DNA from: Styela clava
Lineage: Eukaryota > Chordata > Ascidiacea > Stolidobranchia > Styelidae
Assembly (NCBI RefSeq): GCF_964204865.1
Contig: NC_135251.1
Span: forward strand, 15,376,001 to 15,440,000
DNA length: 64,000 nucleotides
Direction: 5' to 3'
Shown here in pieces: positions 1-64,000 of this stretch (the stretch's first letter is position 1; each line of letters starts with the position of its first letter). The notes under the pieces are model-generated. The model did no database searches. It saw only the letters and a program-made list of their open reading frames with translations, and had not been told where the DNA came from. The position numbers and the translations under genes are program-made.

Positions 1-100
1 TCACAATCAGAATCATGTTTCGACTGAATCGGATTGAATATACGATTTATACTAAAATACTAATATATTTTAAGGTTTACGAGGATATTGCACAATTTAG

Positions 101-3100
101 CATCATATTATCACTCATCGAATAGGCTAATAAAACCAAGTCTTACTACACCTCAAGAATTACCATGTAACGCTAATGCCACCATGTATAATCCATCTGT
201 TCTTCTAATATTAGGTAAGTATCCTTGTAATTTATATTGGATTTGAGCAGTGCCAGTAAGAAACAATAGTGGTCTTGTGGTATGGTTGTGTGATAGTTGT
301 ACTATAGTCGGGTCATTGTCTTTAGTATTTGACGAAACTCTCTATAGCAGTGGTTTCAAACCGGGGGCCTGTGACCGCCTCCATAGGGTTTGGTTTTACA
401 GAATATTTTCACTCTGTTTTGCATGAATTGTTTGAACATAATGGGATTTGGAATCTATCAATCAAAATACACTTTAAAAACCACTGGAATGATAAACACG
501 GGAGACAATCAAGGGAGTGCTAAAAGCTTACAGAAGGGGGCCACGAGCTCTAGGGGGTTGGGAACCATACTGACTGCTCTATAGAGAGAATACATGGAAT
601 ACCAAAGAAAATCGAATTTAAGATCGAGGCGTGTATAGTTATACAACTTTTATCTTGACAAAGCCCTGGCTCCACGCGCGATCACTAATACGTCGGGAGC
701 TGCTACAATATTTGACTTTGAAGCTATTACAAGTAATTGTAGTGCGCAAACGTGATGGCTGCTGGATTGAACTAGGCTCCAGGTCTAGATTCCCAAATTC
801 AATGCCAACAAAGTCAGACCAAATCGATAACTTACTTAGCAAAATTATTATGCATATTAACTGTAAGTTTGAGCGTATAATAAGAGAGTCAGCGCAAAAG
901 AATCTTAGTTTTATATAAAATTCTAGAATGGTGAGTAAGTGATAAATTGAAAATATAGTGTGTACTGTAAAACGTTAAAGCTAAAAGTATATCTTTCAGG
1001 TCATGTCTTTATCGGAGCAGGTTCTACGCCGTTGTGGCCTCTCGGAGTCGCCTACTTAGATGAACATCTCGTCAGCAGAAAGTTGCCAATATATTTAGGT
1101 GAGCTTTGAAATTGTCTAAATTTATCTATTATTGACATTATTCTAAAAATCATGCGTAATATCTTGTTATGTTTTTTTACCTTTGCTGACAACTTCTATT
1201 TCCAACATGCGGCAATTTTAACATATTGCAGTTACGTGGAATTGTACAATTGCTGACGGTTGAATAGGAGAATGCATAGATAACTACATTTTTCCACTTT
1301 TAGCTTTAGCGTTTATGGGTTCTTATCAACTTGATACGCATGCAAAAAATCGGTGAAAATAAACAGAAAAGCGTACAAAAGTATATATTTTAGAATCTTA
1401 TTCCGCCAAATGTATTTCTGTAACCTTTTGTCTGACTAAAATTCTACTTCTTGAGACAGGCATCTTCCAACTAAAGCACATTGGATATGTCATACATTAT
1501 AGTGGGTAAAATAATATAAAGCAATAATGTTTTAATTTGCAGGTATTTTTATTGGCATTACGTTAACTGGACCAGTAGCTGGATTTCTGCTTGGAAGTTT
1601 GAGTTCTGCTATTTATGTATCAATAGACGCACACGACCTCAAGCCATCTGATCCAGCATGGATTGGTGCATGGTGGCTCGGTAAGAAAACTATAAAATTT
1701 TATTTGATCTTATTTTTGTTCACTGTACCTTGTTTTATATTTGTATTTTCAGAAATCTTACCATTTTACAACTAAAATTTATATTCATTTAAAAAACTAT
1801 AGGATATGTCATCGCTGCTACATTGATGGTGATACTGCTTGTACCGTTTTATTTTTTCCCCGAAAAATTGAAACTGTCCCACGAAAAAATAAAAGAAAAT
1901 GAAGAATATCAAATTCTAATAGCAGAGGAAATAAGTGCCGTAAGTTTTCGCTTTCTTATATATACTGCGGAATTAATTTGCTGCGTTTCATAGCTAAATA
2001 TGCCATATTAAAAATTAACTATTTCATGCCCAACGCAAAGAAAACCAAACTTTGCTATATATATGATCAGTAATCAGTAATTTATTTTTTCCCATACCGA
2101 AAATACGAAATTATACAAACAGTAAGGTAAAATATAAAATAATGTAATTCAGCGTAAGGGGAGGCGTGATAAACCAGTTATGGTTATCGAGCAGCGTTGT
2201 CGTTGAGGGAGTCTAACATATAATCATAAAGATAATCAAAACTCATGTTTGCATACATTTTAGTGAATATACCGCATTGACTTATTTTATAGATCACGCG
2301 GTAGACATCTAACTTAATGAGAAAACAGGTGTTCAAGTTTAATTTTGTTGCTGCTGTATCATTTATTTACCATGTGAAAAAATACTACTGACTACTGACA
2401 TTTTCAATAAATTTGCGAAGAATTGCCCTCTATCAATATATATTTTACCTGTTTGACTTGAGGATTGAAATAAAACTAAGTTCTTCACTACTCACTTGTG
2501 TCATTAATCAGGCGGAGGCGGAAGCAGATGGCGGCACTGTTACAGCAGTTTTCCAGGATGCTCGAGATTTTCATTCGGAAGAAAGTATTCCTTTGTTATG
2601 CGAAGAAAAAAATAACGGGAAAAAAATTTATAGAGCCGTGAGAGGTTAGCCCGATAAAGATTCTCATTTTTCTAGAAATTCTTGTCAGGCGCTGATGAAA
2701 CTTCAGCATCTGGAGATTTTTTTTTTGTCTTATTTGAATAAATAATTAAATTGCGACTAGATTATTAGTGTTATAACTTTTTTGATGACAAATGCAGAAA
2801 CGTTGATGATGAATGACAAAAGTTTCAATCGACAAAAATTTGGTAGAGAATGTCAAACGTGAAATTCATATATTTCCAAAATTGCTAGTTTCACAGTTAA
2901 TTGGCGTACAATGGCTTGTTGTTGCTAAATCTTTCGTGAAAATCAATGAAAATGATATGTTATTCATTTTGCAGATTTAATTTGTTCTATCCGGCGACTT
3001 CTATCAATACCACTGGTGATGTGTGCATTTCTTGCTTACGTTATATTAGCCAATCTCTTGGCTGGTGTCAGTACATTTGGGTCAACTTTCATTCAAAGAG

Positions 3101-3723
3101 AGTTTAACGTTTTGAGAATAACATCAGATATGTTGATAGGTATATATCATTCAGTTGTTATAAGACAAAAATAACTTTAGTAAGTACGCATCAATCATAT
3201 CAAACGTTTTCATGAAGTCATCAAAAATCATTTTAACGTTTTATGAACATTCTAATTAACACTTCAACTTAAATTTTTATTCATTTCATTCATTTTCATT
3301 AAAAACACTTTTGTGAAAGCAACTGTTTATTATTTTGCACATGTACAATCAAAGAAATTAGTTTAAACTCAGATTACACAATGCAAATATATATAAAACA
3401 AAATGTTCGATCAAGTTCAATAAGCGAGTTGAACAACCTTATCCATTATTATATCTAAAAGAATTGCTAAATAAATGGTAAAAGATATTTTTCACACACT
3501 TTTCTAGGTGGGGTTTGCGTTCCACTCGCAATAGCTGGCACTTTTGGGGGCGGATACCTGATGAAAAGATTTGATTTTTCAACCAGCCAAAGCCTTCTAT
3601 TTAACGTCGCAATGTCCAGCATTGGTACTGTGATTCTCTCCACATTATTTGCGCTCGGATGTGACACACCAATTACAGCGGGAATCAACCGCCCATATAT
3701 GTGAGAACAAACTTTAAACAATG

Positions 3724-3763
<40 letters not shown>

Positions 3764-5526
3764 AAATATAGTCAAAAATATTCCTCTCCAAATACCTCAA
3801 ACGTGTGACCTATGTCAAAAATATTGTTTATTTTTCTTATCGCCCGATGTAACCGTATATATTTTTGAACTGCTGAAGACATCAAAACTGAAAGACAAAA
3901 TTGCTCATCTTTTTCTTTATACAGAAATGAAAAAGTTATCAACATAACTTCAGAATGTAATGAAGATTGTGATTGCCCACATGGTGAAATTAATCTTTTA
4001 TGTAGCAAGTCCAACATCACATATATATCACCGTGTTATGCGGGATGTACTTCACATACCCCAGCAACAAAAGACGGAAATACAAAAGAGGTGATTAACT
4101 TTGTCATATAAATTTACTCAAGTCCAAAACAAGTAAAATAACATTTGTTCGACATTGATTAGAATTCTCAAACTCAAATTTTGAGAATTTCGTTTTCCCT
4201 GCTTTTCAATTAGCGTTTCGCACGAATATTATCTTAGGCGTGAAATGGGAAAATATTTTAGCGCATTTGGTAGAATGCACATTTGTTTAGATTTCTAAAA
4301 TAATTCGCGAAATAAATAATAGGTATATGCACACAATAGGTGTCTTTTCATTTACTTATGTCTTTCATGATGACCTATGTCTCCGCAGATTTATGATGAT
4401 TGCTCTTGCGTGAATGAATTAGCGCAACCGTTGACGATGGGACCTTGTACCACCAATGACTGTGGTCGACTCCTAGCAGGTGCGATGATTTGTGCATCTT
4501 TGGGAATTATGATTCTTTGCTTCTGCCAAGCACCGACATATACGATTTTACTTCGCTCACTACGAGTCGAAGACAAACCTCTGGCCATCGGACTGTTGAC
4601 ATTTCTCTCTCGAATTTTAGGTAACGAGTTAATAATTTATTTACTACATTAATATTAAAAATGAACATAGGAATTACATTTTAAAAAATGTGATATATAT
4701 ATCCACTATTTTTTACTTCTGCCTAAAATGAACATATGCTATTTTTTCGTGACAAATGCTGGATGAAAACATAGACCCATTATTTTATTTATATTTATTA
4801 CTTATCGATTTTAATCGGTAAGTATGTTGATAGGTATTTGTCTGTCTGTATGTCTGTTAGATGCACGCGATATCTCACGAAGGCGAGATTGAATCTGCTC
4901 CAGATTTTGCATGTGCATTCATCATATCTCGGACCAAAAGCCTATTGATTTGGGGCGATTTATGTCGTATAATTAGCGAGTTATTGATTAATTACTGATG
5001 GGACACAAGGTGTCACTATGGAGTAAGAGCGCTGTTTTGCGGGATCCCCTAACTTTCGATCGATAAGTCTTCTGAACGATTTCTTGTTACTTCAGTTGAT
5101 TGCTTACAATTCTGTATTTGTAACATATAAAGTTGTAATATTCATCCATTCGCGGCTTCTTATCTGAATTGCTGCAATATTTTTATTAACACGGGCATTT
5201 TTTTTGTTCTAGGATTCATACCTGCTCCAATATGGTTTGCTTTGGTGATAGATAACAGCTGCATTTATTGGGGGCCCGAGTGCATGGGGAAGTCTGTCTG
5301 CAAATTATACAACAATCATGGCCTTCGTCTCAATTTTGTTGGTGGTTGTGTTTCCTGTGCTACTGGATACGCAATTACATTTGCTGCAATGGCGTCCTGG
5401 TTCATATATGCGGAAAGTCGCGATAGCAACGAGGATACTCCACTAATAAAAGTGGTTGAAGATAGGGCTAGGCCACGTGATTCAAGATGGGAAAGAGTCT
5501 CCAGAATGCGATCATTCACGCGATGA
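101..5526 (+). CDS. Organic anion transporter (SLCO/OATP family), 3' ten exons, N-terminus outside window
   Basis: Plasma-membrane organic-anion uptake carrier of the OATP family. Ten exons join in frame: 101-214, 1000-1098, 1543-1680, 1803-1939, 2512-2644, 2975-3139, 3508-3700, 3925-4090, 4389-4620 and 5213-5526 (TGA). They encode about 562 residues. OATPs are usually 650-750 residues, so roughly the first 100-150 are missing. Family signatures seen: GAGSTPLWPLGVAYLDEH, then DPAWIGAWWLG, then ALGCDTPITAGIN. A cysteine-rich (Kazal-like) extracellular loop follows in exons 8-9, with SPCYAGC and DDCSCVNE. After it come the last membrane segments and a charged cytoplasmic tail. Most introns are phase 1 and sit after glycine codons. 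All donors are GT; the exon-8 donor (GTGATT) is weak. A hAT-like MITE (348-576) and an ACTTATCGAT-ended element (4800-5068) lie in introns. A polyA signal is at 5879. Family assignment is firm; the exact subfamily and the left edge of the first listed exon are not. Confidence 0.9.
348..576. mobile_element. hAT-like MITE in an OATP intron
   Basis: A 229-bp element flanked by a perfect 8-bp direct duplication CTCTATAG (340-347 and 577-584). The left end reads CAGTGGTTTCAAACC. The right end, reverse-complemented, reads CAGTCAGTATGGTTCCCAACC, which is the same terminus with a 6-bp insertion. The CAG...CTG ends, the 8-bp duplication and the nTCTATAn target are typical of hAT transposons. It has no transposase reading frame, so it is non-autonomous. 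Confidence 0.75.
3724..3762. repeat. (AT)n microsatellite
   Basis: A run of alternating A and T of nearly 40 bases in the OATP intron between the exons ending at 3700 and starting at 3925. Confidence 0.95.
4800..5068 (+). mobile_element. Non-autonomous element with ACTTATCGAT ends, copy 1
   Basis: Lies in the last OATP intron. It begins ACTTATCGAT and ends ATCGATAAGT, a 10-bp inverted repeat. The interior holds a TCTGTCTGTATGTCTG tract, then ATGCACGCGATATCTCACGA and CATCATATCTCGGACC. It ends with GGGATCCCCTAACTTTCGATC. Related copies are at 27655-27799 (reverse, truncated) and 53115-53993 (longer). No clear target duplication was found, so the exact ends and transposon class are uncertain. 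Confidence 0.6.
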
Positions 5527-5878
5527 TAATGGGTGTCTGTGAACGCGAGTAATCTTTTGCTAGATCCCTAACACCAAGTGCTATTTGTCTCAGACATTAT
5601 CATCAGTGCACCAGAGTTCAAAGTCACTATCTGTTGTCATTATCCGTCGCTGACGTCTACCTACATGACATACAAACTTGAGCAATGAGTAGCAGATGTG
5701 AATTGAAACTGGAATTGCACTGCATTATCGGCATCTTAGGCAAAGCACAGACAACAATATACAACAATTGCCAACGAGCCACGCATCCATATTTGTCTGG
5801 AGAGTAGAGAGTATGCTGCAACTAGTTTTTATTGTGCAATAGTACAAACTTTTATTTTTCTTGTCCTCGTTTGCCAAA

Positions 5879-5884
5879 AATAAA
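5879..5884 (+). terminator. PolyA signal of the OATP gene
   Basis: AATAAA about 350 bases after the OATP stop codon; the first good signal downstream. Confidence 0.5.
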
Positions 5885-6190
5885 AGGTATAACATTAGAA
5901 TATTTTATTTCATAGCTATCCACCATAAGAATGTTCTGCAGTATGCAGTGTGTTGAGTGTTTTTGCGTTGCAAATTGCCACATCTGATTTCGTTTCTATT
6001 AATATTAAAAACCAGTGAACCCTAGCCCCACCCCTAACATTTAAAATACCCTCACCCAATTTTAGGGCGCCACACTTTAACGCTAATAAAATGGTATTCA
6101 ACTATGCAGAAAGTGGCGTATATGCCAGTGCCAGTGCAGATTATCGGGCGAGTGCATAACCCATTTTGATAAGTTCTGAATAGTTTTATC

Positions 6191-6307
6191 GGTAGTCGAT
6201 ACTCCTGAAGTATGCGCACCAAGATGTCACATAACCTGAACCCTAACCTGGTACACAACCTGAGTTCAGGTTGTACGCCATCTTGGTGCGCATACCTCAG
6301 GAGGTCC
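6191..6307. mobile_element. Foldback MITE, CTCCTGAAG family, short form
   Basis: Flanked by a perfect 8-bp duplication GTTTTATC (6183-6190 and 6308-6315). The inner arms, ACTCCTGAAGTATGCGCACC and its complement GGTGCGCATACCTCAGGAGG, fold back on each other. The left end carries a small insertion (GTCGATA) relative to the family terminus. Confidence 0.75.
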
Positions 6308-6984
6308 GTTTTATCATTATTCGAAAAACATCAACCACCCTCTAAATTTGGGAACACCCTCTTGAAATGAGAAGATGGGGAACATAATGCTGAAGACAAA
6401 TTTTTCCGCTAGTGCGTTCGATACCGTATAAACAGAACAAATCCGCCACGAGTCTTTAAGAACGGTACGGTAATAGAAATAGGGAACACGAGGATTCTTG
6501 CAATAATTTGCACTGGAAGATAGCGTATAAACATTTTGAATGTTTATTTTGTGAGTGTTTTGGAGAATTAACACTCACAAACTGATGTACATGCTCAAAA
6601 CCATTATTTTTATTAAAATATACTACCGCGTGCCGCTTTCACGTACTAATAGCTAATTTTAGCTTAGAAGACATAATGACAATTAAAATACTTCATTCTC
6701 GACTAATTTATTGGAAACACAACTGAAAACTGACAAATAACACGCAATACAAACTCAAGAAACAAGGCAGTGTTTACAACCAAGTTCTCGGCGGGCCAGA
6801 TTATAACATGAATAGTATTCAATATCTTAATCACATATTTATTCGTTTAAAGTAAAGTTTAAACTACAAAAAATAGAGACCAAAAAACACAATGAATTTA
6901 TCATAATGTACTAAAAGTGTAATAATGTAATATCATAATGTACTGATGTACAGTCAGCGGGCCGGTCAAAACCTCGGGCCGTAT

Positions 6985-7382
6985 GTTGCTCCGTATTTGC
7001 TCGTTTAATAGCCCGGGCGCTTATTTTTTTAAACATACTCACTAACCGGCCTTCATTCAAACCGGCCCTTATTCAAGCAGGGGCGCTTGTTATTTTTAGT
7101 AAAATTACACTCAAAATACCGGTAGATAAGATCGATCGTTACAATAATTAATACCGTATATTGTCATTTCCAGTTCTCAAGTATGATTTAAACGAGAATA
7201 ATGAAAATTTTGACTTTTTCTACGCACCGCAAGTACAAATCCGCAACAAAAAAAAAAAAAAAAAAAAAAACGGGCGGGTATTCAAGCACCGGCCCTTATT
7301 TATTTTCATGTCCTGTTCACACGGGCGGCTATTCAGACGGGCCCTTAATCAAGACCGGGGGTTAAAACGAGCATTTACGGTA
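6985..7382. mobile_element. Degenerate DNA-transposon remnant with GGGCGCTTATT motifs
   Basis: The left end has CCGTATTTGCTCGTTTAATA. The right end has CGAGCATTTACGGTA, whose complement TACCGTAAATGCTCG matches it imperfectly. Between them are GC-rich motifs (CCCGGGCGCTTATT, CCGGCCCTTATTCAAGC, GGGCGGCTATTCAGACGGG) in AT-rich DNA, plus a long A-run at about 7247-7270. Ends and class were judged by eye. Confidence 0.5.
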
Positions 7383-8208
7383 TGTGCTTATACGAGCACA
7401 GAGATTACCAGATCTAATTCTTAATCAGAAGGGAATAAAACTGAAGCGTGTGATAATTTAAAAACAATAATAAACATTTAGCCCGAGACACTTCAGAGAA
7501 AAAGCTCATAAAAGATTACTTCAATTTTTATGTTATGCGGCTCAAAATATTTTGAAATTTCAACCTGAATTTGGGCTTCTGATTCAAATTTCTTTTTATT
7601 ATCTGGTAACACATTTAAATCACTTTCCTTCGCATAGTTACATCTGTGACGTTTTCTTTTTTTACAATTACATTTCCATTGTTCTGAGTTTCCTAGGTAA
7701 CAGAAGATCGGCTCTCACTTTGGAATTTATTTCTTGATGTTCGCATCACTTTGGTTTGTAGGAATTTATTCCCTCCTAGTACAAAGAAGTCCTGTTATAT
7801 TCACCAGGTAAAAAATTATTATATTTTGTAATTGAAATAACGGGGTTGCTAGTTGTTGTATTGATAATGTTTACGTTGATACCAGAAAGTTTAAACTTGC
7901 ATGAGCTGGATGGCCAGTAGTCCACAAACAGAGATTCAATTTCCTTGTGAGTATTGCCTGTAATAATATTATGATTCAATAATATGCGTACGAACAAACC
8001 TTGTTTCAATAGCACATGTTGGGACCCCGCATAGCTTACTAAACCAAGTAACGTTAGAATCAAAAATTTACGGTAGACTACCAGTGCACGTTGAGTTTAT
8101 AACTTAACCATGTTTTCTTTGTAAAATCAGAACTTTTAATACCAACTTATATTTATATTGCAGGACTAAAGCTGACTTCAATGAATTATTTGAGGACAAA
8201 TCATCAAA

Positions 8209-11200
8209 ATGACTGAGTATACTTTTAAACCATCCTCAAATCTAACCGATGCTGATGAATGGTATGAAATTCCTTTATCTACAGAAAATGAGGATGAACT
8301 CAGTCCTCGCGATGTTTTACAACTTCAGAAAATTAGAAATGCGTTCGCACCAAAGCCTTACGGTATGTACTAATACAGTGAAATCATTTATACGAGGTTA
8401 TAGCTTTTTAATGATCAAAAACTACAAATATTTTTGAAGTCTGTGTGTAAAAAAGCCTCGTTGAAAAATACTACATGTATTTCAGTCATTGAATTTATTT
8501 ATTCGATTTTTTCAGATGATTCCGACTTTGACGATAAACTTTCCAGTTTGAATATACCGACTCATAATCAGCATCACATTGTACAAATGAACTCTCTTTC
8601 GACACGTACCAAATCTGCAACGTCTACTAGTCATACTACTGAAATGGCAGTAGAGTTTCCGATAGTTCGAAATATCACAAAAAGACGAATGGAACAAGAT
8701 AGCGGGGATGCCAGTTGTGAATTAAAGGCAGAATCACGTGTCGAGGTATTAATTGTGTCAAATATTTCTATAAAATACTTTCTTTTTTCTATGATTGTGA
8801 TTATATCGTTATGCTCATTAAATACAGAAAAACCCACGAACCACCGAAGGCAAAGAGGAAGATGCATTGAAAAATATTAGTTCGGAACACAAACAAGATA
8901 ATGTTATACAGAGCACTAACGGACAGCAAGAGGTTCGAGAAGAGATGAAACGAAATATTTAACTTTGTATCCAATCATATTTTTAATGAAATATTCCGTG
9001 CGCTATCGCTACAAATACATAAAGTTTTAATAGAGGCAAAATATTTTATCACAATTTATTTTTGTTATCGTTAACGTTGTTTTGTAAACAAATAAAATAT
9101 TGACAGTGATCTCATTTATTTTAGCCAATCAAAGCCGAAACGAATTTTGAGAAACAATCCACGAAATACGACATTTGCCATTGTGGGGTTCAAACTTTTT
9201 GGGTAAGTTTAATGGGGATTAGTTTACAGCAAGCAGAAATATAAACATATTATATTTCTTATATTTAGAAACGTAATGATTGTTGCCAGCTGGAAGATGC
9301 TCTGAACCTAAAGGCTCTTACCATCACACGAGCTCATGCAGATAAAATGCGCGATCAGTTGCATTCATGTTCATCCACCTTGAAGCAAGCCGATGATCTT
9401 CTTATCTCATCACGTGCTTTATCATCAGCTTTAGATAAAGTGGGTGAATAGTAGCAAGAGGAAATCTCTCTGAAAAGGGATGGATTGAGAAAAATGGAAG
9501 ACCTAGAAAGAAGAATAAGTGACTTGCAAATTCTAGAAACTGATTTAGGACTTTTTCAAAATGAATATGAGAAGCTTGGTGAGCTTTTCGAATGTAAACT
9601 GTCTTTACAAAATATTACTGGAAGCTCAACGTTCATGTGGAACAAAGTTAAAAATTTGCTCAATTTTATCGATCAATTTTATGAAGTTGAAGCTTCACTT
9701 GCCGCTACTGCTCACGAACTATAACTAGAAGAATGTACTGAAACATTTGAACGTGAGAATTGTGTCTGGGAAAATCTTTTAAAAAACAAAGATGAAGTTT
9801 GTGAAGCCAGGATGATCCGACTAAGACATGAGAACAACAAGTTGGAAGAAGATTTGAATGCAGCGCATGAAGCAGTAAAACAGACAAGAGATTCACATCG
9901 ACGAGAGAAAGATGAAAATGAAGAGATGTTTAAGAATAATGCCGATAAAATGAGAATGCTTGAATGCAATAGCAAACAAAACTATAACTTGTTGTCTCAA
10001 TCGCATTCATCAATTAAAGTGTCATTGGAGCTAAATACTAAAATCTGTCAATCAATGGAGAAAGAACACGCTGATTTGAGGGTCGACATCAAGAGTATTG
10101 AATCTCTTCTCATTAGGATGACAAATGAGTTCAAGCCAGGAAATATTCAGAAACAAGACAAATCAGTCGAGTGTAACGTTTCTAAAATGCAATCTGATGA
10201 AATAAAAAGACAAAAACATGATTTGATGAAGGAAAATGAGTACATGAAGCAATCGTTGATTAATCTTAGGAAAGAGATTGTTAGAAAAAACAGTACATAT
10301 AACAGAATGTATTCTAATCTTCGACGTCTGAAATCAGCTTAACATCAACAAGAATTGACAGCGCGACGTTTGCAAGCTGACAACATTGCATTGCGCCAAC
10401 ACAGTGCAAGAAATGGGCAAAGTGCATCGAAATCTGGCACAAACGTTTCTCAAGAAAGCATTGCAGTTCAGAAAGCTGTCCTCAAATTTCAACCACAGGC
10501 CATACTCAGTAACAAAGTTTTCCAGAAACTCACCGAAACTAATGTAACAACAAAGAAACTACCTTGAAAAAACTGGAAGTGTGGTCTGTCAAAAAATGCC
10601 ACGCCGACAACCTGCTAACGCCAAGTACTAGTTTGACTAAAGTTAGCGAAGAAATAACGAAACCAGTGGAAAAATTTGCGACATCTACACCGGTAAAACG
10701 AACTTCCGAAAAAGACTTTGTATCTCGCCAGCATCCGGCCACATGTTCTTCCATCGATTCTGACCAACTTCAACAATCACCAAAGCGTAGACGCGCAGAA
10801 AGTGCAATCCAGCGCTCAATAAATAAAAAAACGTATGGGTAAAAGTGAGAGAAATAGAGAGCCCGAAACAACTCAGAATTACCAAGGAAACTCAGATTAT
10901 ACAGGCTTCACTCGCACACCTATATTGAACAGACCAAAAAATCGTCTGGTAGGTATTCCTATGTCTGAACAAGAATTTCAGAGACTAGTTGGATCGATGG
11001 ACGAGGCTAGGTATCTCTCGGAGGACAATGGATACTATTCTCTATCGAATACAAAACATCTATGGAAATCAGATACAATCAATACTTCAAATGACCCATG
11101 TCAGTTTTCATCTACTTCTGAGTTCAAAGATGAAACATCGCGACGAACCAATCGTAATCTAGCTAAAAAATATCAGCGATCAGTATTTGGTGACGTACAG

Positions 11201-11411
11201 ATGAGTTACATTTGATCTAGCATCGTTTAACATAACGCAAATGCGTCATATTCCATGGAACGAAGGATTTTCCGAATCACAGGAAGAAATGCGTAAGTTT
11301 ATTGACTTTTTGGGAGAAGTAGCTCAAGAATTGAATCGTAATCCAGACTGGTGTGAAATTCATTCACTTGGAAAGTCATCAGATTGGTTGGAACTGAAAG
11401 ACTTGTTTTAA
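8209..11411 (+). pseudogene. Multi-exon coiled-coil gene, disabled by in-frame stops and frame changes
   Basis: Five exons join in frame: 8209-8362 (ATG at 8209), 8516-8745, 8828-8932, 9125-9202, then a long last exon from 9269. The last exon stays in one frame to 10567 but is cut by TAG-TAG at 9449-9454, TAA near 9722, TAA near 10340 and TGA at 10565. Coding-like sequence then continues in a second frame (10564-10842), back in the first (10835-11215), and in the third (11211-11411, ending TAA). The middle is a heptad-rich coiled coil of several hundred residues. It is followed by a basic serine/threonine-rich part (SPKRRRAE) and an acidic-aromatic C-terminus (DWLELKDLF). A polyA signal AATAAA is at 11494. 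Introns are retained, so this is a decayed gene or segmental duplicate, not a retrocopy. I do not recognise the family; a cytoskeletal or spindle coiled-coil protein is only a guess. Confidence 0.7.
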
Positions 11412-11493
11412 AAACATTTTAGTTTTATATGTCATATATGGCCAATAACGTGCAATGTTATCTCTCGTCTCAATTTTCTAACGACCGGTGGTT

Positions 11494-11499
11494 AATAAA
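11494..11499 (+). terminator. PolyA signal after the coiled-coil pseudogene
   Basis: AATAAA 83 bases beyond the final stop of the broken gene, the position expected for a once-functional 3' end. Confidence 0.4.
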
Positions 11500-11923
11500 A
11501 CAAATACCTCTATATTATTTTCTAATTTGTTTTATATTTATTTATTTTTAAATAAAATACATATTAGGTCATTTACTAATTAATGTTGTTTCTCGAGTAG
11601 AAAATCTAATTAATTATCTACGTTGCAGTTGTCTCTTACTATTTTTAAATTAATTATCTATGTCATTCAATTCCGATGGACATTTTGATTAAATTTTTAT
11701 CTTTCTTGGATGCATGTCCTAATTGAAATTATAAATGGATATGATTAAAATATAAAACTGTTTAAACTTCAGTAGACATAAGCAGCACGGTAGAAAATTT
11801 ATTTCATCAGATATTAAAGAGGGTTTATATTTTTATCGAAGTTTTTTTGTGCGAAGAACGAGTAGAATTGTGTAAAATTTCCGTTACCGGGATAGGCGAA
11901 TCGTCTCACTGACTACCTCACGT

Positions 11924-12315
11924 ATGAAACAAGATTCTGTGAGTAGTATCCTTTCTTTCACCAGTCATCCAACAAGCTTGAAGGTGATTGAACACACAAA
12001 TGGGTCGACATTGTCTACGCTAAGGATTTGTCACGTTCGTGTTCTTACATGGACGGGCCGCAATTTTAGACTAGTAAATAGAATTCGAGCGGTCAACGGT
12101 CAGCTGTTCATAAACTCGATGTAACTGAATCAGATTCTCCCATTGAGTACACCTCAGTGGATTCTCCACAACAGAAGTTAGACACCGAAGATTTTTCGCT
12201 CCCCACTGACTGTAAAGGATATATCCCGGGGGAGAGTAGAGCCGTTAAGACATCCCAATCCTATAGCGAACCACGATTTCCGGACCGGTTCCAATATACG
12301 TCGGGCATGATATGA
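11924..12315 (+). pseudogene. Possible degraded coding remnant
   Basis: One frame is open from ATG 11924 to TAA at 12122-12124. A different frame is open from about 12080 to TGA 12313-12315 and has a serine/proline/acidic composition (for example VTESDSPIEYTSVDSPQQ) that looks like coding sequence. Switching frames in mid-stretch suggests a decayed exon, perhaps linked to the broken gene just upstream. No family recognised; could be chance. Confidence 0.25.
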
Positions 12316-13321
12316 TTCCCAAACTTTTTTTTTCTCGAGCCAAATTTACATAAAATTAAAAATTATAGATATTCGCGACCCACTGGAGAAAGTGAAGGCA
12401 ATTTCAAAAATCAGTATATATTTTTAATTATCCTAACGAGAACATGCGCCTGTAAGTCGTTTGTCGTCCTATCAGTTCTTAGAACCTTGGTGCGGCGGTA
12501 CCCATTGGACAGAGGAATAGTAGCATATCAGTGCGATATAGTGAAATAAGTCTAGTGAGTATTCATTGTGAACTGCCATTTTTTTATGATTCCCATCAAA
12601 AGGCATATTTTCCTTGAAGGGTAAATCACACTTAATTTTGCTTGCTTATAACTTTTGATCATTAAGGATAATGGAAAATTGAGTAAATTTTGCTAATAGT
12701 AAAAAGACGATTGCAACCGTTCACCATTTACATGATTCACCATACAACGGCAGAGGACCAACAAAGTCCAATTTTGGGGCCCCGTCACAGGAAACCTAAA
12801 TATCTTTATCTCGTTTGGTTTAAACCCCCCTCGCAATAAAATTAAAAATCGAAGTTAAGACGAATCAAATGAATTCGGGACAATTAAGGTAAAAAAGATT
12901 TGAGACGTGTTGATACACATGCAACACTCAGTCATGAATACAGACTATAATGTATCAATCAAAACTGTTAGCGCATAATTTACTCTGCTGATGTTGAACA
13001 ACAGAGTTAGTTGTCTGAGATTGAAAAATCTTCACAATATGATACCAACGTTACTCGAAATTATCAGCCCAAACTGTCAAAAAGTCTGCATATGTACCTA
13101 TTTGCTTCTAAAGGTTTTATATAAACAGGTTTCAAAGTTCATGTATGCATTTGTAGATTGAGGTGATGAACTTTTAATAAATCATAGACAGCACATACAC
13201 AAGGGTCGAGAGGCAAAGTGATCGGTCTTGCACACTGACCACACCAACAGACGATTAATCGATTACTGTTAAATTATTTTATTCATTGGCTTACATTTAT
13301 AGGATAGGTTAAGTATTTGTT

Positions 13322-13424
13322 TTCGGAAGCATGGACTTGATAGTGGAGGAAGCCATAACCGAACAGCGGCTACGTGAACCACCCTACGGCGGCTAGAAAT
13401 CCAGCAATCCTCTTGCACATAACT
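13322..13424 (-). repeat. SINE 3' fragment, reverse orientation
   Basis: The reverse complement matches 23543-23648 closely: GTGCAAGAG, TGCTGGA, CGCCGTAG, TTCACGTA, CCATCA/CTATCA and AAGTCCATGCTTCCGAAAAC occur in the same order. It therefore belongs to the SINE-like repeat described at 23406. Confidence 0.6.
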
Positions 13425-13600
13425 ATCCTATTTATAGTAGTGGATACTTTGCTTTAATAAATCTCTCACTCTTTTTCCCGGACCGGATTGTCATTGCCAA
13501 TGGCCCATTTGGGTTAGATTAAAAAATTAACTTTTCGAGCTTTTGTGAAAGTTTTATCAGATGCGTTCAAATTCGGTATACCGAAATGCCACGTGCATTG

Positions 13601-16600
13601 TCACCATCTCATAGGTGAGGTCATTCCATGCATTTGATTTACCCTTATATCTTCATCATAAAAATATCTAATAGTGTGTATCAGTTCTTCCAAATTTTGT
13701 CCATATTTTCCAGAAAGCAAAACTAACTTTTTATCTTCACCAAATTCTGTTTTAAATTGGTTTGTAAAGTCTAACAAATGTTCTTTGGCTTCTGGAAGAT
13801 CCAACTTATTGGCGACATATATGGAAGGTCTTTCTGATAAAACCTTTTCATACTCAGATAATTCCTTCCTGTACAAAATAATATTTAACTTGATGTTAAT
13901 ATTCCACAATATAGTAGGACTTTGGTTCCCCTAAATTATTGTTAACAGTTCCACACTCTTTTCAACATTTTATAATCAAAATGGATATTTTTGAAACGAT
14001 ACATAATTGCCTGTATCATAGCTCTAAATGTGACCTTATTAAACCAACTCTAAATTGAATTTAAAGTTCTTATGTATGCGCGAATAGTACATCTTACTAT
14101 TAATCTGTACATACTCAAATATGACTATTTTAAAAAACTCACACAAGTATCTAAAAAATCTTAACAATGTATACCTTAGCGTCTGAAGGTGTTGCCACGG
14201 ATCTGGTTCTGACAGATCTAATAAAAATATGAAAAATCTACATCGTTCAATGTGACGAAGAAATGTTAATCCGAGACCTTGATTCTTGTGTGCCCCTTCT
14301 ATAATTCCAGGAATATCTGCAACTAAAAAATCAAAAATGAGAATTAGTGGGTGCTTTAAGAATTGTCAGTCATATATATTTGACAGGTTTTGATTCATCG
14401 CACACAAAATTTTATGTGAAATTTTTTGTCATGACATACATGAGAATTGCAAATTTTATTGTGCATTAGATAAATTTATACATTCACATCCGAAATAGAA
14501 CATTTTATATGACAGCATAACTATGATAATACATCAAAATCTATATTGCAATGTGTAAAAGGATGTTTCACATGTAACCAGGATATTACGTAATTCTACA
14601 TCATGTAGGTATATTCCCAGACTATATGTAATATGTATTATGTATAGAATCAGTCCTGAATAAAATTCTGTGAATAAAATTAAAATTGGCACTGGCCCGT
14701 CATGTTTTTTCAATGAACCATACAAGTAAGGAGGTATCACAAACATAACTGATAAAAGTATACATTGAAAATTTATAATAAGGCTGGGGTTAATTTAATC
14801 AACACAAGCTGTAGAAGAGCTTTGTTGTCTACAAACAATATTCGTGATATCTCTAGCAATTTACAGAAAAAAAATGAAAGAATAGGTCATGGTAACCAAT
14901 GGGTGGACTTCTATTGAAAAAAAAAAATAATTTTCAGAACAAAAAAAAAATTCCACTCGTGCTAATGTATATTGGTGGAAAAAAAGGGATTTGTGTGTGA
15001 AAATTGAATTAGACTACATTTAAGTGAAATTTATTGATAACTGCTTTTTGAATATTTAAAGAAAATTCAAAATATTGCTCATTGAAAAGTGTAGCCTGCA
15101 AGACAAAACATTTGCTAACCCTATAGTTCATATGATCAGTAAAACCCTCAAGGAGTATCACACAACAAAATTTTCTGTTTCAGTTTTAAATTAGCAACGG
15201 TTGACTGTATAACTCCATGTGGGTAAAGGAAATGGTACTCCCGTAGTGTGTGTACCAGGTTAGGGTTAGGCCATAATTTTTATTCAGATTTACCTTATTT
15301 TAGTTCTATTACAACTACAAGTTCGGGGGCTGTCTGTGTTAGCCAAGTGAATATACCTCCTGCCCATATAGGCTTCAGTCCTTCACACAACTCGATGTAA
15401 AGAAGGCAAACAAACTGGTTACCTCCATATTGGTACACACGCTACTGGAGCGCTAAATAAATCGCTTGCGGATTTAGCAGTTTTGCTTGTGAGTTGTGGC
15501 TTTTCAGTCCTTGCATTGAGTCAATAGCCATAAACGGTACTCTGTAAAACAATTGACTGAACCTCAATGATTTCTTTTGAGACATTACAGCTGTTTTAAA
15601 GTAACAATTTCCTCTTACTTGCTATTTGAGTAAAATCTTCAAAATGAAGAATCCCGACATGAGGCCGTAGAGTTGTGAACTGATAATCGCCAACCTGCGG
15701 TCTTGCTCGAGTTAAAATCCGAAGCAGCGTGGATTTTCCAGCATTCGGAAAGCCTATTAATCCTGCATGTGCAAGCGTTCGTAATTCCGCAACAAAAACT
15801 CTAGCATCTCCTGGCTGGCCAGGAGTACACTCTTCTGGTACAGTTTCAGTATTTGTAACAAAAAATCTAAAATTGTAGAAATTCACAAACTTCACATAAG
15901 GATTAAAAATAATACTATGGTGATGATGTATCTGCATGACAACCAAATTTAATCTTGACATTCAGCACCTGTCAAGAAAATCTTTTTAAATATGGTAAAT
16001 GGCCAATTTTGTTAAATTTATATTGCTGAATAATTATTAATTCCAAGTAGTATACTATAGATCAGGAGTGGCCAACATGTCGACCGCGATCGACCGGTCG
16101 ATCGTCACGTCTCGAGTAGTCAATCGAGTCTGATGTTGAGTAAATTTAATGACATACCCAAAAAAATTGCCTTAATTTGGTATGGACAAGCCCGACAGAG
16201 CATATTATTATGTGACCAATGCAGTTCCATTACATTTGAACCCACGTACATTTGAACCCATGACAATTGCACCTGCATGCTATTGCATGCACCTATGGTA
16301 ATTTTTTTTGTTTCACGGATAGTTAAACCCATACTAACCCTAACCCATGGGTTTTAGCACCCGCATATAGATTGAACCCGTGGATATACGCATGGGTTCA
16401 AATGTACATGGGTTCAAATGTACGGTCACCGACCAATGCAAGTTTCACTACTGCCAAGTTTTGGAAATGAACGAACGGACTGAATACCATCTGTCTTGAC
16501 TGACCAACGATCCTACAACAATTTCTGCACTGTGCGAAAGTTATTGTCTCACCCCATGAGTAGTGCAATAAACTTTATTCGCAACGATAGCAGTGGCATC

Positions 16601-18944
16601 AGACAGCCCAATTTTTTCTCTAATTTCAAGCGACCAAAGAATAGGACTTGAAGAAAATTGTGAATTAGATACTGAAGTTCGAAATGTATTATCTATGGTT
16701 TGAGAACATTATTTATTCGCTGTTTATATAATACATGGATACTTTTCAAGGATTTTTGAGGAATTGAAAACACTTATGACTAAAAATTAGACAGGCCTCA
16801 GATCGGAATTGTATGCTTTGAATAAATCTAAAATGAATGATGAAACATTTACTCCATTACATAATCACATTAACAAATTGAATGGAGCATAAAAATGCAA
16901 ATTTTTGTGGTAATTTCATTGAGAATGCAGAGCCACCGCAGAGCCGAGTATTCATTCATGCAGTATTCATTCATTTTTTGTTTATGACCTCATTACCGAT
17001 TTTAGTCGATCACTGTCCAAAGCAGGTTGGCCACCCCTGCTATAGATAATGATTTCATACACAAAAATGATCTAGGACTTGGATTTCTGTAAAACTCTAC
17101 ATTTTCAAACAGCATCACAAATTATGCTAAAAAAATGCTGGCTTACATTACTCAATACCAAATGGTACTAAAGTATTATGACTATACAGGAATATGTGTT
17201 TATTATTTTGTGTACAGTTTGAGTGCTTTAAATGACATCCAGTATATATTAAATAAACAAACACAAACCTATTACCCTTTCCACCTAATCCACCATAAGC
17301 TGCTACAAATTCATCGCCATGTTTCACCAAGTCTTCAACTACTGAACCATCTTCACATCTGAAATAAGTACCGACTGGAAACTAAAAAAATATTGTGTTT
17401 CAGTGTCCTGTATATTTATAATAATATTGGTATCTAAAAATCAAAATACCTTAACAAATTTATCCTTTCCGTTCTTTCCAAAGCAATTATATCCTCCGCC
17501 ATCTATTCCGTCATCAGCCTGGTATAATGGCGATAACTTTTCTAAAGATTTCATATTGGAATCAGCTGAAAATATAATAAATTCAATTCATATGTTGCAA
17601 ATTTACTATTTCAGGTTTGCATGGTCAGTTGTGTGAAAACGCAAATCAGAGCATGAAAGTGATTGTCATAATGCCAATTACCCCAAAGATGGAGAAAAAT
17701 TTTATCCATTCTGTCATAGCAAATTTTCCAAAATGTAGAACATATTCCAAAATAGCTACTAACATATACAGTACAATAGAGAAAAAGTAAGGGGTACATA
17801 GCTCTGTATTTACCAGGTCTGTGAAGTATGATTTGGCATGTTTATTTTTTTAATTTCAGCTGAAGCTATATTTTTAAAATACCCCGAGTTGAAAATAAAG
17901 AAAAAATTTCAACTTTTTAGGTGGTAATCAAAGTCAAAAGTTTCAACAGTGATTAAAAATGCATCACTTGACTAACATTCTCAACAGACAAACAAAGAAG
18001 GCTAGTATAAACCAAGGCTGGAGGAGGGTTAAATAGTAATTAAATGTCCCGAAGTTTTTAGATTCTACATCTGGCATATTCAAATCATGTAATTAGTTTG
18101 TGACTTTCACTAACATATTTAGATAACAAAATACGATCGATACAAAATCAATTACTTCTACCTACAAATACAACATTGCCTCCATTTCCACCGTTTCCAC
18201 CATCAGGTCCACCCATAGGACGATTTTTTTCTCTCAAAAACGATGATCTTCCATCTCCTCCTTTGCCTGCATAGACTTTTATCAACTTGTGGTCAATGAA
18301 CTTTTGAGCCTAAATAAAACAGAAATAGGTTTTATGGCATTCACACATAATATAACTTGAAGTATACAATTCATAGTTCATACATCCCACAAATAAAAAT
18401 GAAATGAGGACACAAGTGGCATCAATTAATAAATGCATAACTTCAGTACTGATTGGCAAACTTCACATCGTTACATTTTACTCAATGTGCATTTTAACTG
18501 GTAGCAAGCAAACCATTCAAACTTAATGCAGTGATGTTATTCATGGCATAAGTGCCATCTAAAACTTTGGTCACAATGCGGATAGTAATATACCACATTA
18601 AACTAATTTATTTAAATTCGTAAAAAGCTAAAATCACTTCAGTCATTCTCTAAGTCAACCAAAAAAGGGTTTATTAAACTGTATCATTCAGATAGAAACA
18701 ACTTGGAAAAAACTTTTGATTTGACACACTGGCATTCTATGAATCAAATATAAGGAACAGCCAATCACTACCTAAGGAATCGGCTATATCTTACCAATTC
18801 TTCTTCCGTTCTATATGGCTTGCCAGTGATAATTTTTTTCTTACGAGAATATTGAGATGAAATAGAGAAAGTATTGCAAATAAATGTGAAATGGCATGAC
18901 TTGTTACAAAAAAGACTAATTATTCTATGTGATATACAAAGCAT
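13601..18944 (-). CDS. MTG2: Mitochondrial ribosome-associated GTPase 2 (Obg family)
   Basis: Obg-type GTPase of mitochondrial large-subunit ribosome assembly (also called GTPBP5). Seven exons on the minus strand: 18944-18795, 18309-18162, 17565-17450, 17381-17269, 15866-15619, 14322-14175 and 13868-13601 (TGA). The total is 1191 nt, 396 residues; human GTPBP5 is about 406. The N-terminus ([12 protein letters not shown]...) is basic and hydrophobic, fitting a mitochondrial presequence. Next comes the glycine-rich Obg fold ([36 protein letters not shown]). The GTPase motifs follow: G1 GFPNAGKS, G2 threonines in QFTTLRPH, G3 [12 protein letters not shown]4 NKLD, and G5 SGKYG where SA is usual. 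The protein ends in PMRW, like the PLRW of vertebrate GTPBP5. The intron 15867-17268 carries a hAT-like element. A possible polyA signal is TTTATT at 13278-13283. Confidence 0.95.
15234..15345 (+). mobile_element. Foldback MITE, CTCCCGTAG family, left-end fragment
   Basis: In an MTG2 intron. It starts GGTACTCCCGTAGTGTGTGT and continues with ACCAGGTTAGGGTTAGGCC and TTTTAGTTCTATTACAA, the interior of the long form seen at 22574 and 38850. The right terminus is absent. Confidence 0.6.
16063..17039. mobile_element. hAT-like non-autonomous element in an MTG2 intron
   Basis: 977 bp flanked by a perfect 8-bp duplication CTATAGAT (16055-16062 and 17040-17047). The ends are CAGGAGTGGCCAAC and GTTGGCCACCCCTG, a near-perfect terminal inverted repeat typical of hAT elements. 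No intact transposase frame is visible. It carries a second inverted-repeat element at 16224-16430. Confidence 0.85.
16224..16430. mobile_element. Nested foldback MITE inside the hAT element
   Basis: A 10-bp direct duplication GACCAATGCA flanks it (16214-16223 and 16431-16440). The arms each contain two copies of TACATTTGAACCCA or its complement: left TTACATTTGAACCCACG, right GGGTTCAAATGTACGG. Duplications of 9-11 bp are typical of Mutator-like elements, but no other evidence assigns the class. Confidence 0.7.
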
Positions 18945-19879
18945 TTAGCAGTTATATCATGCTATATATAGTGATTTTAATCTAAATTTACTAAAATATG
19001 ACAGACAGACATTATTTTATAAACAATGAACAGAAAATGGAAATAGAATAAATGACAAAATGAAACATCTTCGAATCAATGCAGTTTTATTCTTCAGCAC
19101 AAGGAATATTTCATTACCAAATAATAGCAGTTGTTGAATCGACTGATTTCAGGATTTCAAGGTTTATTTGCTTATAATAATGTGTGTCACTTGATAATAA
19201 AAACTCAACCAAAACACCATATTTCTATGATATTGTAACAGGACTACTTAAAAGAAACATACTAACATAGCCTAGAAAGAAAAACTTGATACCACAATTC
19301 AGCAATTTTAAAAAGGTCTAAATTGGAAACAAATATCAAAATAAATGGGAATACTATTTTCATTTTTGTAAAAATATGATTGAACAGAACAATTCAGCAA
19401 TTAATGTAAACATAGAATTATAACAACTTTACATTACTCTGCTTTCCAGTTGTTCATAATGATTATTTTTCAAAGCCTTATTCAGTGTCAGCCAAATAAT
19501 ATGTTATATTATGTTTAACTCATATTCAACATTACTAGTACCTGGGTATTTGGTTGTAATGTCATATCTACTGTATCTGACAATAGAATACAATAATTAG
19601 CCAACATATCGAAATATTATGCGTATGCGGTATCATATTCTAATATATCATAGTCTCATCTGAATACCGAAATAGCCATTTGATAGATCACAAAACAGAC
19701 AACTGGACAAGAGAGTATTCCATTTGTCCATGGCATTTTTGAGCAGTTTGTCAGTAAATTACCATTAAATCTCAGTCTCGGTGGGAACCACCATCATTTG
19801 ATGGTCTATAAAGGCAGAAAGGTAAGATAATCATCATACTCTCAGTATAAACATTCCAGACAAGCTGCTTGGAAAATAT
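18945..19879. other. Spacer between MTG2 and SUMO (SUMO 3' side)
   Basis: AT-rich, with no open frame of note and no recognised repeat. It must hold the MTG2 promoter and the SUMO 3'UTR, since both genes are on the minus strand. TTTATT near 19163 is a possible SUMO polyA signal. Confidence 0.5.
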
Positions 19880-20164
19880 TTACAGGTTTCCACCAGTTTG
19901 CTGAGTGAAAACATCTATTGTATCATCGTCCTCCATTTCAAGCTTTTCTGGGGTGTCCTCGAGCGAAATAGCCGTCCCGTCAAAACGAAACCGCATGGCT
20001 TCTATTTGAACTCCTTGCCGATCACAATATGCAGTAATCAGTTTTTTCATTGGCGTGCGACGTTTAATCTTGAATTGAATTACCGAGCCATCTTGTCCTG
20101 ACACCTTTAGGTTTATATGTTGATCGCCGTCAGGCTTAACATCCTTAGGTTTTGCATCAGCCAT
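19880..20164 (-). CDS. SUMO (small ubiquitin-like modifier)
   Basis: A 94-residue ubiquitin-like modifier that is conjugated to lysines of target proteins. It starts MADAKPKD, as SUMO1-3 proteins do. The ubiquitin fold shows [25 protein letters not shown], and [16 protein letters not shown], all near-identical to vertebrate SUMO2. The mature end is QQTGG (Gly91-Gly92), followed by a two-residue tail, NL, that SENP proteases would remove. VKPD at residues 9-12 fits the sumoylation consensus at the place where SUMO2/3 carry the chain-forming lysine. The coding frame is not interrupted by introns. The frame stays open upstream to 20245, but MADAK is the family start. TTCAG just before it could be the acceptor of a 5'UTR intron. 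Confidence 0.95.
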
Positions 20165-20863
20165 CACAAGCCTGAACAATTCACACAACTTCTGTATTTC
20201 GTTAACAGTAAAGTCAAGCTGAATTGAGCCGCAGCGCAACAACAACCATCACAAAGCGTGGACGACGGCGCGGAATTAGTGCGCCATCTTCCGGGGCAGA
20301 ATATTGATTACAAAAACTTGACTTGAAGTGTACCAATGGATAGTTTTGTTGGTATGTTGTTGTTCTCGTTAGCCTTTTCTTAGGTTACCGGCAAATGCTG
20401 GTTTGACGACTATCAATCAATCAATCAATACAACAGAACCACAAAAGGAGAAAAAATTGCAGGGGTCCCGGAAACATACACGATATAAAATTAGGCAATA
20501 ACTTTTAAATACAAAACAATGAAAATTTCAGCAAACAGTGCGGGTCGAACTCGAAACGATGCATTGGTCGACTTCACGTTCAGTAAAATGCAAAACAATG
20601 AGAATTTCAGCGGACTGTGCGAGTCGAAACAACCCACGAGTTCACTTCAGCAAAATGCAAACGAGCAAAACAAAGTAAAATTGAGTGCTTTTTGTGCTTA
20701 GACCCAATTATCCCATCCAGTGGTTTTTGGAAGAGTATACCATATTAAACTTGCACAAATGCCCAATAGTTTCACTTTATAAATACTGGGTTCCAATATT
20801 AAGATAACAACGAAATAAAGTAACTTCCTCTAATTTTAACAGAGAGGAGAGTGTACATAAGCC
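20165..20863. other. SUMO upstream region and short tandem duplication
   Basis: A GC-rich stretch around 20240-20300 is probably the SUMO promoter side. At 20511-20656 a unit of about 75 bp is repeated twice. No gene seen. Confidence 0.5.
20511..20656 (+). repeat. Two-unit tandem duplication (~75 bp)
   Basis: Both units share, in order, CAAAACAATGA(A/G)AATTTCAGC, then A(C/T)TGTGCG-like, GAGTTCACTTCA or GACTTCACGTTCA, and AG(T/C)AAAATGCAAA. The units have diverged by roughly one base in six. Confidence 0.6.
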
Positions 20864-21037
20864 ATGTCAAAGAACGGGAAATGGAGATTCTCGATCACAT
20901 ATACAGGAGCATATAAACTTGTTCAATTCATCATATCTATCAGTGCAATGATAATGACGTTCATAATGATGATAAAAATTTGCACAGTTTTGAACAGGAT
21001 TCCAGAATATGGCGGAAAAACAATTATTGCCGAATGA
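20864..21037 (+). pseudogene. Truncated copy of the MARVEL-like four-pass gene
   Basis: ATG at 20864, TGA at 21035-21037, 57 residues. It aligns without gaps to residues 1-56 of the gene at 31673. Shared segments are the WR-Y start, YK-VQ-IIS, AMIMTFIMMIKI, and GKTI before the break. The upstream sequence CATAAGCCATG also matches. The remaining three membrane segments of the paralogue are not found downstream, so this is a partial duplicate that keeps only the first membrane helix. It could be transcribed, but the protein would be incomplete. Confidence 0.75.
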
Positions 21038-22003
21038 AGTGTGACCGAATATGTAAATTCTCATTTTATTATAAGACAAAAGCAAACTATACGTGCATTA
21101 TTAACAGTGGCAGTTGCTGATAAATGCATATACACGGGATATATAATTAGAAGATTTACAGTATTATATACTAAATAAATATTAAAAATAAAAATGAGAA
21201 ATTATTCGAACCAGCGACACGAACATATGATGGCATAGATTGTGGTTATACTATCACATGTGGAGTGATATTTTGCTAACAGTTTGTTTGCTGTTATCTT
21301 AGAGAAAGGCTTTTAACTCCGAATGTTGTTTTCTTGAATTGCATTTTACGACTTGTTTGTAAATTTATCTTATGCCGGCAGACGTCACTGATAAAGGTGG
21401 AAGTAGGGGTAAGCCTAGCAGACAATACAACTAAATTATGAACGCGTTATTGTAGATGTAGAGAGAGAGAGTGGGAAAGAAAGTTCATTTAATTTGTCAA
21501 AGCAAAAACACACGATTTATGCGGTGTCTTCAAAATGTCGTGTTCCACTTGTCTTACGTGTCCGACTCGTCCCACGTGTTCTACATTCAATCGTTAAATT
21601 TATCAAACCAAATAACTAGATGTCCATGTGATTCATTTGTTCGGTAAATTTTGTAATAATGATATTATTACTGTATACATAGTAAAACAATTAAGCAATG
21701 CTCGAATATATGAACACGGTGATTGCGCATAGGCATCGCTATGGCACACCGAGTTTGGTGAATAGATCGAAATGTTCCGAGAATGAAGCGATTCAACTTG
21801 GGCATCAGAGTCAGATGCCCCCTCGGGATTTAAGGACCTCGACAATAAATAATGATGTTTCATGAGTATTTTTTATTTGTGTCTTATTTTATTTGATAAT
21901 TTTTTTATTGATATTTAAAGCACAGTTGACACAGTACAGTTACAGCATTATTGATCACTAATCATAAAATATACACATCCATAAACATATAAAGGGTGGG
22001 CAT

Positions 22004-22260
22004 CAGTGATGAGCTGGAAAAATCGTAACAACCGGAACGCACCTAATTCACAAAAATGTAATATATTCCGAACACGACGCGGACGTTTACAGAACTGCAA
22101 ATAAATTATATATATGAAATATGTTTGTGTGAAATTATTGAAGTATTCATAGCAATTCAATACAAACCTCATTAGGAAGGTATAGAATGAATTTTCACGG
22201 GGTGAAAGGTCGGGGGAACTTATACAACCGGAATGTCGTTCCGGCCACAGCTCACCACTG
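22004..22260. mobile_element. hAT-like MITE
   Basis: 257 bp, flanked by a perfect 8-bp duplication GTGGGCAT (21996-22003 and 22261-22268). The left end is CAGTGATGAGCTGG. The right end, reverse-complemented, is CAGTGGTGAGCTGTGG. No transposase frame. Confidence 0.85.
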
Positions 22261-22573
22261 GTGGGCATTGGGTAACCTTTTTTGATTTGCGTGCCAAAAT
22301 TGACTAAATAAAATGGCAAAATTCCTCCGCTCGGCAATGAATTTGTGAAAATGTATTAAATCAAATATGAATTTATTCTTTTTAAAAACAATGCTTTGCT
22401 ACTTTCAAAGCAAAACCTGCAGGATAATAAACCTTTTAAACAGGTATTAAATTACATTTCAAGAAAATATTAGTCCGACAAAAATATTTTTATCAATTTT
22501 CTTTTGCTATTTCAGTGAGACTTCTGCTACTGTATTATCGTTGACATAAATTTTATATCAGGTTTATATTTTG

Positions 22574-22809
22574 GGTGCTCCCGAAGTATGCGAACCAAGA
22601 TGGCGGACATCGGAACGTAACATGGGTAACAGGTTAGGGTTAGGCGATAATTTTTTTCCAATTTTCCTTATGTTAGTCCTATTATCAGTTCGAAGACTAG
22701 CCAAGAGCCTCTCGTAGTATTTATACCTAAAATTATGGCCTAACCCTAACCTAGTACAAATATTACATTCCGATGTCCACCATCTTGGTTCGCATACTTC
22801 GGGAGCCCC
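22574..22809. mobile_element. Foldback MITE, CTCCCGAAG family, long form
   Basis: 236 bp, flanked by a perfect 8-bp duplication ATATTTTG (22566-22573 and 22810-22817). The ends are GGTGCTCCCGAAGTATGCG and its complement; the arms pair for about 40 bases (through AACCAAGATGG and GGACATCGGA). The interior has AGGTTAGGGTTAGGC on the left arm and its inverse on the right. Confidence 0.85.
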
Positions 22810-23405
22810 ATATTTTGTAACCTTCAACGAAATACACAAACTAATACCTTCATCAGTCAGGTACTTCTTTTACGATACTTAAAAAAAGTTCATCACTGAG
22901 AACAGTAATTCACTTCCATATGCGGATGTAGATAATAAATAAGCAAGCCAAACTAGCACGCGATCTACAACTTCCTACAATATATTTCTTTGTAACGTGA
23001 AAAACGTCGTGAGAAAAGAATACATACACAGCAAAACGAAAAGAGCCAACTTGTTGCTTAATCCTTAGCACTACTAAGCCCTAGAACGGGATAAAGTACA
23101 GGTAAAGGTAGTCCAACCAAAATATCGATTACAAAATGCTGACAATTCACGATCTTAGGAAATAGGATTCCGTGTATCCGCGATATATGAAAAACTCGAC
23201 GATTTGTGGCAGAGATTCCCTGTATTCGAAAATCCCTGACATTTAACATTTCTCCCTGGCGCAAATTTGACTACTGAAATCCCGGACATGTCAGGGAAAA
23301 ATATAGCATATGGCAACCCTAGTTTAAGTAAAGAACGGATTGTTAACAAACGAAGATAAAACAAAAACATTAAGTTTCATCAGATAATACGACATTTATC
23401 TAAAG

Positions 23406-23648
23406 ATGGCGCGGTGGTGTGGCTCATCGTGCTAAGCGTTAGGAATACGCCCGCTACCGCACCTCTGAAAACGTATGTTCGCAGGTCCGAATATCATGCG
23501 GGGATAGTAATATCATAGTTAACGGAATATTCAGTTAATAGGTAATGTGCAAGAGCATTGCTGGACTCCACGTCGCCGTAGAATGATTCACGTAACCGCT
23601 AGTCGGGTATACGGCTTTCTCCACCATCAAGTCCATGCTTCCGAAAAC
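23406..23648 (+). repeat. tRNA-derived SINE-like repeat
   Basis: The head (23406-23505) resembles a degenerate tRNA: a TGTGGCTCATCGTGC region stands where the A box should be, and GCAGGTCCGAATATC resembles the B box GGTTCGAATCC 60-70 bases later. The tail (23543-23648) recurs in reverse at 13322-13424. A continuous head-plus-tail unit is an inference from this one copy. Confidence 0.45.
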
Positions 23649-24163
23649 ATACAAGAGAGCTGTGCTCAAATATATGGATACGTCACAAGGTGTCGCTATT
23701 TTATTCTGACATGAAAAAACGAATCTCTTGAAGTCCACAAAATTTTTGAAATAAGTAAAAACAATAGCCTTTTGACAAAAAAAAACAATCTTTAACCGCT
23801 GAAAATTTAGAAGCAATTGGTATAGTATTCGTAGAGAACAGCGATTTCATCATGACGAAAGAGAAAACTAACAAGAACAACAGCATAATATTGAAACGAT
23901 CGTTATGTACACTGACGTGTCCAATTGTAAGGTCCAATAACTAACTAGTCCCATACCCGACATGGAATGGTAACTGGAGGGGCCATGGTTCGCTATATTA
24001 TGTTTAAGCTGTCTTATCGGCTTTTCTCACCCCCAGGATAAGTATTCAAATCTTATCTAAGGGAGGACCACGTTTCCAAGAACACGCTCGCGTGCCAGAT
24101 GGCTGTGCTTGGGTGCCAGGCTTGGAATGCGTGCCTCTAGTTGTATCGAGTAGGGATTTTTGT

Positions 24164-24600
24164 TTATTTTAGAGATAATATATCTCACACGGATTGAGAA
24201 ATAAGGATACAGAATCACTCTGGAAACGTAGGTAAATATAGATCTACATTGTTCCTAATCATCAGTGCGCTGGTCTAATAATCTGTAGTCCAGTGCAAAC
24301 TAAGGTGTTACACACACAAAATGCGTAATGTAAATTTAATTATAATTTGTGTTCATTGGATTCCGTTTTACAGTTGAGTTACTGGTTTACGGATAGTCAG
24401 ATAATGTTATTTTGTCTTCAAGATATACTTTCCATTTTTGCGTTATGCTATGGCATTATGTCAATCAATTGATGATATTGAAGTTTTATATTTTTGGTTA
24501 CTTTCTTTCATTTATCATTAACTTCGGACAGATATGTGGTGAAAACATTGCACTGAGGTTTAGAAACAAATAAGGTGGTGCAATATTGTTTACTTGATAA
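24164..24600 (+). repeat. Duplicated segment, copy 1
   Basis: 24164-24380 matches 28879-29115 along its length: shared GGAAACGTAGGTAAATATAGAT, TCTGTAGTCC and AATTTGTGTTCATTG. Then 24500-24600 matches 28163-28510 in pieces (CATTAACTTCGGAC, GATATGTGGT, TTTAGAAAC and AATAAGGT). The order of the two blocks is reversed between the copies. Confidence 0.65.
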
Positions 24601-24645
24601 TTTTAACATAATCAATGGGTTGGCTGGTCTAATCCAGGGGCGGGC

Positions 24646-24900
24646 AAGGTTTTTGGACCAAGGGCCAAAGATTTCGTCCACCTAGACTGTTGGGCAATGT
24701 AAGTGTAACGTAAAAGTTTTAAGTTGCAAACAATATTTAGTGTTACGATAGAAAAAGTGGAAAACTATAAACTCGAGTCAAAACTCAATTTAATCGCAAT
24801 CTCAACAAATTCCTTGATCATTTTTTTAGCTAAAACATATTAAAATTTTGTTTTAGTTTTGTTGTGGCAGCATCAGGCGGGCCAGATTGAATTATCTTTT
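24646..24900 (+). mobile_element. hAT-like fragment (left end only)
   Basis: Starts CAGGGGCGGGCAAGG and contains GGACCAAGGGCCAAAGATTT. This is related to the element at 32437-32787, which has GGACCAGGGGCCAAAAATCT. GGCGGGCCAGATTGAATTA near 24873 resembles its right part, but the matching terminus is missing. Confidence 0.45.
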
Positions 24901-26715
24901 AGGGGATAAAGAGAATATTTGATGTTATTTCTGTATTTGCTGTTGTTTCTGGCTATTTCTGTTGCTCTCTGATCTGAAGAACACAGCTCCTGGTTCCGCA
25001 TACATATATTGCTATTGTATAATTTACAAATACAAAGGACAGTTCCAAGTCATGACTGATAGGCCAGACATAATCTAAGTTTCACTGCAAGCCCGAATTC
25101 GTTAATTACTTGTCCATCGTTAACCTTTCTTCCCTCCTAACGAATAGTCGCTTTTATGCTGGTTTTGGTATCCACAAGGCATGACGCGTTATCGTCATCG
25201 TACCCTACAGGACGTCTAATTGTTACGTATTTTATGAATGAGAGATTGCTTTTAATTTTAAGATTAGAATGACTTTAAGTATTTAAAGAAAACAAATGCT
25301 AATATCTGCCAAAATCGAATAAATTAGATATTTTTGAGTAAACCTCGTTGATTTTAATACCGAATATGAAACGCCTTAAAGATTAGAAAGAAGGAAAATG
25401 TGAAATACCTGTGAAGAAGAAGAAGAATGTCTGCTCATTTTGTAAACGAAATTGAAATAAGTATAGTACAATATAAAATGCTACAATCGCGCGGTTTCTT
25501 GATGTTGATTCGCGAGCGTTTCGTTCTAAAGTTCTTTTCGTTTCATATCTTTCTCATTTGTTTTTGTAGTCAAGAGTTCTGACTAGTTTTAAATTTGACA
25601 GTTTTTTTCGGTATAAAACAGTTCATATAGTATGTATGTTTCACGCACATTTTTATATATAACAGTCCATAGTCCATATAACGTGAATCTCATACACATT
25701 TTTAAATCTAACATTTTTTTTTCTTTTTGTCACAGTCTTCTTCATACTGTCTGAATATTGGTTTGGCTGTTGTTTTTCAATTTCCTTTTTCTCCTTGTGT
25801 AGTAGATATCATTGAGGTCACCTTTAGTTCTAACGGTTGCTTTTCAGACTCCATCTCAAAAAGGCGCTGTTCGTCTGTCGGGGCACTTTTTTTAGGGAAC
25901 AAAATTAGTATTTTGCTGTTATTTCTGTATTTGTTGTTGTTTACTGTCTAATGCTGTTGCTCTCCGATATTATCTTATGAAGACATACTCCTGGCTCCGA
26001 ATACATATATTGCAATTGTATAATTTACACTTACGCTTTCATTGTAAACCTAATTAATTAATTTTTATAGTGTGTTTCATGAGTACTCCAATATTCGAAG
26101 ACGTGTTGTTTAAAAGGCTCTTCGTGCCATTTTTGATGATTAGGTTTGGTCCCATAGTGCCATGGTCGTTTTTCTTCATTTTACACTGTGCCACTCGAAC
26201 GGACATAAAATTTATTCTCCTTACCCTTCGTCGTCCACTTGCAGTCGCGTCTAATTGACGTGTTTTTGATCGCCTTAGGGTCGTTCAATATAAATTTTCA
26301 GTAATATTAGTCAAAATTTACTATTTTTCGACTATGAAAACACAAAGTTCAGATAGTGTGGAATTAAAGAAAATCATCATGCATGAACCTAAAACATAGT
26401 TTTTTAGAGGGCCTTGAAATCCCAAAAACGTATAAATAAATCATAGGCAGCTGGTTAATCCAAGAAACCAGGCGATATTTCATAGGTTGGTCTTAAAAAA
26501 GCTGAAAATCACCTCCAAAATACACTGACTTTACTTATTCATAACCTACTTGTAGAGCGCGATAACGCGCAAAACGAGAACAGTCTTTGTGTGACGTAAT
26601 ATTTATCGTACAGAAGCCAGACACGTGACCAAACAGCTGTTCAGCCACATCCGTATGGTGCCAAGGGTAGAATACTATATCTTGGCCGCATTTGGGTAGG
26701 AAAGATAGGGTAGAG

Positions 26716-26940
26716 CAGTGGTTCCCAACCGCCGATCCGCGAAAAAAATTTCGTTATTTTGTTGTTTTTATGCCTTTGGTTTATTACGCAATTTCTCTTC
26801 CGCCGTCATATTGCGACGTCTCCCGCGACATCTTGGCGACGTCTTTCGCGACATCCTGACGCCGGGTAATCACACTTTTCGCTTTTTCGGCTCCGATTCA
26901 TCGCGACTGCGCTCCATCAAATCTCGCAAGATTCTGAAAC
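26716..26940 (+). mobile_element. Possible hAT-like end
   Basis: CAGTGGTTCCCAACCGCCGA is a typical hAT left terminus, followed by GATCCGCG. No partner terminus or target duplication was found, so this may be a truncated copy; the right edge is arbitrary. Confidence 0.35.
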
Positions 26941-27654
26941 CTTAAAATCAGCACACGTGCTTGGTTCTGCGTGCTTTTCCTGATTAATATGACCATCAAT
27001 ATGAAACGTTATGCATATTTCTTTGTTTAAACCAGAAAACAGTCAAGAACAGTATAATTTTCCAGCAATATATGAACTTGTTGCGACCCTGCAGGTGGTC
27101 ACGAGACGCGCAAAAATCCATGGGATGCAGAGATCTTTTCCAGTATTTTGAGCGGGCACAGTAGGATTTTGAGCATAGTGCCAAGTTACCGACGACTTTG
27201 TCCTTGTAATGTAAATTTATTTCGTTTGAGGTGTCGATCAACTGCAGAAGGATTAATATGATAAACCCGACGAAAAAGGAAAAGCTTAATTAAAATTGAG
27301 ATTCTACTTTACAGTCCAGATTTAAAAAAGAATCACTGTCACAATTTTGTATATCTCTTGATAACGAATACCCATCGCTACGTAATCGAGCAATCAAACT
27401 GTTGTCCGTATTTTCAACCAGTACTCATGCGTTCTGCGAAAAAAAACATCCTCATCACTAGTTTAATTAAAACGATGCATTTCATTACGCAAATATATGG
27501 TATTATTTTATGTTTCACCCATTTCAATTTTTGGCAGGCACATTATTTGGTAGTTTTTCTTCGTGTGAAATGTTTTTAATAAGTGTGCCCTTTTTGTCTA
27601 GAAGCATATTGAGTGCCCAACATTGCATTATATAACGCAATTATATATTATTAT

Positions 27655-27799
27655 CCGAGATATGATAAACGGACATGCAAAATCTGGAGCAGATTCAATC
27701 TCGTTTTCGTGAGATATCGCGTGCATCTAACAGACAGACAGACATACAGACAGACAGACAAATACCTATCAACCTACTTACCGATTAAAATCGATAAGT
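27655..27799 (-). mobile_element. ACTTATCGAT-end element, copy 2, truncated
   Basis: Reverse orientation. On the minus strand it begins ACTTATCGATTTTAATCGG, then has the TGTCTGTCTGTATGTCTG tract and ATGCACGCGATATCTCACGA. It ends abruptly at ATCATATCTCGG, the midpoint of copy 1. Confidence 0.65.
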
Positions 27800-28162
27800 A
27801 ATTATATCATACATATATTTTAAGTACTGACGGAACAGATTAACTTCTAATTTGATTTTGACGTGCAAAAACCACGTTTTCCAGAATCTGAAAATTGCAC
27901 CTGTACTACACTAGCTTTATTTTTGTAATTTTCGTTCTACAGTCGCCATGAAACGTAATGCCAAAAATGATTTATATGCCACGCGTGTGGTAAAAATAGA
28001 CTTATTCTCCATTTATGAATGGTATTGCAAATTGTATTTAAATCCGAAATTACTATCAAAAAATCCTTGAAGTTGACATGAACGAATGAATTATTTAATG
28101 CACAGCAACGTTCAGTCACGTTTACATATATTATAAAGTTTTCCATTTTTGATCACGTTCTT

Positions 28163-29115
28163 TTATTTTTCATTAACTTCGGACTGATATGTGGTAAAAA
28201 CATTGAACTGAGGTTTATTTTTTCGTACCTTAGAACGATTTAGGCAAAACCGCCGGCCAGCACGAACAACTATGCAATCATAGAAAAGGTGGCAAGCATC
28301 TTCGGCATTAGATTTACAGAAATTACGTAACTTAGATAAAGCAAGTCTGTAGAAAAACAGTCTAATTTATTTTTAAAATCTAATTTAATAACATTTGCAT
28401 TTCAGTTTTGCATATATATAACTGATTACATCGCGATAGCTGGTCGAACAGAGGATATTATAGCTTCAGAGCAACATTTAGAAACGAATAAGGTTACGCA
28501 ATATTCTTCACTTGCAACTTATAAAAATTAAATGTCGCAAGCGGATGTGCTGTTAATTTTTTGCCTTTTAGAGAAACCACCCATTGTGAGAAACTATTTT
28601 CAATTGGCAACTTCATTTGCCTAGGGCAAAAATACTGATTTTGTCGTGCTTCTGCTGAAATATGCGGCGTTGCTTAACTCTTGTATTATTCGAATTTTGA
28701 TAAGAAGTGTTTTTAATTGGGAACTACGTCGTGAGTTTTAGTTTGGCAAATTAGCAATATATATGTATTTTAGACTATGAATTACAGCATTCTCCCTAGC
28801 AAGGAAACAGTGCATTTAATACGATAATTGCAAATTGTATCACGTGTTTTCAATATGCAATTGAAAATCTATTTCGTTAATTTTAGAGATAAAATATCTT
28901 ACATGGACTGAGAAACAAGAATACAGAGTTACCCTGGAAACGTAGGTAAATATAGATCCACATTGTTTCTAGTAGTCTAATCAATGCGTTGGTTGGTCTG
29001 ATCTGTAGTCCGATGCAAACAAATATGTTATATATATATATACACACGAAATGTGTACGATAAATTCAATCATAATTTGTGTTCATTGAGTTACGTTTTA
29101 TAGTTAAGTTACATG
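28163..29115 (+). repeat. Duplicated segment, copy 2
   Basis: Partner of 24164-24600; the two shared blocks lie here at 28163-28510 and 28879-29115, in swapped order and separated by unrelated DNA. Confidence 0.6.
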
Positions 29116-29199
29116 CTCATGTTTCGTCTCCATATAGATACGAAATCACCCTACTATCATTTTAATATATATCATATATATAGAATGTTTCTATTAGCC

Positions 29200-29261
29200 T
29201 TTAGGGATAAATTCCTTATTTCAGGTAAAATTTATAAAAAGACTAAAAATTGCTTATTTCG
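29200..29261 (+). repeat. 62-bp perfect direct repeat, copy 1
   Basis: Starts TTTAGGGATAAATTCC and ends TTGCTTATTTCG; identical to 30995-31056. It directly abuts the LTR-like sequence at 29262. Confidence 0.8.
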
Positions 29262-29645
29262 GGGTCACCAATTAATTTAGGATAAGTGTCCTAAATATAA
29301 CTTGAGTCGGCGTACGAGATCTTCGGTATCTCTTTAGTCGGAGCATGGGCTCTTGTCTTCTAGACTTGTTCAAATTATTCTTCATCTCGTTGTTCGGTTA
29401 TGTATGCGCTCGCCCCCAGCAGACAATAGATGATAGCAGACAAACGACAATTGCGACAATTCTTCTTCACTTTATTGTACAGTAAACACAACATCAAGGT
29501 TGTGCTACAAGACTGGTTACTACAAGACTACATCTTTCAAGACTGGATATTACTACAGCGATAGCGACCCTTATATACAGAAAACCAACAATAATCATGT
29601 CTCTCCCAGGATTTCAACCTAATCAGAATTGTAAAGAATAGTATA
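29262..29645 (-). mobile_element. LTR-like sequence, minus orientation
   Basis: Read on the minus strand it has promoter-like TATATAAGGG (near 29570), then AATAAAG (near 29475). It ends beside TTGGTGACCCCGAAA, which resembles the primer-site region following the 5' LTR of Ty3/Gypsy retrotransposons. No gag or pol frame was found, so this would be a solo or broken LTR. The left boundary is uncertain. Confidence 0.45.
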
Positions 29646-29682
29646 AGGATTTGATCTATAAATCTATATTCCGAGGATTAAA

Positions 29683-29838
29683 ATGGTGCTATCGATCTCA
29701 TTAGCCTTATTGATCGAAGTTTTGAATACTAATTACCAACTGGACGTTATTGATCCAGTTATTTTTCGTTGCCATATGTTGCCTAATTTAAAATGGGTTT
29801 TTTATCGATCTAATTTACGAATTCGGAGAATTTCGTCA
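29683..29838 (+). repeat. Inverted partner of 31060-31200
   Basis: Matches the reverse complement of 31060-31200 with ATGGTG, TATCGAT, GAATACT, ATTACCA, TGATCCA and GGAGAATTTCG in the same order. Both frames give similar peptides starting MV-SI-L. It is probably part of the same LTR-like family. Confidence 0.5.
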
Positions 29839-30994
29839 ATACTAATAATTAGCCTTTTTCTATGTATTTAAAAATGTTTGTCCAAATTACTAATCTTTCC
29901 CTATAAAATACTCCCTTCTTTGGGAATGGAATTCCGGGTTTTGAGACATGATTATGGTGCCTATACGTTCTAAGAAATTCACTATAAAACATTGAAAAAA
30001 CGAAAAAAAAAACCAATTGAAAATATACACACTGAAATTCAAAAATATGGGACAAGAGGATTTAAGAATGAGAGGGAAGTATAGGATGAGAGTAAGAGTT
30101 AGAGATTAAAAAGAAAAGACGATTTATTGTTTTTTAAATTTGATTTCGACAGATAAAACTGGTCTTTCAATCCAATATACTTCGTCACACTGAATTACTG
30201 ATAGCTCATGTTTTTGAAAAAATAGCGCTTTGTAAGTTAGCTTGTTGCGATTTGTTGATAATGCCAGCTTCGGGCTTTGAAAAAAAAAAATAAAAATAGC
30301 GCTTTTTTTGTTAAATTGTCATATACCTGAGCTCATTTATGCACCGTTCTTGTGAGGATGTTATAAACGCTTAAAAGAGTGAATCATCTTTTTTCAAAAT
30401 AGTTCAGTGTTGATGAAATCTATCTAATCGAAATAGTTTGCATCCGTCAATGTTTAATTATTATAAATCGCAAGAATTCAACTCTGAATATTCACCTCTA
30501 TTGCATAATCAATTGGCCATAAGATTAGTTGCAATTTGAGTAAACACCCAAAGTCTGTTTTCAAGCAATTCATAGAAATTGAGATACCTAAACAATATCG
30601 CCAAAGAAGTTAAAAAAGGACTATACATTGAGAAAGGAAGTAGTACGATAAATGTCCCAGTAAGAAAAAAATTGTATGTATATATAAGAAAGTAAAACAA
30701 ATTGTTGAATAATATTTTCATTCTACTGTCTTGCTCGATCATTTTTGCTGTGATCTTTATGAATATATAAAAGCGTGCGCTTCTTTCGTACTTTTTTAAA
30801 AGTTATCGTTCGTTGTATTATACCATCAGTTTAATTTTGCCTGATACAATTTTTCACCTTGTATTTTTGAATTTCATTATGTATATTTTTCGATTGTGTT
30901 TTTTTGTCATTTTCAATGTGTTTTTGAAATTTAAGTATGTTAGGTGACAAATATGTCCAAAACCCCGATCTCCGATCTAAAGGGCGTAGATATA

Positions 30995-31400
30995 TTTAGG
31001 GATAAATTCCTTATTTCAGGTAAAATTTATAAAAAGACTAAAAATTGCTTATTTCGAAATTCTCCAAATTCATGAATTGGATCGATATAGTTCCCGTTGA
31101 AATTAGACAAACAGATGACAACCAAAAATATAATTGGATCGATGAAATATGGTAATAAGTATTCCAAACCCGAATCGATAATCCTAATGGAATCGATATC
31201 ACCATACGCACATACGTATATAAGGTTTCAATTGGATATTTGGAGAAAGGGGGGTATTGAAGAAGTGAGGTATTGAAGAAGTCATGTATTGAGAGGTCTT
31301 GTATTAGGAGTCGAATCGTCTTGATAAGTGTCGTCTCGTTTCTCGATGTCGTCATGTCTTAACAATCTTCTGTATTCTGTGTCTACAACATTAAACTACA
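30995..31400 (+). mobile_element. LTR-like sequence, plus orientation
   Basis: Begins with the second copy of the 62-bp repeat (30995-31056). It continues with the inverted partner of 29683-29838, TATATAAGG near 31215, and short repeats of GTATTGAAGAAGT. The arrangement mirrors the sequence at 29262-29838, giving two LTR-like units in opposite orientation. Confidence 0.35.
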
Positions 31401-31672
31401 TCAACAACATGTTCCTATATGCTACATGTTCTTACTTGGCTAAAAGCCTACCCATAAATGACATAACATATTTAGGGGGCGTTTCCTGTGTCATTCAATA
31501 ATGTATGTCACTCATCTGCCCTATAATACTGGTTATATAATATTTTCTTATCTTCAAGAAATGCTTTTCGTTTTTGCTCAATATTATTACGTAACGTACG
31601 TCCTAATAAAAGTAATCAACATTTGAATTTTACAAAAAAGCATACTTCTTTATTTCAGAAATCATATAAGCC

Positions 31673-32224
31673 ATGGCCGACAACAGGAATTGGAGATACT
31701 TAATGACAAAAACAGGAGTCTACAAATTTGTTCAACTGATTATTTCCGCCGGTGCAATGATCATGACTTTCATAATGATGATAAAAATCCGAATCATTCT
31801 CAATAACAGTCCGGAATTTAAAGGAAAGACAATTAATTGGAAATCCATTGGTTTTATTATATTTGACGCTGTACTTTCAACCGGTACTTTAATTGCACAT
31901 TTGGTATGCAACATGTGCCAGTGTTGTAGTTCGGAGTGCCCTGGCGATTTTTTAGACATTGTATATTTTATATTTTATGCCCTGCTTTACATCGCCTCAA
32001 TGGGAATTTCGGCTTGGTTGGCAAATTTGTTTAAACCGGCTTGCTTTGTTTACAAGGAATGTGTGATATATTACATGGCCCTTGGCATAGTTGTAGCGAG
32101 TGGTGCCACTGCTTTATTTGCTATCATTTATTGTGTAGTTGTGTTTTGTAAAACAAAACGTCGAAGGTCACAAAATTCGGGTCTGGTTTCCAATGAACAG
32201 TTACCAGACGGTGCAAATGCCTAA
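31673..32224 (+). CDS. Four-pass membrane protein, MARVEL-like, single coding exon
   Basis: 183 residues with four predicted membrane helices at about 17-38, 57-80, 95-117 and 129-153. A conserved-looking opening (GVYKFVQLIIS) and a short polar tail starting KTKRRR follow the MARVEL-domain layout of MAL/CMTM/physin proteins, which act in membrane traffic and junctions. The match is by layout and helix character, not a diagnostic motif. A CQCC cysteine cluster follows helix 2. ATG 31673 is preceded by TTTCAG, a possible acceptor of a 5'UTR intron. The stop overlaps AATAAA (32223-32228). A truncated copy of the first third lies at 20864. It has no introns in the coding region, unlike the MS4A-like genes downstream, and is not clearly related to them. 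Confidence 0.75.
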   Translation: MADNRNWRYLMTKTGVYKFVQLIISAGAMIMTFIMMIKIRIILNNSPEFKGKTINWKSIGFIIFDAVLSTGTLIAHLVCNMCQCCSSECPGDFLDIVYFIFYALLYIASMGISAWLANLFKPACFVYKECVIYYMALGIVVASGATALFAIIYCVVVFCKTKRRRSQNSGLVSNEQLPDGANA

Positions 32225-32436
32225 TAAATAAATTTTGTGAATACTTGCTTCCAAAAAGTAAGAATCACTATAGAATTGGGATAATTTGGTGCATACTATT
32301 CTGTGGTGGATACGAGATAATGTTTTGTTTCTACGTTTTTGAAATACATTATGACATCAGGCGATTGACTTAACTGCGTTGACTCTGTAGGTTCAAAAAA
32401 ACCTTGCTCAATCTCCATGCATACCATCACCTAGAC

Positions 32437-32787
32437 CAAGGGGCAAGGACCAGGGGCCAAAAATCTTGACCATTCAGACTGGAGGGTGACGTAAAAGGTT
32501 GCATTTTATAAAAAGGGTTACAAACGCGAAAGTGGAAACAATAGGCCTTGTGCCAAAATTAAATGTAATCGCAACAAATTCCTTGAGCTATTTATTATAG
32601 CTACAAAATCAAAATTTGGTTTTAGTTTGGTTGTGGCAATTGTCAAAACAGATTTGGGATTTCAATAACAAATACTATGTAGTACATGCAAAATTGGTTA
32701 AAGCATAAATTTATGACAGGATCCGGCGGGTCAGGTCACCCAACAGGCCAGATTGGTCCGCGGGCCGCCGTAGCTTGCCCATGTCAG
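32437..32787. mobile_element. Degenerate hAT-like element
   Basis: The left end CAAGGGGCAAGG and the right end CTTGCCCATG form an imperfect inverted repeat. ACCTAGAC occurs at 32429-32436 and again at 32788-32795, a likely 8-bp target duplication (four bases beyond CATG on the right). GGCCAGATTGG and GCGGGCCGCCG near the right end resemble the fragment at 24646-24900. Confidence 0.55.
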
Positions 32788-33196
32788 ACCTAGACCTAGG
32801 GCGTGTATAATTGACTAGGGAATGCGGAACCGGAAACAATAAATAGTAGTTCCTGTTATATTATATTAGTGACTGCTTTTATATAGCCTTGTTTGAATTG
32901 TGAAACGTCAAATAACGAAGGTTAATATGATACTTGAGGACAAAAAATAAACGGACATTTTGAAGTTTGAGTCGTCTGGTGAACTCGTAATTTAATAAAC
33001 ACCGATGAACTATATAAAATTCTGCTCTAAAATTTCTGTGGTGCCCCTCTTTGCTTGGTGCCCTAAGCACGTGCTTATATTGTTTAATGGCTAATCCGGC
33101 GCTGGTCCCATGTGACCATATTTAAAAGAACTATTCCTAATTAACCGCTAATTTGCACCTACTTTCTATAAAACTAAGGATATACATGGAAAAATT

Positions 33197-33306
33197 GGAC
33201 CTCCTGAAGTATGCACACCAAGATGGCGCGCAACCTGAACTCTGGTTGTGTACCAGTCTAGGGTTCAGGTTGTGCGACATCTTGGCGCGCATGCTTCAGG
33301 AGTACC
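33197..33306. mobile_element. Foldback MITE, CTCCTGAAG family, short form
   Basis: 110 bp with a perfect 8-bp target duplication GAAAAATT (33189-33196 and 33307-33314). The ends are GGACCTCCTGAAGTATGC and GCATGCTTCAGGAGTACC. Same short subfamily as 6191-6307. Confidence 0.85.
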
Positions 33307-35060
33307 GAAAAATTATTAAAATTCACAATCGTGATCACTTCAGCATGAAAAAATAAATTGATATGTTTGACGTAATTTGATATTTGAAGGTATTTTATGG
33401 TAATCATAGCTGTTGACGTCCAGTTCGGGGTAAATGATGCAAATTTGTAATTCAATGCTATTTACTTTTCGAACTTGAAGCATTGTTCCTTTTCATTTTG
33501 TTACTAAACAGGAATCGCCTAAAGGAGTAGGCTACCATAGATTTTCTTAATGTGATTTAAGTTGCAATTCTCGAGTGAAGCCACTCGTGGAAGACAACTT
33601 TCTAAATTATGTGGTCTTCATCCAATCCAAACTAACACATTTTCCAAACAAACTTTATTGTTGTTTAATTTCTTAATTCTGAAATATGGTTGATGAATAT
33701 CCCCAACGCATATCACATGAAATATTTAATTATCAACATCAGGGCATACATTTACACAGTTTCGTCTTCTGACCTAATTTTAGATGAGCGCATTATCTGA
33801 TGCACAGCAACGTTTAGTCACGTGTACTTTTTAAAATAGTTATGCATTATCTCGTATAATAACCAATCACATTTCAAAAACTTTTTTATACTGCCGTTAC
33901 ATATTATTGCGTTTAGAACAAAATATATAGAATTTTTATAATGTTGAAATTAGTCTCAAACTCAATTATATAACATGAACATGATTCACAAATTTCTGTA
34001 TGCCTTCAATATTAATAAATCATTAATCTTCTAGTTTTTCGTTTTACCTCCCTTTTTTGCTCATTTGCTTGAGTTCTTCCGGTTTTTCTGAATAGATAAT
34101 GTCTATGCTTGATTTTCGTTTTCCAGTGACTTATATCATTTTTAATGAATGGAGTATCTATTTATTGATTGAAAGCCGAAAACCATGTTTCTCAATGTAA
34201 TCATTTGTTCACGAATCAGGGGAAACACCTATGGCGAGAAATCGTTTTCGACAGCAACTGTGAAAACAAATAGCAATAAATCGTGCGTCGTTCTGTACAC
34301 GTCTTCTGACAAACTACGTTGCTTTCTTTAATAAGTGTACATAGGCAAGTTGACCCTATGATAAAGCCATTTGAAAAACAGTAAATTTTCAATAAATGAA
34401 AATGTAAAACGTTATGGAATATAATCAGTACGTTTACTACGTTTATTTTCAAATACCTAATTACGTTTTTGCATCCAAGATAGTATCATCATCGTATTCT
34501 AAAAATTTCAAAATTTTATGGAAAGTTCCATAAGAAAACGTATAGATTTTGTAGCAATTTAAACAGGCGAAATATGAATCACCATGGCGTACATACTTGC
34601 TTACGGGCATTCAAAAAAAAAAACTAAAACCATACAAATGACAAATAAAATATACAAGGTTCTCAATTTAAATTTCTCTCGCCTTAAGGGTTTTGAGTAG
34701 AGTGTGCCATCTATAGATCTGTAATTAAAGATATCACGAGTTGCATTCATAAAATACATAGTTCAAGATATATTTACGAAATGTTTTGAAAGCAGAAAGA
34801 AATTTTTTATTATACAAAAATCTCAGCATGGACATAATTGTATTGTTCGATATTCTGTAATAAAAACAAAATAGCCGAATAAAGTCGAACGTTGTATAAT
34901 TCAATTTATGAGCCCTTTCATTTGCACGGATGTACATGATAGAATTCCCCTTGTCTGAAAGTGTATCAATAAAATTTCGAAATTACTTAGGTCACGTGTA
35001 ACGCTAATGCTTCATATTTCGGGTACAGGACGTCTGACGTCATCGATTCATTTAAAAATG

Positions 35061-35070
35061 TATATATAAA
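35061..35070 (+). promoter_or_regulatory. Possible TATA box upstream of gene A
   Basis: TATATATAAAGGGCG about 630 bases before the gene A start codon. It could belong to a promoter if there is a long or spliced 5'UTR. AT-rich background makes chance likely. Confidence 0.2.
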
Positions 35071-35694
35071 GGGCGTAAAGATTCGTTCATGAACATATTC
35101 CGTCAAGACAAAGAGCATGAAGGAATATACTACAATATTCTGTACTCTATTACGATATTTGAAAAAGATTGCTGCTTAAATTTGCAATAAATAGTGCGTA
35201 ATAAGTACTAAATCATCTACTAGAAAAAAAGTTGGAAGTAGGTTTTTCGCCTTATAAAATTTTTAATGAGATAGTTGCTTTTTCGAAGTAAGTTAATAAG
35301 GGGATGGTTCTATTAAGCCACGAATACTCAATACAAATACTTACACCTTTTGTATTGTATTTACAACCCAGTATTCAATATTCGCTCAATCAATTTAGTC
35401 AATAAACAAGTGTGAATTTTACAAAACAAGTTGTGAGTAGTAACAGGCTAAGTACAACATATATCTAGAAAATTGACGAAATACTGGTTGACAGCGAGAA
35501 CCAGCCCTGTGGTTGAATTCTTGTCGTATGTGTGTTACAAATAACATTCCTAACTTTTAATATTCAATATTCACTCTTATTAATAATGATTTTATCTTTT
35601 TTTTTACTTTACTCAGCCTTGAGCTTCTAATCCATAACTAGAATTAAAAATAAATATTCTACTCTGTAATCAATTAAACTTTAAATTCAAAAGA

Positions 35695-37718
35695 ATGCCT
35701 ACTGTTGTTGTGCATCCGCGTCACCCAGCTTCTAGATATAGATGCAGTTTCACGGTTGTAGGGGTAAGTGATGTGAATTCTGTTTCATAATGATGAGTTG
35801 AATATATAAACTTTCTCAACACGGATCTTTTTTACAGACTTTCCAAGTCCTCATAGGTTTGATTTGTGCAATTCTTGGAGTTGTTCTGATTATTCAATTT
35901 GGTACATCGCAAAATTCCAGCTCTGGTATTGGAACTGGTATTTTGGTAAGATAAATTTATTTATTCTAATAAATTAAACTGTACTACATAAAAAAACAAT
36001 CACAACACAATATCAACTCGTCATAGTGAGAGGTTATAAATTGAACTGGTGTTTATTTTTCCAAATTGCTCCAATGTTTTCAAATATAATTCGGACGAAT
36101 AATAATAATCGGTTTCAAGTTTATATAGCAGAAAGTGACATTGAAATCTATCTAATTAAACAAATAAAAGTTACTTGAAATGCAAATAACAATTGCTCAA
36201 TTTTATTTAAACCAGTTTGCAGCCGATTTTCAAATCAAACAACTAGTTATAAATAAATTGTATTCACTTACAGTACACAATCACTGGAATACTGGCTCTA
36301 TCTGCTGGGAATTCGCCTTCACAGTGTAATGTAAGTATAATAGGAATACATGATATTACACCATTCTAAACCTTGTGTTTTCTGACGATACTTGCCACAA
36401 AATATGACTCCCAGCATCAAATATTTTTTCGATATATAACTGCATATTAAAGAAAAATCTCCGTTAAAGATTAACTACATTTAACATTACTTCACACCAG
36501 TCAGTCATGAGACAATTAATGAGTTGACCCTGTACAGTAAAACAATTTTGGTTATCAAACTGAATACAATGGAACATTATATATATATATAGTCTGCTAA
36601 AAATTTTACACCCTGGTGTAGGTTTTGGGCAGGGGGTTGATCCTAAAATTGTTGGGTTTATTTAAAAAAAAAGGAAGTGGTTTGATTATTTTTGCCTCGA
36701 ATGATTTTTAGATTTATGTTCATTCATTTGTCAAATAAAACTTAATTTGATTACAGGTAATCGCTGGAATGGTATTTGCAATTCTCTCCGCCATTTCAGC
36801 AGCAGCAAATATTGCGCTCGGAATTATGGCTTTAGAACTACTGGCGCATTACTCGCGTCAAAGCTCTCGATATCGAGTTGTGAGTATATATATATATATG
36901 AAATACAATTTTTGCTATACCTTTGACTCACAGTGAAATTTCAACTATCATAATAACGTGGAAAACTTTGAGATACAAAGAAGAATAGATAAATATTTAT
37001 AAATTGGAAGTGATTAATTGGGAAAATTTATTTCATCTCATTTGCTTATCAAGTTTATCATATATGTCATTTCGTCTCATTGTGATAAGAAAAATATTTT
37101 TTTTTTATATAATTCAGAACGAGAGCGCGTACGCGATTATCATCACTGTGATCGTTGTATGCGTTTTTGAATTTATATTTTCAATCGCACACACAATTAT
37201 AAGTTGCTGCGGAAGTTGCTGTGCGTCTGACCCTCAGGTATGTCTGTGTATCGATAGATTTGTATTTTTTATTTTTCAATGAATTTTAAATATCATATAT
37301 CAATTATCATATTTGCATTTAGTATAAATTACACCATCTACAAATGCTTACCTGTATTTCAGACCACCCCGTCTACACACCCAGGCATGGTATCTGCTCC
37401 ACCTGCTTATGGTTAGTATAATATGTTTGTAGTATATTAGGCTTTATCATTCAACTAAATACAGTATTTTTTATTTTGATATTCTAAATAATAATCTGTA
37501 TTTGTATCAGTAGAGAATTAATGTATTCAAAAATATTGAATAATTTTATTCGATAAATCATAGGTAATTTCATGAGTTTATTATTAATTAAATGTTTGTT
37601 ACTTATCCTAAATTTATGACGTATTTAAGGTTTCGCATTTGTTAAGCAATTGTGTTCCGTTTTTGAGAAGTATGTTTTAATTTCAGGCCAAACAAATATT
37701 TCAGAAGTACGAAAATGA
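35695..37718 (+). CDS. MS4A-like four-pass membrane protein, gene A
   Basis: Seven exons: 35695-35763, 35838-35945, 36274-36330, 36757-36879, 37118-37237, 37363-37411 and 37687-37718; 185 residues. Exon 2 carries membrane helix 1 (GLICAILGVVLII). Exons 2-3 cross into helix 2 (GTGIL then YTITGILALSAG), exon 4 carries helix 3 (FAILSAISAAANIALGI) and exon 5 helix 4, ending in SCCGSCC. This follows the MS4A/CD20 pattern: short N-terminus, helices 1-2 closely spaced, conserved -C-N before helix 3, proline-rich tail (APPAYG). MS4A proteins are plasma-membrane or vesicle proteins in signalling and chemosensing in vertebrates; the function here is unknown. First of five tandem paralogues. PolyA signal at 37986. 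Confidence 0.85.
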
Positions 37719-37985
37719 TAAGTTGCCAGAACGTGACATCAAAGGTCAAGGCGCTGGCAAAGTGTTACTTACAAAGACACAGGAAGTTGATCGAACTATC
37801 ACATCTTTCAGAAAATATTCATCATTTGCCATTTGTTAATTTTTCATGTTGCATCAATGGAGACATTAGCTTTCCCTCTCTTTTTTGATTTCATAATTTA
37901 AATCCCCGAGTTTTAGAGAATGATGTCGATTTCTTTTAATGTCATTCCGAGTAAAAGCTTCAGGTTACGACCAAAGGTGGAATCC

Positions 37986-37991
37986 AATAAA
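37986..37991 (+). terminator. PolyA signal of gene A
   Basis: AATAAA 268 bases after the gene A stop. Confidence 0.5.
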
Positions 37992-38849
37992 GTAGTCATG
38001 TTTTAGACAATACATTTCGAATGTCGTAAAATGCTTTTTTTTTTCAGTTGTATCTTGTTTTATTGTTACGTAATTTCTCAAAATGTTTTTGTGTTGATAT
38101 GTTTATATATGAAAATAAACAGTATATACCTTGAATTACTAATGTATTCACGACTATGCCCTTACTTTGGAACAACATCAAATCAGAGTTCCATACGTGT
38201 GATATATTTGGGAACGCAAGTCTTACGGCGAACCACATATAAATATAGAATCCGGTAGCAAAACCTTGGCTTTCGACTCTGTTTGGCCTTCTGGCCGGCC
38301 ACAAGCGGAAATCCGGACGTTTGAACACTGAACAGTATTTGATATCGTTAAAATAAAAAAGCCCGATTTAGTGTTCACAATATTTTTAGTTTAGTTTCTG
38401 CAACGGGAAGGACTAGCCAATTGGACACGCAGAGATAATATACAGACATTACCGCAATGACTGCGGAAATAGTTTATTGCGAATTTCAGTTTTAAATACT
38501 GTATTTTGAAAAAATGAAAAATTAAAACGCCGTTATCGTCATCTATGAAGTTACGAAAACAGTTGGTTTTGAGCCCCCCAAGTTCAAAAATTTTCCGCCA
38601 TTTCTGGCAAAGAAGGTTTTGCGTTTTCACATGTCTGTACGTTTGGCTAGCGTTTGAAGCTGAATCTGTTTTGTATAATTCATTGAACAGCAAAGATTTA
38701 ATTGAACGTAATGTTCAATTTAGCTAGGACGCTTTCGATCACCGAATATCACGAGGTCGTGAATAAGGGCAATGAGGATAGAAAATGTTAACCACATTTA
38801 TTGAACTAATTGATTTAAAGCTAAACAATGGTAACACAAAAAATTACGG

Positions 38850-39067
38850 CGCTCCCGTAGTATGTGAACCAAGATGGTGGACACCGGAAAATAATATATA
38901 TGTGTACCAGGTTAGGGTTAGGCCATAAATTTTGTCCAATTTTCCTTATTTTAGTTCTATTACAAGTTCGGGAACTAGCCAAGTGTCTTCCGTAGTATTT
39001 GTATCTGTAATTATGGCCTAACCGTAACCTGGTACACATACTACGTTCCAATGTACTGCGGGAGTAC
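38850..39067. mobile_element. Foldback MITE, CTCCCGTAG family, long form
   Basis: Starts GCGCTCCCGTAGTATGTG, ends TGCGGGAGTACC. The interior has ACCAGGTTAGGGTTAGGCC on the left and its inverse on the right, and the same TTTTAGTTCTATTACAAGTT core as 15234 and 22574. The flanks do not show a clean 8-bp duplication. Confidence 0.75.
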
Positions 39068-40392
39068 CAACATGACTATGTTACGTGTATATTAAATTAT
39101 TGACTTCTCCGCCTCAAAAAGCGAAAAAGAATTGTTTTATTATATTGAATTATTAATTTTCTTAAGTCACTGCATAATTAATTTGACGAAATCCACAAAA
39201 AGAATCACAAAGTTCAAAATGGCACGAATGAAGGGGGAGGGGGGGGGGGGGTTAAAAAGGGAACCCCGAACTTACAGACCTATATTGAGAAATATTTCAA
39301 AAAAATTCCCACTTACATAAAATACTATGTAAACGGGGGTTTCCTTCGCATCATCAGTATCAAAAACAACATCTTTAAAGTGTACGAATAAATATTAAAA
39401 ATAAATAAAAATAAATATAATAACTTCCATCGCAAAGTATTTTGCAATAATGTCTTGAACTGGCGAAATAAAGGAGAAGTTGACAATATCTTGATGTCAT
39501 ACTAAAAACATGTAAAATGTATTTTCACGTGCCTAGGGCGTTTACGCAATACGTCTTACTGTATTATTGTACTGAAATGAATTAAAACGTGGAAATAACC
39601 GAAATATGTAATTGAATAGGTATTTCAGACATTTTCGAAGACGCAAAGAAATAATTTGTTTCAACAAATTATTTGTAACTTTCAACGCCTTCTCATGTTT
39701 CGGAAATTGGAAATCTCACATGAAAACAAAACAGTTCAAAAATGTTATTCGCTTCATTTGATATTTTTTAGATTTTCTTACTTGTAAATAATATAAAAGT
39801 TCAATATTTTAAAAATTTTGAACATTAGCAACTAGTCACGCTGGAGATGACGCAACTTTTCTTCGAGGAAGGAAACTGATTTAAAAGAATATCACGAACT
39901 AATAAATATTACTCATAAATTTATGTCAAGAATAAGAAAACATCTACTAAGTTTTATTAGTTAGAACGCCATGGTACTGCTAGCAAGAATAGCATCGTCA
40001 ATTGGAGCGAAAATATTGTATAGCAACTTCCAGTTCTACTGATTAATAAGCAATTCATCAAAATTGCATGTTATATATCAGATATAATGAATTGTGGCCT
40101 AAATTAACGCAGTTTCATAGGGAATTATTTTGCTTCATCTATAGATATCACAGTGAGAGCTGAACATACTTCTTTTAAAAAATCTTGAAATAATATTTCA
40201 CTTTATATTGTAATTTGGAGGAAACCCGAATTATCTTATATGGCTGCGATCTTAAGAAAGCAGGAATCATTTTTAAATGAATTCTATATCGTGATAAATT
40301 TACAACGTTTATTTAAAATTGAGATACAACATTTCAGAATAAACTATTTTTTTTGGCAATTATTGTGTGTCATTCATTCGGATTCACAAAAG

Positions 40393-42562
40393 ATGTCTTT
40401 TGTTGCAACAAAGATTCCAAAGCATCCAGCTACTAATCACAAATGCAGCTTTATAATTATCGGGGTAAGTAAAATGCTGGGTATTTTTTTCTAAAGGTAA
40501 AATAATGAAAGATTAAAATTTTTTTTTACAGATTTTTGAAGTTTTGGCGGGTCTGATTTGTTCTATTGTCGGAATTTTATTAGTTGCTCAAATCGGTTCA
40601 AGCGGGACATCAACCAACGCCAAATCCGGGATAGGCACTGGTGTGCTGGTGAGATATACTGATGATGATTTGGGTTACATAAGGTCTTATGGAAAATTCA
40701 AACATTTTGTTTTTGACTTCAAAATAGTGTGAAAGTGTATATGTGTTGATTTCCTTGGCGATAGGTCAATATGGATTAGGTAGGCTACTAGAAACTATAA
40801 AAGATCAATACTTTTAGTATGTGTGTACCGGTTAGGATTCAGGTTGTACGACATTTTGGTGCGCATACTTCTGGAGCACCCATATTCTTTTACTCAAGCC
40901 ATTCGTAATTTCGTAAACGAATTCAATTCTTGTAAAAATCCTTTTTTTACAGTACGTCATCTCTGGAATATTAGCTCTATCCGCTGGTCAGTCACCTACA
41001 CAATGTAATGTAAGTAGAATATCAATGTTTTTGTAAGGTTGAAGGTCAGTTGCCCCAAGATATTTTATTAATACCGATGTAAACTAGTTCAGAAGATATA
41101 TGTATATCATTGTTTTTCTTCAAGTCAACATACAAAACAATGTTTCACAAAAACCGTTTGTAAAAGATGCAACGCAATGCCATTTTTTTACAAAAACGTG
41201 TTATTCTATGTTTTCCTGGCCGTTTTTTTAAAGACATGTGATATAAAAAAAATATTAGTAAAATTCAAACAAATACACCAGTCAGCCACACCTATACACA
41301 AAAAAACATGCATCATCATTTCCTATATACAACCTATGCATTTATACTAATATCTAGAAATATTTTTCACGTTGGCTAATTGCTACACCACATCGCATTT
41401 TGCTTGCAATTATAATTGGTAATCTTTGGGTGTTGAAGTTTACGGGAGCGAAAAGAACTTTTGCTTATTGAAATATACAGAAACACACTTGTAGACTTTG
41501 CAAAGTGAAATCATAATAATTACTTTGTTTATAGATAATCGGAGGAATGATACTGGCATCTATATCTGCTTTCATATCGTCTGCAATAGTGGTTCTAGGA
41601 ATATGGATTTTGCAAATATGGGGAACATACGAAAACCGTTTGGTAGGCATTAATATAACGTAGTTGGAAATCAACATATGCATCTTTTACCATAGATTTT
41701 TTTTTCTATTTTGCACGCACGAATGGGCTTGTAATAAGCTACATAGGCTTCTTTAGGCATCAATGTTTGGCCAAAATATCAGGGTAATGTAAATATAAAA
41801 ACAGCAATTTAAGTTGTCCTTGAGAGTCTCTATAAGTTGTTCATAACCTCACTTAACAAATATATTTTTCTGCTGCAGGGAAGTCGGATACATGGAATTA
41901 TGGCCACCATAATTGTTGCTTGTGCAATCGAGTTCGTGTTTGCTTTGGCACATTTAGTCTACTGCTGCCGCGCAAGATGCTGTACAAGATCAAGCAGTCA
42001 GGTATTTGTACTTTATAGTGATTTAGTTTTCTTCTTACAAATTTTGGTCTTTAAGATACGATGAACAAGTTGAAGCGTTTAGAATCAAACCTTCGACTGA
42101 GTTACAAAAGTTAATATTCTGAATGAGGTTTTTAATATTGGTTGGGAAATTTCCCGAAAAAGCATGATGACACATACCTTAAAAATGCCACACCGCCATA
42201 ACTAATATTTACGAGGACGATTATGCAATAATATGATTCTCTACACATTAAAGGTCAGGCAAATATCACAGAAGAGATGCCATAGTCCTATATACGACGA
42301 TCATTTGGACTGCAAGGTTCTATCTGAAAATTTAATGCAAGAAGCGCAGCTGAATTATAAATAATGCAGTCAGTGTTACCATATACAACTTTAACACAAA
42401 AGATCGAAGTATAATTGCGGACAAATGATTGTTTTTAGATTTTAGTTGTTGATTTCACGTATTTTTCAATTTTACATTTTTTTCCCCTAGATACCTTTGT
42501 CGATTTGCTCCATATTTTACACTTTTCTCATTATAATTTGTGATAAAATTTTGCATCCATGA
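40393..42562 (+). CDS. MS4A-like four-pass membrane protein, gene B
   Basis: Six exons: 40393-40464, 40532-40648, 40953-41009, 41535-41642, 41879-42001 and 42491-42562; 182 residues. It is the closest relative of gene A: GLICSIVGILL for helix 1, GIGTGVL then YVISGILALSAG, TQCN at the end of exon 3, GGMILASISAF for helix 3, and YCCRARCC after helix 4. The last exon is inferred from a strong pyrimidine tract plus TAG before 42491. It encodes a hydrophobic tail without the PPAY-type motif of genes A, C and D, so the 3' end is less certain than the rest. A MITE fragment (40819-40880) sits in intron 2. PolyA signal at 42601. Confidence 0.8.
40819..40880 (-). mobile_element. Foldback MITE fragment in gene B intron
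   Basis: Right part only: AGGTTGTACGACATTTTGG then TGCGCATACTTCTGGAGCACC, matching the right arm of the short-form family (6191, 33197). Confidence 0.65.
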
Positions 42563-42600
42563 TCTGTATAAATTTAGTTAATAGTTAATAGTATACTAAA

Positions 42601-42606
42601 AATAAA
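42601..42606 (+). terminator. PolyA signal of gene B
   Basis: AATAAA 39 bases after the inferred gene B stop; its position supports the proposed last exon. Confidence 0.5.
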
Positions 42607-43901
42607 GTTTTTCTCTTTAAAATATTTAAGGTAGGTCAATCAATGGGTCGTGTTTGACGGTCCCTATTGAATCGTTTTGTTGTTTTTATTGTTGGGGTAT
42701 CAAAAAAGTTCTTAAAATAATGAGCCAAGTAATTTCCAGAAGCACATGCACAATTCTGGTAGAAATCTTAAACTAATCAATCGCAAGTCTCTATAAATTG
42801 GAAAACGAATTCGTTGTGATTTTTTGAATTTTAAAAAAGTAATATAACTGACATTTTTATTTAAAATCTGTCCCTCCAAGCCAAACTGGTGAGAATGTCT
42901 CATCCGGCCCTACGTAATTCACTCTAAAATATGAAAATGGAATTGGAGAAATCTGCTTATGTAATTGATTTATTTGTCTACAATGATTTTATCGGGCAAG
43001 CATTTTTTCGTGATATATGACACAGTAAACTGTTACGCCTTTGTTTCTCTATTCCCACTCACTGTCAGAAATTCCCTTATCGAAAGGGATGAATTTTTCA
43101 GCTGTTCCTTGCGGAAAATATACAATCTACGGCGGGGATTCAACCTCGAAAATGTTACAACAATTGCGTTCAACGTAAGCGCCTCACTATGTTTACTAAT
43201 AACGCTATTATCCCGAAAAATACAATTTATTTAATGAGAATAGAAAATTGATTGAACACACATTATGTTTTATTTCATTACAATCAAAAATTAATTTGTG
43301 ATAGTAATTTAAATGTGACTCATTGGAAACAAAACATCAAAAATAAAATGAGCATTCTTCTGAGGATACATTGGGAACAAATTCTCAAATTTCGGGAAAA
43401 TTGATAAATATTTAGATAAGATATACAAAAACAAAGATGACAAGACCATAAATTATAACGCCCGGGGCGCTAGCAGATATCGCGAATTCTCTTTTTATTT
43501 TTCGTCATTTATTGACAACATCAGCTGACAATTGAGACAAGTCGTGATAGTCAGTTCTAATCAAATGTGCGATGACAATGAAGGTGTTTTGCTTTACTTA
43601 GTTTCTACTTCTACCTGTTTTGCTGGGACTCGGAGCTTTTAGCTTCAATTTTCTGAACAGATGAAAAGTTTCACTGAAATCAGAAATTAGTTTTCGGAAT
43701 AACTTGACGGTTTTTTATATCCAGTCTACGTTTTAGCGTCTTTTTATAGTAAGATCTGTGCAGAGCAATTATGAAAATATATCGTTCATATATGTTCATA
43801 TTATAATGCTGATATTATTATAATTCATATTAGGAGCCGTGATTTTTGAACGCAGTAATTGGATGCTATCGACGTAACTGATATAGGCCTATAGTCTATA
43901 T

Positions 43902-44383
43902 CAGGGGTGTGCAACCTTTTATGCAGGCGGGCCAAACATTGATAACTGGGTATTTACAGGCACAAAATAGTGTCTTTTTGTTATTGACCTCATGGCATTA
44001 TTGGGAGTCCTTGCATAAATGCTGAAATAAAACGCATAAATTTCTGAAAACTGGCATTCTAATTTATTTTCACACCGAATTTGAACGAATTCAGTGAGAA
44101 ATTTGCTGCTGGATGTTTTTCCCGGCTACTTTCATTCAAATTTGCTTCAATGGAAGTGCTAACAATTCGATATCCATTTTCAAGTTCTTCGTCTTCCAGG
44201 CGGTTTTATGGCGCCCATTTTAGAAAAAAATATGTTGAGCCGAAAAGTGCCATATTCGAAGCCATGACTTTTTTCAAGTGTATAAATTATCTTGGTTGAG
44301 ATGTTTTAACACTTCTCCGCGGGCCACACAATTCTCTCTTGCGGTCCGCATTTTGCCCGCGAGACGCACTTTGCACACCCCTG
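43902..44383. mobile_element. hAT-like non-autonomous element
   Basis: 482 bp with ends CAGGGGTGTGCAACC and TTTGCACACCCCTG. Flanks GTCTATAT (43894-43901) and GTCCATAT (44384-44391) agree at seven of eight bases. GCGGGCC and GCGGTCCGC motifs lie just inside the ends. An internal open frame (44081-44299) shows no transposase motif. Confidence 0.8.
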
Positions 44384-44558
44384 GTCCATATAATCGTTGA
44401 ATTAGAAATATGTTTCAAGAACACATTTATTAAAACGATATTTTATGCCAATCTTTCATAGGTTTTTTTAAATACCATACAGTACACTATAACCATTTCT
44501 TAACTGTGACGAACGAACCCCTCTTTTTCTTACTTATAAACTCTCTTACATCGAAACC

Positions 44559-47519
44559 ATGACAACTGAATTGCCAAATGCTTTGTTTCCTTCAACGTCT
44601 GATTATGCACAGAGAAAAAAAATTAATCGACAGTTTGTGACAGTCGGGGTAAGTGTTCTTATCAGTTTGTTTCAATGTTCAAATTTTTAATTTAAAAATC
44701 AACATTAATCCGTAGAGCTTTGTACTTAAGACTAACAAATGACAAACAAATGTTAATCAAACGTTTCGTGAGATTCCATGCTTTATTAAGTCGACAGTTA
44801 ACAGTGGTGAATGCCCATCTATTATTTTAATGAAGTAGTAATCATAATTAGTTATTTTTTCCCTTCATTAGATGATGCAGTTCATCATAGGAATCGGATG
44901 TGTTGTGATTGGAGGAATCTTGACTGCTATCAGTTCAGCCTATCTCGTAACCTGTACCACAGTTGCCGGAGGACTAATTGTGAGATTTTTCTACTCGTCA
45001 AAAATTTGTATATAATTTTATTTTTATTAATACAATTCATAATAAAAAAACAAAAAAAAAACTTGCCTTTGATAATGTTTAATGTAGTCCTTGCTCGCTC
45101 AACATCACATACTGAACGATAGTGTTGTGTTATGTAGGCATTTGACATTTTCAGTCTTGTAACAATTTCTGACTCGTTTTTCATTTCAGTTCATCGTTGC
45201 TGGGTGTTTAGCATTTGCAACTGGATATCCGTTCAATAATGTCATAGTAAGTTTTTAACATTTATAGCCAGCTATATAAATCAAATTTATGACATATTAA
45301 ATACTCAAAGTAGAATCTAGTATATGTGCATTTAGTACTTTGGGTTTTTGACATCTTTATGTCAATGTAGCTGAGTAATACGAGTACCATAATTTACGGA
45401 CCATGATGCGCACTTTAAATCCTTTTTTCTCAGAAACATCGATCGTGCGGCTTATAAGCCAAATGAATGGATGTTTTACAAACAAACCGCATTCTCACGC
45501 AATAAATAATGTAAAAACAATTGTAATTGTAATAAGCATTGTAATAGCAACTACGACCAGGTGCACATCCAGAATTGAATTAACGGAGGAGGAGGCTTAC
45601 TCTGGAATTTGTACTGTAAACCGATACTTCTTAAAAACCATTTCGTCTCATAGCCCGATGTGCCTTTTGTATGAAAAAAACAGCAATCTGAGCAATTTAT
45701 TGACAGTGCGCCCTATGGTTCGTAAAATACGGTAATAGCATGTTTTGCACAAAAGCCGAAAAATGTACGGTTGGATATGTTTAAAATACCTTCTCAAAGT
45801 TTTGATACATACCGTTTATTGCGCAAGCCGAATACTTTTCAACCTTTAAATTTATGCCATTCAATGATATTTAACTTGATTGTTAAACTTTATATTATAT
45901 ATATGAATATGTTAATAAGAACCATAAACTCATAATCATAAAATATTTACCAATTTCACAAAGAAATTAATTCCTTGTTTTACAGATGATTTTTAGCATT
46001 GTGGTGACGTCTCTATCAGCAACGTTCTCAGCAATCTTAACAATTCTAGGAGGTTTGCGGTTGGCAAATACAATTGATTATGGATATTATGACCAGGTTT
46101 CTCTTTTTATATTACTGAAGGACACGACTATCAGAAAATATGGAGAATTCAAACCAAATATAGATTGATTTTGATTTAAGGCATCGTGTTTTAGCAGGAA
46201 AAAATTAACAGATCAAAGGTTTGGACATCCACTCGACAACTCTACTTCATCTACTCTCTCTTAACATTTGCCCAAAGTTTGATATCCATCTTAGCCAAAA
46301 ACACACCAATGAATCATTTGTACATACGTACTGTACTTTTAATTTGGTATTTTATTTAATTACAACGCAAGATGGGTATTATGAATTGAATTTACTGATT
46401 TTTATTCAGGATGACTTCAACGTTTGGGCGTCGAGAATATTATGTGGGGTGAGCGGTATAGAGTTTATTACGTCGTTGGTTCATTTGGTTTTATGCTCTC
46501 AAGAGTTATGCTGTTCAACAAATCAGGTTTGTTTACAATGGCATATTTTTTTCAAATATATCATGTAACGTATATTTGGAAGTTTCGGAGGAAATTTACT
46601 GAATATATTGGGTATCTGTGACCCACATTCATTCTACTATGACAAGATAAAGTTTCCATTTATTAAAAAGGAAAAAATAGATCCATGTATATAAAAATAG
46701 ACAATATAAAATATAATTAACTAACTGCCTGCTCAAGTATTTATATATTTTTACATATAGATTCCTCCTTCGGGACCAACGTTGATGGCATTACATGCGC
46801 CCATGGTTGCTGCACCACCTCCATACGGTAGGTATTGTGTTTATTGGTTATTCAAGATACACAATCTGGATTGCTATTTTTTCGTCAACTTTTCATCTTC
46901 ATCTGAGTATATTTCTAAATGGTAATTCAGTTCATAAATTAGTTCAAGTTATAAAAGATGGGTACTTATTTGCATGTCCTACTCCAGTACTATTAGAACG
47001 TAATTAAGCGGAGCAAACTTCAACCGGACTACCTCAGAGCTCTAATAAAAATATAACAATTATGTTGCCAAATTCTCATATTTTGTAAAGATCTTAATAG
47101 AAGATAATGACACACACTTAAAACCTTAGAATAATTCTAAACCAAATTACGAACCACCAACAAAAAACAAAAAAAATCTCATTTTGTGAACACCGGAAAG
47201 ACGTCACCAATCTTCTCTACACATTTCCTTGCATTCAAACATACCAATAACACAAAAGGGTTAAATATCATTAAAATCCATAGGAACCATTCTATATACT
47301 AGCAACACAATTTTCAAGAATTTGACTAGAGTTAAAATTGTTATTCAATAATTAATCACAAAAACCTTTACTTCACAATATCGAGGAATTGCCAAATTTC
47401 ATACCTTACTATCATACAATTCTTATTCTAATTTTATTTTAATTTTTGATATTCAACTCATTTTTTCAGAACAATCATCGGTTCCATATAAACAGTTTAC
47501 TGATGATCCTGTTGAGTAG
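44559..47519 (+). CDS. MS4A-like four-pass membrane protein, gene C
   Basis: Seven exons: 44559-44648, 44872-44979, 45190-45246, 45986-46096, 46410-46526, 46761-46827 and 47470-47519 (TAG); 199 residues. It has the same exon plan as genes A and D but the most diverged sequence. Helix 1 is FIIGIGCVVIGGIL, exon 3 is FIVAGCLAFATG, and helix 3 starts FSIVVTSLSATFSAIL. Exon 3 ends NNVI rather than -C-N, so the cysteine shared by A, B, D and E is missing. The cysteine cluster after helix 4 is reduced to CSQELCC. The tail has APPPYG followed by SVPYKQF. The intron between exons 3 and 4 holds a transposon-like element (45385-45734). Confidence 0.82.
45385..45734. mobile_element. DNA-transposon remnant with TACCgTATTTTACGGACCAT-type ends
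   Basis: Left TACCATAATTTACGGACCAT followed by GATGCGCACT. Right, reverse-complemented, TACCGTATTTTACGAACCAT followed by AGGGCGCACT. The ends are thus a 30-bp imperfect inverted repeat. The interior reading frame (45403-45735) has no family match by eye. Confidence 0.65.
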
Positions 47520-48474
47520 AATAAAATCCAGGTAATACTTGGGTATTGATAAAAATCGCTATTATTACACTCTGAGTATATTTTCGAAACGAGTTTAAAG
47601 CACCCCTCCGTGACTTACTACATCATGCTTATATAAAGTAAAATTACTATATGAACGTTGTTTACCTTCATTTCACTTGATATTCGCAATTTTTAAAGCA
47701 CTCACAATTATGATGATATGCTAATTTCACTAAAAGATAATATAATCGACAATAGAGTTTTATAAAATGGAATATATATATTTGCGATTAAATATTTGAA
47801 TGACAGATATGCATGCCCGACTGTCGGTTACAATAGCTAATTCGCTTATGCTCTTTTTATTTAGATAACAAGATCATCAAGAAATTCGCAATTATACAAA
47901 TATAGTCAAATATCAATAACTTCGTGAATTGAACATCAACGACGAATAAATGACTAAAAGGCCCTGATTGTTTTTCCACATTGTTTATGCATATATCATT
48001 TTTTTTATTGTTATGATACCTTTGTTTCGTATTGTGCTACTATTTCAAATTTATTGCTGAAATAAATCAAAACCAATTGTTGATGGGTTTATGTGTGAGT
48101 TATTTGGGGATAAATAAGATTGTCTACCAGGAGGTATATTGTGAGTCCATATCTCGTTTTCGTCTAATTCAACCATAGTTAGCGGCTAATCTTGACCATA
48201 TGAGGATTTTCTGAAAAAATTTTAGGTTTTCCTGGATAATTCAAATTCCCAAATATTGACGCTTGATCACAACAGATTCACATGGATCTAGAAATCAAAT
48301 AAACATCCACGAACGCTACCTCATGTCATATAGCCCATATAGTCAAAGCCACCATTCAATGACACTTGAACCTTTTTTTGTACAGGTGTAGAAATAATCA
48401 CATATCTAAGACGCTGTTGTGTGATCTGTTTTAGATATATATTTATGTAACAATGACATGTTCAAAACGCTACC

Positions 48475-48525
48475 CATATCTGTGACATTGCCGGAAGAAA
48501 AATCTCATATCTGTGACATTGCCGG
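48475..48525 (+). repeat. Short direct repeat
   Basis: CATATCTGTGACATTGCCGG occurs twice, about 31 bases apart. Confidence 0.7.
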
Positions 48526-51500
48526 CCTAAAAACCACAAATCCATGAACCCTTCTATTTCTATAATAAATCATATACTCAGAAACAAAGCCACATTTGAC
48601 ATGTAAACCACTTTCATGTGTGACGTTATATATTGAACAACATGTAAAACATATTTTAATATTTTTCACCCAACATAATTGTGATTTTCAAACTGATTAC
48701 GTTTCTTTCTGGGGACAATTTTCCCAATTTAAAAAATAAAACTCCGTCGAATGTTGGCATTTAATATTAAATGATCAACAACTTTAGAATGATGTTAAAA
48801 ATGAGTATCTAATCAGTTATTGAGTGATAATGAATAAATATTTATATGATTGAAATTGGGGAAAACATTTTCCAGAACATGTCTATATTCTTTGAATTAT
48901 TTAGATGAGTTTTGTGTCATATTTATAGTGTTAGTTGCAAAATAATAGTTCTTCTTCAATAACAATGATTTCTCGTCTATGGGGCTTTAAAATGAATCAC
49001 CGAATACCAAAAGTGAATATACCAAAACCTAATTTTTACGCGAACCTGCCTGAAACAAAGCACTAACCGATTCAAGCAGAAAAGTCCGAAAAATTAATAT
49101 TATTCGTGTATATACATATTTGGAATACTTTGTATATAAAACTCAACAAGTTAGCTAAAGCAAATTATTTTTGTTTATCATTGTAGGGTGTGGCGCTATT
49201 GCTTACTTCACATCTGCAGATGAAGTAGGTGTAAATTAAATTTCAAGAAATTTTGAAATTTCAGAACATATTCGATTGAATGTCGATACTAAAATCTCGC
49301 CCAACATGAGAAATGACTTTTTTCTATGATACAATTGTTTCACTTTGCTAATTCGCAATGTCAAATTAAATCGTTAGCCTCAGGATACATGACTACAAAA
49401 ATATTCTATGTTTAAAAACATGCTGTCATTTATAATGTATGAGATAAATCTTGCGATTTTGGGACTTCTCATGCTTAATTGATCGTAAATGCTAATATTT
49501 TAGTTTCATTTTATAATACTCGTCAGATACCTAATGAAATACGTGTATTTTTCCACTTTACTTTATTTTTTTCATTGATGTAATACAGGTAAAAATTCCG
49601 TGAAAATATTATCATCCACTTTAGAATTACAATTACCAAAAATACTTATTTCTGTTATCCTGAAAAAAATAATTAGAACAATGTTCTAACATTTTTTTAT
49701 ATATGATATTCTTCTATTAACATTTTTAAAACAAAAGTCGTGAAGCGTTGGTTGGACTATAGATTTATTCTTTGAGCTAGCATCGGATTTACGAAAACAT
49801 GGTTCGTGAAAATACAATATATCCAGATAAAAATGCCAGGAAAATGATGATAATCTAGTGATTTTTAAATATTCAACTATATATTGCAGTGCATTTTGCA
49901 AAAATCTGTTTAAAGGATATCAGAGTGTTGCTCGAATTTAATCCAACTGCGTTCGAGCAGTCTTTTTAAAGGCGCAAAGGTAATAAGTTTGTTAAGTTAA
50001 TAATCATCTCGGCAATACTTTGTTCCTAGCTTATTGATTAATGTTTCCGATTCAGGGAATATTTTAAAATCTAATGTCATGCACTCCAGACTACTCGTCT
50101 GTCAAGTACATACGTGATATTATAGTTTCCGTTACGCGACTGGTAATGATGTTAAAGAATTATAGATAGATCCAATGACGTGAAAAATTTAAAAACGATA
50201 TTATTCTCCATGTATCTTTAAAGTTAATTAAGCATGGATGAGCGGAAAATGACTCGAGTAAAAATGGTGCAGTGATTTCATTTGGATATTTAGGGGATCG
50301 ATTTTGAAGAACGATATAAATTTTAATATAAAAATATTATGCTTTCGACGTTGTTACGCAATAGATTTCGCAAACTATTAGATTGAATGTAAATAAAATT
50401 ATAATGTCAGTTTACACATCTATGGGTGGAAATTTGACATAGAATAAATAAGTTTATACGGCAATATTGAAGTAAAAATGCTTTAATATTTTAGTAAAAA
50501 GACAATTTTCACATGCAAAAAACTTCAATCACCGTAGAAAACTGATTGTATGTCAACATTACTTCATTTAATAAACCTATCAGTGCGAGCGCTTGGAGTC
50601 AATATTTCTAGTCAATAAACCAGTCAAACTAAGTAGAATACAAAATGGCGAATCCTGCATAATTCGGAACTGAACTGACCGTTAGTATCACAAAATGAAA
50701 GCTCACATATCACGCCTCGGGCTAATGAAAGACATGGAATCCCCCAAGTTTGAGAAAGTTTTCCGCGCTCGATTATGTCACCACGTCACGAAATCGTGAT
50801 AAACTAATTTAAGAATAAATTTTGAGCTATTTTCCTATCAATTCTCCATCGACGTGAAGGCCATGTCTGACCAAGCTAGATCGTCGCAACCATCATGTAC
50901 GAAAAAACGTGCTCCAAGTTTTAATCTAAATTCGGAGACCTTGAAAACGCAAAAAATAAGATATGACAACGGAAGTACTAGTTTCACTAGATGAAGTCAT
51001 TTGAATGAATCAAAATATGTTCTAGAAAAAGGATATAATAGATTTATAAATTAGTAAGTTGCGTAAGTTGTGACAAGGCTAAATATAAGGTAGCAAACTA
51101 CAATCTTAAAATACAAGCTTGACTTCGAATTTATTCAAACTGAAATTATGAAGTAGCTCCAGAAGTTTAAAAAAACAGTAAGTAGCGTTAGGTAGTTCTA
51201 CGGAGCCTAATCCAAACTCCTCTCGGAAGGATCGGTAACCTCCAACATGTGTAGGAATAGTATCATTTTGATATTTTGAAGAAATGTTTATTGCATTGTA
51301 AAATTGCATGTAGGTAATATATTGTATGTGAAATTGTTCCGTATGTACTGAAGACAGGGAATCTTTCGACGTTGCGGTCTCGACGGTGTTCATTTCGGTT
51401 ATATAAATTTTGAACAATCCCTTTGCCCTGGGAAAAATGGGTAAAGGTGTTGCCTGTCCAGTTTTGAATATTGCCATCAGTTTTACTATTATTTTATTTA

Positions 51501-53114
51501 TTTATTTCCAAGTATATATTTCATATGATATGAGTTTTATTAGAATTTATAGTAAAAACCTATGAAAAATACAAAAGTTTCGATTTGTATAAATCTTTCG
51601 TGAATGAATCTTAAATAAAATCAAAGAGTGTAAAATCTGATCCATTTCCGAACCAAGAACCTCTTACAATTTCGGTGGCAATATTTGGGACAATTCATTG
51701 GAGTGGAAGGTATTTTATGTACGTAGACTACTAGTCGCATAATAAATAATAGTAATTCAAATCAGCCAAGGCATGACTAACCAGAGCAATCCTGTTTCTA
51801 AATAATCTCATCGTTTTAGAGCCAAATTTTTTTGAACATCAGTTTTACAGATGGTAGCCTCGAGGCGCCAATGAACATGAATATCATTAACAGAAATCTA
51901 AAAAGCCAATGTTTATCGAAAAATTAGACTAACGGGTAAAAACAGAAAAAATTGACAAATGGTGGGGGCTGGCGAAAGGGGCAGCGATTATAACAACATT
52001 AATAATATTTTTCTATAAATATAAATATATTTAATATATATAAATATATCTATTTTTATTTAGTGAAAATTCCTATTTTGTGAATGAAGCTGTCATGCCA
52101 AAAACATGTATATATTGAAAATGTGGAAATTCATTTTGGTGATTACAGGGCGGCTAAACAATTGGCAAAACTTAACCGAACTTGTTTTTGATTTCCCCAA
52201 TAGTTACGTTTGAAATAGAAAACTAAATGTATGGAATCTGTTTTCAGACAAAGAAAGTATTCACGTTTAAAATAGGAATCTAAATTCTTGGAATCTGTCA
52301 TCAACCAAAGAAAGAACATCTCTGTATTAAACAAAAAGATTTTTTCACCTCAGGCGTTCATATTTCAAAGACTGCAAAAACAAATATGTATTAGCTGTGC
52401 GTTGGCCACAAAATCGTCTTTAGAATTTAGTATATATCGTGACTTATTTCCAGCTTCAGGGCAAATGACGCTAAACATCACATATTTGATCAATAAATCG
52501 CGCATTTGAAGAAATTTATTATTGAAAAAAAAAACAGCGTATATTAGCAGTGGCAACATGCACATGTTATGGAATAATATTTAGTGCGTGTTTTAATAAA
52601 TGTATCCAGATTAATTGAGGTTGCAATATGTTGAAAAAAGGATGGTTCAAAGGCCTATTAGTCTGTTTGTAGTATAGTAGATTACTTTTCGTTAGTTGAC
52701 GCTATTGTTCAGTTCATCGAATGCTTACTATCGCGCCACAATCACCCTGTGGAATTGACGTCAATAGACCGCATGCTGAGAGGTTCTAGCTGGATGCTTC
52801 TGATCGATGGGCTGGTTTAGCATTTGACTGAGAATGTTATTCTTGATTTTATGGCTACTGTACTTATGTTGAACACTGTGTTATACCCAGCCTGTTTCCC
52901 AACATGACCAATGTAATATTTCTAGATACTGAAATAGTTTGGTAGTCAAGTTACGATAATCATCAGGATATTTGAAGTTCAAGTTACTGCTTGACGGCCC
53001 TCGAGGACACAACGTCAAGTAAGTATCATCTACAATTTCTTAATTATGCATCAGTCTGTATTTGTTTTCCTGTCAGGTGTTGGATTACTTGCACTGGTGA
53101 TTCCTGTAGTTATT

Positions 53115-53993
53115 ACTCATCGATCTTAAGATCGGTAAGTATATTGATAGGTATTTATCTGTATGTATGTGTGTATGTCTGTCTGTCTGTTAGATGCACG
53201 CGATATCTCACGAAGGCGTGGTTGAATCTGCTCCAAATTTTGCATGTGCATTCATCATATCTCGGACCAGAAGCCTATTGATTTTGGATGAATTATGTCG
53301 TATAATTAGCGAGTTATTAATTAATTAGTGATGAAGAGATCTGGATTTTCACAAATCGAGAGATTTACGAGACGCGCTGAATGTGTGTGTGCGTATCAGA
53401 TGCGCAAGTTTTCACGCTAGTGAGTCAGAGCGAAGGATACACACCGCTAGATCGTATCTCGTGATTAATCTTTGAGCCTTGTCCATATCTCTTTTGTAAC
53501 TTTGACGTCGTCGCGATGCGCAAGTTTCCTTCGAGAAATTTTCCACACTATTGAGTCAGAGCGAAGGATACACGCCGCGAGATCGTATCTCGTTACTTAT
53601 AATTACTCCTTAAAGTTTAAGCAATGTCCATATCCCTAAATCAGGTTCGGGGTTGCAGAATTCCTCACCAAAATATCGCTAGGCTGTGTTTGAATAGCCG
53701 TCGCAACCTGGGTTAGCGCCGTTGTATTTAACACAAACTATAGGATTGGTAAATACAGAAATAGGCTATTGGCTGGAAACTAATCGAAACAATCCAGTTC
53801 GGATTTGCAGAATTCTTCATAAAAGTATTTCCTCGAGTAGTATTTCGACGACACTGGGAGTTGGCTATTGTTTCCTACATTTCTGATATTGGCTGAAAAC
53901 TAATCAAAACAATCCAGTTCGGGTTTGCAGAATTTTTCGAATCGAAACCACAGTTTCTGTTTTGGGGGATCCCCTAACTTTCGATCGATAAGT
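53115..53993 (+). mobile_element. ACTTATCGAT-end element, copy 3, long form
   Basis: Begins ACTCATCGAT, shares the TGTCTGTCTGTTAGATGCAC and CATCATATCTCGGACC region with copy 1, and ends GGGATCCCCTAACTTTCGATC plus GATAAGT. Unlike copy 1 it has about 600 extra bases. These contain two internal direct duplications: GAGTCAGAGCGAAGGATACA (near 53424 and 53555) and AACAATCCAGTTCGG (near 53788 and 53908). Confidence 0.65.
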
Positions 53994-55065
53994 CTTCGGT
54001 CTCTGACCGATATTCTCGTTTATTAGTTTTGTATGACGTAATAATGATATTGCTCCGAAATTGTTATATTTTGCGTATACTGTATATTTGCATTTACTTC
54101 TTTTTATGACAATTTCATAAAACTGCAATATCCCACGCACTGTACACAAATATTTCCACAACAAAATACTTCATTCGACAAAGAAATAAACATCTTGTGC
54201 GGGTAGTGCACGTCTTTTTAAGAGTACAAACTTGGTCGTCGGAAGAATCTGGTATTGACCTACCTGTATACCCTATGTGGGCAGAGTCGGCGCTCCACAA
54301 TAAAATTTTATAAAGGCTCTACGCCTACAAGGCCAATTTCTAGTATTCCAGATTTAGGCCTATCATTTATTGTAATAACCATACTGTTTATTATGAGGAA
54401 CTAAAAAAGGATAACATTTTTGAAAAAACCGTTTGATTTAAACTTGATTCCTTACCGTTTTTAACGTCATTTCCGGCACAAAAGTATTGTATATCAGTTA
54501 GGAACGTATTATTATCCAATTTCCTGGTACAACCGAGACTCACGCTTGACACATATTATGGTCTGTGAGCGCCCAGACCTATTGATCAGCCAAGAGCTTG
54601 TCGTCATTATTACACGAAAACGTCAGTCTCGTCTGCATACAAGGCTGTACTACATTTGTCAAGAAGAGGCCTCAATCTACTAGTTGAATTTGAAGTTGTT
54701 TTCAACCATCCAGTTTGACTTATCATGCAAGTTACTTTCTCTCATGGTCAGTGCTTAATTAGCAATTTATCTACGAGCAGTAGTAGCTTAAACATTTTTA
54801 TACTAAGAAAGTTAGAATCACGCGGGTTGAATTCAACCGTAAATTTGAGCTATATCATATTTATTTAATTATATACAATTTAACGCAGATGTGCATTCAT
54901 AACACATCAATGTTTCAGGACTCGAATATTAGAACTTTAGGACTAGAATTAGCGATGTGGGTGTCTTTGTTTATTCAACAATGAATTTTTTTTACAGGGA
55001 AATTATTAAATAATCTATAATTTTATTCTATTGGTCAAGTACTTTTTAATTATCTGAAGATAATA

Positions 55066-57545
55066 ATGGCGTATTACCCAACATCACAAAATCTGGCAAT
55101 CGTTCCCGAACCAGCTCAACATGTTGTGGTCGCATCACCTGTTCATCCGGCCGAAAAGAACAAGAATGCTTTCACCATTATTGGGGTATGTTGGTAAAGA
55201 CCTTTAAGTAATTAAACTTCAAACTTGAAGTGATTTTTAGATAATAATTAATTACAGATATCTACCAAAATAATTTTATAATGAGATTAATGATTAAAGT
55301 CTATAACTATTCATTACGGGATTGGAAGAATATGATTCAAACAACCAAGCATGTTTTAATTTAAGTTTTATTTTTATTTATATCAAATGCATTTCAATGT
55401 CTAATTATATATATTAACTTTTAGATATGTCAATTGTTAATCGGTATCATCTGTGCGATCATTGGAGGTGTGTTGGCCTCACATACATCTCCTACTTCCA
55501 CTTCCAATACTGGAATCGGAGCTGGAGTATTGGTGAGACCGTTATTTAATTTGCATTTCACTTTGATTTTAAGGCGAATTCGTGACCGAACTCGTATTGT
55601 TTCGTTGCTTCAAAACAAACGAGGACGACTTAACATCCAATAAAACACAAATTTCAAACCCACTTGCTCCTGAATCGCACATGCACTCTATGTTTTATAA
55701 ACAGGTTTTAATGTAAGTGACCCGTTGTAAATCATTGTTTATAAAGATAACAAATAAACCATCTTTAGCAAAATTATAAATATAATCACTGAAATATTAT
55801 TTAGTCTTTGATATAAATTTGGCAACATTTGTCGTGCAAAAAGTATGTCACCTCTCTTTATCTGTAACTCCCATATTCATATATCCTAATTTTGCATTTC
55901 AGTACGCCATTACAGGGGGGTTGGCTTTGGCAACTGGAGCTGGTCCCACAAGTTGTAACGTAAGTGTTCATTAGACTACTTTTCTAATATAACCTATATA
56001 GTTCCAGGTTGAAGCATAATTAAACTGATTGGAATTTTATTCAATTGAGGGTTTTACCTATTTATTTAATTGAATTGCATCTCATAACTTGTATAATAAT
56101 AGCGTATCAAAGTTAACCAGCTATATCTAAAAATATAAATGTAATGCCGAATAGTATGAACTTGCAGATTCACCATACGACAATATAGCATTCAGAGTAT
56201 AACCTCACCTTGAACAGTATTTTACGTTGATAAAACACTTTTTCCTGTTTAAGATTTGGAATTATCGGATATACATTTTGGCCAGTCTCTTATACAAGCT
56301 TAATCCGTCATTGTATTCGGCACCTTACTTCTATTTAACGATATACCAAATATATTCAATCTATTTTTTTTTGGTAATAGGTTGTTGGAGGAATGGTCAT
56401 GGCTATTCTTTCGTCTCTTTCGGCAGGAATTACTGCAGCCTTCGCAGCATTTGCCTTAGCTGAACTGGACAGCTTAGAATATTCCTACTACACGGAAGTA
56501 AGATTAAAACAAATTATACTGTAATTGTTATTTTAAGAAACTTTTTGCATATTCTTAGTTTAGATCAAATGGGCCGTGGGTCATGTTTATACATTCCACA
56601 TTTTAATGCATGTCACTTCAAAGTGATCTTTTTCTGCTTATGTGGATATTCAGATTGTTGTTGTTGTTACATTATAATGTTTGAGTTTGTTCAAAGAGAA
56701 GCTTCGTAACAATTATAGTGAATTTAATTCTTCAATTTAATGAAAATTCATTTTTGTTCGTACAATTATTAGAATATCTTCAAAACACTTTAATTAGAAT
56801 TGAGAACATGCGCTAACGCTATTTAGCCTTTTATAAGTTGTAATTGGCAGAATAATTACATGATATTTCATTTGTAAAATAGTAGTTGTCAGACAAACCC
56901 GTTTGTATATTTTAGCCGAGCAGTGTCATTGCGATCATTGGAACAATATGCGGATTGTGTTTCCTCGAATTCTTCCTTGCAATTGTACATTCTGCGTACT
57001 GCTGTAGTGGAAGTTGCTGTGCCAGAACCAACCAAGTAAATATAAATATTCAGACATTTGAGAAAGATCTTTCATAGATCAAATTGATAGCCAATTAAAA
57101 TTTAATTTATTATACACCGACTATTAAACTTTGGGAATCGTATCTTGCAAGCTACGCTTCTTTTACCAAAATGTATTATTTTTGTTATTATATTTTATTA
57201 TTTTAACAAAACTATTTTAAATTTAAATATATTCATTATTGTGTTCTATCTTTCAGCCTGGAATGGTATTGCAAATACCACAACCTCATGCTGCACCTCC
57301 TGCGTATGGTAAGTCTACAGTCATTACTATTGATCATTCGAGTTTACAATGAATTAGGGCATCCTAGCATCATGAATATATATGAACATGTGCAACAGAT
57401 AATTTTGTTAATTATTCAAAAAACATGAATTCAAATATACGTTAACAACACTAGATTGTGATTAATATATAACAAAATTGTTTTTGACTTAACAGGCCAA
57501 ACAAAGAACCCCTACAAGCCTTTCACAAACGAACCAGAAGCATAA
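55066..57545 (+). CDS. MS4A-like four-pass membrane protein, gene D
   Basis: Seven exons: 55066-55185, 55425-55532, 55903-55959, 56381-56497, 56916-57035, 57257-57308 and 57496-57545; 207 residues. Helix 1 is GIICAIIGGVLA, followed by GIGAGVL, then YAITGGLALATG and TSCN (exon 3), GGMVMAILSSLSAG (helix 3), and EFFLAIVHSAYCCSGSCC at helix 4. The tail is APPAYG then NPYKPF, matching the tail of gene C (VPYKQF). The N-terminus is the longest of the set (40 residues, proline-rich). A further intron probably splits the 3'UTR (GTAAGA just after the stop, TTTTCAG before 57722). PolyA signal at 57876. Confidence 0.87.
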
Positions 57546-57875
57546 AATGGTAAGATCATGAATGTACATATTATACTTTTTTTTTCTAACTTCACCATTG
57601 TCTTCAAGACCTATCCCCTTCTAGTCATTTACGTGTCATCCTCGCATTTTTCATCCTATCATATTGTTTAAATTACGTGTTACTTATACATTGATGCTCA
57701 CATATTTTTTTCAAATTTTCAGGTTATACCATCATAAGAGCGAGGTGAAGAAAAGCTGATTATTTTCCATGTACAATACGCTCGTAAATTAACAGCGGTG
57801 TAATTGTAAATTTGTGTATCTGCTGTAAAAAGTCTGCAAGTTGAAACAAATCACGAATATACTTTTACAGTTTAA

Positions 57876-57881
57876 AATAAA
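57876..57881 (+). terminator. PolyA signal of gene D
   Basis: AATAAA about 330 bases after the stop, beyond the likely 3'UTR intron. Confidence 0.5.
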
Positions 57882-60800
57882 ATTTCCATATTTTCATTTC
57901 GAAGATAAAATAGAATTCGTCAAATAAAGCAAATATGATTGCATTGCGCCTTTGTATCTTCTAAAGATCTCGAAAGTGGGTTACTGGGCGGACCATGTTC
58001 TATATTTGAAAAGCAAAACACCAACCATGATGCTGTGAGGTATAAATTTGTCGAAGAGATGTATATATTTGTCAAGTTTTCTGCAGAGCACATGAGTAAA
58101 ATCTGGGAATTTTGCTTTTTTGAGTTTATTACAGACCCACAGTTGTCCATCCATGCTTGATTCTAGTCAAGCTATATGAGGTATTTACAATAAACATAGA
58201 TTTCGCTGATGAACGTAACATCGAAGACTGCATCTTGACGATGAGAAACTTATCCCGGTCCCGAAGAAAAGTGAAATTGAAAAAATAAGTTCACCCGTAT
58301 CATTATGAACACCTTATATCAGATAAAAAGACGGTTTATTTTGACAAAAAATCGTATTACATTAGGTATAGAGGATACCATTAACCACGGCCAGAGGATA
58401 ACGTCCGAATGTAAATTGTAAACTAAAAAGCTCATGTCAAAATATGTAATATTCAAACTATTGGAACAAACTCAAATTATCTTTGCCTCAAAATATTTAA
58501 TTTGTTTTATGAAACTAAAAATCAGTATCTAGGATAATAGGTATTTAATGGCGGCACAGTGACAATCGAAGTCATCGTTACACTGAAAGACTAACAAAGT
58601 ATGTAAGATTCGCTCTTTTTGAAAGCAGCATAGGAACCACATCAATGTGGTATACTTGTTCAGTATAATCGGTGATACATAAATTTTCACCTCTTTGATG
58701 TCAATTCTAAATAAAATATTAAATAACATATACAGTATTAGCATATTTTTACTTTAGTTGGATATAATGTCAGTTTTGATGCAAATAATGTAGTTTTTAT
58801 GGACGAACAACAAGCAGATTCTATATGTGCGGTGTATGTAGAATGATAAAACTGATTTGTAAAACTATTTCATATTTTGGATACGCTATGGATGTCCCCC
58901 GAGCATTGACTTGCTTGCGATCTCACGGTAACAATGACTAATTCGTAAGAATTAAATATTGATATAATAATGAGTAAAATTAGCAGCGCTCTGATATGTT
59001 TACATATGTTAACTCCTTTGGTTTGGTAGTTTTGAAGGTATTTGTTCATTTTTGGTTATGTTTCCAAACAATTAGTATCTACGAAATGATTCAGTCGTCA
59101 TTTTGTTTTCGGAAATGTTCAAGTTTATTGGCATTGATGTAAAACTGCCAAAAGGGGCTATATAGGCTACCTGTCTGTAGTTTTTAATTGCTGCTTGAAC
59201 ATTTTTAAACAAAATGGCGATTTTAATGATAAAACAAGTTTGCACGGGTCAACTCGCGAAAATACTCTCAAAATAAATATATATCAAAAATCAAAAGTAT
59301 AAAAAAAAATTTTTGAGGCCACGGCTCGATGAAACATTCATTGCCAATCCCTTATACATACGACAGAAAAGTTGAACAGTTCCTCTCCTAACTTACAAAC
59401 AGTTAAATTCAATTACACTGAACCTTTATACTTTATTAAAATGTTGCATCGAATTGAAATCTAATGACAAATTTATTATCAAAAATAAACTATGATACGA
59501 AATGACTTTGATAAAATAACACACGTCGTTATGCACGGATGTCTGAAATAAACTCGACTATGCCTGTGGCAACCAATTAGCGGGAATTTCCCCTCTATGA
59601 GAAAGAATTCTTATACACGTGGCGTAAACATGTTCTTCTTTAAATGTGTCCGACGTGAATTCATTGATTTTATTGTAATTTTCAAACCAGTCTGAAATGG
59701 ATGGCATTTCTTGTCATTTTAATTGAGTCACTACTCATCCATCTTGTCAAACCGTAGTAGTATATATTTACGGTCAAACGAATGAAAATTTTGATTCACA
59801 GCAATCGGTGATCAACCTAATGAGTAGTAACCTTTAAAGAAAAAGAAAATTTGCCCATTCAAGTTAATCAGATGCTTTTAAATTTTTCACAGAGATTTAT
59901 TCACAACCTAGCAATACTATCACATGATAGCTTGTTTGTTACTGGATGAACACACAATATACGTCCTATTCTATTTGATATGTTATTAATAAAGGGAGCC
60001 CGAGGCAAAATGAAAAATAAAAAAAGAGATTTTCATCTCGAAAACGCCTTACGCAAAGCTTAGACTTGCAATGCTTGGAGGCGAGGCAGTAAACAAATGT
60101 TGGGAATATGCAAAGAGTTATGAAGAATATGTGTTTTTTTATTGGGAATGGATTTGTGAAGTTTGAAATACTTGTTTTGTTAATATTCAGTTCTCAGATT
60201 TGGTTTGATATATATTTTTTTTTGTATTAAGACAAGAACGAGAATGTTCAATATCGCGCTTCGGTGCCGGTATGACGAGGCTTCAGTCGTATAGCTGAGC
60301 GCCGACTTTGCTGGAAACATATGAAATATACGTTCCCATCGTACCCGTAAAAATGTATGTATTTAAAAGTCTTCTTGCGACTTGAATTATCTTTCATACT
60401 GAAAATTTGGAATATATTAGTTGCGGAGAAGAACGTTTTTTTCCAGGCAAGATTTAAAAAAACCACAACAACCACAAGGTTTCTAGCAAAACGATTCATT
60501 AGTCGACTCCGTGTCCAATAGTAGTGTTAATTTGAATCGTGAGTCTGAGAAATTAATTACATTTCTTCGTTTCTGCCAATTATTTCTATCTTGTTTCTAG
60601 AAATTGAGAGAGTATACTATTTTGCAAAATTGGGTTATTGATCTATTTGCAAATTTCGAAAATACAACTAAAGACTGACAAAAAGAAGCTAATGTTTACC
60701 ACCATGTCTAAAAACCTGTAAAAAAAAAAATTATACCTCAATGGTTTAGCGAAAAAAGCATTACGATTATGAAATAAAAAAAGAACGATGCATTCGAAAT

Positions 60801-60882
60801 CAAGAAGCAGCTGCAGTCCAAATTTAATACTCGAAAGGTCCGGTTTCGGACCGCGGTCCGCCAGTTTAGCCTTGCTCTATAG

Positions 60883-62328
60883 CAGTGATTTTCAACCTTT
60901 TTTGTACCGCGGAACACTTTTTATAGTCTAAAATTATGGCGGAACACCAAATGAGATTTTTGGTATTAAACTATATTATGCAATTAACTGACATCGATCA
61001 TTTCGACATAAAAATAAAATAACGGAATTGATAATATAACTTGTCCTCATTTAGCTGGAAAAGACGTGACACGTTCCGATTCAGAGCTAAAGTATGGTAC
61101 ACATAAATGTTTTTGAGAGTTTGCTTATGCATACTATAATAAGCTAGAAACAGGAATGGTATTTTAAGTGATATTTGGGGCTGTTACGATGAGTTTCAAA
61201 TATTTGATTCTGACTGGAATTGAAGTGACACAAACACGCAGCTTTTTTCAAACGTCTCTTTATTTCCCACGTTTTTCATCTTTCATAGTGGCCAATAGAG
61301 TGTTGGGTCCAATAACAATATTTTTACACACGACATGATTCCAGAACGTCGGAGGTCGGTTTGGAAATCAATAGAAAAATTGAAAATCGGCAACAAAGCG
61401 ATTTTTACTGGTTAATTTTGTCATAATCGATCATTTCTTGTCCCCTGTACGTTCTTATATTTCCGCTTTTTGTTCCTGTGCGCAATTATTAATTCTTGTG
61501 GGTCGGCGGAGATCAAAGTTTCATATTATTGGTATAACTATGCTATCACATCGGCGACAGATGTTAATGAAATTAAGGAATGATTTCAAAGCCCAAATTA
61601 ATTTTATTCAGATTTTTATCATTTGCATCGGCTTTAATCTAACTTATCGTCGTTTGCAAATTGAACGTCCCAGCAAATTAAACGTCCCAGACCCACAGTA
61701 CAAAGCTGTGATTGCGTGAATCTTAAATGGTTATTTAAAATTTGGAATAAGGGCATTTCTAAGTGACCGTTAGGCAAGTTGACGATAAAGAGCACGCCTT
61801 GCAGGAAAACGTATTGAAAACGTCTTCGTAACTCTTAATTTCCGATAATGCTTTTTATATTCCGGTCATGCGTGGAATGATTAATAACACCTTAATTCTA
61901 AATATCTTTTTGAATTGACGTTTCTTCTACATTAACGAAATAAATCCAAGCGATTGCTTTACCGGCGCGCGAGTTTCGTGACAAGCAGAGCGGTACAGGT
62001 CGCGTGGTATCGGATATACGAATAGTTTCCATTCGCTATTCGAATATTGTGTCCAGCCCTAGGTCGATCATGTTCAAAAATCTCGTTTAGCAAGGATAGG
62101 TAGTGAAAAATAGAAGCAAGATTGAAAGCGCTTTCTAGCAAAAATTGGAAATTTCTTGGAGGCCCCAATCCAGAAAGTTTTTAGAAGTACATCAACCCGC
62201 AGCCTAGTGTAATTTGTATAAGTTCATCGGCTGGTTGAATTTCAGTTATGACGTAATATTCTTTCAAAAAAGCAATTTTTCGCGGAACACCTGAAGCTCT
62301 TTCGCGGAACACCGGTTGAAAATCACTG
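60883..62328. mobile_element. hAT-like element, 1.4 kb
   Basis: Perfect 8-bp target duplication CTCTATAG (60875-60882 and 62329-62336) and a perfect 15-bp inverted terminus CAGTGATTTTCAACC. GCGGAACAC motifs lie just inside both ends. The longest internal frame (61438-61719) lacks recognisable transposase motifs, so it is probably non-autonomous. The preceding CCGCGGTCCGCC may be a fragment of another element. Confidence 0.88.
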
Positions 62329-62828
62329 CTCTATAGTATACGCTATGACTATTATGTAATACGTTCCTTGTCTGCACGTCTGAAAAGCGAATGGACAGAA
62401 CAATCTCATACCAACCAAATTCGTGTGATTCTGCTAGTTTAATTGTATTAATACTAAATACACTACTAGTTCAACTTCATATGTTGAAAGTTATTAGGAA
62501 CACAATATCATAAAATATGAATAAAATTTTGTCCAAGTTCGATACTTTTCGCTGGATAAAGAATATCAATAAATCTACAATACTATGGATAATCCACTAC
62601 TAACGTTGCGAGTTGTCGGGAGAAAAATTTCAAATTCTAGTTATCGCAATTGTTTTCATGCAGGTTTGCATTGCTACTGGAGGTATTTCAATATCAAAAT
62701 ATAGTTTGAAAACACTTTAATCAATAGCAATGTGTGTGAAGCTTCTAATAACTGTAAATTCAGTATTTTGCGATTGTTTTCAGTTTATTCTAACTTGTAA
62801 CTGTAGCACATGCTGTAAATTGTCGAAT

Positions 62829-64000
62829 ATGGTCCGTCCACGTCATCCGGCCATAAAGTACAAGCCTGTCTTCCAGAAACTGGGGGTAAAAAAAATTTCA
62901 TGTTAATACTTATAAAATATAAAAAGAAAATATTTGATATATATTCTTTTAGAATATGTAGTAAATGGAAAAAACAGCTTTTCCTTGCATGCGAAATAAT
63001 TAAGAATTATACTCTCTGTTTCAGACTAGTCAGACGATTATTGGACTTATTCATATGATTTTGGCAGTTATCTCAACAATATTATCACCATCATTATCAT
63101 CATATTGTGCAATAGCGATTGGAGTGCTGGTTCGTATTGCGGGACATTCACTTACTATATTGAACCTTTTTTAATATTAGCACAAACTAGCGTACACTCA
63201 TGCTAAATATTTTTATTTTTCACGTTCTCGCTCGGAACATGACAATACTTCGACACAAATTTACATCAAATGATTCGAATTGGCATATCTACGATTTGTT
63301 CATCGTAAATAGGACTTACGTAAACTACTAACCATTAAACTTGGGTGCTGGCTCAGGATCAATGCTCTACTATAAGGCAATAGTCACACATACGTACTGT
63401 CTATCATGCCATTTCGCCTACAATTATACCCGATTGTTCTTTATTACGAAATATTCAATTCATCCTTTGCTTTTATCACATTTTCTTCATTCTTGTTCTA
63501 GTACCTAAGCACCGGACTTGTGGCTTCCTCGACTTCTAGAAGTCCCACCAACTGCAATGTAAGTTTCATTGTAGCAAAAATTTTCATATTTATATATAGC
63601 TTTCACTTACTTACCTAGATTAAAATAATATGCTATGCCGTTATTTGGCAAACTCAGTTCATTACTCGAATCGACCCAAACTAAAATTCGACTTTAGTTG
63701 AATATTATCTGGCGACTTGACCATGTGATTGAATGAAATTATTGCAGTTTACCCATCGGTCTTTTTTTTTTATCCCATTTTGATTTCCGTAACATTGCGT
63801 GGGGGTTATTTTTCAGCTGTATTAAGAAGATGTACTTTTTGTTCTGTAGATAAATTTATATATTTTTCTTATCACTTTCATTTTTTGAAAGCTACTTTAC
63901 ATTAGTGACTTTTCTGTCATCAATTCGTTGCTGTGGTGTAGATTGTCCCTATAAGTTATCCCAAACGCTGGTATTTGCATTTCAGGTGACTGGAGGAATG
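62829..64000 (+). CDS. MS4A-like four-pass membrane protein, gene E (partial, runs off window)
   Basis: Exons 62829-62885, 63025-63129, 63502-63558, and the first 15 bases of the next (63986-64000); 78 codons visible. The N-terminus MVRPRHPA resembles gene A (VVHPRHPA). Helix 1 is GLIHMILAVISTIL, then GVL, then YLSTGLVASSTS and TNCN at the exon 3 end, and VTGGM opens exon 4 exactly as in A, B and D. The exon 2 donor is GTTCGT, weaker than in the other genes. The 3' part lies outside the window. Confidence 0.8.

Follow-up and report, generated by a model that had tools for sequence, protein, structure and literature searches.

A tandem array of predicted MS4A/CD20-like four-pass genes in a tunicate genome, with coding-intronless relatives on other contigs

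Do invertebrates possess MS4A genes? The question is raised by a cluster of predicted membrane protein genes in a 64,000-nt stretch of Styela clava DNA, hereafter the window. A 2010 survey placed the origin of MS4A in cartilaginous fish and considered invertebrate look-alikes to be convergent (PMC2826416), and a Ciona gene goes by the name Ms4a15/2 in a 2024 paper, the accessible part of which does not take up the origin of the family (PMC11094015). These are the only two papers on invertebrate MS4A that we found in the open-access literature. A tunicate array bears on the 2010 claim that there are no MS4A genes in invertebrates, and on the age of the family. We claim no priority for this array or for the intronless genes described below, the literature considered being open-access papers. 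The initial annotation had treated an invertebrate host as a condition only. One locus of the genome encodes both cellulose synthase-type and GH6 domains, which indicates a tunicate-type host; a search for COX1, through which the mitochondrial code was to be read, gave no match in the assembly.

Five plus-strand genes (g1-g5) with the exons originally proposed are present on the DNA (Table 1). Their exon models are predictions from the DNA sequence alone, and all 26 introns modelled within the window have GT-AG borders, the models having been chosen to have them. The most regular features announced by the initial annotation are found in every gene, i.e. a third exon of exactly 57 nt and a second exon of 105-117 nt. 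Introns 1-5 are likewise in phase 0 throughout, but the final phase-1 intron thought to be common to all is restricted to three genes (g1, g3, and g4) and is absent from g2 and g5. Two sequence motifs proved less general than first described. The C-N end of exon 3 occurs in four of the five genes, and PPAYG occurs in g1 and g4 only, g3 having PPPYE and g2 and g5 being devoid of any PPxY. No PPxY exon of g2 was detected in the plus-strand frames between 42001 and 44559. A TM2 exon of 57 nt may likewise occur in vertebrate MS4A genes.

Table 1. Positions of the predicted genes g1-g5 and of their coding exons (window numbering, extended past 64000 for g5).
Feature	Position	Strand	Description
g1, MS4A/CD20-like	35695-37718	+	7 coding exons, 185 aa, PPAYG tail
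g1 coding exons	35695-35763, 35838-35945, 36274-36330, 36757-36879, 37118-37237, 37363-37411, 37687-37718	+	
g1 57-nt exon 3	36274-36330	+	second part of TM2; C-N end
g2, MS4A/CD20-like	40393-42562	+	6 coding exons, 182 aa, without PPxY
g2 coding exons	40393-40464, 40532-40648, 40953-41009, 41535-41642, 41879-42001, 42491-42562	+	
g2 57-nt exon 3	40953-41009	+	
g3, divergent MS4A/CD20-like	44559-47519	+	7 coding exons, 199 aa, PPPYE tail
g3 coding exons	44559-44648, 44872-44979, 45190-45246, 45986-46096, 46410-46526, 46761-46827, 47470-47519	+	
g3 57-nt exon 3	45190-45246	+	C-N end missing
g4, MS4A/CD20-like	55066-57545	+	7 coding exons, 207 aa, PPAYG tail
g4 coding exons	55066-55185, 55425-55532, 55903-55959, 56381-56497, 56916-57035, 57257-57308, 57496-57545	+	
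g4 57-nt exon 3	55903-55959	+	
g5, MS4A-like	62829-64000 in window, end 64920 in continued coordinates	+	172 aa total, without PPxY
g5 exons	62829-62885, 63025-63129, 63502-63558, 63986-64093 (only its start inside window), 64373-64495, 64852-64920 (last two in continued coordinates)	+	
g5 57-nt exon 3	63502-63558	+	

Exon 2 of the array genes encodes TM1 and the start of TM2, exon 3 begins within TM2, and TM4 lies in exon 5 (g1-g4). As assessed by hydropathy, there are four hydrophobic segments in g1, g3, g4, and g5, and in g10, one of the copies beyond the window. Five are found in g2, the last exon of which is hydrophobic and is followed by an AATAAA at 42601. Three were counted in g6 and g8, also beyond the window, where the TM2 stretch scores below the same cut-off. 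The loops joining these segments are short.

Several lines of evidence indicate that the exons stand out from background. A profile built from eight array genes gives 22 matches in the window at E<=0.01, all on modelled exons; 21 lie inside exons, and the remaining one (37046-37237) overlaps exon 5 of g1. The reversed window and each of three shuffled versions give none at this threshold. In leave-one-out searches (E<=0.01), the exons recovered were 5/7 for g1, 3/6 for g2, 1/7 for g3, 5/7 for g4, and 0/3 tested for g5, and the poor recovery of g3 and g5 indicates that these two genes are divergent. Substitutions follow a coding-type pattern, with codon position 3 > 1 > 2, in all 10 gene pairs (for g5, over its first 78 residues only), and pairwise identity among g1-g5 is 23-47% (g5 being partial). 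The old tandem duplication suggested initially is supported, and the array would derive from old duplications of one multi-exon ancestor.

To which family do these genes belong? The MS4A/CD20-like call made at the outset was upheld, PF04103 ranking first for each of g1-g5 and a joint g1-g5 profile finding CD20 in the PDB. The Pfam curated cut-off is passed by five of the eight intact array genes, i.e. g1 (5.6e-9), g3 (1.6e-6), g4 (9.1e-9), g8 (5.8e-11), and g10 (2e-6, with an additional sub-threshold match to DUF7139 at 8.4e-5). Scores for g2 (3.1e-4, exons 1-5 as query) and g5 (8e-4) fall below it, and g6 has no match to PF04103 at E<=1, its membership in the array being based on the array profile, its position, and its exon plan. 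Against the PDB, the joint profile matches CD20 (4.6e-9) and FcERI-beta (1.3e-4; 0.031 for a second FcERI-beta sequence) over TM1-TM3, the next other molecule being claudin-18 (0.13). Matches obtained with single sequences are weaker (g8 1.4e-4, g4 0.0045, g1 0.062); the CD20 alignment of g8 covers 42-118 and includes the common string YIISGSL. MARVEL, claudin, and tetraspanin were considered as families of g1-g5 and rejected, no Pfam match to them being listed and claudin-18 reaching no better than the above value. For g4, the sole protein searched there, no NCBIfam match exceeded the cut-off. Taken together, these predictions make it very probable that the genes are members of the MS4A/CD20-like family forming a tandem array.

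The resemblance might instead reflect a separate invertebrate four-pass family that has converged on an MS4A-like transmembrane sequence. The 2010 survey took this position, judging the invertebrate similarity, that of Ciona included, to be short and common to unrelated membrane proteins (PMC2826416). The failure of g2, g5, and g6 to reach the Pfam cut-off counts in its favor, as do sub-threshold matches of two intronless relatives to other four-pass families (L001: claudin 6.8e-5 and tetraspanin 0.0025; L008: MARVEL 0.0027). However, the profile ranks CD20 and then FcERI-beta first across three passes, g8 matches no Pfam family besides PF04103 at E<=1, and the Cys at the inner end of TM2 in the g1-g5 profile is aligned with a Cys of CD20. 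Moreover, a fixed exon layout records family history, which short motifs cannot provide. We therefore regard convergence as highly improbable.

Within the family, the genes could be nearer to the TMEM176 or ENTREP/FAM189 branch than to MS4A proper. PF04103 is named "CD20-like family," so that a match to it leaves the subfamily unnamed, and PPxY tails are common here and also present in ENTREP. ENTREP/FAM189A2 is a membrane protein with a CD20-homologous region, the PPxY-dependent binding of which to ITCH has been described (PMC8811627). By that description, on which our comparison is based, it is a single-pass protein of 450 aa with a 343-aa cytoplasmic tail and two PPxY, whereas g1-g5 have four or five segments and at most one PPxY, and its layout was rejected for the array. 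Among PDB sequences, CD20 and FcERI-beta head the ranking. Such a placement appears rather unlikely. The array proteins share with MS4A1 (CD20) and MS4A2 (FcERI-beta) the profile match over TM1-TM3, the four passes, and the Cys at the inner end of TM2, but g1-g5 are short (172-207 aa), have a short TM3-TM4 loop, carry a PPxY tail in some copies, and, by eye, lack an ITAM-like tail. Exon 3 of MS4A2, skipping of which deletes the first two passes (PMC8776166), resembles exon 2 of the array genes; this was the only statement found when an exon table of vertebrate MS4A genes was sought in the open-access literature. Ciona Ms4a15/2 (Pem-7, KH.C2.4) is a further candidate for comparison, being a tunicate gene published under the MS4A name (PMC11094015).

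The search for further copies proposed at the outset covered the following 150 kb and was successful. The whole array comprises at least 10 loci in 68 kb and extends downstream of the window, with an inverted g6, two broken copies (g7 and g9), and two intact ones (g10 and g8) beyond g5. Hence, the array first described exists but is larger, with decayed copies, and its members are on the same strand inside the window but not throughout. Upstream, the first 35 kb of the window yielded no additional copy at E<=0.01, the best value being 0.64. A single-exon four-pass frame at 31670-32224 was rejected as a member, its only match being a weak one to MARVEL (0.074) below cut-off. The window contains no Rfam family at gathering score and no tRNA. 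The array is probably still turning over, copies having been born, one inverted, and two broken. The vertebrate MS4A cluster is similarly made of clustered, divergent four-pass genes (PMC2826416), and differs from the present array by the tunicate host, the inverted and broken members, and the related genes without coding introns.

Tandem arrays with birth and decay of copies are a pattern associated with chemoreceptor families. The genes might encode chemosensory receptors comparable to the MS4A receptors that mammals have in necklace olfactory neurons, and mammalian MS4As including CD20 have been reported as olfactory receptors (PMC11026480, PMC7776563). Ciona Ms4a15/2, the one tunicate member for which we found published expression, is, on the other hand, a maternal germline mRNA (PMC11094015), and the short loops would leave little space for ligand-binding diversity, which makes this role quite unlikely. 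The role that we favor is that of a membrane adaptor or modulator for partner receptors or channels, as for CD20 and the IgE-receptor beta chain. Both ends of the proteins would be cytoplasmic, with the proteins packed as small oligomers, and the Cys adjoining TM2 and TM4 are probably lipid-attachment sites.

A tail PPxY is present in 11 of 21 proteins examined versus 1.86 expected from shuffled tails, a count inflated by near-copies. Through recruitment of a Nedd4-family ubiquitin ligase, this C-terminal motif could determine how much of the protein or its partner resides at the cell surface and how it is endocytosed. Half of the eight array genes examined (g2, g5, g8, and g10) have no PPxY and would escape such control. 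We consider ligase recruitment a tentative proposal, somewhat short of an even chance. The overall picture of a tunicate tandem array of MS4A/CD20-like four-pass genes with an adaptor-type role, and with PPxY control in some copies, is likely to be correct.

Outside the array, at least 16 CD20-like loci without coding introns were found on five other contigs of the same genome, by a PF04103 search that missed even the exon-split genes of the window and may have missed other exon-split copies elsewhere. In this clan, a single uninterrupted reading frame holds the four passes and the tail. This argues against the "strong structural constraint" to which the initial annotation had attributed the exon plan, and indicates that the plan is inherited rather than functionally needed; by itself, it would carry no function. 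In a scenario that we consider somewhat less likely than not, MS4A predates vertebrates, tunicates having kept the old exon-rich plan in one array and separately made the intronless clan, probably from a reverse-transcribed g8/g6-like mRNA, with later expansion on other chromosomes. Under this scenario, the four-pass core and PPxY tails common to both clans would make PPxY ligase recruitment ancestral in chordate MS4A. The fixed exon plan offers a character beyond short membrane sequence for deciding the origin of MS4A, through comparison of intron sites and phases with those of vertebrate MS4A genes. Because the intronless clan shows the plan to be dispensable, a match with the vertebrate plan, if found, would be hard to explain except by descent.

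The five plus-strand MS4A/CD20-like genes of the window, g1-g5, were modelled manually on the DNA, and a script was used to verify the models; that of g5, which runs past the window end, was finished with adjoining genome DNA. They have seven (g1, g3, and g4) or six (g2 and g5) coding exons. Introns 1-5 are phase 0 in all five genes, and GT-AG borders, for which introns were selected during modelling, occur in all 26 that lie within the window. The initial annotation had claimed a near-fixed exon plan, and its exon lengths hold in 5/5 genes: exon 2 measures 105-117 nt and exon 3 exactly 57 nt. Exon 4 has 108-123 nt and exon 5 117-123 nt. In g1-g4, exon 3 starts inside the second membrane pass (TM2), and exon 5 encodes TM4 and a Cys cluster. 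Other features attributed to all five genes are less general. A final phase-1 intron, which follows the PPxY codons, is present in g1, g3, and g4 only. PPAYG reads PPPYE in g3, while g2 and g5 have no PPxY at all, and the C-N end of exon 3 is missing from g3. Vertebrate MS4A genes may also have a TM2 exon of 57 nt, which we use as a lead only. An excerpt of a report on MS4A2, in which skipping of exon 3 removes the first two passes (PMC8776166), is consistent with this lead.

The top Pfam family for g1-g5 is CD20/MS4A (PF04103), with matches that pass the cut-off for g1 (E 5.6e-9), g4 (9.1e-9), and g3 (1.6e-6) and fall short of it for g2 (3.1e-4) and g5 (8e-4). Against PDB sequences, a joint profile matched CD20 (4.6e-9) and FcERI-beta (1.3e-4), the next different molecule being claudin-18 (0.13); single-sequence searches were far weaker (0.0045 for g4 against CD20, 0.062 for g1, and 1.4e-4 for g8). 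At one hydropathy cut-off, there are four hydrophobic segments in g1, g3, g4, g5, and g10, five in g2, the fifth lying inside the last exon, and three in g6 and g8, in which TM2 scores lower.

Pairwise protein identity is 23-47%. Codon differences are commonest at position 3 and rarest at position 2 in 10/10 pairs (first 78 residues for g5). At E<=0.01, an eight-gene array profile matched the window 22 times, always at a modelled exon (the script's rule counts 21, the 22nd overlapping g1 exon 5), and had no match in the reversed window or in three shuffles. Leave-one-out profiles recovered 5/7 exons of g1 and g4, 3/6 of g2, 1/7 of g3, and 0/3 of g5, so g3 and g5 depend more on their own Pfam match, exon plan, and place.

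In the 376.6-Mb assembly, the window corresponds to G000:C2:15376001-15440000. A scan of the next 150 kb of adjoining genome DNA revealed five more loci of the array, and past g8, to continued coordinate 214000, no more copies were listed at E<=1. The 57-nt exon has intact splice sites in 9/10 array loci, and in g7 the stretch is kept without its acceptor. The phase-1 intron of g6 and g8 is followed by at least one more intron. A unit of two genes occurs twice, as g9+g7 and as g10+g8; the two copies are 71-92% identical across aligned blocks, the second being split by insertions. Within this duplication (C2, continued coordinates 84000-104300), both first-copy genes are broken and both second-copy genes apparently intact; the second copy carries, near 94 kb, an insertion that is transposase-like by eye.

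Features of the window and of the adjoining DNA (continued coordinates carry the window numbering onward)
Feature	Position	Strand	Remarks
OATP transporter gene	4374-5526		upstream neighbour
GTPase gene	13601-15961	minus	upstream neighbour; MMR_HSR1 pieces; Obg/GTPBP10-like by eye
SUMO-like protein gene	19880-20248	minus	upstream neighbour; Rad60-SLD 9.2e-22
Inverted repeat arms, 30 bp	38899-38928, 39011-39040		97% complementary, 82 bp apart
Second hAT-like repeat, 482 bp	43902-44383		before g3; ends resemble CAGGGGTGTGCAACC and its reverse complement
hAT-like element	60883-62328		between g4 and g5; 15-bp perfect terminal inverted repeats; 8-bp target duplication CTCTATAG
g6	75424-80610 (continued)	minus	PPPY
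g9	from 84486 (continued)		frame broken in late exon
g7	about 87.7-89.8 kb (continued)		near-copy of g8; splice acceptor lost and frame broken, by eye
g10	91602-96964 (continued)		
g8	100266-103778 (continued)		

A PF04103 search of the genome listed 13 places on other contigs (nine on C14, one each on C16, C18, C5, and C13), each a single uninterrupted stop-to-stop frame of 234-381 codons. Reading parts of these regions added three loci, two of them on C18 and the third, a broken copy, on C14, and the clan, intronless as regards the coding region, totals at least 16 loci on C14, C13, C18, C5, and C16 (L024-L032), one broken and several clustered. In the sequences read, which exclude C14:3207086 and C14:3150589, all 13 long frames show four segments, two having one more ahead of the first ATG, and an ATG precedes the first pass in 12/13 (the exception is L030 2689-3444). 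Some whole clan proteins fall just below the Pfam cut-off of 27.9 bits (27.2 for L008, 26.1 for one on C18). The array profile found 13/13 of the clan frames read (worst 1.5e-14), and the clan profile found 8/8 array genes, best g8 (2.1e-28), then g6 and g4, and worst g3 (1.8e-4). In an unrooted tree of 17 proteins (nine array, with g9 and g10 incomplete, and eight intronless), a branch with support 89/89 divides the two sets, and g3, L001, and L003 have long branches. The simplest reading is that the clan arose as a retrocopy of a g8/g6-like gene and then expanded; alternatives are that introns were lost one by one or that the ancestor had none.

PPxY occurs in the tails of 4/8 array proteins (g1, g3, g4, and g6) and 7/13 clan proteins, together 11/21 against 1.86 expected from shuffled tails, a count that uses a simple tail rule (the last 60 residues where it failed), omits g9, g7, and the broken C14 copy, and is inflated by near-copies above the number of independent cases. 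The array proteins, some of which carry PPxY, are CD20-like and four-pass and have Cys following TM4. By analogy with CD20 and FcERI-beta, they may act as oligomeric membrane adaptors or modulators, in which the Cys clusters would carry lipid attachment and PPxY could recruit the Nedd4 family, a published parallel being the binding of ITCH by ENTREP (excerpt of PMC8811627).

An excerpt of PMC2826416, with Ciona among the species seen, reports no clear invertebrate MS4A genes and names convergence; in an excerpt of PMC11094015, Ms4a15/2 (Pem-7) serves as a Ciona germline marker. Our analysis favours the view that tunicates have true relatives of MS4A. As for host markers, COX1 gave no match in the assembly, and one locus on contig C9 holds a cellulose synthase-type glycosyltransferase (PF13632, 1.9e-16; PF03552, 8.6e-7) together with a GH6 domain (E 9.9e-11) in the same orientation. 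Among animals, cellulose synthase joined to GH6 is known as a mark of tunicates. Ascidian cellulose synthase is named a horizontal transfer in an excerpt of PMC6339383.

Within the hAT-like element between g4 and g5, a 111-aa frame matched nothing in Pfam at E<=0.01. Elsewhere in the window, at 31670-32224, lies a single-exon, four-pass-like frame of 184 aa with a weak MARVEL match only (0.074).
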